A DNA stretch of 64,000 nucleotides from Chytridium lagenaria (lineage: Eukaryota > Chytridiomycota > Chytridiomycetes > Chytridiales > Chytridiaceae), in contig JAHLKC010000009.1 in NCBI GenBank assembly GCA_025449115.1, positions 62,001-126,000 of the forward strand, written 5' to 3'. Below, piece by piece: positions 1 through 64,000 of the stretch. The notes below the pieces were generated by a model. That model had not been told where the DNA came from, did no database searches, and was given only the letters and a program-made list of their open reading frames with translations. Position 1 is the first letter of the stretch. The number at the start of each line of letters is the position of its first letter. A program made the position numbers and the translations under genes.

Positions 1-1361
1 AAAGTCGATTTAATTAGAGAGCACTTTTTATAATTGACCTCGTCCCAGACTCCGTAGGAGGTCGACTGAAAACGAAATTTTGAGCATTTCGAATCGTGTA
101 ACATTCAAGAAATATAGAAAAAGAGAGATTTTTAGAATTTTCGTAGAATACAAGAAATATCGCAGAAAATCAGAGTTTGAGGCAAATACCAGAGTTGTAA
201 AACATCTGTATTTGAGACCACCAAGGAGTACTGGATTCGAGACTAACTCTCTAGGTACTCCTCTAATACTTCCACACAGGCGTTTCACCTTCAGTAAAAG
301 ACATGATCAACCGTCGAGTGTATGTATCCAAATAATGGCACCGCAGCTCATGTTTTGCATACAAACCCGCAACAATGGCTGCTAAGAGATGGCTTTCATC
401 TTTCAACATTCTTCTTTTATACAGTTCAGGAAAAGAAGAGCATCTCCCATCGGTTCTTAATCATCCAAACAGAAAAAAAAAAAGGTCAAAGCCAGCCGCA
501 ATCTGATAATCTTGAGATATTTCTCATACACCAAGGTGCGTGATGCTGGTCCTGGGTATTGTTCGAAACAGCGGGAATATTGTCAGAGGTGGGATTTGTT
601 CGTATCGGTAGTATATAGTGAGGTTCTCTTAATTTACTAGTGATGGCACCAAACCACCCTCTACACATTCCAAGCGAATCCCTTCAGAAAAAAATAAGAT
701 TATTTCATAATACATCGCGTCTTTAAACTGTTACCACCCTCCTCTTCACATGAGTCAACCGAATGCCTCAAAGTTTTTCAATATGGATTGAGTTAGGCGC
801 ATATTCTCTTCTCCCCTCACCTCTTTTATGGCACAAAGGGGGTTTTTGGCTTTTGCGGAAGGATATCATGCAGCGTTATTGACATATTTCGTTTTCGTTA
901 AGCGCACATATCGTGATTGAGGGCACCTCACCTTTTGTCTTCTTGATGGTATTATCATAGTAAAGGATCATATTCATGTTCATTTAGAGGTATCCCTACA
1001 TCGCATCCGACAAAAAAGAGATACATCCTCCATCAATCCAAATTGTACATGTTGAACAAAAAGCCAGTCAAATAATCTCTTAAACCGTCTATAAATAATA
1101 TTAAAATAGTAATATACACGTCCCTAAAAAACCGTCCCGCCTCTATCTTCTCCAACACCACCCTTCCAAAACCTCCCAACAACATTCCTCCGACAAAAAC
1201 CGTCACATTCTCTCCCATCATCCACAACAAAAAATCCCTCAACCATCTACCTCTCACAACAGCCCTGACGAAACTCCATCAAAAGATCCACCTCACAGAA
1301 CCCACCTATTTGACGCTACCCCATTCCATTTCCGCATCAATCATCAACGGCCATCCACCTC
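1..1361. other. Sequence 3' of the SRR1-like gene, no gene recognised
   Basis: No conserved protein is recognisable on either strand. A 74-codon open frame on the minus strand at 1033-1257 lies just beyond the SRR1-like stop codon and is more likely 3' untranslated sequence. The first kilobase is AT-rich with short unsupported frames. Confidence 0.5.
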
Positions 1362-2559
1362 TCACACAACCTCATCGTCTCCCTCCACCCTCCCAACCTT
1401 CATCTCCCAAACTTCCTTCCCAACCTCATCCACCCTGAACACATGTAAACTCGTGTTATTAAACACAGTGCGATCCGGAAACGTGGTGGGGAATGGGATT
1501 TCAGTCGTGAAGGGCTGACAGTAAAATTAGAGTTAAGGATCACTCCCTCGACCCAATAACAAACATATCATAAACCAAAACAAAAAAAAGCCTTAGAAAA
1601 ACCATATAAACAACGTTAAAAAAAGGATATAGTTTGTAACAACGGTGATCGATCGGCTTTTTGTGGCCTGGTTCATTTAAATAACATTAAAATCATGTAA
1701 AGCGCACCTAAACAACTAATAAACGGGACTCACATCATCTGATACGCCTCAAAGCTATTTCCGACAATGAATATCCTCTCCAACGTCCCCCAATTCGCCG
1801 CAACCACATTCTCATAAAGCCTCTTCCCACAATGCGGCATATAAAAAAACGTCCGTTCATCCACATGTCGAAATCCCATCTAACCTTCATCAACGACTTC
1901 AAAAAAAAACCAATCCCCCACTCACCTCATTCTTCTTTCCAACCATCACCCCAAACCACACCAACACGCCCTCATCAACCGCAGTGTAGACAGGATCAAA
2001 CGTCTCAATGGTTTCAATCTCCAAAAAAACCCGGTTAAAAAAAAAAGGACGCGATAAAAAAAAAAAACGAGAAAAAACCTTTAGCTTTTCTTTCAACACC
2101 ATCAACAACGCTAACTGCGTCCTCGCAATCTTTGACGTCTCAAACGATCCCAACCCATACGCGATACACTTCAAACAAACCCCCATCCCATCCCACAAAC
2201 CGTTCTAAACACATCAGAAAAACCAGAGAAAACCCCAACACCCCGCATACCTACAACATCATTCAAAAACGACGTTTGATGCATCTCAACCCTATAAAAC
2301 ATCAACGCCATTCTCACAACATCTCACATTCTCTCCTTCACCTCCTCAACAATCTTCCCAACTCCATCGTCATCCTTCACGTCTTCGTTCCTCTCATTAT
2401 AACTGAACACTGGATGCTTCTGTTTTTCGCTTTACAGCCGTTGATGAAATCCGTGGAGTTCCGCTTCTTGACGAGAGTGAAACCATCGTCCTCCATTTTC
2501 CTGGCTTTTTTCACCAGATTGTCAAGTTCATTCAAGTGTCTTTTTTTTTTTTTGGGCAT
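1362..2559 (-). CDS. SRR1-like domain protein (Ber1/SRR1 family)
   Basis: The family is known from Arabidopsis SRR1 and yeast Ber1, with roles reported in circadian/red-light signalling and in microtubule-related phenotypes; no reaction is established. Seen here, in order: a lysine-rich start (MPKKKK) with DGFTLVKKR, as in many SRR1 N-termini; the core CIAYGLGSFETSKIARTQLA (about 2150-2180); TFDPVYTAVDEGVL (about 1970-2000); FFYMPHCGKRLYENV and NWGTLERIFIVGNSFEAY (1740-1850); and a C-terminal TVFNNTSLHVFRV ending at TGA 1362-1364. At least three introns are likely, at about 2090-2010 (T-rich, ending ag), 1933-1893 (gtgagt) and 1730-1530 (gtgagt..tgtcag). The frame slips by one base at about 2400, at 1890 in a G run, and near the last splice, so the model needs resequencing. 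The start at 2559 is the first ATG of the lysine-rich exon. Confidence 0.75.
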
Positions 2560-3213
2560 GTCTTATTTTTTTCATGTCGGATCAAGTGATGATAGAAAAG
2601 TCTTTGATGGGTCTTGGCGTTTGCTGTTCAAAGGTGAAAGACGGTTGCAAAGAATGAACGGCGTCTCAAAAGGTGAAGAGGGTTGAAGAATGAACGCGTC
2701 TTTTGCAGAACCACCAAAAAGACCTTGACGCTGAGGGAATTTGGAAACGAAACAAGAAGCTGAGGGAATTTGGAAACGGAACAATAAGCTGAGGGAATTT
2801 GGAAACGGAACAAGAAGCTGAGGAAATCTGGAAACGAAACAAGAAATATCTGCAAAGACAAATAACGCTCGACAAAGTGATTGACAACGCAAAGATGAAC
2901 TTTTGTAACGAAATTTAAAAATGAGGCGAGATAAAGATCTATTGAACAAACACAAAAACAGGGGTAGACATATGTCGTCAAAAGCAAGAAACAACTAAAA
3001 AGCCAAAACGAAACAACAAGAAACAAAACTTGTACGAAAAAGGAAACCATTAATCAGGGGCGTGGAAAACATTCCCATAAACAAAAAACAAAACACCAAA
3101 CTTGGTTCCAAAAAAAAACAAAATAAAAAAAAAGAGCAACACATTGAAAAAAAACAGAACGCGATAAACAACAAAAAAAAATTCTTTAGAAAAATGAGAC
3201 GCGGTGAGGCTTT
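2560..3213. other. Intergenic segment with purine-rich repeats
   Basis: No gene was recognised. The segment contains the 29-bp minisatellite listed separately and an A-rich stretch at 3060-3190. Minus-strand frames here (F/S/P-rich) are by-products of the minisatellite. Confidence 0.6.
2730..2845. repeat. 29-bp minisatellite, four copies
   Basis: Four head-to-tail units begin GCTGAGG(G/A)AAT at 2730, 2759, 2788 and 2817, with a few substitutions. Because 29 is not a multiple of three, successive copies are read in different frames, which argues against coding use. Confidence 0.9.
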
Positions 3214-6200
3214 TCATTCCCTCACATACGCCGATCCCCTCATATCCACAACCTCAGGCACAACAGAAGCCTTCACCTGACTCACAACACTTCTCATCGC
3301 AACCCTAACCCCAGCTCTCCCACTCCCAGGAACCCCACTCCGTCTCCGATCCTCCATCTCTAAATCCGCCATCGGACTCACTGGCGCCGAAAGCGGACCC
3401 AAGGAGCTACCAATCGGGCTCATCAACGGTGACCCAAGCGGCGCTGATAAAGGACCCATTGGATTCATCAACGGTGACCCTAACGGCGCTGATGAAAACC
3501 CATTGGATTCATCAACGGTGACCCTAACGGCGCTGATGAAGATCCCATTGGATTCATCAACGGTGATCCAACCGTTGACAAAGAACCTATGGGATTCATC
3601 AACGGTGATCCTACCGGCGCCATATTCGGACCCATCGGGTTCATCAACGGCGACCCTAACGGTGATGCTCCCACCGCGCCTTTCGGAGCTCCCAAAGCAG
3701 CGGTTAACGGGACAACAGGCACCAACCCCGCCGAAGATGACGCGGATCTTTGCAAATCCGTCCTCATTTTCAAACGGTTCCATCCCCATCGATTTCGATC
3801 GATGCAATGCTATGTTTGGGGTGGGTTCCGTCGGAACCGGGACAGGGGGTAATGGAGCGGCTGGTGGAGGATGTTTTAAGGCTGGCACGGGTTTCTCGAT
3901 TCTAGTTTTCAAGATGCGTTTGGTTGAGCGTTGGAGAAGGGTTGATGGGGTTGATGCACGGTGTGTTGGGGTCGTGGTAGAGGTTGAATGGCGGTAGGGA
4001 TATGGCGTGGTGATCTTGCGGTTGAGGCAATGTTCATCATTAAAGGGGTTGGAGCAGCGGCTGCGGTTGGATGTGCTGGTTGTAATGGTCGACGGTTGGG
4101 GATAGGTTCAATGTTGATTTTTCGGCGCGTGTCAGGGGCATCGTCGACAATGATTTCCTCGACTTCATGATCAAAGTCGGGGATGGGGTGGTCGTCGATT
4201 TCTTCTTCCATACCCTTAGGGAACGGACGGTGGTGCGGGAGGCAACGGTGGCGGAGCGGCTGAGTGCGGTGTGGGAGCGGGAGAGACCGAGATCGGAATG
4301 GATAGAGTCGCGGTAGCCGCTGATGATGGAGGAGGGGTAGGCGGGGTCATGGGTGTAGCTGCTCATGATTGAGGCGGGGTAGGCAACAGAAGGAGCGGGG
4401 GAGGGAGTTCGACCGCGTTCGTAGGACTCGTCGTCGTTGTTATAGTCTCTCGCTTGGTCGTAGTCGAAAGCTCTATCGTTGAAGTCTTCAGTATGGAATT
4501 CTCGTTTGTAAAGCTCTCATGGGGAGATCCTCCACGCAAGTCTTCACCACGGTACTCTCCAGTATTGAAATCACCGTCACGGTACTCTCCATTGTTGAAA
4601 TCACCGTCACGGTACTCTCCATTGTTGAAATCACCGTCACGGTACTCTCCGTTATTGAAATCACCGTCACGGTACTCTCCAGCGTTGACATCATTTTCAT
4701 GATGCTCTCCACCGTTCAAGTTACCCTCGTAGTACTCTCCAGCGTTGACATCATTTTCATGATGCTCACCACCGTCCAAGTTACCCTCACGGTACTCTCC
4801 ACCATGGACATCACCCTCACGGTACTCATCATCGTTAAAAGCACCATCACGGTACTCTGCATCACCCTCATGGTCCTCCACACCATTGAAATCAGCGTAA
4901 TGATGATCTCCACCGTCATGGAAATCATCTTCATTATGATCCTCATCATTGAAAGCCCCCCAAACTCAACACCATTCAAATCAACATCCCCTTCCATAGC
5001 CCCAGCCTCCACAACCGCCGCCAACCACTCCTCATCAATAGCAACCCCATTCGCGCCTGCACCGCCTCTTTTAGAATACTCGGCACTCTAATCTAACCTC
5101 CCCTCCCTCCGTCTCCCCAATCTCCTCATACGACGGTGGCGGAAACGCCGGAATGTCCTCCTCCCTTATAACCATCTCCCCTTCACCAACATCCTCATCC
5201 CCAATTAGTTCTTCCAAATCCCCAGCAAAATCTTCCACATACTCCTCCTGTCCATCAGCTCGACTCGCTTCAATCGCCGCTAAAATCTCCTCATGCTCAG
5301 CGGCTTCCAGGATCGCGAGCAAATCATCATGCGTAGCGTTGGACGCGGATGCTGCTAATAATGCGAGAATCTCTTCATCGTCAACTACAATATCATTAGG
5401 AGCTTCTTCTTCTTCTAGTTCCTCTTAATCTCCTCAACCTCATCATCCCCCATTTCTCCGCGTACAGACGAAATACCCGTTGTACGTCTCGACAACACAC
5501 TCAGATTCCGTTGTACACCCTCCCAATCCCCTCTTTGCGCTGCAACCATCTCCCTTAAAAGATGCGACCTGTTTCCACTATTCGCAACAGACGCCACAGA
5601 CGCCGCCCTGGACAACGCTGGTGGTGCTGACGGTGGTGGTGCCCCCCCCTCATTGTTCGCAAGCTCCTCAATCCGTTTCGGGTCCTGCATGAGCCACGTA
5701 AACGATTCCATGAGATCGGTAACGTGTTCACCGACAACGGTCCGTGTGGAATTGGTACGAAGCGATCGGGTGTCGGGTTGAGACATCATGAGGATTTGTT
5801 GTTGTTGTTGAACGAGTGCCGCGAGGGTTGCTACGGCGTCTGGGGAGGATGTGTTGAGGGTTTGGGAGGTGTCGCGGGAGGAGGAGATGGAGCGGGCTGA
5901 GCGGGCGGAACGGGCGGAGCGGTTTGTGGAGCGGGTTGTTGTGCGGGAGGCGAAGGAGGAGGTGCGGGATGGGGGTTGGAGTGGGGGAGGAAGGACAGGT
6001 TCGTCGCCGCCTACCAATGGGGTTTGGTAGGTTGAGTTATTAGGAGGGAAGGGTGTGACGGTTGGGGTTGAGTTGAGGGTAACGCCCATGACCATGGTGA
6101 TGCCCGTGTCAGAAGAGGTTTGAGGTGGGAGGGAGATGGGGGATGCGGGTGCATAATCCAATGATCTTGAAATGGGAGGTGTGGTTGGTGTCGTGGGTGT

Positions 6201-7036
6201 TGACGGTGCTGTTGGGTATGCTATAAAAAGTTTAGAAAAATACGTTCTAAAGTATAATGAAAACAAAAATCTTAAAAGAAAGAGCGACCGCCATATATGG
6301 AAAAAGAAGTAAAAAGTACAGAAAACGGATAGAAATGGAAATTCATCTGTTTTCTGCACTCTGAAAAGTATAATCAAAAGCACAAAAAAAATAAAATGAA
6401 ATAATAAAAGGATTATGTTATCTCACCTCCTCCTAAAGGCATCGCCGACATGCCACTACTCCCTTCCTTTACTAAAATTACTCTTGCAGCCCTGGAGGCC
6501 CCTCTTACGGGCGCAACGGGTTTATTCCCCCACCACCCGCATTATACAATCCCCCCCATCCCACGCCTAGATGTTGGCAATGGTACACTTGCCACACTCG
6601 CAGCAACGCTCGAGACACTTGAGGCCACACTCAACGCACAAACGACTTGCTCTCACCAAATTCGGGAAAGCGGGCAGCGGTTGTTGTGGAGAAAGATTTG
6701 CCATGAGGTGCGATCGGGAAGCCCTTGGATCGTCCATGGATGTCTTGCAGGTTCTTCGTACTGGCGGGATGAGGAGGAGAGACGGAGGATCGTTTGGGAT
6801 AGTGTTTCGATGGAGCGGCGGGGGGGGCGATTTGGATCGTCTGGAGGTGAGTATGGGAGAGATGTGGATGTTGGAGGTGCTGAAGGTGGGTGATGCCGTG
6901 AAATAGAGGAGCGAGGTGTGGGTGAGTCTGACATTGTTAAAGAGGGAGAAGGTGATGAAGATGGGTGGATGAAGGAGGGGTTGAAGCTGGTCGTCTTCAT
7001 TGTGGGAGTCAATGATGTAGAATTGACGGGGAGCAA
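3214..7036 (-). CDS. Low-complexity, repeat-rich protein(s), unrecognised
   Basis: One large intron-containing gene or two adjacent genes on the minus strand. The product is mostly disordered Ser/Thr/Pro-rich sequence. Landmarks in reading order: a Ser/Pro-rich N-part (6653-7036); a splice from ...MPLGGG (donor at about 6433) to AYPTAPSTPTTPTTPP (6219, acceptor atag); Arg/Ser repeats (RSARSARSARS); an alpha-helical acidic part with a UIM-like stretch (EEILAAIEAS) and a PPSY motif (about 5120-5330); a ten-residue EYRDGDFNNG repeat array; and a GSPLMNPMG repeat array. The frame jumps by one base at several points (about 5427, 4957 in a G run, 3500), where repeat periodicity shows which frame is correct. 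PPSY suggests docking to a WW-domain (Rsp5-type) ligase. Start and exon count are not resolved. Confidence 0.45.
3420..3665. repeat. 45-bp coding tandem repeat, about six units
   Basis: Units contain GGTGACCCTAACGGCGCTGA and end ATTCATCAAC; most are 45 bp (15 codons), one is 42 bp and one 44 bp. On the minus strand they encode S-A-P-L-G-S-P-L-M-N-P-M-G-type repeats. The 44-bp unit, near 3496, breaks the frame by one base. Confidence 0.85.
4540..4880. repeat. 30-bp coding tandem repeat, about eleven units
   Basis: Direct repeats with core GGTACTCTCCATTGTTGAAA, period 30 bp, encoding the acidic decapeptide GEYRDGDFNN and variants (GEHHENDVNA, GEYYEGNLNG) on the minus strand. The central four units are nearly identical and the outer ones diverged, the usual picture of expansion from the middle. 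Confidence 0.9.
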
Positions 7037-9600
7037 AGTCTGTTGGTTTTGAGGATTCGGTGCCGAGGATCGTTTAAGAAAGTTCTTGAATGACTTTTTG
7101 CGGTTTACGGGGGCTGATGCTGTTGCTGTTGATGCTGCTGCGGCTGTAGATGCTGTTAATGACGGAGATGATGGCGAGGATGATGATGTTGAAGAGGTTG
7201 ACCGTAGGAATGGGTTGTTGCTCCTCTTGATAGCATTTGATGGGCTTGATCAGAGAAGTATTGTTCCGTAGAGAAGGTGTATGCAGGCTAATGATCTAGT
7301 AGTGGGTTCGTCTTGTATTTTTGTCTAGTAGTGTATAGTGTGGTGTAGTGCAGTATAGTATAGCGTAGCGTAGTTGTATTGATTGAGTGTGGTGTTGGTG
7401 GTCTCCTAACTCAAACAACGGCTACGTACTGCACACTTCAACCTCTTCTTTTTCCGAACTTAATGTTATAATTATTATGTGAATATTAATTGTTATTGCA
7501 TGTAAAACTTCAGGACGTAAAACATGAAAAAGAAGGGGGGGTGAAATGTGGTATGTATGGGATGTGGGTGGATGGATGGATGGATGGGATGATGGATGGC
7601 CAAACTAACTAATAAAGTAACGTAACGAACAGACTACAGACAGGTGAAATAGTTAATGGATGGATGGTTAAGACAGTTTAAAAGACTTTTAAAGTTATTT
7701 ATTATTATTAATTTATTAATTATTAAAGTTATTTATTATTATTAATTTATTAATTAATAGAAAATGAAAAGACAGATCTTTTTATTATTTAATAATAAAT
7801 AATTAAATTAAAATAATAATAAGAAGAATAATAGAAATGAGATTGTTTTTTTTATTTATTTGTTTTCTATTTTTAATTTATTTATTATTTATTTTGTCTT
7901 GTCTTTTTCAATTATTTTTTTAATTTTATTAATTTATTATCATTATTATTAAAACAAAGGGGGGGCTGAGACTTGGGAAGGAGAGAGGACGACCGAGGGG
8001 GAAGGAGCCCGTTCGGGCCAATAGTCCTCAATATCATAATTATTTCATATTAAATTAATTTGTTTCATTATTTTATTAATTTCATTATTATTATTATTCG
8101 CTCATTCAACTTGTTCTTTGTAAAAACCGTTTGGTGGTTGAAACCGTTACTAAACCAAAGCAGGAGGAGTGTTAACGCTCCGTCCAGAAAGTCTTAAAAA
8201 ATCCCTTGTCGTTGGATACATACGCAGCCTTTGGCTAATCATAAATTTGCGCATAAAACTAAATACCTTACTGTATGCAATATAGTACGTTTGCAGTATA
8301 TAGATATACCACGCCTTCGAGATAAAACATCACGTTCACCTTTTTAATGTTCAAACTTTAATGCCGCCGTCATAGATTTATATTATTAATACGTAAAGAG
8401 AACAATAGAAACGCTAGATGACCCCCTCAGCCATCCGTTTCATATAATGCAAAAAATGTTATTAAATCAGCCAAGAAGATAAAAAATCTCATAATGGTTA
8501 AAATTAAATTCAATTAATATAAAAAGGCGAGGTCTGTCCCCATCACTTATTAAGTTATGAATACCACTTTCTACATTAACATATGTAACTGTCCAAACCT
8601 CCAATATACGATATCACTGTAATAGTTATATGTCGCAAACGCACTTTCCAGCGGGTTATGTGTAAGAGTTATTCAAAGTTTTAATGCGTACCTTTTTTAA
8701 TATCGAAACCTCGTTACAGCTAAAAAGTCGAATGTCCCGAGTAGTAAATCATGTAGTAATAGTAATAATGGCCCTCACAACCAAAAAAAAAAAAAAAACA
8801 ATAAACAAACAAACAAAAAACGAAACAAAATCAAACCCTTTATGATTATTAACCTACCTTCCCAGATTAACATCATACAAAATGTATAGCCAAAAAGACA
8901 CGCCTCCCACATGTCTTTCTTGGAAACATTTGTGAAACACATGCGACAAGTCAAAATTTTGGGCCCAGGCGTTATGTCATGTCATGGGCTTGCTTATTAA
9001 CCCAATAATTATATTAATAGAGCAATAATGGGCTAAGGGCCCTACCTACTACCTCAGGGTAAGGCATCTTCATCTTTATCGCCAGGGCTGAGGCGACGGG
9101 AACTTTAAAAATAAACGTGGATCAGGATGGGGGTCGGGGGTAGCAGATACTTTATTGGGTGACAATCACAGAGGCAAAATAAATACATATGAAAGGAGAG
9201 ACAGTTCTTAATCAGTTTGACAATAGTTAGGTGGAATGCTCCGTAACAATAAAATTAACATACAAATAAGTAAATAATACATGCGCAGAGTCATCATTTA
9301 AAAGAATATTCTTGGGAGGAAAACCACGAACGCACCACCAAGGCACCAACTAATAACATTTTAAAAAAGTATAACTACACACATAATTTGGTTTTAGTAA
9401 GAGGTTTAAGAGAAAACTACACAAAATAAAGTGCCTCGCGGGCATCAAGAGAATGGGGTGTTTTTTCTTTCACGTTTTGTTATCGTTTTCTCCGATTTCT
9501 CGTGTTCATCAATCATTACTAGGCCTCCCGACTAATCAACGCCGAATATTGAGCATATCTGATATGTAAACCCAAATCACCCATCCTATCCTACTGCCGA
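7037..9600. other. AT-rich intergenic region
   Basis: No gene was recognised. The start (7037-7290) may hold the 5' exon or promoter of the minus-strand low-complexity gene. There is a GGAT microsatellite at about 7568-7600, a 35-bp direct duplication of a TTATTATTATTAATTTATTA-type sequence at about 7690-7760, and A/T-only stretches up to about 8100. 8100-9600 shows no convincing frame. Confidence 0.6.
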
Positions 9601-10009
9601 CTTTCGGATGCTATAATTGATACTTTTATCAATTAAAACCGCGTTGCGCCTCATCCAACTCTGTTTTCTATGTATACATTTCTATAGAAAATACATGCAA
9701 ATCACCATACAACAAAAGTACAAGACCCACAACTCACCAGCAATTGCCCAACATCGCCTTCAGTTCCAACAAAATGGCAGAGTTTTTAATACAAAAGATG
9801 TCGGGTATTATCAGATATCCGTATAGTGTCCTAGCCCGAATTCGATTCATGTATCTGCGGATAATTTTTTTACGGTTTCGGGTGACGACCATAAAGTTCA
9901 TCACTAAGAGCTCCAAAAGGTGCGCTCCGCCAGTTTTCATAAGCCCTTGCAGTGGCCGTCCTTAAAGCAAGCACCCTGAACCCCCACGCTATTTTTTTAA
10001 AGGGTATGC

Positions 10010-10370
10010 ATTTTTTTTAGCCGTCGAGGAAGCTTGCCGTCTTTGTGTAGACTTTGGATCGCAATGGATATTATATGATGACGTTGGGGATGCTATTGGA
10101 TATCAAGAATGCAATGCTACGAATGAAAGCGGTGTTAAATGTATGGAAGTTGTTCACATAGATATTTTTTGCAAACGTACTGTTTAAGAATTTACCGTTG
10201 GCCATAGCATGCGTTTACAGTCAAGCTAAGGCGAATTGCGGTTAATCCAGAAAACCCGAATATTATTGAAGACCTCAGTAGTATTTATTGCGATTTATCA
10301 AGTATTCCACCTACTTACACGGTATTTCATGAAGCTAAAGAAAGGACACATTTTATATAATGCCGGCCAC
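10010..10370 (+). pseudogene. Decayed coding-like segments, family unknown
   Basis: Two consecutive stretches read like exons: one after a T-run/tag acceptor at about 10020 (VEEACRLCVDFGSQWILYDD onward to a stop at about 10185), and one at about 10225-10360 (KLRRIAVNPENPNIIEDLSS onward to a stop). Both have balanced protein-like composition, unlike their surroundings, but no start codon or family is apparent. They could be remnants of a mobile element or of a lost gene. Confidence 0.25.
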
Positions 10371-10716
10371 AGCATAATTGATTCCCACTGGAGTTTTAGT
10401 GCTTCTAACAATATGAAAACCATCAATGATGCATGATCATGAAGACCCAGAATGCTGGAGAAGAAATAGGTTGGTAATGATATAAGGCATTTTATTTTAT
10501 GGGCCAAAAATAGTAGACAGAACCGTCATAACAGGAAAAGTGTTTCCACCACAAGTTAAAAAAGCCGAGACTCCAGTAATTTCATCGAAGTGGTCCTCCG
10601 CTATACTACTTATTGAGTTTGTAAGACTTAAAACTCGGTAAACTAAGTACCTACTGAGATATGGATGTAACGTGGAGCACAGGTATATCGCCTTTAAGGC
10701 TGCTGCTGATGGCAAA

Positions 10717-10911
10717 TCATGGGTCATTACATCCTTGGTTTGTTTGTCCACCTCCAGGTGCGGCAGAGACGCTATCACAGAGCAAAAGGCGGATATGGAT
10801 GAGTGATGATGTAGAGGCCGAAGCAGTTACGGTGAGAAAGATGCAGATGACTTACCCAGTGCTGAGGACCATGATGACGGCAAGAGCGAGAGTTACAAAG
10901 AGACGTGACAT
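10717..10911 (-). CDS. Small secreted peptide precursor (short paralogue)
   Basis: Two exons (10911-10856, 56 nt; 10771-10717, 55 nt) with an 84-bp intron (gtaagt..atag) give a 36-residue product. Residues 1-22 are a typical signal peptide (MSRL then a hydrophobic core ending VLS). The rest is short, Gly/Gln/Asn-rich, and holds one cysteine (G-C-N-D-P). Exon 1 has the same length and intron phase as the gene at 12901-13123, whose product also starts M-x-R-L with AV-x-MVLS, so the two are paralogues. The downstream part that would hold further cysteines is cut off by the stop at 10717-10719, so this copy is either genuinely short or truncated. Function is unknown. Confidence 0.45.
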
Positions 10912-11829
10912 CTTGCAATATGAGAAGAGGGATGTTCGCAAAAAGGAGAATGCGCTGATTCATATTTATATATGCCCTTGGGATGTCTTTCTTACGATCT
11001 CGTGGAAACGAGCAAGTTAATAAAATTATACACATGGGGCCAAGTCTTAATAAGTTAAAATTTTCTCTGATTGTAATGTAATTCATTATTTATTATGATT
11101 GGCGCGTACGGCCAAGTCTTGTGTTAAGGTAACGGTCCTTTTAGTTTGTGCTCATCAAAATTTATATCTGATAACACAAGGTTAGCCTCACCGTCACACA
11201 TAAAATACTGAATTATACACCCCAAGAGAATTCTTCCTTAAACGTGGTATGCTTTTTTTTTCCATAAGAACAATAACCTAAAGTAGGAGGAGTCCTATGA
11301 CGTTCCTGAGGAAAACATTTATTTGAAAGGAGATAAAAGAGAAGGGTCGCCATGAGCTGTGGAAAGACGCGATAGCATTGAATAGATGATGCGGAGAGAG
11401 GACTTGAGAGCGACATCATTACTATTATAAACATATCATAGATGCAAGGCAATTAAGATTTAGCTGTGTATACAAATTGGGGAGGAGTTACGGATACTTT
11501 ATTCGACATTTAAGGGGGTAAGATAACAGAGTCAAGTACGAAAACAGACGGTCAAAGAGGTCAAAGAAACGGCGACAGCAAAAAGTCGAACAAGGGTAGT
11601 GGCATGTGGCAGGTTTTCGAAGAGACTCTATCGAGGCGAGGCTGGACCTGAAAGAATGGTATAAAGTTCACTTTCATTTTTACACTCTAAAAACATTTCC
11701 ATGAGTATCCCGTGTACACTCATCTATATGAATTTTCAGGAACTATAAAATAAGTACACATACGTCAAACCTCCCCTTTTTCAAGCTCAAACCGCGTCAC
11801 TGAGCTTTAAATATCGGTGTTTGCACTCT

Positions 11830-12180
11830 CCTAGTGACTGTATTCGCAATCATCTCCGCTGTTTCAAGGTGCCAAACTTCCACTATTCACATTATCCCAA
11901 ACGAACATATACTTTACATCCACGTGACGCGTCTTTTGTCTCTTTGCCCCTTCTTGAGTCTTCCTAACCGCGCCAAGGTTGTCGCACCACAAGATGGTCG
12001 GTTTCAGTTGCTCAGTTGCTCGATATCCATCCATCTCTGCAAGTGAGCTCCTAAACCACAACACTTGTAACGTCAAGCAGTGAAGAGCGATAATTTTCGA
12101 GTTGAATCCGCCACTGTCTTCTGTCCTTTGCTTGATGCGATGACCCACCCCTCCACACAGTATCACCGCCAAAGAAGTTG
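11830..12180 (-). mobile_element. Ty1/copia-type retrotransposon RNase H remnant
   Basis: A minus-strand frame (12172-11864) matches the end of copia polyproteins. It reads an ALHCLTLQVLWFRSSLAEM-like helix, then TILWCDNLGAVR (the CDN catalytic strand of RNase H), then TRHVDVKYMFVWDNVNSG (the usual K-H-I-D-I-R-Y-H-F segment). The upstream part is degenerate, and no integrase, reverse transcriptase or long terminal repeats were recognised nearby. This is a decayed fragment. Confidence 0.6.
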
Positions 12181-12900
12181 CAAAGCTCTTATAAATTCAC
12201 TTACGTCACTTAATCACATATAAGTGAGACTGGCTTTATCAGCGCAAAATATGCGCGCAAAGTTGTTAGAAGTCTTTACGGTTATCCCTTTGTGGTTCTT
12301 CTTTTTCACATTCGCTAACGAATTTTTTGGCTTATCCGTCACGACGTTGATGTAATGTTTGAATGCGAAAGAAAAATGGAGTTAGCCGCAATACTCACGC
12401 TACGAGTCGCGGATGAACTCAAGTAAAAGCTTCTATTGATTCTCGGCTATATCAAAATGTTGCTGGAAAAAAGAGGGCTTGTAGCAAAATTCAACACCCC
12501 GTCTTCAGCGATCCATCTGTACAAACCTCCGTCGAACCGAGAGCCTCCTAGCTCAAACTATATTCCACCCAAAACTCAAAGCCTAAAGTCTTTTCAGGAT
12601 AATGCCGAGGGATCAATTTAAGCGCGAGAGGCAGTCCATCCCACTCCATAAAGGATAATGACCTATATAAAAATCTCAGCGAAGTATTGCCTAAGTGAAA
12701 GAAAGATATGAGGTATTTTTATTTGCAGAATCAGGGCCATAACCAACATTTGGGGAAAGGTAACGGCGAAAAAACATCGACAATGCTGATATTCTTGAAA
12801 TAAACCCAGAAACGAGCAAAGGATCGACTCTTATAAGGTGTGTTGATTTCAGAGTGATACCCCTCCTCTTGACGCAACATGACTCCCCAAATGAAGATAT

Positions 12901-13123
12901 CTACCGCGATCCAGTGAAGCAAGGATCATAGCAGACACCGTTCTCAAAACATCCAAGACAGTCGTTCGGGTTGGTCTTGCCGCCGCGTTTATGAAGTTCC
13001 ACAGGATTGGCGGAAGCACTGAAGATGATCAGAAAGGGTGATGGAGGGTGATGATGAGTGGACTCACCTGATGCTAAGGACCATGAGAACAGCAAAGATG
13101 ACAGATGCGATGAGACGAGCCAT
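12901..13123 (-). CDS. Small secreted four-cysteine peptide precursor
   Basis: Exon 1 is 13123-13068 (56 nt), the intron 13067-13019 (49 bp, gtgagt..tcag) and exon 2 13018-12901, ending TAG. The product is 57 residues: signal peptide 1-22 (MARL start, hydrophobic core AVLMVLS), a short propeptide ending in the dibasic K29-R30 expected for Kex2-type cleavage, then a 27-residue mature part with cysteines at 39, 42, 48 and 52 (spacing C-x2-C-x5-C-x3-C). The layout is that of small secreted cysteine-rich fungal peptides, which include effectors, antimicrobial peptides and signals; none is claimed here. A shorter paralogue lies 2.2 kb away on the same strand. No family was recognised. Confidence 0.6.
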
Positions 13124-14841
13124 ATTGAAGGATAAAGTGTTTGAGAGGAATGGAAGGGATGGGGGAGGGTATATGTAGGAAAATCGGGAAAAGAGGCACA
13201 ACGAGAATGAGAGAGAGAAACACGGGAATGACCTTCACAGAAAAGGGTTTTTAGTCAAGCAATTGGCTGCACGCTGAAAGCTGTCAGTGGCTCAAAGCAC
13301 AAAAAAAATGTCAATTAGTAAATGAGTCTTGGAATTGTCCTATTTTGGTTAATTTTATTCATTTAGACCCTTGTGTTCTGTGCGGTATCAAATTGAATAA
13401 AACCATAACTAAAATAAAAATGCAAAATGGCTTTTATCCATGTTACATACCGCCAACGGTCTCTTACGGGACGTTGAAACCCTGTACCCAATGAATAATT
13501 ACGGTATCCCCGATCCGTTGTTCCCAAACCCCATATTTCACACCATCATCAAAGTCTACAAGCGCTTTTTTCATCTCACCGTATGGCGAATGGTGTACAT
13601 TGGGCATCCCTGCATATACCATAGAGATGATACAGCCTGATGCTTGGTGTGGTATGCGAGGCCGACGGAGACGTTTATTGATAGCTTTTAATCATCGGTC
13701 GACTGGAAGGCGTTACAGACGTTCATGGATGCGAGGGGAGTAGAGAGACATTTAACGTTTCTGGATGATTATTACCTTGTGTTTGTGTCGACTATATTAT
13801 ACTGCTCATCCCTTTATTCCTTCTTTATATTCTACAGTGTTGCATTAATTTATTTGATATGGTTTGGCGTGTTTGGCATGCTCTTGAGCTGTAACCCTCA
13901 TATGTTGATTTCTGTCTGGCTAAATCGGCTCATCTCGTCCGAAGAGAAAAACCAATCGCTTTGACGTCCCCCAGCCTTCACGTTCGGTCAAACGAATGGT
14001 CAAGAACCGTAACTCCTGCTCCTCCCGCACCTTTTTGTTTTCACACTCGTTTTTTCAAACAAAAATCCATTAGAGATACAATCACGGCATCGGCCATCTA
14101 TTTCCATTCTCACCATCTGCTTTCTATGCGGTAAAGCAACCATGTTCTCAGAGTCTTCCCAACGGAGCTAATCAACTAGTGTTTTACTTTCGAACAATAT
14201 GTTTTTCTTTAAAAGGGACTTTTGACGGATGCAGAGTTTACAGGAGTCAAATCGTGAACGCTTTGATCGATCCTAGGCGACATCAACACTTCGATTAATG
14301 ATATTTCACTGTATGTTACAATAATGTAAGATGGACACATTAAACTTTTTATCCTACAGTTTTCTGGTAAGTATTCAATGAGCACTCACTTTCTAAACAA
14401 CTGAGAATAAAGGGAGAAGGTTGAGAAAGATATTGACAGCAGATGGAGTTCTCAAAGCGTCGTCTATTAGCTCCATGGAGAGAAGAAGAGGAAGGGTTAT
14501 CGAGTGGCATCTATCTCGTAAATACTGTGTCCTTTATAGTCTCAAAAAAAAAGTATTCTAATGACGGTAATAAAACTGTAAAGTGACTAATACTAAATAC
14601 TTATAATATTTATTGATGAGTACGTATGAATGATTAGTTGTCTGTCATAAACATCATTCATTTATAGTATATAGATGATTTATATATGTGTGTGAGGTGT
14701 GAGGTGGTGAGGTGTTATTGCCCATGAATGAAATGCTTTGATTTAATCCAATCGGACACGTTTTTTTCTTGTAAACCAAATCGTCATCGTGCCCTCATTT
14801 GTCATGGGGAAAGCGTAATAAGAAAAGTCAAAAAACACCGC
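13124..14841. other. Gene-poor segment with one coding-like stretch
   Basis: No complete gene was seen. On the minus strand, 13640-13475 reads through about 55 protein-like residues (MVYAGMPNVHHSPYGEMKKA onward) after a possible catcag acceptor and then meets a stop; family unknown. 13964-14841 is AT-rich with no convincing frame. Confidence 0.4.
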
Positions 14842-14849
14842 ACGACGAT
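14842..14849. repeat. 8-bp target-site duplication (left)
   Basis: ACGACGAT directly abuts the left end of the hAT element and is repeated exactly at 15658-15665. Eight base pairs is the duplication length of the hAT superfamily. Confidence 0.9.
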
Positions 14850-15657
14850 TAGGCCTGTCTCCCGACATCCGACACCCGCAGATGCCATCTGCGGATAACA
14901 GGTCGGATACGGATGTCGGATTTGGAGGGTCGGTTATCCGTTATCCGTCGGATACTATAATTAATAATTATATTAAAATAATAATAATAATATATATAAG
15001 ATTGAATATATGAACTTCAAAATATTTATTTACTCAAAAATTATTTTGCCATAAACCAAAACCCATTCCCTCAAGGTGAGCAATATCTCGACCATGGATT
15101 CCCTCAAACATGAACGCTCGTAATGCAAGATTTTTCTTCCCAACGAAAAAACCCGTTCTGAAGGAACACTTGTTGCCGAAATACCTAGGATGACACGTGC
15201 CAGCTCAGAGAGGTGACGAAAGCGTGAGCGGCGAGTGAACCAATAGTTCAATATATCACACTCTAAATCCTCCGTCGGCTCATTTAGGTAAGTGTTCAAC
15301 TCAGACTCTAAATGACTCTTGGTAGAGCCATGCCGCTGTCTGTCATAACCTTTTCGTTTTTTTTTTAGACTCTGTCTTTACCGTGGAGCACAGGCTCGGG
15401 GAATTAGTCGCTCCCCTAATTGATTGGTCTGTTTATTCATGTGGTTTATTCAGTTATGCACTCTTAATTTAACCTCATCTTCATAGGTCAAATTATTGAT
15501 GGGACTGTCGGAGATGATGTGATTGGACGAAAACATGTGATTTTAAAATCACGTGATATCCGATGTGTCGGCTTCGGATAACGGATTTCTAAAAAAGTCG
15601 GATACAGATGTCGGATTTGGGCATTATCCGTATCCGAAGGCTCGGGCGACAGGCCTA
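14850..15657. mobile_element. 808-bp hAT-superfamily element with truncated transposase
   Basis: The ends are inverted repeats: left TAGGCCTGTCTCCCGA, right (reverse complement) TAGGCCTGTCGCCCGA, 15 of 16 matching. They are flanked by a perfect 8-bp target-site duplication. Inside both ends are clustered copies of motifs such as GTCGGATACGGATGTCGGAT and TTATCCG in both orientations, the subterminal repeats to which hAT transposases bind. The only coding remnant is the minus-strand C-terminal dimerisation domain. With so little transposase, the element must be non-autonomous. The intact duplication and ends suggest recent insertion. Confidence 0.9.
15030..15360 (-). pseudogene. hAT transposase C-terminal dimerisation domain
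   Basis: The frame contains the hallmark of the hAT dimerisation region: a NYWFTRRSRFRHLSELARVI-like segment, then ATSVPSERVFSLGRKI (consensus S-x-x-S-E-R-x-F-S), a conserved arginine/leucine stretch and a terminal LREW. It is open upstream to about 15355 but lacks the BED finger and the RNase H-like catalytic core, so it cannot encode an active transposase. It lies inside the 14850-15657 element and ends at 15030. Confidence 0.85.
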
Positions 15658-15665
15658 ACGACGAT
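15658..15665. repeat. 8-bp target-site duplication (right)
   Basis: Exact copy of 14842-14849 (ACGACGAT), marking the right end of the hAT insertion. Confidence 0.9.
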
Positions 15666-15910
15666 GGCCGATGAGTCGTGACATCAAAACCTTGATCAAA
15701 TCGTCATCGTGCAAAAAACTTTTTGATTTTCCGCATTGGCTTTTTTTGTCAAAGTTTCGCCGAACATTCTGACCAATGCGCACTCGCAACAAAGCTCCAC
15801 CTCCGCATGACAAATTGTGTAAAAAGGTCGATAGCACCTGAACGAGAACCAAGGAGTTAATCCCCCCCCCCCCAGCAGCTTTCACCACATCAACCCCCCC
15901 AGCACCAACC

Positions 15911-16199
15911 ATGAGATCTATCACCCACTTCCACTGCCGCGCCGACATTAAAGTCGATTACCACCTCTCCAAAGCCCAAGAAGCCCAAAACCTCCCGCCG
16001 TCATGGACGTCCCCCATTGTCGCAAGTTTTCGTTTCGACGATGCCCTAAGTCCGGAAAAGAAGTCAACGAAAAGGGAAAGAATACGTTGTCCCTTATGCG
16101 CCTTTATCGTCTAGCGTGTATGGGGTGGCGTTCGATGATGAGTTTGAAGAGGATGCTCCACCTCCACCTTACCATGAGATTGGGACGGGCTTGGAATAA
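15911..16199 (+). pseudogene. Fragment ending in a PPxY motif, possibly arrestin C-terminus
   Basis: The frame from ATG 15911 reads a beta-rich stretch (FHCRADIKVDYHLSKAQEAQ). After a one-base frame change at about 16060-16085 it continues as EYVVPYAPLSSSVYGVAF, an acidic segment, and a proline-rich PPPPY followed by the stop TAA 16197-16199. Fungal alpha-arrestins end in PPxY motifs that recruit Rsp5-type ubiquitin ligases, which is why an arrestin tail is suggested; no arrestin N-domain was found upstream. The fragment lies 250 bp from the hAT insertion, so the gene may have been broken. Confidence 0.35.
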
Positions 16200-16960
16200 G
16201 CGCATATTTTCTTCTTCTTCAGCATTACGAATTACAACACTAGCAAGCTCACTCGTCGGCAAACAGCCACACTTAAACCAGTTTCGTCAAGAACAGCTTT
16301 CAACCTCTTCAACTTTATCGCTAAACGCAATTTTGCGTCTCACGCAAAGCAAGACACTAGCCACTTTTCTCCTGGCTCACCATCTTACCGGCCTCATTGC
16401 TCGCTGCATTTGAAAAAAAAAAGACCCTTTTTTAAAAAGGCCTCATTCCAAGATTTTACGCCCGTCTTGTTTATAAATAACCCTATTGTTGTATTCCTCT
16501 CTCTATCCCACTGTTGTTTATGTATCTTTTCTGTCAACTTTGCCGGTCAAAGTTTTCCTTAAATAAAACGGAGATGAGAGAAAGAAGAAATGTTTTTTTT
16601 ACTTTGTTTGCCGAGACGAATCTAAATACAGCAGTCCCCGCTTGCTTATCCAAAGATTCTTTATCTCTATGCAGTGAAAATGTTGTATGTGATGAGATCG
16701 AATTACTTTTAAATTTGAATGATGGCTGTAATTCTAATAAACGGTGTCGTCCCAACGGTTGTCGGAGACCATGCAGAAAAGCAAGGCGAAAAAAGGGCGG
16801 AATGTGTATATATACTTGATGCAAAGAGATATAAAAAAATAACATAGCGATTGAGAAACCCCAACAGAAAATCAAAGACCCTCCACTTTACTATCATCCC
16901 AAGAACCTTTCATACTTTAGACATAAAAAAAAGCAAATGAAGATGACCACCATTCCAACA
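16200..16960. other. Intergenic, no gene recognised
   Basis: A 101-codon plus-strand frame at 16514-16819, cysteine- and arginine-rich near its end, has no signal peptide or family resemblance and is not called. The remainder is AT-rich with T/A runs. Confidence 0.5.
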
Positions 16961-17263
16961 TCACAAACTCTCCCCCTCCTCCTCCGAAACCACAAACTTT
17001 CCATCCTTTCCCCAATCCAAGTCTTTCGGGAACGAATCCTCCGCACTTCTCTCCTCCAACCCTCCATCATGGCCGACAGCTGCATGACCCCATCTTAACT
17101 TTGGAAAAGCCTTTTCCTGGATTTCTCGCTTGTCCACGACGATTTCAGCGGCATCGTTCTCGAGTTCGACGGCCCATCGACGGTTTGGATGAAGGGGTGC
17201 TGCGAGGGTTGATGTTGCGAGGAGAGTGAGGAGGAGCGGTAAGAGAAGACGGACAACGGTCAT
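16961..17263 (-). CDS. Small secreted protein with internal repeat and basic sites
   Basis: The product is 100 residues. The start at 17263 is chosen because it begins directly with a strong signal peptide (MTVVRLLLPLLLTLLATSTL, then AAP); an upstream in-frame ATG at 17299 would add a polar leader. The mature part contains dibasic RR and KR sites followed by two related blocks, EKAFPKLRWGHAAVGHDGG and EDSFPKDLDWGKDGKF, each preceded by acidic/basic residues. Repeated short blocks between basic cleavage sites recall peptide precursors processed by Kex2-type proteases, but no known pheromone motif is present. No cysteines and no recognised family. A TATA-like sequence is not obvious upstream, which is AT-rich. 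Confidence 0.5.
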   Translation of the reverse strand: MTVVRLLLPLLLTLLATSTLAAPLHPNRRWAVELENDAAEIVVDKREIQEKAFPKLRWGHAAVGHDGGLEERSAEDSFPKDLDWGKDGKFVVSEEEGESL

Positions 17264-17846
17264 TGATGTAGTAGTGTTGAAGAGGTATTTTTTCAACAAA
17301 GTGATGGGTATAAAATTGACCTCTGTATCACCTTTATTCTCATAGTGTTATTAATTATTCAAATTCTAATTATTAATATTAATTTATTCAAATATTTATT
17401 TCATCCATCACTCATCATCCATCGACCATCACCATGAATTTGTTTCTTCAGTTTTTCTTTTTCTTCTCCTTGTCACACAAATACAAACACAAGCCTTGCC
17501 GCAAAGTATATAATTGAGTAATTAATCAATCAATTATTTAAATATTTTATAATTAAATCCAAAGCCCACTCACATATAGTAATAAAAATACTTGCAGTAG
17601 ATAATTGTTTCAGCTTTTTTGATATTCAAAGAGACCAATTCTATACTACGACACCACCTTTCTCACACCATAGACGACGCTTACGTTGGGCTATCCTCAA
17701 GACGGACGCACCCGCTCTTGCTTCCACCCTTCATTCATTCATCTACCATCAAAGGAAAACAGCCTAGACGTTGCGTCAGGAACTTCAACCTTGTTAATTA
17801 TAGATTAAGTTGTAGAGAGTATTCGTTGGAGGGATAAAGTAGAATC
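17264..17846. promoter_or_regulatory. Divergent intergenic region
   Basis: AT-rich spacer between the minus-strand secreted protein (start 17263) and the plus-strand SEL1 gene (start 17847). It presumably carries both promoters; no specific site can be identified. Confidence 0.35.
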
Positions 17847-20800
17847 ATGGACGTCCTAATGGAGTCCACAAAGGACACCGAGATGGCTCAGAGTGCCAAC
17901 AGAAAGAGCAAACGCATGTCCAGGATGGACAAGGATAAGCGCAAGTCGATCATGGTGTCTCTTCGAGAGATCAACGACTCACCCATGTTTGATTTCTCTT
18001 CCCTGGATGCCATCGGTGATTCCTTTGATGATGACTGGTCTTCACTCCCACCACCACCTGCTCTCAACTTGCCTCCAAAGCACCAAGTTGCTCTCAAGGA
18101 CGATTCTTTTGATCAGCCAACGTCAATGAAGAAAAAGGATGATGTCGAGTCTACCAAATCCGTCAAACAGAGAAAGAGTGGATTCAGTTCCGTATGGTCA
18201 AGGATGTCTTCGGCTTCTACTTCCTCCAACCTTTCCTCCTCTGGCTCTGTGCAGGATGGAAAGTCGTCTGGACGTCGAACTGGAACATGGATGTCAAAAC
18301 CAACCTCCTCTTCCTCGCTTTCAGGAACACTAGCTGTTCCTGATGCAGGGACAACAATTGGCTCTGCCCGTCCCATCTCCTCTGCCACAGTCGCCTCATC
18401 ATCTGCATCAAGTCTTGTTCTCCCGGCCATCGAGCCAATTATCGAAAATGATCTAGAATCAAGTCTCTCATCCCTCCTGTTCCCCTCAAACGAAGAATCC
18501 ACCATCGTAGACAGAATCCCCCTTAAGGACGAGGATGAGGATGAGATGCCACCTAGACCTCTTTCGCCGACCGCCGCGTCGTCGGCTGCGGCTGCTCGCA
18601 GGATTTCTAGAATGTCGGTCATGATGGCAGATCCTAAAGCTTCAAAGAGGTTGTCCAAAAGGCTTTCGGTTATGGCGGGAGGTGTACCCGTTCCACCTCC
18701 TAGAATTAGATCTGGCAGGCTTAGCTATCCTGTAAGGCTTCCTGACGATATTCCTCCTATCGATGAGAATGCTCCCATTTCAACAATGAATGCCGAAGAT
18801 ATTCTCTCTGGCAAGAGGGGTGAGTTATGATCCCTTCTTTCCATAAGTAACGTTCATTATTGACTGTTTTCTTAATTTTTTGTTTTTGTTAGAAACACCT
18901 TCTGTGGACACGACTCCCGCAGAAACTAGCACGGCCTCTGCTCTCTCCATGCTTCTATCTCCTGTCGGTGAAGCCGAAGAAGAAGAAGAACAAACCCAAG
19001 TTGAAGATGCGATGGACGAGGACGACGACATCATCATCGTCGAAGAGGAGGACATGGATGAAGATACCAGCGCTAACGACTCCACAGCCATTTCCGACGA
19101 CGCCGCCTCTGGACGGACCGGAGCATCAACCCCTACCCCGGCTTTCACAGGTTACGCCACCCTTACTCGTGTCCCGCCTCCCTCCGTCAAGCAGGTCATG
19201 AATCAACCCGCCATCGCCACATCCACTCTCGCAAGAACCCTTGCCGCAAGGTTGGAACACCAGCAACACCAAACCCTCGGTCGTCGCACCACCACTGGTT
19301 CCACAGGAGGCGGCATGATGGGCACCCTCACACGGTTTGGTACAAAAAATCGCAGTCACAGTCAATCCAGCGAACACGCTCCATCCTTTTCTTCACTCAC
19401 AAGACCAGGAACCCCGACGACCCTTCCTACCCGACCCTCCAAACCACTCGATCCAGAAAAGCATCCGACGCTCCATCGCTCACCTCCACAGGTATCGCCA
19501 CCCCAGCCTCCGTCACCCTCGTTCGAAACCGTTCCAGAAAAGGCTCCGAACTTCGCTCCATCGCCGCCACCGCTGCCGCCAACGCCGTCGTCGCAGCAGC
19601 CGCCGCAGCCGCCACTATTGATAGACCCGTGAACTCTGACGTCACCCCTGACACCACACTCACGGGACTCCTGAAACCTTGGAACCCGCTCAAGAAGACG
19701 ATGACGACGAAGCGTTCCGATACCCTAGCCCCACCCCTGGTTCCACGCTTGGTCGACGTCCCACCACTGGATCAAATCATACCAACACGCTCACCGGGAC
19801 ACCTCCGCGCGCGACCACCCCAACGCAATCGGGCACCCTCAAGTTCCGAGCGACCCTTGTCCGCACTTTCTCCGACGCGGCGTCGATCCTAACGACGGGG
19901 ACGGGGACGGCGTGGGAGAGTTTGACGGAGGAGGAACGGGCTGCGAGGAAGAAGTTTGCGGAGGCGGTGAGAAATTTGAATTGGGGAGGGTGGAAGAAGG
20001 GGATTGATGCTATGGAGGTTTTGGCGAGAGGTGGGGATGAGAGAGCTTTGGAGTTTATGGATCCGGTGAGGAGTAAGTTTAAGAATCCGACGGGGTGTTT
20101 TCATTTGGGGAAACATTTTGAGGAGGTTAGAGGGGAGGAAGATGTGGCGCTGACTTGGTGAGTTTCCATTTATGTTCGGCGCTCAGAGTTTTTTTTTTGG
20201 CCTTTTCCTCCCTGATTCCGTTGTTTTTTTGTACCTAATCCTTTATAACCTAATCCTTTCTACACCCTTTGTTTTTATGTTATTTTTTTTCTTTTACTCT
20301 GCTTTATTTAACCCAAACATAAAAACTCATTTGCACTTTTCTTACTCTACAAAGGTACGCTATCGGTGCTCACGGCGGGTACCCGCTGCCGCCCTTGCCC
20401 TCGGCTCCTTCCTCGCCCGCGGCAAAGGCACAGATGGCGGTCACCCCAACCTCGGTCTCGCCATGAAATGGTACCACGCCGCCCACGCCAACCCCCACCT
20501 CACAACCCCCCAAGTCCTCGCCGACGCCGCTGAAGGCATTGGTCGTCTCTACGCTGAAGGCTCTGCATCCATCTCCCTCCTCGACGGTGACATCACCCGC
20601 CCCTCCCTAGCACTCGACGATGACGGTGGGAGCGTGATTGTTCGAGACCTTGAAGTCGCGGATGATGATGGAGAGCAGAACCTCACACCTGAGGAACTTG
20701 ATGCACGATGGGCGAACCTTCCTGATGAAGTTGCGTCGAAACGAGTCATACGAAGGGATTTGTTTGCTTGCTGCGCTGTGGTTGCGAAGGGCGGCAGCGA

Positions 20801-22676
20801 GGGGTCATCAAGGAGCCAAGACGTATTTGAGTTCCATGTTGGAGATGAAACCGCATGTGATTTATTCTGAGGCTGTCGATCACCTTGCTGCGCAGAGATG
20901 GAGGAAGGGGGTTGAAGGGATGATGGGGTTGGCGGATGCTGGGTTTGAACCTGCTGAAAGGTTTATGGATCCTGTGACTTCGACGTTGAGGTTTGCGAAT
21001 GCGATGCAATGGATGGGGGTGCATTTTGCGTCGCTTGCGGCGAGGGAACGGGCGATGGTGAGAGCTGCGGAGAGGCTGGGAAGTATGGGAAGGATGAGGA
21101 TGAGGATGAGGATGAGGATGAGGAGAGTGATGAGGAAGAGGAGGTTGTGGAGACGGGGAGTGAGAACCCATTGATTGCCAAGTATGATACTTATGCGGGG
21201 TGGTTCCGACGTGGTGCTTATGACGGTGATCATGGATGTGCGGTTCGACTTGCGGCGTGGCTTGTTGAAGGACATCCTGCAGTGGGTGGACGTCCTGATC
21301 GTGCGCAAGCGATGGGATGGTATCATCGAGCTTGGAGTCGATCTGGGAATGGACCGGCGGAAGCGGCGGAGGGGATTGGTCGACTCTATGCGGAGGGTGA
21401 TGTTGGAAGGTGCGGATGAGGAGAAGAAGGAGGATGGGGAGGATGATTCACCACAGATGGAGGATGAGGATGTTGGGATGAGGATGAGAATGGAGATGGA
21501 TGCGGTTAGCCCTGTTTCGCCTCATCCTGAAAGTAATCCTATTTCACCGGTGGAAGCTTCACCGCCTTCCACTCCCACTCTTACCAACAATCCAGTGTCT
21601 CCAACAACCCCTACAACCCCTACAACGCTTATTCAAAAGATCAACACGACGATCAAGCGTGTTCGATCTCGAAAGAGCAACAGGTCGCTCAAAAATATCC
21701 TCACAGGACCACCCACTGATCCGTCTAAAATCGATTGGTTCCGTATCGACCCTGTTCTTCTCACAGGCTCCCCTATCGCCATCAACCTCTCCGTGCAGCG
21801 CGATGGTACTCTCGTGCTGCCTTCAAAGGATCTTACCGTGCTGAAGCCGCGCTTGGGTTTTTGTTGTTGGAGGGGGAGGTAATTTACGACGAGACCTTGA
21901 TCAAGCCATGTATCATCTTTCACGGCCGCTAAAGCCGGTGTACCGTTTGCGATGAGGATGTATGGAGAGTGTCTTGTTAATGGGTTGGGCACACATCGAG
22001 ATGACGTGGCTGTTGGGAAAGAATGGATTCGACGTGCCATGGAAACGTCTGTCGCCGCTCGCACTGCTCTGCGTAATCAAGCCATGGAAGCGGAGGATTC
22101 ACCACCCACACCTACAACCCCACAAGCGGATGACGATCCCAGTCGACACCCATCCAAAGCTGGTGTGTTTTTCCGAAACATTGTCACGCAAGGGTTTGGG
22201 ACGGGCCCTATTGCGCCTCGAAGTCCTGTTGTGAATGCAGCCACACCAACGTACCCGCCATCATCACCTGCGCAGGCTCCATCGTTGATGTTGCGGACGT
22301 TTTCGTTCAGCAGGAAGCATGAGACGAAGAATTCGCAGGCTGCGTCGTCGGCGGAGGCGTCTCCGACGTTGTCGCATTTTGGGAGAGGGGAGACGGATTT
22401 GACGGGGACGTTTGAGAGAGGGTTGCAGAGGATTGATGCGGGGGAGATGGAGACGGGGAGTTTGGGGTTGATGCAACCGGGGACGGCGGGACAGGCGCAG
22501 CAGTTGAGTGCGTATCCGAGAGTCATGCGCCGTCGTTTGGGTATCAGGTTGAGGATGATAGGGCTCATATTATGCAGAGGGGGGATGGGGATTTGGAGAT
22601 GGGGAAGTTGGGGGCTTTTGAGGTGAATCATGTGCCGGAGGGGAAGAAGAGGAATATGTGTTGTACTATTTTGTAG
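17847..22676 (+). CDS. SEL1-repeat protein with C-terminal CaaX box (Skt5/Chs4-like layout)
   Basis: SEL1 repeats are helical protein-binding repeats. In yeast Skt5/Chs4 they activate chitin synthase at a membrane to which the protein is anchored by prenylation. Seen here: a Ser/Pro-rich disordered N-half (17847-19900) with an intron at about 18820-18891; SEL1-type repeats from about 19950 (WYAIGAHGG, AALALGSFLARGKGT, AMKWYHAAHA, ADAAEGIGRLYAEG), a second related block at 20900-21400 (AMGWYHRAW, EAAEGIGRLYAEG) and a third at 21750-22030. The last residues are KKRNMCCTIL then TAG, a CaaX box whose final Leu predicts geranylgeranylation, preceded by basic residues. An intron lies at about 20161-20354. 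Several one-base frame changes (about 19420-19680, 20380, 20780, 21400, 22510) interrupt the reading. The Skt5 link is inferred from architecture only. Confidence 0.65.
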
Positions 22677-23285
22677 AGGTTTCCTCAAGTTTTCTATTCT
22701 TTCTTCCTTTTTTAGCTAATTGTTTTTGGCATCTTTTCTCGGTTTATATGCTTGTCGTTGAATTGTTACCGGCTATCGAATCTTTTTTTGGTCATATTTT
22801 TTGCACCGATTTCATGTTTTGTTTTTTGTTTTTTTACATCATTTATATCTTTTTTTTTTCACGCTTCTCGGTCATCGCCAATTATACTGTTATGTCTTTA
22901 TATTTTTTTTTCTCCACCCCATGTTTTTTTTTGCCCCAGATCTCGGTCATCATGTTTATGATGTTTGATGTTTTACATACATATATTTTTTTTGGGCGTA
23001 TTCAGATTTGCTTTATTTTTTTATTGCGTCGGTTTGCATGCGTAGATGTGTAGTTTATGAAGTCATAGAATTGAGAAATATATGAGGTATTTCGAAGTGT
23101 TGATATTGTTTTAAAATCATTAGTAGAAGTTCTTATCAATAGAATTTATTGTAGGTTCAGAGGGAAAAAACCAAACCGAAAATAAAACATATGAGATGTT
23201 ATGAAACATATTTACAGCAAAATATCGAAGAAAAAAAACATGAGATGAATTAAAAACAGTAAAAAAATATATATAATATCATGAA
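22677..23285. other. T-rich 3' flank, no gene
   Basis: Very T-rich on the plus strand, fitting the 3' untranslated region and terminator of the SEL1-repeat gene and, in the opposite direction, the 3' end of the gene at 23286-23522. Open frames here are phenylalanine-rich artefacts. Confidence 0.6.
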
Positions 23286-23522
23286 TCACTTATTCCCCAC
23301 AACATCATCATAAGCCGGCGGTGACGCCTCCACAGCAACAATCACACCACCTCTCGCCAACACCCGTTCCTCCGCTTTCACAACCCTCCTCGTCTTCCTC
23401 TCCATCCTCCTCTCAGCGCATCGCGTTACAGGTATTCCAGCTTGTATGCATTCCGCGAGTTTTTGGTGGGCGCGGTCGAATTTATGAATTGCTTTTGTGA
23501 GCTTGTGATCTTGAGTGTTCAT
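23286..23522 (-). CDS. Small PPxY-containing protein, unrecognised
   Basis: A 78-residue intronless frame. It starts MNTQDHKLTKAIHKF, is strongly helical and basic in the middle (CAERRMERKTRRVVKAEERV), and ends with ASPPAYDDVVGNK, containing the PPAY docking motif for WW-domain ubiquitin ligases. An AT-rich TATA-like stretch (taaaatata on the coding strand) lies about 45-50 bp upstream of the ATG. No membrane segment or family was recognised. It could be a ligase adaptor or a small regulatory protein; the call rests on clean frame, composition and promoter-like spacing. Confidence 0.5.
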   Translation of the reverse strand: MNTQDHKLTKAIHKFDRAHQKLAECIQAGIPVTRCAERRMERKTRRVVKAEERVLARGGVIVAVEASPPAYDDVVGNK

Positions 23523-24600
23523 GTGGATGGTGGTTTGGAAGTTTTCTTGAGTTGAGAGTGGAGGGGTTATATTTTAAAGGATGTAATGGTTCTTGTTGAT
23601 GCTTGTGAGAAAATGGATGTGATAGTTTGGGTAGCCTGAGAATTGGTAAAGGATTGTTTCTTTATATCTCTTTTTTTGCGGAAGAAAATTCGCGGGAGTC
23701 AAAAAATGGTGCGGGTTAAGGCGGACGTAAAACTTCATGGGGCCATGATGGAAGTATCAAAGCCACATTATTTTTATCCAAACTGTACAATTCGTTTCAG
23801 CCATACAGGTAGGATGACCCCAAGAGACACCGCATATTGAACAAAGTCAATGTGTTATGTCCACTTACAAATTTGGATGGCTGAGAAACGGTTTTTGTTC
23901 CGTGATGATGGATGATGGTAAGCACAATGTCGCATTGCGAAAAGACTTTAATTCATTATTACGCCGAGCTTAGACTGTCTAATAGATACCGTGTATTTAT
24001 ACAAAGTTTGTGAGCGCAATTCTTCTATAACCGTTTTCACGCGTTTTTTATTTTATCTATTTTGCGACTTATGATAATTTTTAGTTTAAACTTTTACATC
24101 TAAATATCGCATTCATCCACATTCATTATTCCGTTTTACACCCTTTTAATTATGATTTTTTTCCCCATCATATTTATTTGGGTTAAATATCATCTTTTAA
24201 TTGTTTTTCACTTTCTGGTTTACATTATTTAACTTTATTGGCTCTATTTGCCTGTATTGCTCTCTTCTAGCTGCCGCTGGCACCATGTAATTCCTTTTGT
24301 AAATAGTAGATGTGCAAGCAGATGAAGGTGTACAGGGTGCATACACATACAGTCTTGTCAGAATTTGACTTTTTCTTTAAAAGTTGATGCTGGCGCATGC
24401 AAGAATGAGGGAGACCGTCCGACGATGGGCTTCCTCCCTCGTCCTCGTCCGTCCCTCTTCCTCGTTCAAGGGCATCAGCGGTTCTCGAAAACCCGCTCAG
24501 GATGTAGTGGAAGGTGAACCCTTGAATTTCTTTTTTAAATGTCTCACATTTGAGTAGCCATCTGTGATCGTCCATCACATCGGGAGGATAAGTTTAAGGA
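23523..24600. other. Intergenic, AT-rich
   Basis: No gene was recognised. 23640-24600 holds scattered short frames without protein-like composition. Confidence 0.5.
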
Positions 24601-24622
24601 CAGAAGAGGAAATGATAGATGT

Positions 24623-27291
24623 GTGAGCTCTACGAACAAGAAGCAGAATGAACATATCTTTGTCATTCCGTTTGATAATGCACCAGCCCTTCGTTTACGG
24701 GTTGCCCGTCATCCTCGCCGCAACCCCTTTCTTCATCCTCGACCATCGCACTCGAAGATGAATCAGTTTCACCGCCCATTCACACCTGCATATGCTCGAC
24801 TTCAAACACTCCCCTACCAACAAACATTCTCACCCAATTTCATCGCTATCAACGTTTCTCGCCTCAACCATCCCCAAGAAACCTCGACTGCATGACATGT
24901 CTATACATCAACAAACACCTCCCACCGCGTCTCCGTCCCTCCCTTAATACATGTGACTGGTTTCCGTCTTCTAAGGATGAGTTCGGTCTTTCCCACCTCT
25001 CCGTGTTCGCTCACGCCCTTGCACGTTTATACCCACCACTGGAACGCCAAACATGCAACGAGATCATATCATCGCCCTGTTGCTGGATAAAGAGCTACGG
25101 AGAGAATATGAGGCAGTTGAGGTGAATTATGCCGCCTCAAAAACGTTTCTGGCACTCATGACGGTGTTTTGGAAAAGCCGGAGATGTGAAAAAAGTTCAA
25201 GAAATGTTCATGGAGTTGGATAAGGCTTCTTCAAGTTTGAATCCGACAACGTATGGCAATGCAGGGAAAAACGGTGTTTCAAGTTCACACCACCCGTTAT
25301 GAAACAAACTGCATATTGGACCCTTATCAAAATGTACTCGACAAGAACGATATCCCAGCCGCGATTGACTGGTACAACAAGATGCTCGTAGACCCCCGCA
25401 TCACCGCTCCACCAACCCTCGGTATCATCCGTATCCTCATCACCGCTATCTCTAAAACCGCCCCTATCGACGCAAACCCGCATCCTCATATCCTCCGAAC
25501 AAACGTACAACATACCCACGACGTTTAGAATGTATAGATCTATTATTGAAGGGTTTATCCGCATGCGGGATTGGCATATGGCGATATTAGTGTTTCACCG
25601 AATGTGGGATCGAGGCATTGTAGACGGGGGTATGGCGTTGAAGGATTGGAGAATGTTGGTGGAGGTCTTTGTGATGGGGTGTGGCTCCAAAAGGGTTTGA
25701 AAAGTCGGCGAGTGTTGCCGAGATGCTGATAACGGCGTTGAAAACATGTCGAGAGGTGGATGACGTCTTGAGAGGGTTGGGGGTGGTTGAGGTGATACTG
25801 GAACATCAGCGGAAGGGGATGTTGCCTGTTTCAGTCAACGAAATAAAAAAGGGGGTTGGAGCTAAAGGTTCTAAGCTTAGCTCGATGGGACATAGGGTTT
25901 TAGAGAGGTGGAGTTAGGGAAGGCGCTTTTTGGAGGTGTATGTGATGTTTGCGCATTACAAAAGGAGAAAGGGGCTAATAGCGGAAGGACGGAATGATAT
26001 CACTGATAAGAAGGCGCATGTGAAGGGCAGTCTCGTAACGTCCTTTGACCTGCGCTACTTAACACATGAGGCTTTGCGTCAGTTTGAGGCCACACAAAAA
26101 AATCGACTTCAGAGAGATGTCGATGGGATTGTGTCGAGGATCATGGCAAAGATTGAAGGGAGTCGCGCCATTCCGGATGTTTTTTGGACTTGTTTTGGAA
26201 GCATTTCGGAGGTGTCGCCGAATCCTTCTCGGCTGACCTTTCATGCAATCCTGCTCGCGGTTCTGGGTCTTCAAAGGGAATGATGCTACGTGGGATCCCA
26301 GTGATGTCACCCGCCAAAACCTCTAGTTCAGCACATTTTGACGCTATTGATCATTGGCCGCATAATCTTGTGCTGGAGGAGATGCGGAATCACGATTTCG
26401 AGCCGACCGCGTCAAGTTACAACGCCATCCTGTCGTTCCTGTTTGACCAAGGACTGTTTGAAGATGCGCTCACCTTGTTCCAACGCTTCCCTGTGCATCG
26501 CAACATTCACACCTTCACGATTGCCATTTCAGCTCTTTCCAGCAACGAGCTCTTCTCCCATTTCTTAGCCCCCCTTATTCGCGAACTCACCCTCACTCTA
26601 TTAATGGTGGACTGAAAGTCAAAGCCTTCTCAGCCATCATGAATGCTGTTCGACCTCGCACAAACATTTCTCGCCCACATCATCCTGGTACATGGTTTGT
26701 GGATGCGATTGTTGAGGCAATGAAGGCACAGGGTGTTACAATGGATCGCGTTGCGTATCATATTGTTATGGGGGTGCACATGAGATTAGGGAGTCATGAG
26801 GGGGTTGTGAGAAGTTACTTGAAGATGGTGGAGGAAGGGATTTCGGCGATAAATGGACGGTGATGCTGTTGGCCGGGTTATGTGGAATGAGGTGGGAGTC
26901 TTTACCAATGATTGGGCCGACAGGAGAGAGATTATTGGTGAGAGTTACGCCAATGGGGATACTTGAGGGGGTGGACGAAGTTGGGATTGAGATGGATGAA
27001 GTTGCGTATGGGGCGATCGTAACGGCTTGTCAGAGGGTGAAGGATGCAGAGGGGGTATGGAAGGTTGTTGGGAGGATGAGGGAGATTGGCGGGGTGAGTG
27101 CTAGGGTTTATGGAGGGGTGATTGGGGCGATGAGGACGAAAGAGGAGGCAGGGAGGGTGTTGAGGGAGATGCTTGAGGAAGGGGTTAAGCCGGACGAGGG
27201 GTGCTTGAACGCGTTAGCGGAACTTGGGATCGGGCTGGGGGATGTGAGGATGGTGATGAGGGACGAGGGGAGGATTGGGACGGTAGAATGA
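24623..27291 (+). pseudogene. Pentatricopeptide-repeat (PPR) gene, frame-broken
   Basis: PPR proteins are organellar RNA-binding proteins built of about 35-residue helical hairpins. Successive frames carry PPR-type hairpins: KAGDVKKVQEMFMELDKASS (about 25175), RMYRSIIEGFIRMRDWHMAI (about 25530), SSYNAILSFLFDQGLFEDAL (about 26410), DRVAYHIVMGVHMRLGSHEG (about 26740), DEVAYGAIVTACQRVKDAEG (about 26995), and a closing EEAGRVLREMLEEGVKPDEG (about 27145). The reading must change frame at least five times; the change at about 25165 is a T run one base too long. With this many breaks it is treated as a pseudogene, though assembly errors may explain some. Related fragments at 28.6-29.8, 59.3-60.5 and 61.8-62.1 kb make this the best-preserved copy. 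Confidence 0.6.
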
Positions 27292-28560
27292 TGATGACGG
27301 CTATGGACACAAATAAATACGTTGTGGAAGCCGTATGAGATGATGCAAAACGGTCGTCCTGAGTAGACTTGTTTTAGAATAGTTATAGATTACAGATGCT
27401 TAATCGCTTTGACTGACGACTCATGCAATTCTACTCGCGGTGAACGTTAACTAAATTCATCGCCCATGATCTTTACTTTTATTTGCACAGTACCGTAAAC
27501 TGCTCTACACATGTATACTCATCATCCTTTGACTTTGTCAAAAATATCGTCATTGGCCACGAGACTCCCTCAATGTTCTAGGGATTATCTGTTTCCTCAA
27601 AACTTCTTTTGTCCTTAGAGTGCTAGTCGATTCATAAACATGCCATATTTCAACGAATGTTTCCGAAAACTTCATTAATTGAGAAAACAAGCGTAGTCTT
27701 TACTTCGTACTTTCAGCATTGTTCCCGTACAATGCGAGGCTGTAAAGAAATATGAAAAAAATAATATGCCGTACGCGACTATAAATGGATGTTAAGGACT
27801 ACGAGGGAATAGACGGAACCATCGCAAATGAAAACTAACCGACTCACCGGATCTTTTAAAAGCAAAACCAAACGCCGTCGCCAAAGTAATCAAATGACCG
27901 TTCTTTAAATATCTAATCGCTTGATCGTATTCGGTACTAGCGTATAATTTGATATCCAGATCTCGTAATCATAAATCGCTGGCGTCAAAATCAGCCGTTG
28001 ATAAGTTCGTCAATAAACTGTAGATATTCAATGACGGTACTTCCCTAAGCCGAACCCGTTGTCTTCAAAGCCTTTATCTCGTCAATCACTCTGTTTTGTC
28101 CTTAGGTTGGATGGCGACAAATTTGAAATGTCAGCCCAGCTTGGCGAGATTATGAGGAATTATATACAACGCCACAGTTTCGGTAAGGATTGTGGTGATA
28201 AACAGTCCAAGAGTGCACCAGAGAGGGCTCAAACCGCTCTGAGAGCTATTTGAGTTTTCTTCGGTTATTGTATCTTAAAAAAAACGCCTTTCAAACAAGG
28301 TCGATGATGACGACGTTCAGTGCGGAGGCGACAAGGATTGAGAACTCCAAGTGGGTACAGTTACTTTCGAAACAAGGGGGATGCAACTTAATTGGGCCTA
28401 CTCCTCCTATTCACGAAAGAACAATACAGGAGGGAGCTCAATCACACGGGATCCACTATCCATTTTACGTCCACTTCACTTTCCATTTGAGACCTCACAC
28501 ACGTTGTTTAGTCGTTGACTGCCATACATCAGGGAATCCCAATATGTTATAAGGTGAGGA
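27292..28560. repeat. Repeat-derived spacer, partner of 60.7-61.5 kb
   Basis: No intact gene. Stretches match the right side in inverted orientation: for example CATCATCCTTTGACTTTGTC (about 27520) with the complement of about 61490-61520, the GGCGTC..GTTGATAAGTTCGTCAATA segment (27980) with the complement of about 61040-61080, and ACCTCACACACGTTG (28492) with the complement of about 60775-60790. Identity is clearly lower than in the gene A part of the arms. Confidence 0.6.
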
Positions 28561-28599
28561 GATGTTTTGCGAGGCTTTTGATGAAGGAGGGGTTGAGAC

Positions 28600-29780
28600 T
28601 TCCGTCAACCATGCAAGTTTTTTGAAAAAAAAATTAAAATAGCAGACTAGTACAAGGCACAAACCTCTCTTCATCATCCACAATAATCGTACTCGAGTAT
28701 ATGGCACTCTCACCGCCTTCCTACACCTGCAAATGCTCGAATTCAAACAGCTCTTTATCATTTCCTCCTTGCCCAATACCCTTACTTTATCTACGTTTTG
28801 CGCCTCAACCAAGCCCCAAAAAACTGAACTGGAAGCCTTGTCATTACCTTCAAAAACCTCCCATCGCATCTTCACTGCTTGACCATTATCACCTCTCACC
28901 ATTTTCTCACTCCCTCACGCGTTTTATTTCCACCACCTATCCCCGAACGTGGAACGAGTCCACATCTAGCTGGTCAGATAACTAGGTAAGGAGCCTGCAG
29001 TTAGGCCACGGTTGGGATGGATGTTGGTGTCAAAGAAGTTTCTAGCACTCATTTTGGAAGGCTACGAAATTATTACGTCAGTTGGATGACGTTTTGGGAC
29101 CATAAAAAGAAGAATTGAAATGCTTTTTGAAGCATCAGCGGAAGGAAAGCTTGCCTCTTTCAATGTTTTAAATATGAGACAGGGAGGAGGTAGAGTAGGG
29201 AATGAAACTTTTGGCAGTGTGTATGATGATGTTTGCTAATGTCAAGCGGACAAGGCTGAAGGAAGGAGAAATATCGCAAATATTAGTCTATTGCCGTTGC
29301 TTACCCTTAGTTTATTGACACGTGAGGATCTACGCCTATTTTTAAGACCACTCCAAAAATTCGATTTTACAGAAAAGTTTAGAAAATCATTTCGGAGATA
29401 GGGAAGATACTAAAAACTCGCGCTATCTATATGTGTTTGGACTTGACAGTTTTCAAAGACGGCGGTTTATGGCCTCTCGGCTGATATTCCATGCTACCTT
29501 GCCAGTGGTTCTGGGTATTCCGGGCTGATGACGCTATATGGGATTAACGTCATAATATAATTACAGGACGGCTGAGTAGATCCGGGTGTGAGTGCGATAT
29601 TGTATTGAGGATATATTATGATGAGATGACGCAGGAGGAGTCGTGGAGGATTTTTAGTATTGCTTAACGCCGGACGAGGAGTATTTACGCGTTATCAAAG
29701 ATTGGGGTCGAGTGGGTAGGCTGGCTGATAAGGAAGGGGGCGGAGAGTGGGGCAGTAAAATTATGAAGGACGTCTAGGAG
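28600..29780 (+). pseudogene. PPR gene remnant
   Basis: Strongly decayed relative of the PPR gene at 24623-27291. It shares the upstream CACCTGCAAATGCTCGAATT-like segment (28727 versus 24785), the region around GGCTGATATTCCATGCTACC (29480 versus 26230), and the end around ACGCCGGACGAGGAGTATTT (29668 versus 27188). Stops occur in all frames. The last half is also found inverted at 59250-59700. Confidence 0.55.
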
Positions 29781-30040
29781 GTAAGTCCCTAATAATTTTG
29801 TTGAGATTCACCCCTGGACAACATACCTGCAAATATCGAAGTTACTGTACCTTGGGATTTCCTCCCGTTCGTAGCAATGATTCTTGTATGACAACGCGGA
29901 GAGTCGCCTCGCTAGGTAATCTACACGTTTATCCGTTGACATTTTCAGCTGTGTATATTCCCTTCCGTATATACTTACTTGTTGTAATTATTGACAACAC
30001 TTACCTAATAAACCACAGTCTTTTCGGACACAACACATAA

Positions 30041-30438
30041 CTACAAACATTTCTCTTTACATGACGCGCGTTTAGAAGCTGAATGAAATGAGAAAAATGC
30101 CCCCTTCTTAAGTTGGCTTAAATCTGTGGTTTCTGGATAATAACAAGGTGTTGGATGAATGAGGGAGATTAGGGGATAAAAGCGCGTGTGTATGGAGGAG
30201 TTTTGGGGTGAAACGAACGTATGTGATAGAAGACAACCTTCATCTGTCTCTTTCAATGGTCGCGGTCCGCGAGACTGCTGAAGAACAAAAAACAAAAAAC
30301 TAGACACACGTCGAGGGGTGGCAAAGCAAATGCACTGAATAGTTATTGGATTTCAATTACATCCAAGACACAAACATTTCAGATCCTATATTCCCGACTA
30401 AAGAGACAAACAGCCCCAATAATTTTTGAAACAACAAG
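30041..30438. promoter_or_regulatory. Upstream region of gene A (left copy)
   Basis: Conserved almost base for base in the right arm (58592-58970). It contains open frames on the opposite strand in both copies, but high identity extends throughout, so no separate gene is called. It presumably includes the promoter and 5' leader of gene A. Confidence 0.35.
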
Positions 30439-33400
30439 ATGCTGCAAACAACTACACCACTCATCGCCGTCGTGATGGCGATGATGCTGTTCATCATCTA
30501 CTACATCCAGGATATCAGCCTTAGCTCATTCTTCATTATGGTTATGAAAACTGCCGTTATGGTTTCCCTTGTCTCAACCGTCGTCGTCATTTCCATGTCA
30601 AGACGTCCTAAGAAGCGACTTCGACGAACCCAAGTGGTGTGTATCTCTCTCTCATTAAACTGCTATTCCACCGCTTCTTCTCTATTCTACCCTTCAATCA
30701 TATGCTTACCACATGTATGCAGGTTTCCCCTCCTGCAGCTGCACGTGAGAGTATTACCCTGGTAAGATTGTTACCTTTTACATCTCCTGAACATCTTTGC
30801 AGCAAACAACCGACCGCGCCTTAGAACCAGACAGCTGTCTACCTCCACTTTCATCATCGCCTCTCCCAACAAGCCCATCCTTTTCAGTGTTTGAACATGG
30901 AGGCCCTGTGGAGGAGGTTTTCGAAGGTTCGTGTGCTTGTATTGAATCCCCGACCCCCACCCACCCCCACACTTCTGACAATTATCCTTACCAACAGCCA
31001 CCCAAACCCCAACCACCACTCCCGAAAACACCATCAATAAGGCGGCCAAGTCCCGTTTCGATGAGTTTGACGACTGGTGTGTCCCTCTTCACCACATTGC
31101 CCCAATCACGGATGCTTACACCCAAGTCAAGTTTGGTCGGTGGAAGATTCCCATTCACAAAGATCTCTCGGAAACCAACGCCAAGTTGGGGTTTTTCCGG
31201 GAGAAAAGGAACAATAAGAGAAAGGGCAGCAATTGGAAGATCTGACGGCAGGATATAGTGGTGTCAAAGGGCTCGACTATCTTTCTTTTGATGGTTGGAC
31301 AGTTTTGCGAAAAGATATTGCTAAATTGAACGAACGGTACACCCCTACGACCTACGGACGATGGGTGGTTCCCATCCGCTTCAATAAAGAGGAAGAAGAG
31401 GAAGAGGATTACTTCAATGGCAGGAAAAAAACATCGGGATATCTTCATGTTTGACCACACTTTTATTAAACTTGTTCTAACAATAATCTCTATAAAGATT
31501 GCAGAATTAGACAGCGATACACCACGAAATTTGAAACTCCGACTCTTGAGCAGATTTCTGCTGCTGCGATCGCCGACGAAGCCCCTAAAGGTAGCGCGTT
31601 CGAAAGTTATAATTGTTTAATTAAAAGCTCCATAAAATCTCACGTTTTTATGTTTTAGACGACGGCTTTAAAGTTACGCCCAACACAACCAAGAAGAAGT
31701 GGCCTAACGACAATACCTTCAGTACTGCAAAACTCGCAAACTTCGAAAGCCCCGTCGCCTCGCCTGCTCCGAAGAACTGGCCCAAAACCAATACCGTTGG
31801 TACTGTGGAACTCGCAAAAGATAAAAAGCCCCATCGCCTTACAGGCTCGCACATATTCCGAAAGGAAGAACTGGGTCCAAAACAATACCGTTAGCACCGT
31901 GAAGCTCGAAAAAGTTGAAAGTCCTATTGCCTCGCATGCTCGCACATACCCCCAAGCCTTTGGTATGCTATCACTTTTTTGAACTTGTTCGTTATTTTTA
32001 ACCATCTACATCTCTCTAACCGCTGATCTTTGCGTCTTCCGTTGTTTTGCTAGAACGTGCGTGTCCCGTTCTCCCGCGTGCAGCTACACCGCCGCTAAAC
32101 GAAATTAGTCTACAAAAAGGTAGCTTACTCCTTTCCTCTTAATTTTATTTGCTGACTTTGTTCAATCAACAGGAAAAGAGAGGGTCTCTGTGGAAGCTAC
32201 ACCACCGAAAAAAGAAATTAGTTTACAAAAAGGTAGGTTACTCCTTTCCTCTAAAATTTATTTGCTGAATATGTGTTCACTACGACAGGAAAGAAAGCGT
32301 CTCTTTGGAAGCAGTTGTTAAAGAAACCACTGTAGAACCAGTTGTTCAGGAAACCACGACATCGACTAGTGCGAACTTTTTCGCCAGCTTGGCGTCAAGC
32401 TCCATTAATTTGATAAAGTCCGCAAGCCCGAGTTTTTTCGGCACCGTTGAGGTTCTTCCATCCACTGGTCCCTCGAAAGGCATGTATCTGATATGATTTC
32501 CTTCATACGCAACTTACACCCCTTCCTCCACAATGTAGATGCCCCTCTTCACAAGGTGCTGACTTGTCACGAAAACGACCACGACTACACGTCCACCTTC
32601 TACCCGTCCCCGTCGAACCTCTCCCTTTCACGGTGTCAAGAGGCCTGGGAATTCGAGCGATATCGTTTGTCGAGGCTCCTTGAACCCGACTATGAATCGC
32701 CTCCTTCCTCCCCGCGCATGACGCCTAACACCACTTTGACCGCGTCAAGCCAAATCGCACAGCCACCCCGGCCGCGCCCTCAACCAGTCCAAGAAGGCAC
32801 ATCCTCTCTTATGACCCTCTTACCGCCCGTGATTTCTACGACCCCCATCTTTTCGTGTCAATGTGTTTTGCATGCGACCCGAAAAACCCGGTGTCTCAGA
32901 ATAACAGCGCTATGGGGGCGCGATCGGTTCAAGCCACCTCTAACGGTGCTAACCAGAGTCTTATGGTACCCGCTCAAAACCAGTCGTCGTGTGGTTGTGC
33001 CTTCCAATGCCGATTGAAATACGTTGAGCCTGCCTCGCGTGGAACCCAAGCTCCTAGGATGCTCACTCAACCCCAGGTTGTGTGTGAGTGCCGATACCGG
33101 TGCATTCCCAAGGCTCCAATTGGCAGCGCTGTTGTGATGTCATCCATTCCTGCTTTACTCGGCTCAAATGGAGCTCCCACAGTTCTCACTGAGCCCCAGA
33201 TGTTGTGCGAATGCCACTATCGGTGCATTCCCAAGTCTCAAATTGGCAGCGCTGTTGTAACATCCTCCATCGGGTCTACCTCGCGCGAAGCCCCAACAAT
33301 GTCCCACGTGGCATCTACATCCGGCGTCTCCACCTCAAGTCAGGATTACAAGCCTACCAGGAGCTTTACTCAACCTAGCAGTGAATTTTTTTCGTCACTC

Positions 33401-33694
33401 TCCGCACCTCCAATGGTTCAGCAAAACCACGCCATCGTTGCTCCAGCTGCTGAGCCTGCCTCGCACAGGGAGAACGGAAGCCTTTTTGCAAGTCTTAATG
33501 CTCCTATCCCCAGTGCGCAAGCTTCTCTCACGAGTTTGTCTGCTCAAGCTCCTCCCGCTGCTCCCGTGTCAGCTCCAGCATGCGCGAGCAGTAGCTTGTT
33601 TGCGTCGCTTTCCCGTGTTCGTCCGGTTGACGACACTGATGGGGAGGTGGAGGAGACCTCCCCTAGCAACCGTCGTCAGCGCCGCCAAAGTTAA
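30439..33694 (+). CDS. Gene A (left copy): unrecognised membrane/cysteine-motif protein
   Basis: Multi-exon gene. The start at 30439 (MLQTTTPLIAVVMAMMLFII) gives one or two N-terminal membrane segments followed by basic SRRPKKRLRR. Next come exons with FDDWCVPLHHIAPITDAYTQ (about 31060) and SGVKGLDYLSFDGWTVLRKD (about 31260), repeats of the RTYSERKNWVQNNTVSTVKL type (31680-31960), short exons ending NEISLQK, and a long final exon with four C-x-C-x-[FYL]-x-C motifs (CQC, CGC, CEC, CEC at about 32855-33225) and SLFASL repeats. Introns of about 50-70 bp are recognisable. Against the right copy, three homopolymers are one base short here (G run at about 31228, A run at about 32292, T run at about 32866), each breaking the frame. 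No family was recognised; a nearly identical copy lies in the right arm. Confidence 0.55.
32075..32300 (+). repeat. Tandem exon+intron repeat (one full unit)
   Basis: A 60-nt exon encoding KERVSVEATPP..EISLQK plus an intron of about 52-60 bp (gtagcttactcctttcctct start) is present once between two partly matching exons. The right copy of gene A has two such units (56650-56935). Confidence 0.85.
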
Positions 33695-34020
33695 TGAAGG
33701 TAAGAAGAGTAGATTAATATTTCCATTCCTATATATCATTAAGCACCATGCTAACTTTTTTCAACAGTTCGAATAACGCAGAAAAAACACTCTCTACCTT
33801 TTTTATTTTCATCATCCTTTGTTATGTCAAAATATCGTTCGTATCATCGGCTATGCATGGAACCCGTTTAGCCGAACAACTCTCTATTGTTTTATCGTAT
33901 TGTTGATTTTGTAAATTCTTCACGCCCTTCATTTGTTTTATGAACCCTTCCCATATTGATTTTGAATTACCAATCCCATTTTGGAAAGCCACATTATTAA
34001 GAAAGATAGCCTTTGTTGTA

Positions 34021-34621
34021 TTTAAAGTATTGTTCAAAAGAGCTTCACATGAATACGAAGTAGCGACGTTCTATATCACTAGCGCATGCTTTGTAAAATA
34101 TAGTCGAGTCGAAATATAGGGTATGGTTTTGGCGGTTAGGTAGACAGACAGAGACAACCTGAGGGGGGTGATCTGTAACCCAGCTAGGACGGTGACAATG
34201 AAATGTTGGCAATATTAGACGTTTTTTTTGCTACAATCTTTAGCTCCAATCTTGGAAAGCAAAAAGTGTAAAAATATGAACGAAAAAAACCCTGGAGCCT
34301 GTTCTTTTTGGGCAAAATCCTCATATTAACCGAGTTTAGACGATATGAGGGTAATGCTCTTAAAACGGATATTTCACAGGAGCATCAAATTCCACATTCA
34401 TGAGCGAACAAAATAAACGAACAAAACAAATAAAATGTTGAAGAACAGAAAGACTTTTGTTTCAGAGAAGTTCAACTTAAACACCACCAAAAAAGGAACC
34501 ACATTGAAAAGTAAAAATGGGTGTAAAGAATAAAAAAAAAAGTAAATTGCGTTAAGTACAGACTTTACCCAAGACAGATAAATGTTGAATGATGGAACTA
34601 TGATGATGAATGGAAAAGAGT
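34021..34621. other. Junction between left arm and gene island
   Basis: No gene was recognised. AT-rich sequence after the abrupt end of arm homology; the last part is the 3' flank of the choline-transporter-like gene. Confidence 0.5.
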
Positions 34622-36540
34622 TTAAACCATCACAACGGTGCTAGCGAAGCCAGAGTTAGGGTAAAGCCCGCTCACGCTCTCAACAAGCTCAGGGCGAGTA
34701 TAGCTCATGGCAACAGGGTCCTCGGCACTTTGCGTAAAAGAAATAAGTTTTAGTACAAATACAATACCGAAAGCATAAAAAAATACAACAATATAATGAA
34801 AACTTACAGGCACACAAAAGTAGCTGCCGAACCCGCTTCAAGAATCGACGCAATCATCGACATGCAATCCCACAAACAAACGTAAAGACCGCTGTGATCG
34901 CAAACATCGGTGCGAGTCCGCTGGTCAAAGGTACACCAAGATAAACACAGAGGGAATACCAACAGCGATTCCGTGGAACAAGACAACACTAAAGACGCAG
35001 GAGAAGATGGCAAACTTGGATCCAGCGTCAGTAACGACAACGTCAGACCACGTTCCTTGAAGAGAGAGAAGGTGGCTTTAGCGCTGGTGCAGTAGTCCTC
35101 GCCGTAGATGGCGACGTAGGTGAAGGCGTATTGTTAAGGAATTGGAGAAGATCTTTGAAAATACTCAGGAGACACTTGAAGCAACAAAAGAGTAAGGAGA
35201 TAAGCCTAGACAGAGGATAGTGAGAAACGAATTTTGTTTTCTTCACCACTCACCCATTGTTTCCGGAAACAGTGTCTCCTTCAGACTTTTGAATAATAGC
35301 TTGAAGCCACGACAAAAGAGCAATGACCAAACTTCCAAAGCAAATACTGCCGAAACTAGGACCGAGTGCACGCTGGCAGCAGCTGTGACGGGGCGACGGA
35401 TCGCGACCGTAATCTTACCATCCTCATCGGGAACACCAGTAAGATGGTAAGTGGCAAAGACGCCACCCAGAGTAACATTGACAACATTGTTGATCACCTC
35501 AGAGGTCCAAAGCTGTAAGGCAGGTGAATAGGAGGATATTAAAGTTAGACATTTTCCAACGAGCCCAAGATATACAGAGTTGAAGTATCTTACCATAGAG
35601 AACAAAAGGTAGAAGTAGACAGCAATGAATGGACCCCACATCACATCCTTTTGCGCATCCTTTTGCCGAAATACGCCAAAGAGGAGAAGTGCTGCGAGAA
35701 AGGCAAAGAGCCACAAGACAGTAAAGACAAGGCGAACAGCAGCAGCAACGATACCGACGGTAGCCATGCCAGGAGAAGATGCAACGACATCAAGGACGGC
35801 ATCAAATAGCTTTTAATGACGAGGTCCCGCGGTACCACTTGTAAGTGACAAAGCAAGAGATCAAAGCAATGATCCCGTAGAATATCGCACCGGGGCCAAT
35901 TTTGCATAACGACGAAAAAGAGCAAAAAACGATGACCATGAAAATAGAGAGGATGGTAGAAGTTATCTTCATAACGTTGGAACGAAAGCGGATGAGAAGC
36001 CAGTAAAACGCAGCAGTTGTTGCAATACTGGAAAGGATGATGACCATGGGAGACCAATGACTTGCGTGGTGGTGGGCTCCCAGTCCCACTTTGGTTGGTT
36101 AGGGTTTGGCATTGGAGACGGGACGGTGGTGATGGCGACTTCGCTGCGAATGACAGAGCTAACCCAGCCATTTTCAGGTGATGGCGACGGCGACGGCGAC
36201 GGAGCGGGAGCGGGGCTTCCATTGCGAATAAGAGCTAGGCCGAGGTACACGGAAAAGATGCCAAAGACACTGAAAGCGCCAGTTATGGCCAAGTGGATGA
36301 AGAAGAGAACAGAGAAGATGTGGTCCTTCTTTGCAGAATCGGAGCAAACCACTTAGGGTTGACCACTGGCCTTCCTTCTTCCGCTTGGTTGAGCAAAGGC
36401 TGTGACTCTGAAGAGATAGATGCCCGAGCTTCTTCGTATGCTGGAGGAGCACCAGCATTGCGATGATGCTGATGCTGTTTGCTGCTTTGGAAGTTGTGGT
36501 TTGAACATGACTTTGCTTTATCCCCAAAGAACTAGGCAAG
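34622..36540 (-). CDS. Choline transporter-like (CTL/SLC44, Pns1-type) membrane protein
   Basis: CTL/SLC44 proteins are polytopic membrane proteins for choline-like substrates; yeast Pns1 is the fungal member, of uncertain transport role. Seen in order: a polar cytosolic N-terminus with AGAPPAYEEARASISSESQP (about 36400-36460), a first membrane helix (FSVLFFIHLAITGAF, about 36310), an extracellular Pro/Ser-rich loop, several further helices, the family-typical WTSEVINNVVNVTLGGVFAT (about 35480) with ATYHLTGVP after it, YVAIYGEDYCTSAK (about 35090), and a C-terminal hydrophilic tail ending at TAA 34622-34624. Introns are evident at about 34733-34806, 35110-35240 and 35510-35590. A frame change near 36350 separates the tail with PPAY from the first helix, and the exact start exon (acceptor tgcctag at about 36535) is unresolved. 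Confidence 0.7.
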
Positions 36541-36823
36541 CGTTTTGGACCTTTTATATGGAAAGTATTGTGTAACAATTGTAAGGCAATTTGTGCTGCC
36601 TTGGGTTTCGTTTTGCAGACTGGGACCTTGCACACCGCCTCAAAATCCAATTGTAATTCCATAAAGGAATCGACGTAGTAAGACTTTAAGTTAAATAAAA
36701 GTAAAAATAAATAATAATATTTAAATCTTCTATAAAATGTATGTAAATCGTTCAGTATGCACTTTAGATCACCCTTGATGGTTGAGTGCAGCATTCGACG
36801 AGGACGCAGATGTAGGCACGTTA

Positions 36824-37834
36824 TTACTCGAGTTTGAAGGCCGGAACCTCACTCCAACCATCACCCAGCACGACATCACCCTCTCTGCATAAGGAAATAT
36901 GCGTACTCCTCACAGCATACCGCACCTTATCACCACGGGTCAACATCAGATCCTTGCAAGAATTTGACTTGACCAGCAGCGAAAACATCTTGGACGGGTG
37001 AAGTGTAGTAAATTGACACGGAAATCCCTATATAGTTTGCAAGAGGATGATTACCGCGCATTAGAGCAAGGATACTGAACGAGATATATCTCTAACCTTA
37101 AATGTACATCCCTCCGGTATAGTCCTCTTTACAGACTCCTGAAAATCCATCCCTGCCATCCCCTCCACATTCGCCCACGCCGAACCTCCCATTCGATCCC
37201 CCACTCCCTGCGCGAAGTAATCTCCCCATCTCGCACCCCCAAAGGCACTGCGAAAAGAGTCTGCTGATATCGTCATCCCAAAGGCATCGCATATCGTAAT
37301 CTTCGCGAAAAGCGGCGATCTGCTGCTTTAATATAGACTCCAGGTCCTCCTCGTGAATGGACAGACTCTGGGATGGTGGAGATTTTGGTGATGATGCTAT
37401 AGACGTCATTTGAAATGGTAGAATAGGAAAGTTGATTTCGGCGGTACGTCTATAGAGTATTAAGTAATAGGTCGTCAGAACCAAATTGATGGTGTTAAAG
37501 CAAGCCGGTACCTTCGTGACATTGCAGCAGCATCTTTCGGAATAGGCTTCCACACCCAATCCCTCGCCAAATCGAAGTCCAGTCCCTTCACCGAATCCGT
37601 CACATTCGCGTTCGCATAGAACACTTCATGGCTGAATAAGCATCCCACCGTTCTATACCCATGGGCCTCCACATCCTTAGCCAGCCATCGCGTCCCTAAC
37701 ACAGGATCCCAGAACTCTACAACTCCCATGCTCGATATGGTCGTAACCCACGCCGCCGCTTCTGATGTTTTTGAGCTGCCAAGTGTCATGTACGCATTTA
37801 AAGAGAGCCCAAGAAGAAGACTGGTGAGGAGCAA
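36824..37834 (-). CDS. Secreted protein, family unrecognised
   Basis: The start at 37834 gives a signal peptide (MLLTSLLLGLSLNAYMTLGS) followed by AAAWVTTISSMGVVEFWDPV and VFYANANVTDSVKGLDFDLA with one N-glycosylation sequon (N-V-T). After one or more introns (donor at about 37514, acceptor at about 37450) the frame ITICDAFGMTISADSFRSAF..GGARWGDYFAQGVGDRMGG runs to CTFKV (about 37100). The last exon encodes CKDLMLTRGDKVRYAVRSTH..CREGDVVLGDG and ends TAA at 36824-36826. The product is roughly 230 residues with a few cysteines. It sits head-to-tail with the CTL gene, about 290 bp apart. Two overlapping frames at 37200-37440 make the middle uncertain. Confidence 0.5.
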
Positions 37835-38130
37835 AGCGTGACAGTGGGTGGCAGTTTTGAAATCGTCAAGATGGTTTGTAATGAGTGCCAGATATCAGTT
37901 CTTAGATATAAAATTGTTAAAACGATGCTCTGATGATTTCGTAAATTTACTCTGTATTTCCTAATCCTCTCCTCTTTTCTACGCCAATGAGCGACACAAA
38001 GCGCGCCGCGTGTCTAGGGCTTTCTATGTATCTACCTAGTCCAGTAAATAAGAAAGAAAAGGTAAACTAAGTCCATAAATCGCTTAGAAAGTCAAACAAG
38101 AAAATAACCATATAAACAATAATAGAAGAG
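37835..38130. other. Intergenic spacer
   Basis: Short AT-rich spacer between the secreted-protein gene and the 3' end of the C2-domain gene; no feature recognised. Confidence 0.5.
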
Positions 38131-39048
38131 CAGGGCTTAACTGGTAACAGGCTGAAGAAAGGAACACACAAATCGACGTTCGCCGTCCTCCCCCTCGCCA
38201 AAATCTTCACAAGCCTTTCCGAATGACTCGCCCGAATTTGCAAGAAATCATTCCACCATTGTTTGGTCATTGAATAAATAATCCGTTTTTTTGTTCCTCC
38301 ATCTTTGTCTCCTGTTCTATCTATTCAAGCTTAGGCGTGAAGATTTCGCAATGAAACAAACCTCCAATGCAACAACATCGCTCTCTGCAAATGGCGCATC
38401 ATTCCTAGGCAACATCTCTAAAAAGACCTCTAAAACTCCCACAGTCACACCCATATCTCCAGATTCTTTCACCTCTAAAACCTTAGATTTCACACCCCCC
38501 CTAAACACTCTCTCCAATCCAGCTCTCGTGATCCCATAAAAGTTCTGTGATTAGACGGATGATGACACCGCGTAATTAACACTTCAATGGGATAAGCCGA
38601 CCCTAAAAGTCCTTCCATCATTCTACGTATCCGACTTTCCTCAAGAGACGCTTCTAATCTCCCACCTTTTCCGTGCTGAAAATCAAGTCCGCGCGGAAGA
38701 AGAGTTCGATCGTCTTGTTTTATATTCTAAAACGTTATTAAGAAAGGACAAAGCGCAGCTCACCGGAAGCTCTAAAAGCCACTGACAGTTGAAGATAGGT
38801 TCAGTGGAACTCATAACAGGACTTGACGAGAACCTCTGATCCCGAAATCTCATGTGAATTTCAATCGACGTTGTAGCATCCTACAACATTAGAAGCGCCA
38901 GGTAAACATACAAAACCTCTGCAACATCCGGTAATCCCAGAAATGCAAGTCCACGCGGAATAGTAATCAACAAATATCTTCTATTGTTTTTCGGTAAAGC
39001 CGGAGCGTTCTGATGCAGGAGCGGCACGCTTTGCGTACGTCCCGGCAT
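38131..39048 (-). CDS. C2-domain protein (possibly CEP120-like)
   Basis: The start at 39048 (MPGRTQSVPLLHQNAPALPK) leads into RRYLLITIPRGLAFLGLPDV. An intron (about 38907-38883, gttttg..tgtag) is followed by EIHMRFRDQRFSSSPVMSST, then EPIFNCQWLLELP. A second intron ends at gattttcag (38690), followed by ASLEESRIRRMMEGLLGSAY and PIEVLITRCHHPSNHRTFMG. The alternation of beta strands, with the x-P-V-x-x-S-T-x-P-x-F-N turn, is the pattern of C2 domains, and the first block resembles the N-terminal C2 of centriolar CEP120. A homologue would fit a flagellated fungus, but this is a motif-level guess. A G7 run near 38503 is associated with a frame change, and the 3' end (about 38131-38250) is uncertain. 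Confidence 0.4.
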
Positions 39049-39153
39049 ACCCTTATGCAATTCCCCGCTAAACGATTTTGAGAGTCTAGAGTTTCTCAGT
39101 CCCTTCAAATCCGATTCCGATCGACTATGAAACTTTTAGTTATTTAAAACGCA

Positions 39154-39437
39154 CTATATGGCCAACCCAATATTGTTGGCGATCTTTTCAGACAGTTTCT
39201 CAATAATACCGCTGCCGCTCAGAAGGTTCTTGGCATCTTCCTCTCTCCCTGCGTTGGACACAAGGGTACGGATGGTGGACTGGATGTCTAAGATAACAGT
39301 CAGTGATTGGAATACACAGTCAACAAGGAAGGAGAGCCTTGAAATGTGGATTTCGTACCTTCAGAGCTGAGCTGCTCCCCAATGATGTTCTGAAGAGTGG
39401 CGAGCCTAGCCGCATCCGTCGCATAATCGTTTTCCAT
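39154..39437 (-). CDS. 70-residue helical protein, unrecognised
   Basis: Exon 1 is 39437-39359 (79 nt), the intron 39358-39288 (71 bp, gtacga..cttag) and exon 2 39287-39154, ending TAG. The product is 70 residues, all predicted helix: MENDYATDAARLATLQNIIG, then STIRTLVSNAGREEDAKNLL and IIEKLSEKIANNIGLAI. The frame is preserved exactly across the intron, which supports a real gene. Size and helical character suit a subunit of a larger complex; no family is claimed. It is divergently arranged with NMA111, 204 bp apart. Confidence 0.55.
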
Positions 39438-39641
39438 GACCCAAATCCAATCGATGCACCACTCGCACCGAAGGCTGAACCCCCTTAACAGCTTTTTTCT
39501 GGAAACGACGTATGTGTATCTCCGTTGTCAACAACCCTCAGCAGATTAACACCTCGTGGCTGTATATGAGAGATTGTCCGAACCACAGATCGTTTCTGAT
39601 ACAAATTTTTGAAGGAGCAGGAGGCTTTGATCTAGCAAAAC
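39438..39641. promoter_or_regulatory. Divergent promoter region
   Basis: The 204-bp gap between the starts of the 70-residue protein gene (minus) and NMA111 (plus) must contain both promoters. No individual site can be assigned. Confidence 0.4.
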
Positions 39642-42600
39642 ATGGACGAGGAAGTCAACGGTTCATCCGATCAAATGATCAATGACGGCGTCGAGGAAGC
39701 CGTAAGTCCATTAATCCAAAACTTTCATCATGTTTTCTTATTTGTATGTCTTAAAGGATGTGGTTCTGCCCGACCAAATCGGTTCCTTGTATGCAGAAGG
39801 CTCAGGAAGCCCATCGGTTTGGGAAAAAACCCTGTCCCAGATAATACCCGCTATCGTTAGCATCCGTCTTATTGCCGTTCGGAATTTTGGTATGATTAAT
39901 TTCGTTGTCCTGATCTAAATTTGGAAGACACGGACCATCAAGGCGCATCACAGGCCTCTGGATTCATTGTAGATAAAGAAAGAGGGGTATTCGGCTTCTT
40001 TTGTTACGGGACTCATTTTTTTTCTCGTAGATTATCCTTTCTAATCGACATGTTGTGCATCCGGGTATTTGATGTAGTCATTTGTTTACACTGACATTCT
40101 TGAAGGCCCGGTGTTGGCGGAAGGCATTTTCAGTCAATCTAAGGAAGAAACCAAGCTTATACCTATATACAGAGATCCAGGTTTGTAACGGAACTTTTGG
40201 TGACGCTAACATTGCTAAGTTCATGATTTTGGGTATGGTGGTTGTGATAACGTAAACTGATATGCAAGGTTTTTTAAGTTTGACGTGAAAGAAATCAAGT
40301 ACATGAAGTTATTGGAGATACCGCTTGCACCCGAAAAAGCGCGTGTGGGGATTGATATTCGTGTGGTACGTGTGCAGTGATATGACTCCTGCCTTTTTTT
40401 TTGTTTTTCCTAACTGTAACATAGGTTGGGAATGATAGCGGTGAGAGGTTGAGTATTCTAAGTGGAACGTTGGCGAGATTAGATAGGAAGGCACCGCAGT
40501 ATGGGTCTGGAAAGTATAATGGTGTTTATAATAATAGGATTCTTGCTAAGTTTTGTGTAGATTTTAATACATGTAATGCAATTGCGATTTGACAGGTTGC
40601 TGCATGAGAAACGCTGACTCTTTTTCTCAAATCAACTTTGTGTAAATTAGTCTACTATCAAGCTGCATCTATGACCTCTGGTGGAAGCTCCGGCTCTCCT
40701 GTTATAAACGTAGATGGGGAAGCTATAGCCTTAAACGCAGGTGACATTTTATTTCCCAGCCTCTCTGACTATCCAAAGGTGGCGCAACTTCCTCCGCCTC
40801 CTCCTTCTTCCTACCCTCGACCGTGTTGTCCGAGTCCTCAAACTCCTTCAAGACGGCCTTCCCGTCCCAAGAGGCACTCTTCAAACCATCTTCAAATTCA
40901 GCCCATTTGATGAGGTGAAGAGATTAGGATTGAAGACCAGACGTTGAAAATGAAGTGAGGAGCGAGTTTCCAGAGAATACAGGAATGTTGGTTGTAAGGT
41001 GGGGTTCTACTGAGGTTTTTCTTTTTAGTAATTATGTTTAAGTCAGGTGATGCCAAAGGGACCTGGGGATGAGGTGCTGGAGTGTGGGGATATTGTTATT
41101 AAAGTGAATGGGAGTGGCTATTAAAGTTTGTGACGCTTGAGGAAACTTTTGATTCGAGGTTAGTTTTTTTTTCTGTTGCTTCTTTTGCGTAGCTTCTTTA
41201 CATCTATCATAAACATTTATAAATGTTGTTCATAAATATAAATTTTAACCAGTTTCAATCTTAAGTGTCGGGAAATCTGTCAGCTTCCTTGTACAAAGGT
41301 ATTTCACTTTCCGTGTCAAAATCTGAGCGTCAACTTTAGAGGTGCAGATTTTAAGGAACTTAGCGTCAAAGTCCAAGATCTTCACTCCATTTCCCCAAAC
41401 ACCTTTATTGAAATCGGTGGTGGCATCATCCACACTCTTTCGTATCAAATGGCTCGGAGCTACATGGTTCCCGTCGGTTGGTATCCGTCTCCCAACCTTT
41501 CTAAAAACCCCATCAGGCGGTGTCTTTATCGCAGCCGCCGGCTACATGTTTGGTCTAGCCGGCATATCACGACGATGCATCATCACGGCACTCAATAATG
41601 TGCCTGTACCAGATGTGGAAACGTTTGTGGAGGTCATGCAGACGTTGAGGGATGGGGAACGTGTGCCGATCAGGTTCTTTCATTTAGCGGATGTAAATAA
41701 GGTCAAGTTGGCACTTGCTCCTGTGGATCGACATTGGCATTCATTTAGAACTGCCAAAAGGAATGGTATGAGCGTTGATGTGATATCCCTGTTTTGATTG
41801 TGCTGTAAGTTAACTCCTTGTTCGGTTGTAAAATAGACACTACTGGCTACTGGGATTACACCCTTCTCCCTCCCTGCATCGGAAAGGCCTCCTTCGTCCC
41901 CCACACCGCGACTCCTATTAATCTCGACGAAAGTTTAGGTACGCCCTCTCTTCCCTCCCACCTAACCTTTAAAAGGCCCAGGCCGCCTTGTCGTTCCCTC
42001 CCTCGTCCACGTTGAATTTCACCTCCCTTTTAAAGTCGATGGAGTGATTCATCAAGATCACTCAGGAGTTGGTTTGATTGTCGATGCGGAACGGGGTTTG
42101 GTGGTGGTGGATCGACATGCGATACCGACTTTTATTGGGGATGTGCTGTTGACTTTTGCAAACAGTATTTTTGTGCCCGCAAGGATTTTGTACATACATC
42201 AGTTGTATAATTTTGCGGTAGTGGAATATAATCCGGAGTTGTTGGGGAACACGGTTAGACCTCAAACATCAACTTTATCACTTTAGGCCTGCTGATCTAA
42301 ATTGATAATTATTTTTTTTAAAAGCCAGTTGCATCAGCGTCGTTATCGGATAAGGAGTTGCTGCAGGGAGATTATGGTTAGTTTTCCTGTTTATGTAGTA
42401 TAGTTTCCTACTATTGATTTGACAAATCGTGTGGCTAATGGTTGTTTTGTTGATAGTTTACCTTGTTTGCCTCACTAAATCATATCAACCGCTTGTGCGG
42501 AAAACTATTGTCACCAATGTGCGTCAATTCTATGTATCTGAGCCTATCCCACCAAGTTACCGAGCGATGAACGTTGAAGGTGAAATTTCTTGATTTGTTA

Positions 42601-43746
42601 AGGGATCAGGGACGTTAACTTTACAAAACTCCAGGTATCGAGCTCGAAAATCCCATTTCCCAAGGCGGAGTCCTCACAGACGACCAAGGCCGTATCCAAG
42701 CCCTCTACGCGGCCCACACCAAGCATGCCACCAAAGGGCGCAACGAATTCCACATCGGACTCTCCATATCCACTGTGACTCCTGTGCTTGATCGGTTGAA
42801 GGAAGCGATGGCGGTTCATGGGAATTGGAATGCGGCGATGGGGTCGGATGTGTGTGAGTTGCATGAAAAGTTGAGACCGGTGATGGGGTTGGAGGTGGAG
42901 TTGACTTATGCGCAGGTGGCGCATACGAGGCTTTTGGGGCTTTCGGATGAGTGGGTGAAGAGGATTGAGGAGTGTCATGGGTCGAGGAGGAATGTGATGT
43001 TAATTAGGAGATTGACGTCAGGTATGTATTTCTTTTTGATGGAACCTGTTCAGTACTTTCCGTTTCAAACTGTACGAGTGGCGAATGGATTTATGAAAGT
43101 TAACGATGAGTGCTTTATCAAGGTACGCCTGCATCCACGCTCTTAAAAGAAGGCGACGTCATCCTCGCCGTCGACGGTAAACCCGCCACAACCTTTGACG
43201 ACGTTATGCGCCACTCGGACCTCCCTTCTCTCACCCTCACTATCCTCCGCGACAAAGCCGAACTCACCATCACCGTCCCCCAATCCACCTTCCAAGCCAG
43301 CGGAACCGCTCACATAGTTGGTTGGTCAGGCGCCATCTTCCAAAGTAAGCTCACCCTTCCCACTCCCACTCCCCTTCTTCTAACACCCTCTCCAAAAAAC
43401 AACAAAAAAAACAACAGTGCCGCCGAAACCCATCTACCAACAACTCAAAACAGTTCCAAAAGGCGTCCTCTGTTCAGTCGTGTACGACGGCTCCCCATCC
43501 CAGTTATACCAACTCCAGCCGCTATCCTGGGTCACGGAAGTCAATGGCGTTTCTGTTGAAACCTTGGACGATTTCCTGACCGCCGTTCGAGCGATTCCGT
43601 CCGACACGTTTGCGAGGATTCGGACGGTGAATTTTAATCGATTCGTGAGGGTGATTGCGTTGAGGACGGATAAACATTATTTTGGGACTTGGGAGATTAA
43701 ATGGGCTGAAGGGAAGGGGGGTGGGGCTTTGGCGAGGTTTGAGTAA
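39642..43746 (+). CDS. NMA111: Nma111-type nuclear serine protease (HtrA family)
   Basis: Nma111 is the fungal tandem HtrA/PDZ protease, nuclear and pro-apoptotic in yeast. Exon 1 (39642-39701) joins 39758 onward (GEE-A then [20 protein letters not shown]). Seen next: [30 protein letters not shown] with a downstream SNRHVV (catalytic His), [40 protein letters not shown], and [20 protein letters not shown] with the catalytic Ser in GGSSGSP. Then comes a PDZ domain ([20 protein letters not shown]), [16 protein letters not shown], a second, degenerate protease half (about 41850-42980) and a last PDZ region ending ALARFE, TAA 43744-43746. Many introns of about 50-70 bp. A C run at about 40813 is one base short before [20 protein letters not shown], and another frame step lies near 41478. 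Confidence 0.9.
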
Positions 43747-44617
43747 ATTGGGCGGGGTTGGGGTTTTTTTTTATTTTGTTAATGTATCGTTGTCGGGTGG
43801 GTGTCTGCGGAGTTCGACGGCATTGCTTGGAACTCTAAACACTTTGTTGTGCGCGTTGTAACGACATCTGTTAGGGCGATCCTGCACATAATATCAAATG
43901 CATCTTGTCAATCTACATTCGTCGCTCCACGTACCCCGTCACTCCAATTGACTTCACCACCCTTACCACCAAATCATGGCACATCCACCATTAGCCCGAC
44001 AACCCAGAAAAAAACAGTAAAAACTTGAAGTTTACAAAAATTATACACCATCTCTACTTATTCGGTAATGTCCACAAAGTGCGGGGAAAAAGACACAGGA
44101 ACAAGAATGCGAAAGAAAAAAAAGTTACAGTAAAACAAAAATACCAAAACACCTCAGGGGTTGTTTTTAAAAAAAGCATAATATCGAAAGCCCAACGTGA
44201 AAAAGGCCAAAACAAAAAAAAAGGTAGAATGCAGAGGCGAAAAAAAAAACAATATTTAAACATACAAAAAAGATGCAGTGCATAACCCCCAAAACTTCAC
44301 TAAAAGTAACAAATCCCCACAGAAACCGCAAACAAAAAAACGCTTTGGTATAATATATAATCACAATTTCATCGATACCCTCTTCATCCAGTTTTCCCCA
44401 AACCCACCATCTCTATACACATCTCCAAAAAAAAAAAAACAGACCGCTTCATCTCATTCATCCCACGCCTTCTCAATATCCCGCTCCCGTTCAATCCGAT
44501 TCAACCGTTCCGTCTCCCTCGCATCTAACCAAAAACAAGCCATTAACGAAACCCTCGCAAAGCAAATATTCCCCACAAAAACAAAAAGAAAAAACATCCA
44601 CGTACCTTGCGCTTCCT
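43747..44617. other. A-rich spacer between convergent genes
   Basis: Lies between the 3' ends of NMA111 (plus) and the R3HCC1-like gene (minus). Rich in A runs from 44000 to 44340; no gene recognised. Confidence 0.55.
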
Positions 44618-44972
44618 TCATTTTTTCATATCGGCTTCCTCCTCTTCCGCCGTCTTCTTTTTAACACGCATCCCTAACGCTCCCGCAATGAGACGGCGTG
44701 CAACTTTATCTAAAGTGGGGTGGTGGTGGTGGTGAACAAACGATATAGAGAAAGAGCAGGGGTGGGTGGGGTTGAACAATGAAAAAGGAAGGAGGGATAC
44801 CTGTTGTCACGGGTCGAGGACCTTCCGGTTCTAAAAAAGAGGAGAAGCACGTCAACAAAAACGCGTATCGATAAAATAAAAATCATACCGTTCCGGTTTG
44901 GCGGTCTCCCCGCAAACGGGCGTACCTAAAAAATAAGCGAAAAACACCCCGCTACGTAAGAAAAAAACGCAA

Positions 44973-45004
<32 letters not shown>

Positions 45005-45945
45005 GAGAGGGGCGATTCATGACGTACCTTCAAAAACGGGTTCATCAATGTTTTCGCGTACGCCGATTTCGCTAAAGGGTGTTAGATGCAGGATAGTGGG
45101 GGAAAAGCAGGCGTACCTTGAGTTGCGTTTGAAAAGACGATGAGAGCAGAGGTGTCGGTTTGCCAGTGAACGCGGTAGCCGGTAAAGTCGGTGAAAATGT
45201 CGTGGAGGTCGGAGGTGCGGGCTGTAGGGGGGAAGTCGTAGCATTCTAGGACGGTGGTGGGGATGTCGATGTCTAAGTGGAGGTGGGGTTGTTGACCATG
45301 ACGCCAGGTGAAGAGGGTGGAAATGAGCGGGAGATGAGAAGCGTTAAAAGAAGCGTTTATGGATTGATGAAAGGGGGTTTTGAGGAGAATGAAAGGGGGA
45401 GAAGGATGGGAAAGAGGGAAATGGAGGTGTTTGAAGGGATTCATTGATGGTTTAATGGGTGGTAGAGGCTTCTATCCTGGGGGCGGGAGGTGGTGTTAAC
45501 AGAAAGAGAAGTTTACCTTCAAAAGATGCGGGGACTTTAGGTTTCGGAGGATCATTCGACGCGACAACAACAGCCTCAACCTGATCCCGTTCCGCCATCT
45601 TCTCCCAGTCATCCTCCTCGTCCAACGTCACCGTTTCCAAAGCCTTAGAGACCTCTTCCAATTTGATCGTCGAGTTCAAAGGTTTCACATCTCGATCGAC
45701 AGGGTACACGCGGAGCATCTGTTCAGATTTCGGGGAAGGTCGATTCGGGGATGATGTGATGATGGGGGCTTTGAAGACGCCGCGACCCCGTTTTGACGGT
45801 TTTGGGTCTGCGTCGATGGGTTTTTCGGGGAGAGAGGAGGGGTTGTGGGTTGGGGGTCTTGACGACGGTGTCGGGGGATGAAGACGGGGAGGTCTTGACG
45901 TTTTGGACGGGGGGGGTCGGGGGTATCCATTTGATCACAGCACAC
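44618..45945 (-). CDS. R3HCC1/R3HCC1L-like protein (C-terminal RRM-like domain)
   Basis: The family is defined by an R3H domain and/or a C-terminal RRM-like fold; its molecular role is unclear. Seen: an N-terminal low-complexity part with SKRGRGVFKAPIITSSPNRP (about 45750-45800), MLRVYPVDRDVKPLNSTIKL and an acidic LETVTLDEEDDWEKMAERDQ (about 45600), then TVLECYDFPPTARTSDLHDI and FTGYRVHWQTDTSALIVFSN (45130-45250), a close match to the conserved R3HCC1 block. The C-terminal end is spread over small exons at 45071-45028 (44 nt), 44925-44889 (37 nt), 44830-44801 (30 nt) and 44709-44618, encoding AKSAYAKTLMNPFLK, a Pro/Arg stretch, PEGPRPVTT and DKVARRLIAGALGMRVKKKT; stop TGA at 44618-44620. The R3H domain itself was not found, and the first exon is unresolved (frames conflict at 45850-46000). 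Confidence 0.75.
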
Positions 45946-46085
45946 TGATGGGGGGGACCCTTGATGTCAAGGTCAAAATTAAGGCTTTTCTTTTTTTTTT
46001 TTTTTTTTTTTGGCTGAAGAGTGATGATGCGATGCATGTGTCCGATGTTTGGGGTTGGGAGGCGCGTGGGTGGGGTTGTGGGATG

Positions 46086-48829
46086 GATGGAGGGTGGGAT
46101 GTTGTTTGGGGATGTAGGTGGACGCAGATATAATAGTGGGAAAGGATCCGTGAATGCTGTGGGTGGTCGTCGAAAACGAAAGGTGTGTTTACCTTACCTC
46201 TTTGGACGACATGCTTGCCTTGTGTACGGTGCATTGCGATGGGTCGAATTCAACGAGAATGAATGGGAACTGCCATTGTGCATGACGATGATAGAACTAA
46301 CATCCTTAATCAACCAAACTCAGGACCTTGACGCTTCGATTACCCCATCCACCCCACACCCCCTAAATCCAAACGCAAATTCCGTCTCGCCACTCCCTCT
46401 CACCGTCTCCAACCTTTCCCCTTCCTCTACGAAATCATAGACTCACCCAACTTTGACGGCACAACCCCCGATCGTCCATCCGTCCCCACCCTCGCCCACG
46501 GTCTTGACAGAGTGTTGTTCAGGTAATGTTGAAAAGGCGTTTTGTCGAGGATGTGCTTTTAACAACAGAGATGTAGCCCTGGCGTGCATATGTTGAAGGA
46601 TCCACGAACGGGGGTTTATAATTTCGATCAATACTTGGAACGGATCACGCAACCCGAGGATTTCAATTATGGGGCGTTACCGGAATACGTGACAGCGTCA
46701 AAGGATGATGTAAATAAAAACCTCCTTCACCTCTTCATGCATCCCCTATAAATCCATAACAAAATCCCTCCCGTTTTACCACGTAGATCCTTTTAGAGAT
46801 GGCGAAAAAGCATGAAAGGCGGTACGCATCCTCCACTTCGTCCATCACGAATTTGATTGCGAAAATCTATCAAGTCGTGTCATTCCATAAACCGATCAAC
46901 AATTCAAAGTTCTCGATGCGGTTCACGGATGAGGTTTGATATTTGTGCGGGGTGGTGTTTGTTGATGTTTGTTGTTTTTTTTTTCGGGGGGTGATAGAGC
47001 GTGAAGTTTACGACGACGACACGGTCACCGACTTCTGCGGTGTTGAGGTATCGCGATGGAGTTTATGTCATTGATCAAGAAAAGGGAGAGGTGGAGGAAG
47101 ATCTTGAGGAGACACCGAATGCGATTTTGATGAATCTTGTATGTCTCCTATTTACATTTATTTTTTATTGGAATGTGTTTTTGTTTATGCTGACGGTTTA
47201 TTTTCAGGGGAAATCTATGGAGAGGATGTTGACGTCGACACCTGAAGAATTTGCAAAGTTTGTGAAAAAGGAAGGTGAGGAGACTGCTAGGGATGTCAAA
47301 TGCGATGATGACGCGTATGTGTATGCAAAGGTGAATTTTTTGTTTCTAGCTTTTCAAGGCTGTGTTTTTGTTAATGCGTTGCTATTGTAGGCGGAAAACT
47401 TTTTATTGAGGTCACAGTTGGATTGCATGGATCCGAGGTTACCGAAAAAGTCGTTTGATTTGAAGACGAGAGCGACGTTGCCTATTCGAATGGATCCGGC
47501 GAATTATAAGGTGGGATTTTTAGTTTTGAGATGAAAATGATTCAAACAGGATTTAATGGATGTGTTTTTTTTTGAGTAGGGATACCGTGGATATCGACTG
47601 AAAAAAGTGCATGGACTTTTTGAAAGTTATGAAAGGGAATATTACGATATGGTTAGATCGGCCATGTTGAAATACAAGTGAGTCAAACGCATCCCTTTAC
47701 ATAAGATTTTATTGACGTATGTGTTTTTTGTATTTGTTTATACGTGCAGCTTTCAAGTCCGGATTGGGAATATGGATGGAATTCTTGTTTGTTTTCATAA
47801 CACTGAAGAGGTGTTTGGGTTTCAGTATTTGAGCGTGGAGGAGATGGATGAGGTGCTTTATGGGAGTAAGGAGTTTGGGGATGCGGCGTTTGCGGCTTCG
47901 ATCAAGGTGCTGGAGAGGGTGTTGGATCGGTGTTTGGAGAGGTTTTGGGGGTGGGATGTGAGGGTGACGGTGAAGGGGTCGCAGACTTTACAGGTAGTTC
48001 TTACTTGCATTTATTTTGAGATTGCGTATAGAGTTTTTATTGATGGGTGATTCTGTTTTTTTGTTTTGTTTTTTTTTAATAGAAATTGTCAGTGTATGTT
48101 GAGCCGATTGGGTTGCCAAAGGGTAAGGAAGGGGTGGAAGGGTGGAGAAGGGTTGTGGAAAGGACGCCGGCTTTAGCAAAGTATGAGTTGAGGGCGACGG
48201 GATGGTTGGGGGATAGTGTGATGGATGATTCCCCGCCTACGGGGAGTGAGATGGACGCGGAGAGACTTGGGGAGTGGTCGATTGCGTATGAGATGGATGA
48301 GAAGGGGGTTGTGGAGAGACGGATGCAAGTTGTTGAGGAGGTGGAAGAGGAGGAGGAGGAGGATGTGGGTGTGGGTGAGAGTCAGAGTGAAGAGGAGTTG
48401 AGGAAGGTGAGGTTGGCGACATTGAGGAGTGCACTTGAACCTGATGGGATGAAGATAATGGCGGCGGAGGGGTTGGAAGAGAGTAGACAGAGTGGGAAGA
48501 AGAAGAAGACGCGTGGTGTTGTGGTGTTTGAGGAGGAGAGTTGGGATGATGGTGGGTTGGTGGGGAATGCGGAGAGGAGGAAACGTGATGATGGTGTTGG
48601 TATGGGATTATTAGCGTCGTCGTTGACGAAAAGAAAGCGAGGTGAAGATGGAGGAAGAGATGATGGTGATGATGGTGATGAGAGGCTTTGGAGAGAGTAT
48701 GGAGGTGTGAGGAGGGGTTGCATGAATTTGAATTCTGGGGGGGGTGGTGGGAGTCGGAGAGGGGTAGGATTTATGAGGAGGTTTGCAAGTGACATAGGTG
48801 GTGGTGGTGGTGGTGGTGGTGTTGTTTAA
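46086..48829 (+). CDS. PET127: Pet127-type mitochondrial RNA-processing protein
   Basis: Pet127 is a mitochondrial membrane-associated protein needed for 5' processing/turnover of mitochondrial RNAs in yeast; the family has a PD-(D/E)xK nuclease-like fold. Seen in order: FPFLYEIIDSPNFDGTTPDR, SVPTLAHGLDRVLF (46440-46520), PGVHMLKDPRTGVYNFDQYL, PEDFNYGALPEYVTASKDD, HERRYASSTSSITNLIAKIY, SPTSAVLRYRDGVYVIDQEK, GKSMERMLTSTPEEFAKF, LRSQLDCMDPRLPKKSFDLK followed by TRATLPIRMD (the conserved core with candidate active-site Asp/Glu/Lys residues), HGLFESYEREYYDMVRSAML, and NFQVRIGNMDGILVCFHNTE. At least seven short introns. The C-terminus is a long acidic/basic disordered tail ending in polyglycine, TAA 48827-48829. 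The N-terminal start is provisional; a GRRYNSGKG segment resembles a mitochondrial presequence cleavage region. Confidence 0.85.
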
Positions 48830-49808
48830 GTAGTTTTATGGAGTATAAAATAAGTTGACCGTGTTGTGTGTTTTATTTATAAGGAATATTTTTGAATAGA
48901 GTCAAAGATTTAATTATTAGTTATAATATAATTAATGTATGTATGTGAATAATCCAATGAGGTTTTAACGCAAGCAAAGTGCTGGTTTTATTAATAGATG
49001 ATTAAAATTAACAATTGTTTTTCATCGATCATCATCATCAATCATCATCATAATTCCATATTGAGGAAGGGTGTGTAACCTTAATATGTTCTCTTTTTTC
49101 TTTTTCTTTTTTTTTTGTTTTGTTTTTGTTTTTTTGAGTTGGTTGTTGGTTTGGAGTAGGGCCAGGGGAGGAAGGGAGGACTTGGTGTGTGTGTGTGTGG
49201 GTGTGGGTGCTTCTTAAATATTATATTATATTTATTCTTTATTCTTTTATGAATGAATGAGGGCTTGGAGCATCTTTTTCCCTTTTTTCTTTTTATTTCT
49301 TCCTTTCCCTATCGTGTGTTACATTCCAGTGTTCATACTTGTCCATAATAGGGTAACACAAAAGGGTTCTTGTGTTTTCTGTTTTTTTTTTCATTTTCTT
49401 TTTTTTTTTTCTTTTTTATTACCTACCTATTTACATACCTATACTAATATTGAGAGAGTTGTTTATTCTATTATTATATAGGTATTATTTATTGCATATC
49501 ATTTTACTACATATAATAATAACAAGTACATATTAATATTTACGATATTGCATTTACCATCTAATTTTATATCCATATCCATTCATTATTAATAGATAAA
49601 CACTACTCTCTGTCAGTGTGTGTGTGTGTGTGAGTGTGTGGTGTGTGTGTGTGTATGGGGATCATTCTCTCTCACCCGCGTCATTGACATACCATCCATC
49701 CATCCTTCCTCATCAACAACATCTCTTACATCAATCCTCATCATCATCAGAGACCAGCGCATTCATTCACTCATACATTCGTTGATGCAAATCACCCTAT
49801 AACCGATC
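48830..49808. other. Intergenic region and long 5' leader of the RRM gene
   Basis: AT/T-rich after PET127. A GT-repeat microsatellite occurs at about 49614-49656, and a CATC-rich stretch at about 49690-49760 precedes the start codon, typical of a fungal 5' leader. No gene recognised. Confidence 0.6.
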
Positions 49809-52788
49809 ATGCATCGTCTCACCTCCTTTTCGTCAAACAACCTCAATGCTTTGAATCATCCCTCCACCTCATCACCATCATCATCATCATCATCATCACC
49901 ATCACCATCCTCATCCTCACCATCCTCAACCCATCAACGTACCCAATCTCACGACTCTTTTCAACCAAACTACCCCATCGTCCCTGCAAATTGGGGTGAA
50001 CCTTCTTCCAACACCTCCTCCTCAAACTATGACCTCCACATGCATCACCCTCAACCCACCTCTCACACCTCATCGTCATCATCAACATGGGAAGTCTACG
50101 GTCTAACCCGTCCCATGCCCCATCAAATCCACAGTGCACCTTCCTCCCCTCCACCCAGTCATCACCATCACCACCATCATCACCATCACCAACAACATCC
50201 TCACCATCGCACAAGGAGCTCTAGCGTCAGTTCTGCAAACTCTACAAACTCGCATTTCACAAGTCAATCTGCGCCTTACAATGCCTCAAAACTCGCTCAT
50301 GACCCTTACAATGACGCTCCTTCTCCCGTTTCCTCTGAGCAGCATTCGTCAAACTCAAACACTCCTACTCCTCCACCTCCTGGAATATCTATCCCTAAAT
50401 CCATGGCTGGTGCTCGAACCGTCTACGTTACCAATCTCGGTACCAAGGACAAGGTATACATATATATTTTAGTTTTTTTGCTTTTTCTCAATTCCACCTT
50501 TGAACCCTTTTTTTTTTTTGGACCTCTTGACACCCTTTCGTTTTCTATAACCTCTGATTATTTTGTTTTCTAATATGTTTTTTTTATTATTATAAAGGCC
50601 GACTTGAAAGCTCTGTGTCAAACCCTTCCCGGTTTCGTTCGCGTCCAATTCGGACAGACCAATTTCAGGGTGGTTCTAAAGGATGGAGAGCATGCCAAAG
50701 AGGCCATGAACAGGATCTTGACCGCACAGAAAACGTTCAAGGCAAGTTTTGCGAGAAAGGAGCCTGAAGAGAAAAAGATTGAAGAATTGGGTGAACCTTC
50801 AAAGGTAATTAAAGAAAAAAGAGGTTATACTTTAATGTCCTAAAAAACCACATGGCACTTACATTCACCAAATGAATACAATTAACTTTGATTGTCACAG
50901 GTTCTCTGGACGTCCACCCTCTACTGGACTGAACCCGAATTCCGCAAATACCTCACCACAACCTACGAGGGTTTTGACCGTCTCGTCTTTGATTCTGCCC
51001 ACTCCTGGGTCCACTTTCGCGACGTCCCAACCGCCAAACGCGCTCTCGAAGACATGAACTCCACCACAAACCTCTACAGCGTCTACTCGAAAAATTTGAC
51101 CGAGAAACCGGCAACGTTATCCCACATCACCAACAAGTCCAACACCACACCACACCGAAACCACCAAGCGCTCCAAACACACCACCCATGAAACCCGTTC
51201 AGGTGGTGGTTCGAACCGTCACTCCACCCGTGTTGCCGAAACCCGCTGAACGCTTCCCAACCACCATCCCTGCTGTGTCGCCTCGTCCACATCAGGTGCT
51301 TCGTCATCAGCAGTTACGGAAGTTTGCGTCACACGGGAGTTTCCCTGGCGCTACGGGGTGGGAATGCGTTTAATCGATTCGAGCAGTGGTCGGAACCCAC
51401 CAATGTCTTGTATCTCCGGTCCCCGCCTGACATGGATCTGAGGGGATTGTTTCAACGACTCCCCGGGTTTCTGAATCTTCACATCAACCCACCCACTCAC
51501 CCTGCTGGTGTTTATGTGAGGTTTACGAGCATCACGGCCGCGCAGAATGTCATGGAGAGCAGTGACGTGAAGGAGATGTTGGGAACCGTAGAGTACCGAA
51601 GTTTAGAAGACGAAGACATGCGAGGGTTCACGACGCAACGTGATGACACCACACCGCTTGTAAGGACCTTGTCTCAACCTAGTCTTGCGACGCTATCGCA
51701 GCCGAACCTTGGGAGGGAGTTGTGGGGGAAGACGGGGACGGGGTTAGGGTTTTCGACGGGGGAATGGAGCGAGGAGTGGACGGGGAGTGGGAGTGATTGG
51801 AGTGCTGGGGTGGCGTCACCGGTCTGGGGGGTCGTCGACGGTGGTGGGGTCACCTTTTGGGACGAGGAGGGGGGAGGATTTGTGGAAGTTGGGACCGAGT
51901 GCGGCGCCTTATTCGGCGTTTGAGTTTGGAGCGGGGGGGTTGGGTGGACAAGGACAGAGAAAGGTATGTCTTGCTTTTTATTTTTTTTTTTTTTTTTTTC
52001 GGGTGGATCTTTTTGTTGGGAATGAGAGTTGATCAATGTTATTTTCTGGTTGTTTTTTTTCGGTGGATTTTTGTTTGGAATGAGAGTTGATCAATCTCTC
52101 TATCATTCTATACTTTTCCCCTTGCAACTCCTTCCTGCATTATTCTTTTTAATTTTCGAGTGCTTTTATCTCTTATCCTTCTGCACTCTTTCTGCACTCT
52201 TTCTGCACTCTTTCTTGACTCTTCTTTCGTTTTTCGCGAGAAAGAGAATCGTGTTTTTTCCCCAACCCGTTTTTTTCCGATATTGACCATCATTCTTTTT
52301 CCACAACAGTGGCTCGACGATTTTGACGACCCCAAAGACTTTTCCGTCGAATCCCTCATCGACGACACCTCCTCCCCGGACCCCAAACCCTCCCTCTTCC
52401 CCCAAGACCCCACGATCCTCTCCCTCCCCCGTTCCACCTTCAACCCCGACGCCTCAACCTTTATCCCAACCTCCCTCCCCCCCATCGGTCGTCACCAACG
52501 TCTCTGGTCCTCGCCCCCGTCCTCCCCGCTGCGACCGTTACCGCGGAACGCGTCGGCGCCGAATCTGGAACGACTCTCGATGCTGCCGAGGGAGACGATG
52601 GAGGAGGTGAGGGAACGGCTTGTGGGGCTGAGAGGGAGGTGGAGAGGATTGTGGAGATGGTGAGACGGGGGAGACCTGAGTTGGAGGAGGTTGGGGAGGT
52701 GGAGGGGAGTGGGGAGAGGACGGCACCGCTTTTGGAGGGGCTTTTGGGACGGGCTGTGAGGATGGTGAGGGCTTTGGTGGATGAGTGA
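49809..52788 (+). CDS. RNA-binding protein with three RRM-like domains
   Basis: The ATG at 49809 begins a Ser/Pro/His-rich disordered region with a run of ten histidines (about 50160-50190). RRM 1 starts ARTVYVTNLGTKDK, is interrupted by an intron (about 50455-50598) and continues ADLKALCQTLPGFVRVQFGQ. RRM 2 (about 50900-51090) follows another intron with VLWTSTLYWTEPEFRKYLTT and SWVHFRDVPTAKRALEDMNS. RRM 3 (about 51390-51590) reads TNVLYLRSPPDMDLRGLFQR and VYVRFTSITAAQNVMESSDV. The RNP motifs are weak, so binding may be atypical. After an intron with a T20 run (about 51965-52310) the last exon encodes WLDDFDDPKDFSVESLIDDT and a coiled C-terminus ending VRMVRALVDE, TGA 52786-52788. One-base frame steps lie near 51120-51330 and 52600. 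Confidence 0.65.
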
Positions 52789-53870
52789 AGTGTGGATGGT
52801 GAGGGCTTAAGTGGATGAGTGAATTCTTACTTTTCTCCTGTGTTTGTGTTACCAACGGGTTTTTTTTTTGAGGTTGCCGTTGCTATCTTCCCCACCACCT
52901 TCCTTTTTTTTGGAGGTTGCCGTTACTATCCTCCCCACACCTTCGTTTTTTTTTGAGGTTGCCGTTACTATCCTCCCCAGCCCTTTCTTTTTTTTTTTTG
53001 AGGCTGCTGTTGTAATCCTCACCACCCCCCTTCCTTTTTTTCCCTCGTTTTGTGCACATCCTTTTTTTTCCTTTACGTTTCTTTTTTTGCGATTGGGGGT
53101 TCTGCCTTTTCCCCATATTGAAGGTCGCCCCCTTTATTTCTGTTTCTCGTACGTGCGCAGTCCTTTAATCTTTTCTTTTCCTTTCTTTTTTTTTCTTTAC
53201 ACACCCAAATCTTTTACCTATAATGTCTACCCTCCCCTTATCACTCATCCTCAAATGTTCTATGGAACCGTTGCCTTTTCTTCTTTTTCTCGGGTCTTTC
53301 ATTCTTTTCATAGACTTTTTTTTTTAGACCCCCCATAGTTCTTTTTTTTGGAACAGTTTTATTTCTGTTTGTTGCCTATGCGCATACCTCTTTTTTTTTA
53401 TCTCTGGTTAACTCCTCTTTTTTGCCCTATGCGCAGACTTTTTTACACCCCCTGAACTGTTGCCGTTTTTTTTTTTAATAGATTTTTTGTTTGGTTTATG
53501 GTGAGTTTTTTTTGGATGTGGGGTCGGATTTTTTTTTTTTACACTTTATGAGTGAAAGCTTTGGGAGTCTGCGAATATCTTGGTATGTCTGCACTTTAAG
53601 GATTTGATTTTGGTAGATTGTTTCCATCTGATGCTTGGGATGTACGGATTCTTCAAATTTATTGTCCCATTCTTTTCTGGGGGGAAGGTGCGTTAAACTT
53701 GCATAACTCTACCACAAAAAACAAAAAAAAAGGTTTTGTTGTTGTAACCCTTTTTGGTTTTTGGGTTTGGTTTAGAATATGAATGAAATCCATGCACCAA
53801 TTTACCGTCTGTCTTGATCCTTTTCTTTCCGCGATTCATATGTTTTCGTATAGACTGATTGAACGCAATA
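52789..53870. other. T-rich 3' flank of the RRM gene
   Basis: Long pyrimidine-rich segment with many T runs, including the minisatellite at 52860-53050. Phe/Leu-rich frames here reflect T runs and are not called as genes. Confidence 0.6.
52860..53050. repeat. Minisatellite of about 48 bp, four copies
   Basis: Four head-to-tail units, each a T run followed by GAGGTTGCCGTTACTATCCT (or a close variant) and CCCCA(C/G)..CC. The last copy is the most diverged. It lies about 70 bp beyond the stop codon of the RRM gene, so it is probably transcribed as 3' UTR. Confidence 0.85.
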
Positions 53871-54054
53871 TTCGTTCATTCCGTAAGTTTTGTACACGTG
53901 CAAACAAAACACCCTCAATCAGCTGCGTCTAGCATGGTGATCCAGCCCAGTTGTTGTCTGGTATGGATCAGGTTCGATTCGTTCAGACGACAGCAAGATG
54001 GATGGGTCCTCGACTTTCTTTTTCTTTGCAAAATTGAAGATGCGAGCAAACCAA

Positions 54055-54345
54055 TAACGTTTGCGTTCCTTTACGCCATGTCTTGTCACGTTTCCAACAT
54101 TGCGGGTGTTTCATCGTACACTGCGGAATATACTACCGGAATGCTTTTTTTTAATGGTACTCTGATCCCACTGACTTTCAAGCGCTAGCGGAAAAAGGCA
54201 AACAACGTTGCTCCCCTTCACGCTATGTCTCGTCACCCTTCCAACATTGTGGGTGTTCCATCGTTCACCGCGGAATACGTAAGAGCATAGGACTACCGGA
54301 ACGCTTTTTTATATGGTGCTCCGATCCCACCGATGTTTAGTGCAA
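54055..54345. repeat. Direct duplication of about 125 bp
   Basis: 54057-54180 and about 54205-54335 are imperfect direct copies: both contain CGCCATGTCTTGTCAC or CGCTATGTCTCGTCAC, CCAACATTG(C/T)GGGTGTT, CGCGGAATA or TGCGGAATA, ACTACCGGAA(T/C)GCTTTTTT, and GATCCCAC(T/C)GA. The spacing is about 148 bp. No coding role was recognised. Confidence 0.8.
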
Positions 54346-54912
54346 ATAAGGACGAATCATGGTGCCATCGATCTCGATGGATTATATACGGGAGTGTTCA
54401 GTCCCTATCGCGTCCATCTTTTCCCGGGCTTTATCAATCATCGCGTCAATGATACACACTTTATCGTCAACATGTTACATTGATTCTGGAGGGTTTTGAA
54501 CCCTCTCAAGTCTCCCGTTCTACTTGATATACGTTTGCCATCATCACCCCTGTTCTTCTCACAGCAACTAGGACGGATATGACGATTATTGAACTCACCT
54601 TATTTTGGGCTTATAAAACCGCACCCATGTTTCGATTCGACCAACGAGATTCGCTGGGAAAAGTGGTGGAATATCGTTAAGATTACCCGAACTTATGGTT
54701 TCGAGTTAATTACGAGCATGCTTGTCGCCGAAAGTGTATAATGGCGGGATCTGGCTGTTAAAACATGAAAGGTGATTATCAAGAATTCAAAGCGCGGTGA
54801 TATTAATCTATCTCATCCTCTTCGGTTCCGGACGGTAGATAAAAGCGTCTGGATTCATGTGTTCGCTGGGAGACTACTTTATATCGTTACGTTGATGCAT
54901 TTACTTCCAGTC
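54346..54912. other. Decayed sequence before the right arm
   Basis: Short coding-like scraps (for example ILIYLILFGSG and SVWIHVFAGRL around 54790-54880) without starts or recognisable family. Arm homology begins at about 54913. Confidence 0.4.
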
Positions 54913-55235
54913 CCAACAAATACTATGTTTTTAATAATGGAGCTTTCCAAAACAATCATTAATTTACAATCAATATGGGAAGGGTTCATAAAAAGGATGG
55001 CGTGAAGAAATACACAAACATCAATACCATAAAACAATGGGGAGTTGTTCGGCCAAACGGGATAACATGCATACCCCGAAGATACGAACGATATGTTGAC
55101 ATAACAAAGGATGATGAAAATAAAAAAGGTAGAGTATTTTTCTGCGTTATTTTTTAGTGGCCCGTGCTATTGGAAAGAGTTAGCATAATACTTGATGATA
55201 GGTATGGAAATACTAATCTATTCTTCTTACCTTCA

Positions 55236-58200
55236 TTAACTCTGGCGACGCTGACGACGGTTGCTAGGGGAGGTCTCCTCCACCTCCCCATCAATGTCGT
55301 CAACCGGACGAACACGGGAAAGCGACGCAAACAAGCTACTGCTCGCGCATGCCGGAGTTGACACGGGTGCAGCGGGAGGAGCTTGAGCAGACAAACTCGT
55401 GAGAGAAGCTTGCGCACCGGGGATAGGAGCATTAAGACTTGCAAAAAGGCTTCCGTTCTCCCTGTGCGAGGCAGGCTCAGCAGCTGGAGCAACGATGGCG
55501 TGGTTTTGCTGAACCATTGGAGGTGCGGAGAGTGACGAAAAGAATTCACTGCTAGGTTGAGTGGAGCTCCTGGTAGGCTTGTACCCCTGACTTGAGGTGG
55601 ATGTAGATGCCACGTGGGACATTGTTGGGCTTCGCGCGAGGTAGACCCGATGGAGGATGTTACAACAGCGCTGCCCATTTGAGACTTGGGAATGCACCGA
55701 TAGTGGCATTCGCACAACATCTGGGGCTCAGTGAGAACTGTGGGAGCTCCATGTGAGCCGAGTAAAGCAGGAATGGATGACATCACAACAGCGCTGCCAA
55801 TTGGGGCCTTGGGAATGCACCGGTATCGGCACTCACACACAACCTGGGGTTGAGTGAGGATCCTAGGAGCTTGGGTTCCACGCGAGGCAGGCTCAACGTA
55901 TTTCAATCGGCATTGGAAGGCACAACCACACGACGACTGGTTTTGAGCGGGTACCATAAGACTCTGGTTAGCACCGTTAGAGGTGGCTTGAACCGATCGC
56001 GCCCCCATAGAGCTGCTAATCTGACACACTGGGATTTTCGGGTCGCACGCAAAAACACATTGACACGAAAAGATGGGGGTCGTAGAAATCACGGGCGGTA
56101 AGAGCGTCATAAGAGAGGATGTGCCTTCTTGGACTGGTTGAGGGAGCGGACGGGGCGGCTGTGCGATTTGGCTTGACGCGGTCAAAGTGGTGTTAGGCGT
56201 CATGCGCGGGGAGGAAGGAGGCGATTCATAGTCGGGTTCAAGGAGCCTCGACAAACGATATCGCTCGAATTCCCAGGCCTCTTGACACCGTGAAAGGGAG
56301 AGGTTCGACGGGGACGGGTAGAAGGTGGACGTGTAGTCGTGGTCGTTTTCGTGACAAGTCAGCACCTTGTGAAGAGGGGCATCTATATTGTGGAGAAAGG
56401 GGTGTAAGTTGCGTATGAACGAATCATATCAGATACATGCCTCTCGAGGGACCAGTGGATGGAAGAACCTCAACGGTGCCAAAAGAAATCGGGCTTGCGG
56501 ACTTTATCAAATTAATGGAGCTTAACGCCAAGCTGGCGAAAAAGTTCGCACTAGTCGATTTCGTGGTTTCCTGAACAACTGGTTCCACAGTGGTTTCTTT
56601 AACAGCTGCTTCCACAGAGACCCTTTCTTTTCCTGTTTCAGTGAACAAAGTCAGGAAATAAAATTAAGAGGAAAGGAGTAAGCTACCTTTTTGTAGACTA
56701 ATTTCGTTTAGCGGCGGTGTAACTTCCACAGAGACCCTCTCTTTCCTGTTGATTAAACAAATCAGCAAATAAAATTAAGAGGAAAGGAGTAAGCTACCTT
56801 TTTGTAGACTAATTTCGTTTTTCGGCGGTGTAGCTTCCACAGAGACCCTCTCTTTTCCTGTTGATTGAACAAATCAGCAAATAAAATTAAGAGGAAAGGA
56901 GTAAGCTACCTTTTTGTAAACTAATTTCGTTTAGCGGCGGTGTAGCTGCACGCGGGAGAATGGGACACGCACGTTCTAGGAAATCAACAAAGACGCAAAG
57001 ATCAGCGGTTAAAAAGATGTAGATGGTTAAAAATAACGAACGAGCTCAAAAAGTAATAGCATACCAAAGGCTTGGGGGTATGTGCGAGCATGCGAGGCAA
57101 TAGGACTTTCAACTTTTTCGAGCTTCACGGTGCTAACGGTATTGTTTTGGACCCAGTTCTTCCTTTCGGAATATGTGCGAGCCTGTAAGGCGATGGGGCT
57201 TTTATCTTTTGCGAGTTCCACAGTACCAACGGTATTGTTTTTGGGCCAGTTCTTCGGAGCAGGTGAGGCGACGGGGCTTTCGAAGTTTGCGAGTTTCACA
57301 GTACTGAAGGTATTGTCGTTAGGCCACTTCTTCTTGGTTGTGTTGGGCGTAACTTTAAAGCCGTCGTCTAAAACATCAAAACGTGGATTTAATGGGATTT
57401 TTAATAAAACAATTATAACTTTCGAACGCGCCCGCCTACCTTTAGGGGCTTCGTCGGAGATTGCAGCAGCAGAAATCTGCTCGAGAGTCGGAGTTTCAAA
57501 TTTCGTGGTGTATCGCTGTCTAATTCTGCAATCTTTTAAGAGATTATTGTTAGAACAAGGTTAATAAAAGTGTGGTCAAACATGAAGATATCCCGATGTT
57601 TTTTTTTCCTGCCATTGAAGTAATCCTCTTCCTCTTCTTCCTCTTTATTGAAGCGGATGGGAACCACCCATCGTCCGTAGGTCGTAGGGGTGTACCGTTC
57701 GTTCAATTTAGCAATATCTTTTCGCAAAACTGTCCAACCATCAAAAGAAAGATAGTCGAGCCCTTTGACACCACTATATCCTGCCGTCAAGTCTTCCGTT
57801 TGCTGCCCCTTTCTCTTATTGTTCCTTTTCTCCCGGAAAAACCCCAACTTGGCGTTGGTTTCCGAGAGATCTTTGTGAATGGGAATCTTCCACCGACCAA
57901 ACTTGACTTGGGTGTAAGCATCCGTGATTGGGGCAATGTGGTGAAGAGGGACACACCAGTCGTCAAACTCATCGAAACGGGACTTGGCCGCCTTATTGAT
58001 GGTGTTTTCGGGAGTGGTGGTTGGGGTTTGGGTGGCTGTTGGTAAGGATAATTGTCAGAAGTGTGGGGGTGGGTGGGGGTCGGGGATTCAATACAAGCAC
58101 ACGAACCTTCGAAAACCTCCTCCACAGGGCCTCCATGTTCAAACACTGAAAAGGATGGGCTTGTTGGGAGAGGCGATGATGAAAGTGGAGGTAGACAGCT

Positions 58201-58591
58201 GTCTGGTTCTAAGGCGCGGTCGGTTGTTTGCTGCAAAGATGTTCAGGAGATGTAAAAGGTAACAATCTTACCAGGGTAATACTCTCACGTGCAGCTGCAG
58301 GAGGGGAAACCTGCATACATGTGGTAAGCATATGATTGAAGGGTAGAATAGAGAAGAAGCGGTGGAATAGCAGTTTAATGAGAGAGAGATACACACCACT
58401 TGGGTTCGTCGAAGTCGCTTCTTAGGACGTCTGACATGGAAATGACGACGACGGTTGAGACAAGGGAAACCATAACGGCAGTTCATAATCATAATGAAGA
58501 ATGAGCTAAGGCTGATATCCTGGATGTAGTAGATGATGAACAGCATCATCGCCATCACGACGGCGATGAGTGGTGTAGTTGTTTGCAGCAT
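55236..58591 (-). CDS. Gene A' (right copy): unrecognised membrane/cysteine-motif protein
   Basis: Same exon order as gene A (30439-33694), in inverse orientation. Here the exon around GGVKGLDYLSFDGW is joined in frame to the exon before it (57790), and the C-x-C-x-F-x-C motif at about 56060 is intact, unlike the left copy. In exon 1, two nearby deletions (2 nt and 1 nt, at about 58440-58490) replace about 18 residues of the membrane region and restore the frame. The final exon is one C short at about 55628, switching out of the Ser/Ala-rich frame that ends RRQRRQS in the left copy, and nine nucleotides are missing nearby. One repeat exon (about 56700-56755) has 59 instead of 60 nt. So neither copy is intact as assembled. 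Confidence 0.55.
56650..56935 (-). repeat. Tandem exon+intron repeat (two full units)
   Basis: The motif agctaccttttTGTA(G/A)AC recurs at 56681, 56792 and 56904, a period of 111-112 bp made of a 60-nt exon (KERVSVEATPP..EISLQK) and a 52-bp intron. One unit more than in the left copy. One exon copy is 59 nt because an A run is one base short. Confidence 0.85.
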
Positions 58592-58970
58592 CTTGTTTTT
58601 CAAAAATTATTGGGGCTGTTTGTCTCTTTAGTCGGGAATATAGGATCTGAAATGTTTGTGTCTTGGATGTAATTGAAATCCAATAACTGTTCAGTGCATT
58701 TGCTTTGCCACCCCTCGACGTGTGTCTAGTTTTTTGTTTTTTGTTCTTCAGCAGTCTCGCGGACCGCGACCATTGAAAGAGACAGATGAAGGTTGTCTTC
58801 TATCACATACGTTCGTTTCACCCCAAAACTCCTCCATACACACGCGCTTTTATCCCCTAATCTCCCTCATTCATCCAACACCTTGTTATTATCCAGAAAC
58901 CACAGATTTAAGCCAACTTAAGAAGGGGGCATTTTTCTCATTTCATTCAGCTTCTAAACGCGTCATGTAA
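58592..58970. promoter_or_regulatory. Upstream region of gene A' (right copy)
   Basis: Counterpart of 30041-30438 with very few differences. It presumably carries the gene A' promoter. An open frame on the plus strand is present in both arms but has no protein-like support. Confidence 0.35.
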
Positions 58971-59249
58971 AGAGAAATGTTTGTAGTTATGTGTTGTGTC
59001 CGAAAAGACTGTGGTTTATTAGGTAAGTGTTGTCAATAATTACAACAAGTAAGTATATACGGAAGGGAATATACACAGCTGAAAATGTCAACGGATAAAC
59101 GTGTAGATTACCTCAGCGAGGCGACTCTTCCGCGTTGTCACACTAAGAATCATTGCTACAAACACGGGAGGAAATCCCAAGGTACAGCAACTTCGATATT
59201 TGCAGGTATGTTGTCCAGGGGTGAATCTCAACAAAAATTATTAGGGACT

Positions 59250-60540
59250 TACCTCCTGGACGTCCTTCATAGTTTTACTGCCCCACTCTCCGCCCCCTTC
59301 CATATCAGCCAGCCTACCCACTCGACCCCAGTCTTCGACAACGCGTAAATACTCCTCGTCCGGCGTTAAGCAATACTAAAAACCCTCCACGACTCCTCCT
59401 GCGTCATCTCATTATAATATCTCCTCCATACAATATCGCACTCACACCCCGATCTACATCAGCCGTCTTGTAACATGTTATGACGTTAATCCCATGTAGC
59501 GTCATCAGCCTCGGAAAACCCAGAGCCGCGAGCAGCATTGTATGAGATAAGCGACCGACTCTCCTCCAAAACAAGTCCAAATACGAATGGTCAGCTCGAG
59601 TCTTCTGTATATTTCCTATGATTCCCAAAACGATTCGTAACTTTTTTGTGAGAAATAGTAGAAGAGCCTTTTGTGACAAAAAAACCAAGGTTAAAAGACA
59701 AAACTAGACTGTATTTTCCAGGCTGCTCTTTTTCGTGATATGTATCCTTCCTTTAGCCATCAAACCTCTTCTCTTGTGATACGAAAGCATCATCATATCA
59801 CGTCCAAAAGCGTCTTTCGAAACTCCAGCTTCTCCGTCCTTTTACGCTAACACTATAATATCTGCCTCTAATCTTCGCATATTCCATTCACTTATAGAGG
59901 CAATATTCCCTTCTGCTGATACGAGGGACGAAACTAGATTGTGTTTGAAGGGCCCCCTCTTATCTCTGATATTCATCCTTCCTTCAGCCATCAACCTCCT
60001 TCTCCTCTTGTCGTACGAAAACATAATCATAAACAATCCAAAAGCCTCTTTACCAGCTCCACGTCTTCCGTTCTTTTACGCTAAAACTACGATCTTTGTC
60101 TTTGACTCTCAGAGGCACTAAGACGGTATCAACGAGAATTTTCTGATGCCAGTCAATTGCATCGGTGATGGCGTTTTGCTGACGAATAGGCTTTTATAAG
60201 GGTCCCAATATTCAGCTTATGTCATAACAAAAAGAAAGAGCTTTGAACCCAATCTTCCCATTCATTACCTTATTTGTGCGATCGAAATCCAAACTCGAAG
60301 CTTTATCATCCAACTCTTTAAACATCTCCTGAACCTTATTCAGATCGCCAGAATTGCATTTTCAGACGCTGTTTTAAACAGAAGCGCTTTCGATACGGCA
60401 TATTCCACCTCAACCCACTCTCTTTTTTATCTGATAAAGGTGAAAAAGTTCAAGCGACGGAGACGCGACGGGAGGGGGTTTGTTTAGGGTGAGGGTGTTT
60501 ATCGGTAGGGAGGTATTTGAAGTCGAGAATTTGCAGGTAT
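59250..60540 (-). pseudogene. PPR gene remnant (right arm)
   Basis: Inverted, decayed counterpart of the PPR remnant at 28600-29780 and of the PPR gene at 24623-27291. A recognisable piece is the MFMIMFSYDKRRRRLMAEGR stretch (60036-59975), equivalent to VMFAHYKRRKGLIAEGRNDI at about 25945. The GGCTGATGACGCTACATGGG region at about 59510 is equivalent to 29525 and 26280. Multiple stops in every frame. Confidence 0.6.
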
Positions 60541-61756
60541 GGGAGGGTGGCGAGAGTGCTATGTCCTCGATTACGATTGTAGTGGATGATGAAAAGAGCC
60601 TTGTTAATGTAGTAGTCTGCTATTGTTTTTTTTTCAAAAATATATATGGTCGTATATATTTGAAGAAAAAAATTAAACGGAGTCCCCACCTCCTTCACCA
60701 AAAGCCTCCGTCGCTCCTCACCTTTCACCATATACGGATTCCGTGCTGTCTGGTAGTCAAATAAATGTTAGCAACGTGTGTGAGGTCGTAAACGAGACTG
60801 TGGATCGAGACGTATGACTGAGTTCCTTCCTTTATTGTTCTTCTGTGAATACGAGTAGGTCCAATCAAGTTCCATCCCCCTGTAATCGCACAAACATGGT
60901 CAATAAAAGCTGGTTCAGCATGCCACAAGCTATCGGACCCGACCATGCATAAAGTTCCATGAAAGGGTCGACGAGACAACGGCTCTGCGGACGGAGGTTC
61001 TACTTAAAATTATCTCGTCATATTTGAGCACCATATAGTTATTGACCAACTTATGAACGACTATTTCGACGCCAGGGATTTATAATTGCGAGGTCTGAGT
61101 GTCAATTAAAAGTTGACGCCAAACATCATCAAGCTTTTAAATATGTGAAGAACGAGTTGTTCGGTTACTTTGGCGACGTCGTTTTTAGCTACGACGATGC
61201 TGTATAATGACCTGATGAGTCCATAATTTTAATTTGAGATGCCTTTGTATATGTCCCCAGACTCCATTAGCACCTTTCGGTTTCGGACAGCATTGTTTAT
61301 TTTTTCTCTTTCTCATACTTCTTTATCGCCGCGCATCATCATTTTGTTTTTTATGTTGAGGTAATATTTATTTACGGGAGGGCGTGCTTATGAAACGACG
61401 AGCCTTCCAAAAGACAGAGGATGTTGTATAAAAAAACAAAATTACTTACTACAAAAGACGGAAGTCTGGCGGCTTTGGCAATTCGTAGACATCATGATAT
61501 TTTGACAATGTCAAAGGATGATAAGAAGAGGAATATACATGGAACAACATCGTGCAAACAAGAGGAAGGAATATGGGGGATGAAATATGTTGCATTAAGT
61601 GGCTATCGTCGGACTTGTTGAGCGGCAGTTTGGCCGCAGTGGAACAATGGAACGAAGTGAGGTACGTTAAATATTGTAGAAAACCAAATTATATTTACCT
61701 CAATTACTTTCATTATCAATTCTCAAGTTCCAATCTCCGTACCTCTTCCCTTCCCT
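60541..61756. other. Outer, diverged part of the right arm
   Basis: Collinear with 27.5-28.6 kb in inverted orientation but with low identity. No gene recognised. Confidence 0.5.
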
Positions 61757-62110
61757 AACGCGTTCAAACATCCCTCATCCGGCCAAACCCCCTTCTCAGC
61801 ATCTCCCTCAAACGCTCTCCCTGGCTTGCGGGTTTGAGAAGGATGCTGAAGCCAGTCGATAATATCGTGCCTCATCTTCTAACCCTGGTCTCCTTTGATC
61901 AATTAAATTCTTGGCTTATCGGAGGGAGTGAATTGGCAGTAAGGTACAGTAAGGTACACTTGGTATAGACGTGTCAGATACATTCTTGAAATGTTTTCAA
62001 GTATCAAACAGACTACGACAGCCAAATCTTCCTCATCCGTACAACAGGGATCCCACGTAGCTTCATTTCCTTTTAAAGACCCAGATCCGCGAAGAAGAGT
62101 TGCACGAGAT
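61757..62110 (-). pseudogene. PPR gene fragment with internal deletion
   Basis: On the minus strand, 62110-62035 matches 26245-26320 of the PPR gene (CTACGTGGGATCC and the preceding GTTCTGGGTCTTC-like part), and 61830-61757 matches 27145-27225 (encoding EMLEEGVKPDEGCLNAL-like residues). Order and orientation agree, and the roughly 850 bp expected between them is reduced to about 200 bp. Confidence 0.6.
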
Positions 62111-62603
62111 GCCAGGAAGTTATTCTTTTCCCGTTGCAGCTACGATGGTAAAAACTTTTATTCCGCCAACTTCCTTCATTCATTTAATAAACTATGAATT
62201 GGTGACAAAAAGCGGTCCGCAAGCAATCCAGAAGAAAAAAACACGCCCGAAATAAATTTCCTGCTTATACAAGCACGCACATATATTTATATTCAAAAGA
62301 GGTTTTCTGGAAACGAAAAAAAAAGGGGGGACAAAACACGAAGAGGTTGCAAAAAGCACCACCTTTTTTCAAATGAAATAAAACAGCGAAATCTTATCAC
62401 ACAACTCCACAACAAAAGAAAAAACCAAGCAAACGAAACAAAAATAAAAATAAAAATCCCGAAGTAATTTTAACTCTCCCAAAATCTGCATAAGACAACT
62501 TCCAAAAGGGGAGAAAGATAAACTTAACGGAAACCCCCAAGTCGCTAACCTACCCCACCCACTACCCCCAACCCTCTCAAGAAACACAAAAAAAACCGGA
62601 TCC
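62111..62603. other. Spacer before RAD23
   Basis: 3' flank of RAD23; AT-rich, no gene recognised. Confidence 0.5.
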
Positions 62604-64000
62604 TCAATCCTCCTGATTCATCATACTATCAAACAAAAAGTTGGCCGCAAGCTCTTCATTTTTATCGCACGCAAAAAAGCTTCAGCAGCCGCCATCCTAT
62701 CAAACCCAAGCGCCGTAAGCCTGTTAATCGCTGCATCCTCCTCAGGCGTCAAATTAATCACGGCACCTCCCCCCTCAGACGCAGAATCATCACCTCCCAT
62801 ATCAGCACCTCCACCGTCCCCCATCAACATCTGCATAAATGCTCCTTGGTTCTGCGAGATAAGCTGTAAAAAAAATAGGAGACATTAGCAAACAATATAG
62901 GAGGATATCGGTATTTTACCTGGAAAAGTTCGGGCTGGGATTGCCCAATCTGCTGAAGCAACGGTTGCAAAAGATGAGGTTGCGTCCGGATCAGGTTCCG
63001 AATATCCTGAAACTGTGGGGAGTTTCGAAGTTCCGCGAGGCGAGCAACCGCATCGGGGCTGGCACCGGCTGCAGCACCAGCACGGGCGCTGGCCTGCTGG
63101 TTCGTAGCGGCGGCGGCAGCAGCTTCAAAGAGGTTGATGTAGGGAGAGTTACCTTAAATCCAAATGCAAGAAAGGAGGTTTAAGTATCAAGAAATGCGAT
63201 ATCAAAATAAAGTACCTGCGGGGGCGGCGGCGGCGGGGGTGGTTGCGGCGGGCGTGGCGGCAGCAGGGGAAGGTTGAGCCGCGGATTGAGGGCGGGGTGC
63301 GGCAGCGGCGGCCTCAAGGTTAGGAGGGATGCCCTAATGATTTCATTTTAGCAATCCAACTTCCGAAACCACTAAAACCCCCAAAAAAATACTCACGTTA
63401 ACAAGGTACTCGGCAGCGCGGTCAGGGTTATTAAATGCAGCACGCATAGCTCTCGCTACTTCCTCCTGTGAAAATCCCATTTCCATTAGATTCTGAACGG
63501 CCGCTTGAAGGTGAGCTCCAGTTGCTAAGTTCACATAAAAGGAAAAAAAGAAGCTCAGCAGGGAGTTAGAGATATGGGAGGGAATTACCAAGAGTTGACG
63601 CATCAAAGCTGACGTTCTCGGCGACAGCGGGGTAGCGGAGACGGCGGGTGCGTCGCCGGTGGCGGGGGTAGAGGCTGGGGTAGGAGCGGGGGCAGCGGCG
63701 GCCGGGGCGGCAGCAGGTGCGGGAGCGGCAGCGGGTGCAGGGGCTGCAGCGGGTGCGGAGGCGGTAGGGGTTGCGGAGGTGGAAGCGGTAGGGGTAGCCT
63801 TGGGCTGTCAACGCGGGAATCAAGGTTTTGTAGTTAAAACATTAATCCAGGTATCTAAACTTCGAAAAGCAAAGTTGCATACCTTGGTCACCATAACCAC
63901 AAGGAAATCCTTCTCCTGAATATTGCAGCTCTCTACGGTAACGGTGTCGGTGAGAATCTTTCCTGTTGTTTGATGAAAGATGTGTAAGTGAGGATGTGAT
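62604..64000 (-). CDS. RAD23: RAD23 UV-excision-repair/proteasome-shuttle protein (5' end outside window)
   Basis: Rad23 links ubiquitinated substrates to the proteasome and stabilises the Rad4/XPC damage sensor. Seen from the right edge: the end of the ubiquitin-like domain (ILTDTVTVESCNIQEKDFLV then VMVTK, about 63890-63965), an Ala/Pro/Thr-rich linker, UBA1 (AAVQNLMEMGFSQEEVARAM and AAFNNPDRAAEYLVN, 63400-63520), a second Ala-rich linker, the XPC/Rad4-binding domain (LRNSPQFQDIRNLIRTQPHL, LLQPLLQQIGQSQPELFQ, 62925-63040) and UBA2 (LTPEEDAAINRLTALGFDRM, 62690-62750) ending in FLFDSMMNQED and TGA 62604-62606. Introns occur at about 62862-62919, 63153-63215, 63340-63395, 63527-63590 and 63805-63880. 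In UBA2 one G is missing at about 62671 relative to the conserved A-F-L-A-C-D-K-N-E-E frame, most likely an assembly error in an otherwise intact gene. Confidence 0.9.

Follow-up and report, generated by a model that had tools for sequence, protein, structure and literature searches.

In Caenorhabditis, long inverted repeats hold pairs of paralogous genes whose structure has been compared across species, and the published account of these pairs proposes gene conversion as their upkeep, with spacers given as 126 and 414 bp (PMC1803023). On the male-specific part of the human Y chromosome, the arms of palindromes are more than 99.9% identical to each other, and the account of palindrome P6 describes conversion that homogenises the inverted arms, with inversion as a rare outcome (PMC3723533). 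In the methylotrophic yeast Hansenula (Ogataea) polymorpha, ~18–19 kb are described as lying between the inverted repeats that recombine in the flip/flop system (PMC4238957, PMC5720833, PMC5701183). Among the matches listed from the open-licence literature, we found no report of the locus described here or of conversion between inverted arms in chytrids.

Here, we describe an event of a known kind in a little-studied group, the chytrids, from the aquatic fungus Chytridium lagenaria. The window analysed is a 64,000-nucleotide stretch (bases 62,001–126,000 of a 465,921-bp contig, C9) of a 41.9 Mb assembly in 356 contigs, and the locus lies in the interior of that contig. Our main reading, to which we assign a probability of roughly 0.8, is that a segment was duplicated in inverted orientation, that its outer part decayed, and that its core was partly homogenised by arm-to-arm gene conversion.

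An initial annotation had proposed a large inverted duplication around a gene island. Self-BLAST of the window bore this out, yielding two strong inverted matches, one between 29,510–32,311 and 59,524–56,723 (96.6% over 2,818 columns) and one between 32,082–34,018 and 56,835–54,914 (92.7% over 1,952 columns). Both were recovered in a more sensitive comparison of one side with the other, which also revealed weaker inverted matches (69–83%) that keep the mirror order out to 26,233 and 62,115. When the outer arms were aligned globally and compared with 30 dinucleotide shuffles, their similarity stood far above chance (z = 19.8). The block next outward of 26.2 and 62.1 kb showed mirror-order homology at chance (z = 0.7), as did the first 2 kb inward of the arms in the same kind of test (z = –1.7). 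Because the matches run in mirror order, with an outer z of 19.8 and chance values beyond both limits, the arms are a single duplication whose outer 3 kb has decayed yet remains colinear. Thus, two inverted, colinear and paralogous arms lie on one contig of one assembly, and the following features delimit them.

26233–34018, plus strand: left arm, whole, from mirror-order inverted matches to 62115–54914 (outer z 19.8)
54914–62115, minus strand: right arm, whole, from mirror-order inverted matches and the shuffle test of its outer part
29507–34018, plus strand: left arm, strongly similar part (core 29507–33720 plus an inner edge at 83%)
54914–59527, minus strand: right arm, strongly similar part, mirror of the left
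34019–54913, no strand: island, 20,895 bp between the inner arm ends

The left arm measures 7.8 kb and the right arm 7.2 kb, and high similarity persists only in their inner 4.5 kb. The abrupt inner ends at 34,018 and 54,914 and the 20.9-kb island that had been annotated between them were confirmed. The outer ends had been placed at 27.45 and 61.52 kb, inside the decayed part; strong similarity begins at 29.5 and 59.5 kb and the weak match extends to 26.2 and 62.1 kb. A few matches between the arms lie off the mirror order (for example, 24,728–24,835 with 60,594–60,487, and 26,241–26,296 with 59,545–59,489), which we read as one copy of a PPR gene matching another.

The outer arms hold PPR stretches, and these bear on which arm came first.

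25530–27198, plus strand: PPR-A gene (PF01535 above cut-off, PF13041 and PF13812 below theirs)
28619–29750, plus strand: PPR-B, a decayed second PPR copy in the left arm, by homology to 60640–59500, with its right end set by eye
61708–62115, minus strand: 3' remnant of PPR-A in the right arm, an inverted match to the left arm

The right arm contains the second PPR copy, at 60640–59500, a stretch that matches PPR-A as well as PPR-B, and has PPR-A reduced to the 3' remnant at 61.7–62.1 kb. The outer boundary of the duplication, at ~26.2 kb, falls inside PPR-A. Because this boundary cuts PPR-A, and only on the left does the gene continue past it, it is probable that the left arm was the source and the right arm the derived copy. 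The duplication would then have placed a block of ~7.8 kb, comprising the 3' part of the PPR gene, the second PPR copy and a gene that we call gene X with its 3' flank, in inverted orientation on the far side of the island, at a distance of ~21 kb and next to a RAD23-like gene. After the duplication, the outer part of the arms would have decayed, and the gene X core was probably kept partly alike by repeated, non-reciprocal gene conversion from arm to arm.

The genes of the island and its right neighbour were assigned mainly by Pfam.

34807–35396, minus strand: choline transporter-like domain (PF04515), by Pfam
36844–38985, minus strand: CEP76 homologue with C2, peptidase-like and C-terminal domains, by Pfam
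39642–43743, plus strand: NMA111-type HtrA serine protease, by Pfam (PDZ_1) and protein search
46787–47693, plus strand: Pet127, at least over the stretch given, by Pfam (8e-53)
62917–63963, minus strand: RAD23-like gene immediately beyond the right arm (XPC-binding and UBA domains above cut-off, ubiquitin below)

The gene content first annotated for the island was therefore recovered for the choline transporter, the C2 gene (the CEP76 homologue), NMA111 and PET127; for the annotated RRM and R3HCC1-like genes, the sole Pfam match was RNA_bind, below cut-off. The protein search with NMA111 returned a C. lagenaria protein at 99% identity over 54% of the query region, and NMA111 proteins of two related chytrids, Dinochytrium kinnereticum and Irineochytrium annulatum. 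Pfam returned nothing on the plus strand of the left flank (15.3–25.2 kb), and neither the tRNA scan nor the Rfam scan of the window gave a hit.

Gene X, an orphan, is the only gene in the core. It spans ~3.3 kb, is interrupted by several introns in an exon model drawn by eye and has a hydrophobic N-terminus (also by eye), and both of its copies point toward the island. Part of it is a tandem repeat whose unit carries exon ends and one intron.

30439–33694, plus strand: gene X, left copy, from reading frames and splice-like sites, with ends and exons of our own model
55236–58591, minus strand: gene X, right copy, defined as the left copy, with mirror coordinates
32082–32312, plus strand: tandem unit in the left arm, 2 copies, unit of ~112–117 bp
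56608–56947, minus strand: tandem unit in the right arm, 3 copies (period 112, 3.0 copies)

Comparing the two copies over four exon pieces (624 codons, with the other exons left out), we counted 19.5 nonsynonymous and 18.5 synonymous differences over 1,435 and 437 sites, respectively (pN 0.014, pS 0.042, pN/pS 0.32). Given this ratio and the excess of synonymous differences (Fisher p = 0.0014 on rounded counts), the reading frame of gene X is under constraint. Both copies are probably expressed. In neither arm did the gene's strand give a Pfam domain, and two PDB searches returned no relative. Protein-database searches, which were bounded by length and shared words and missed even a protein of the same organism, returned no relative for a 171-aa piece (28 candidates) or for a 278-residue region (1,484 candidates). 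In the organism's own genome, one gene X exon matched two loci outside the arms, on contigs C184 and C112, at 28–29% identity, these loci being ~95% alike to each other; a second gene X piece matched the arms only.

In the model exons, seven of the eight indels between the arms are not multiples of three, and a further 18 indels lie outside exons. We did not accept that gene X is pseudogenised by frameshifts, as its frame is constrained and single-copy island genes are frame-broken too. Frame breaks without room for an intron occur twice in NMA111 and, as derived by coordinate arithmetic, once each in CEP76 and the choline transporter gene; a third break in NMA111, which could be a 40-base intron, was not counted. 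These small breaks suggest one-base assembly errors, although some may be real frameshifts, and frameshifts are therefore weak evidence for decay of gene X. More generally, frameshifts in this assembly should be treated with caution as potential sequencing errors.

The likeness of the arms is uneven along their length. Windows in the outer arms range from 35% identity (chance level) to 78%, and identity climbs sharply at 29.5 kb. Within the core (29,507–33,720), 106 of 4,191 ungapped columns differ (2.5%), so that the arms are 97.5% alike by mismatches; at the inner edge (33,761–34,018), 42 of 250 columns differ, leaving them 83% alike. The core differences are clustered, with none across tracts of 688 and 449 columns and 5–9% in neighbouring stretches.

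30542–31232, no strand: longest mismatch-free tract, 688 ungapped columns, with three short indels inside
29889–30339 and 30341–30540: further mismatch-free tracts, of 449 and 199 columns

A run of 688 columns was reached in none of 10,000 shuffles (largest shuffled run, 583), in a test that assumes an even mutation rate and uses core limits chosen after the profile was seen. The mismatch-free tracts do carry indels of one and two bases, which we read as mainly assembly errors.

Purifying selection on gene X could by itself have held the core alike, and the pN/pS of 0.32 over 624 codons fits such selection. The longest tract, however, runs through exons and, in our model of gene X, three introns, and introns 1–3 have no mismatch between the arms (0 of 55, 0 of 50 and 0 of 72 columns), as compared to 6 of 68 and 8 of 87 columns in introns 5 and 6; the intergenic DNA at 29.9–30.3 kb is also free of mismatches, while several exons differ. 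The patches of identity are thus independent of coding status. Because mismatch-free introns and intergenic DNA adjoin differing exons, selection on the protein is insufficient to account for the likeness of the core, and we consider selection alone extremely improbable. Instead, we infer that the patches were caused by gene conversion between the arms, in tests that compare two sequences without an outgroup. The initial proposal that the arms could recombine is supported in this form, by the patchy identity.

A different history would comprise two steps without continuing conversion: long ago, an inverted duplication of the PPR region, and then a recent event that copied the gene X core afresh. 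The contrast between a 97.5% core and a decayed outer part, and the abrupt rise in identity at 29.5 kb, fit such a history, but a single recent copy should spread its differences evenly, whereas those in the core are clustered; we regard this history as unlikely. We also weighed whether the arms could be an artefact in which diploid alleles were joined by the assembly. Over the 30 kb in which we compared them, contigs C184 and C112 are colinear, with ~21 kb in blocks at 94–97% and the remainder at lower identity and partly repeat-rich. They seem to be alleles, such that uncollapsed haplotypes would be present elsewhere in the assembly, and the identity of these haplotype-like blocks is similar to that of the core. 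The one-base frame errors that single-copy genes seem to hold also favour an artefact. Against this, the outer arms are far more diverged than the C184 and C112 blocks and still form one inverted series. In addition, genome searches, in which the best candidates were scored, very common words were skipped and the outer arm was queried from its left copy, yielded among their matches no additional copy of the core DNA outside both arms (query 29,400–34,100) and none of the left flank and outer arm apart from one 45-base match on contig C65 (query 24,200–29,500). The island query (34,300–54,200) likewise returned no second copy: of the 51 matches listed, none spans more than 92 bases, and 50 fall in a repeat-rich stretch at 49.1–50.0 kb (39 of 76 candidates scored). 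The lack of an island copy among these matches argues against amplification or a second island haplotype in the assembly. Joined alleles are therefore very unlikely. The narrower concern that the second arm is a mere assembly duplication is similarly doubtful, given that the arms differ at 106 core columns and by a 109-bp repeat unit, and by far more in their outer part.

Recombination between the arms could also do more than convert them. A programmed switch, in which the arms recombine to invert the 20.9-kb island as in the flip/flop mating-type switching of methylotrophic yeasts, would account for inverted arms with a very similar core and for a spacer close in length to the 18–19 kb of Ogataea. 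However, no mating-type family was among the Pfam matches to 34.1–53.8 kb in six frames, a scan that left introns and frame errors in place, could miss intron-split exons and did not include 53,803–54,913 on the plus strand, and none was found in the arms, of which one strand each was scanned. The single assembly, moreover, has one orientation. A programmed mating-type switch is therefore scarcely credible. That the arms, beyond conversion, recombine often enough to flip the island, which would make the locus a chytrid inversion switch outside the yeasts, is highly improbable; if the island does flip, each gene X copy would alternate its neighbours and its regulation.

The initial annotation had also raised a hairpin-prone locus and a breakage-fusion event. 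A hairpin appears implausible across a 20.9-kb spacer. Breakage-fusion, which calls for amplification or for a near-perfect fold-back whose spacer is short or missing, was rejected: we found instead a long spacer, of which the search returned no second copy, no sign of amplification and a locus interior to a 466-kb contig. Separately, a pair of transposons was rejected as the identity of the arms, as no other DNA copies were found among the genome-search candidates scored and no transposase-type Pfam domain was present on the arm strands scanned.

Inverted duplication with outer decay and partial conversion of the core thus remains our preferred reading. If conversion is confirmed, the locus would indicate the distance over which two arms of a chytrid can convert each other, here with 20.9 kb between them, and the decayed outer arms would offer a built-in yardstick of age. 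As in the Caenorhabditis pairs, in the account available of them, the homologous genes are inverted and the arms are alike in coding and intergenic DNA; unlike those pairs, the arms here are separated by 20.9 kb, their likeness is limited to the core, and they come from one species (PMC1803023). Compared to the human Y palindromes as described for P6, the likeness is looser, with a core at 97.5% and a decayed outer arm (PMC3723533). The locus resembles the Ogataea flip/flop system, as reported, in having a spacer of similar size between inverted repeats, and differs from it in that the part of the island scanned, 34.1–53.8 kb, yielded no mating-type gene (PMC4238957).

Two other contigs of the same genome, C184 and C112, each carry a distant paralogue of gene X, the orphan gene present once in each arm of the inverted duplication. 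Alignment of C184:20001-50000 with C112:16001-46000 revealed colinearity throughout the 30 kb aligned, with blocks of 94-97% identity making up ~21 kb of the 30 kb compared. This colinear stretch is probably either a pair of haplotypes left uncollapsed in the assembly or the product of a large segmental duplication. On both contigs, tandem-repeat arrays lie next to the gene X paralogue, with periods of ~95-102, 197 and 373 bp, and the arrays differ in length between C184 and C112.

Within the island enclosed by the arms, three conserved genes, those for the choline transporter, CEP76 and NMA111 (window 34807-43743), contain reading-frame breaks that are too tight for an intron and are likely assembly errors. 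Directly past Pet127, window 47001-49000 has a strong G-over-C skew (0.45, then 0.72), and this stretch includes a reading frame at 48083-48829 that is acidic and rich in glycine.

Near and across the window start, two inverted copies of ~250 bp, 89% alike, lie within positions 60851-62104 of contig C9 (which include window 1-104) and are possibly a small mobile element. Two tandem repeats lie inside open frames:

Window 3420-3662: 45-bp unit, 5.5 copies
Window 4548-4863: 30-bp unit, 10.5 copies
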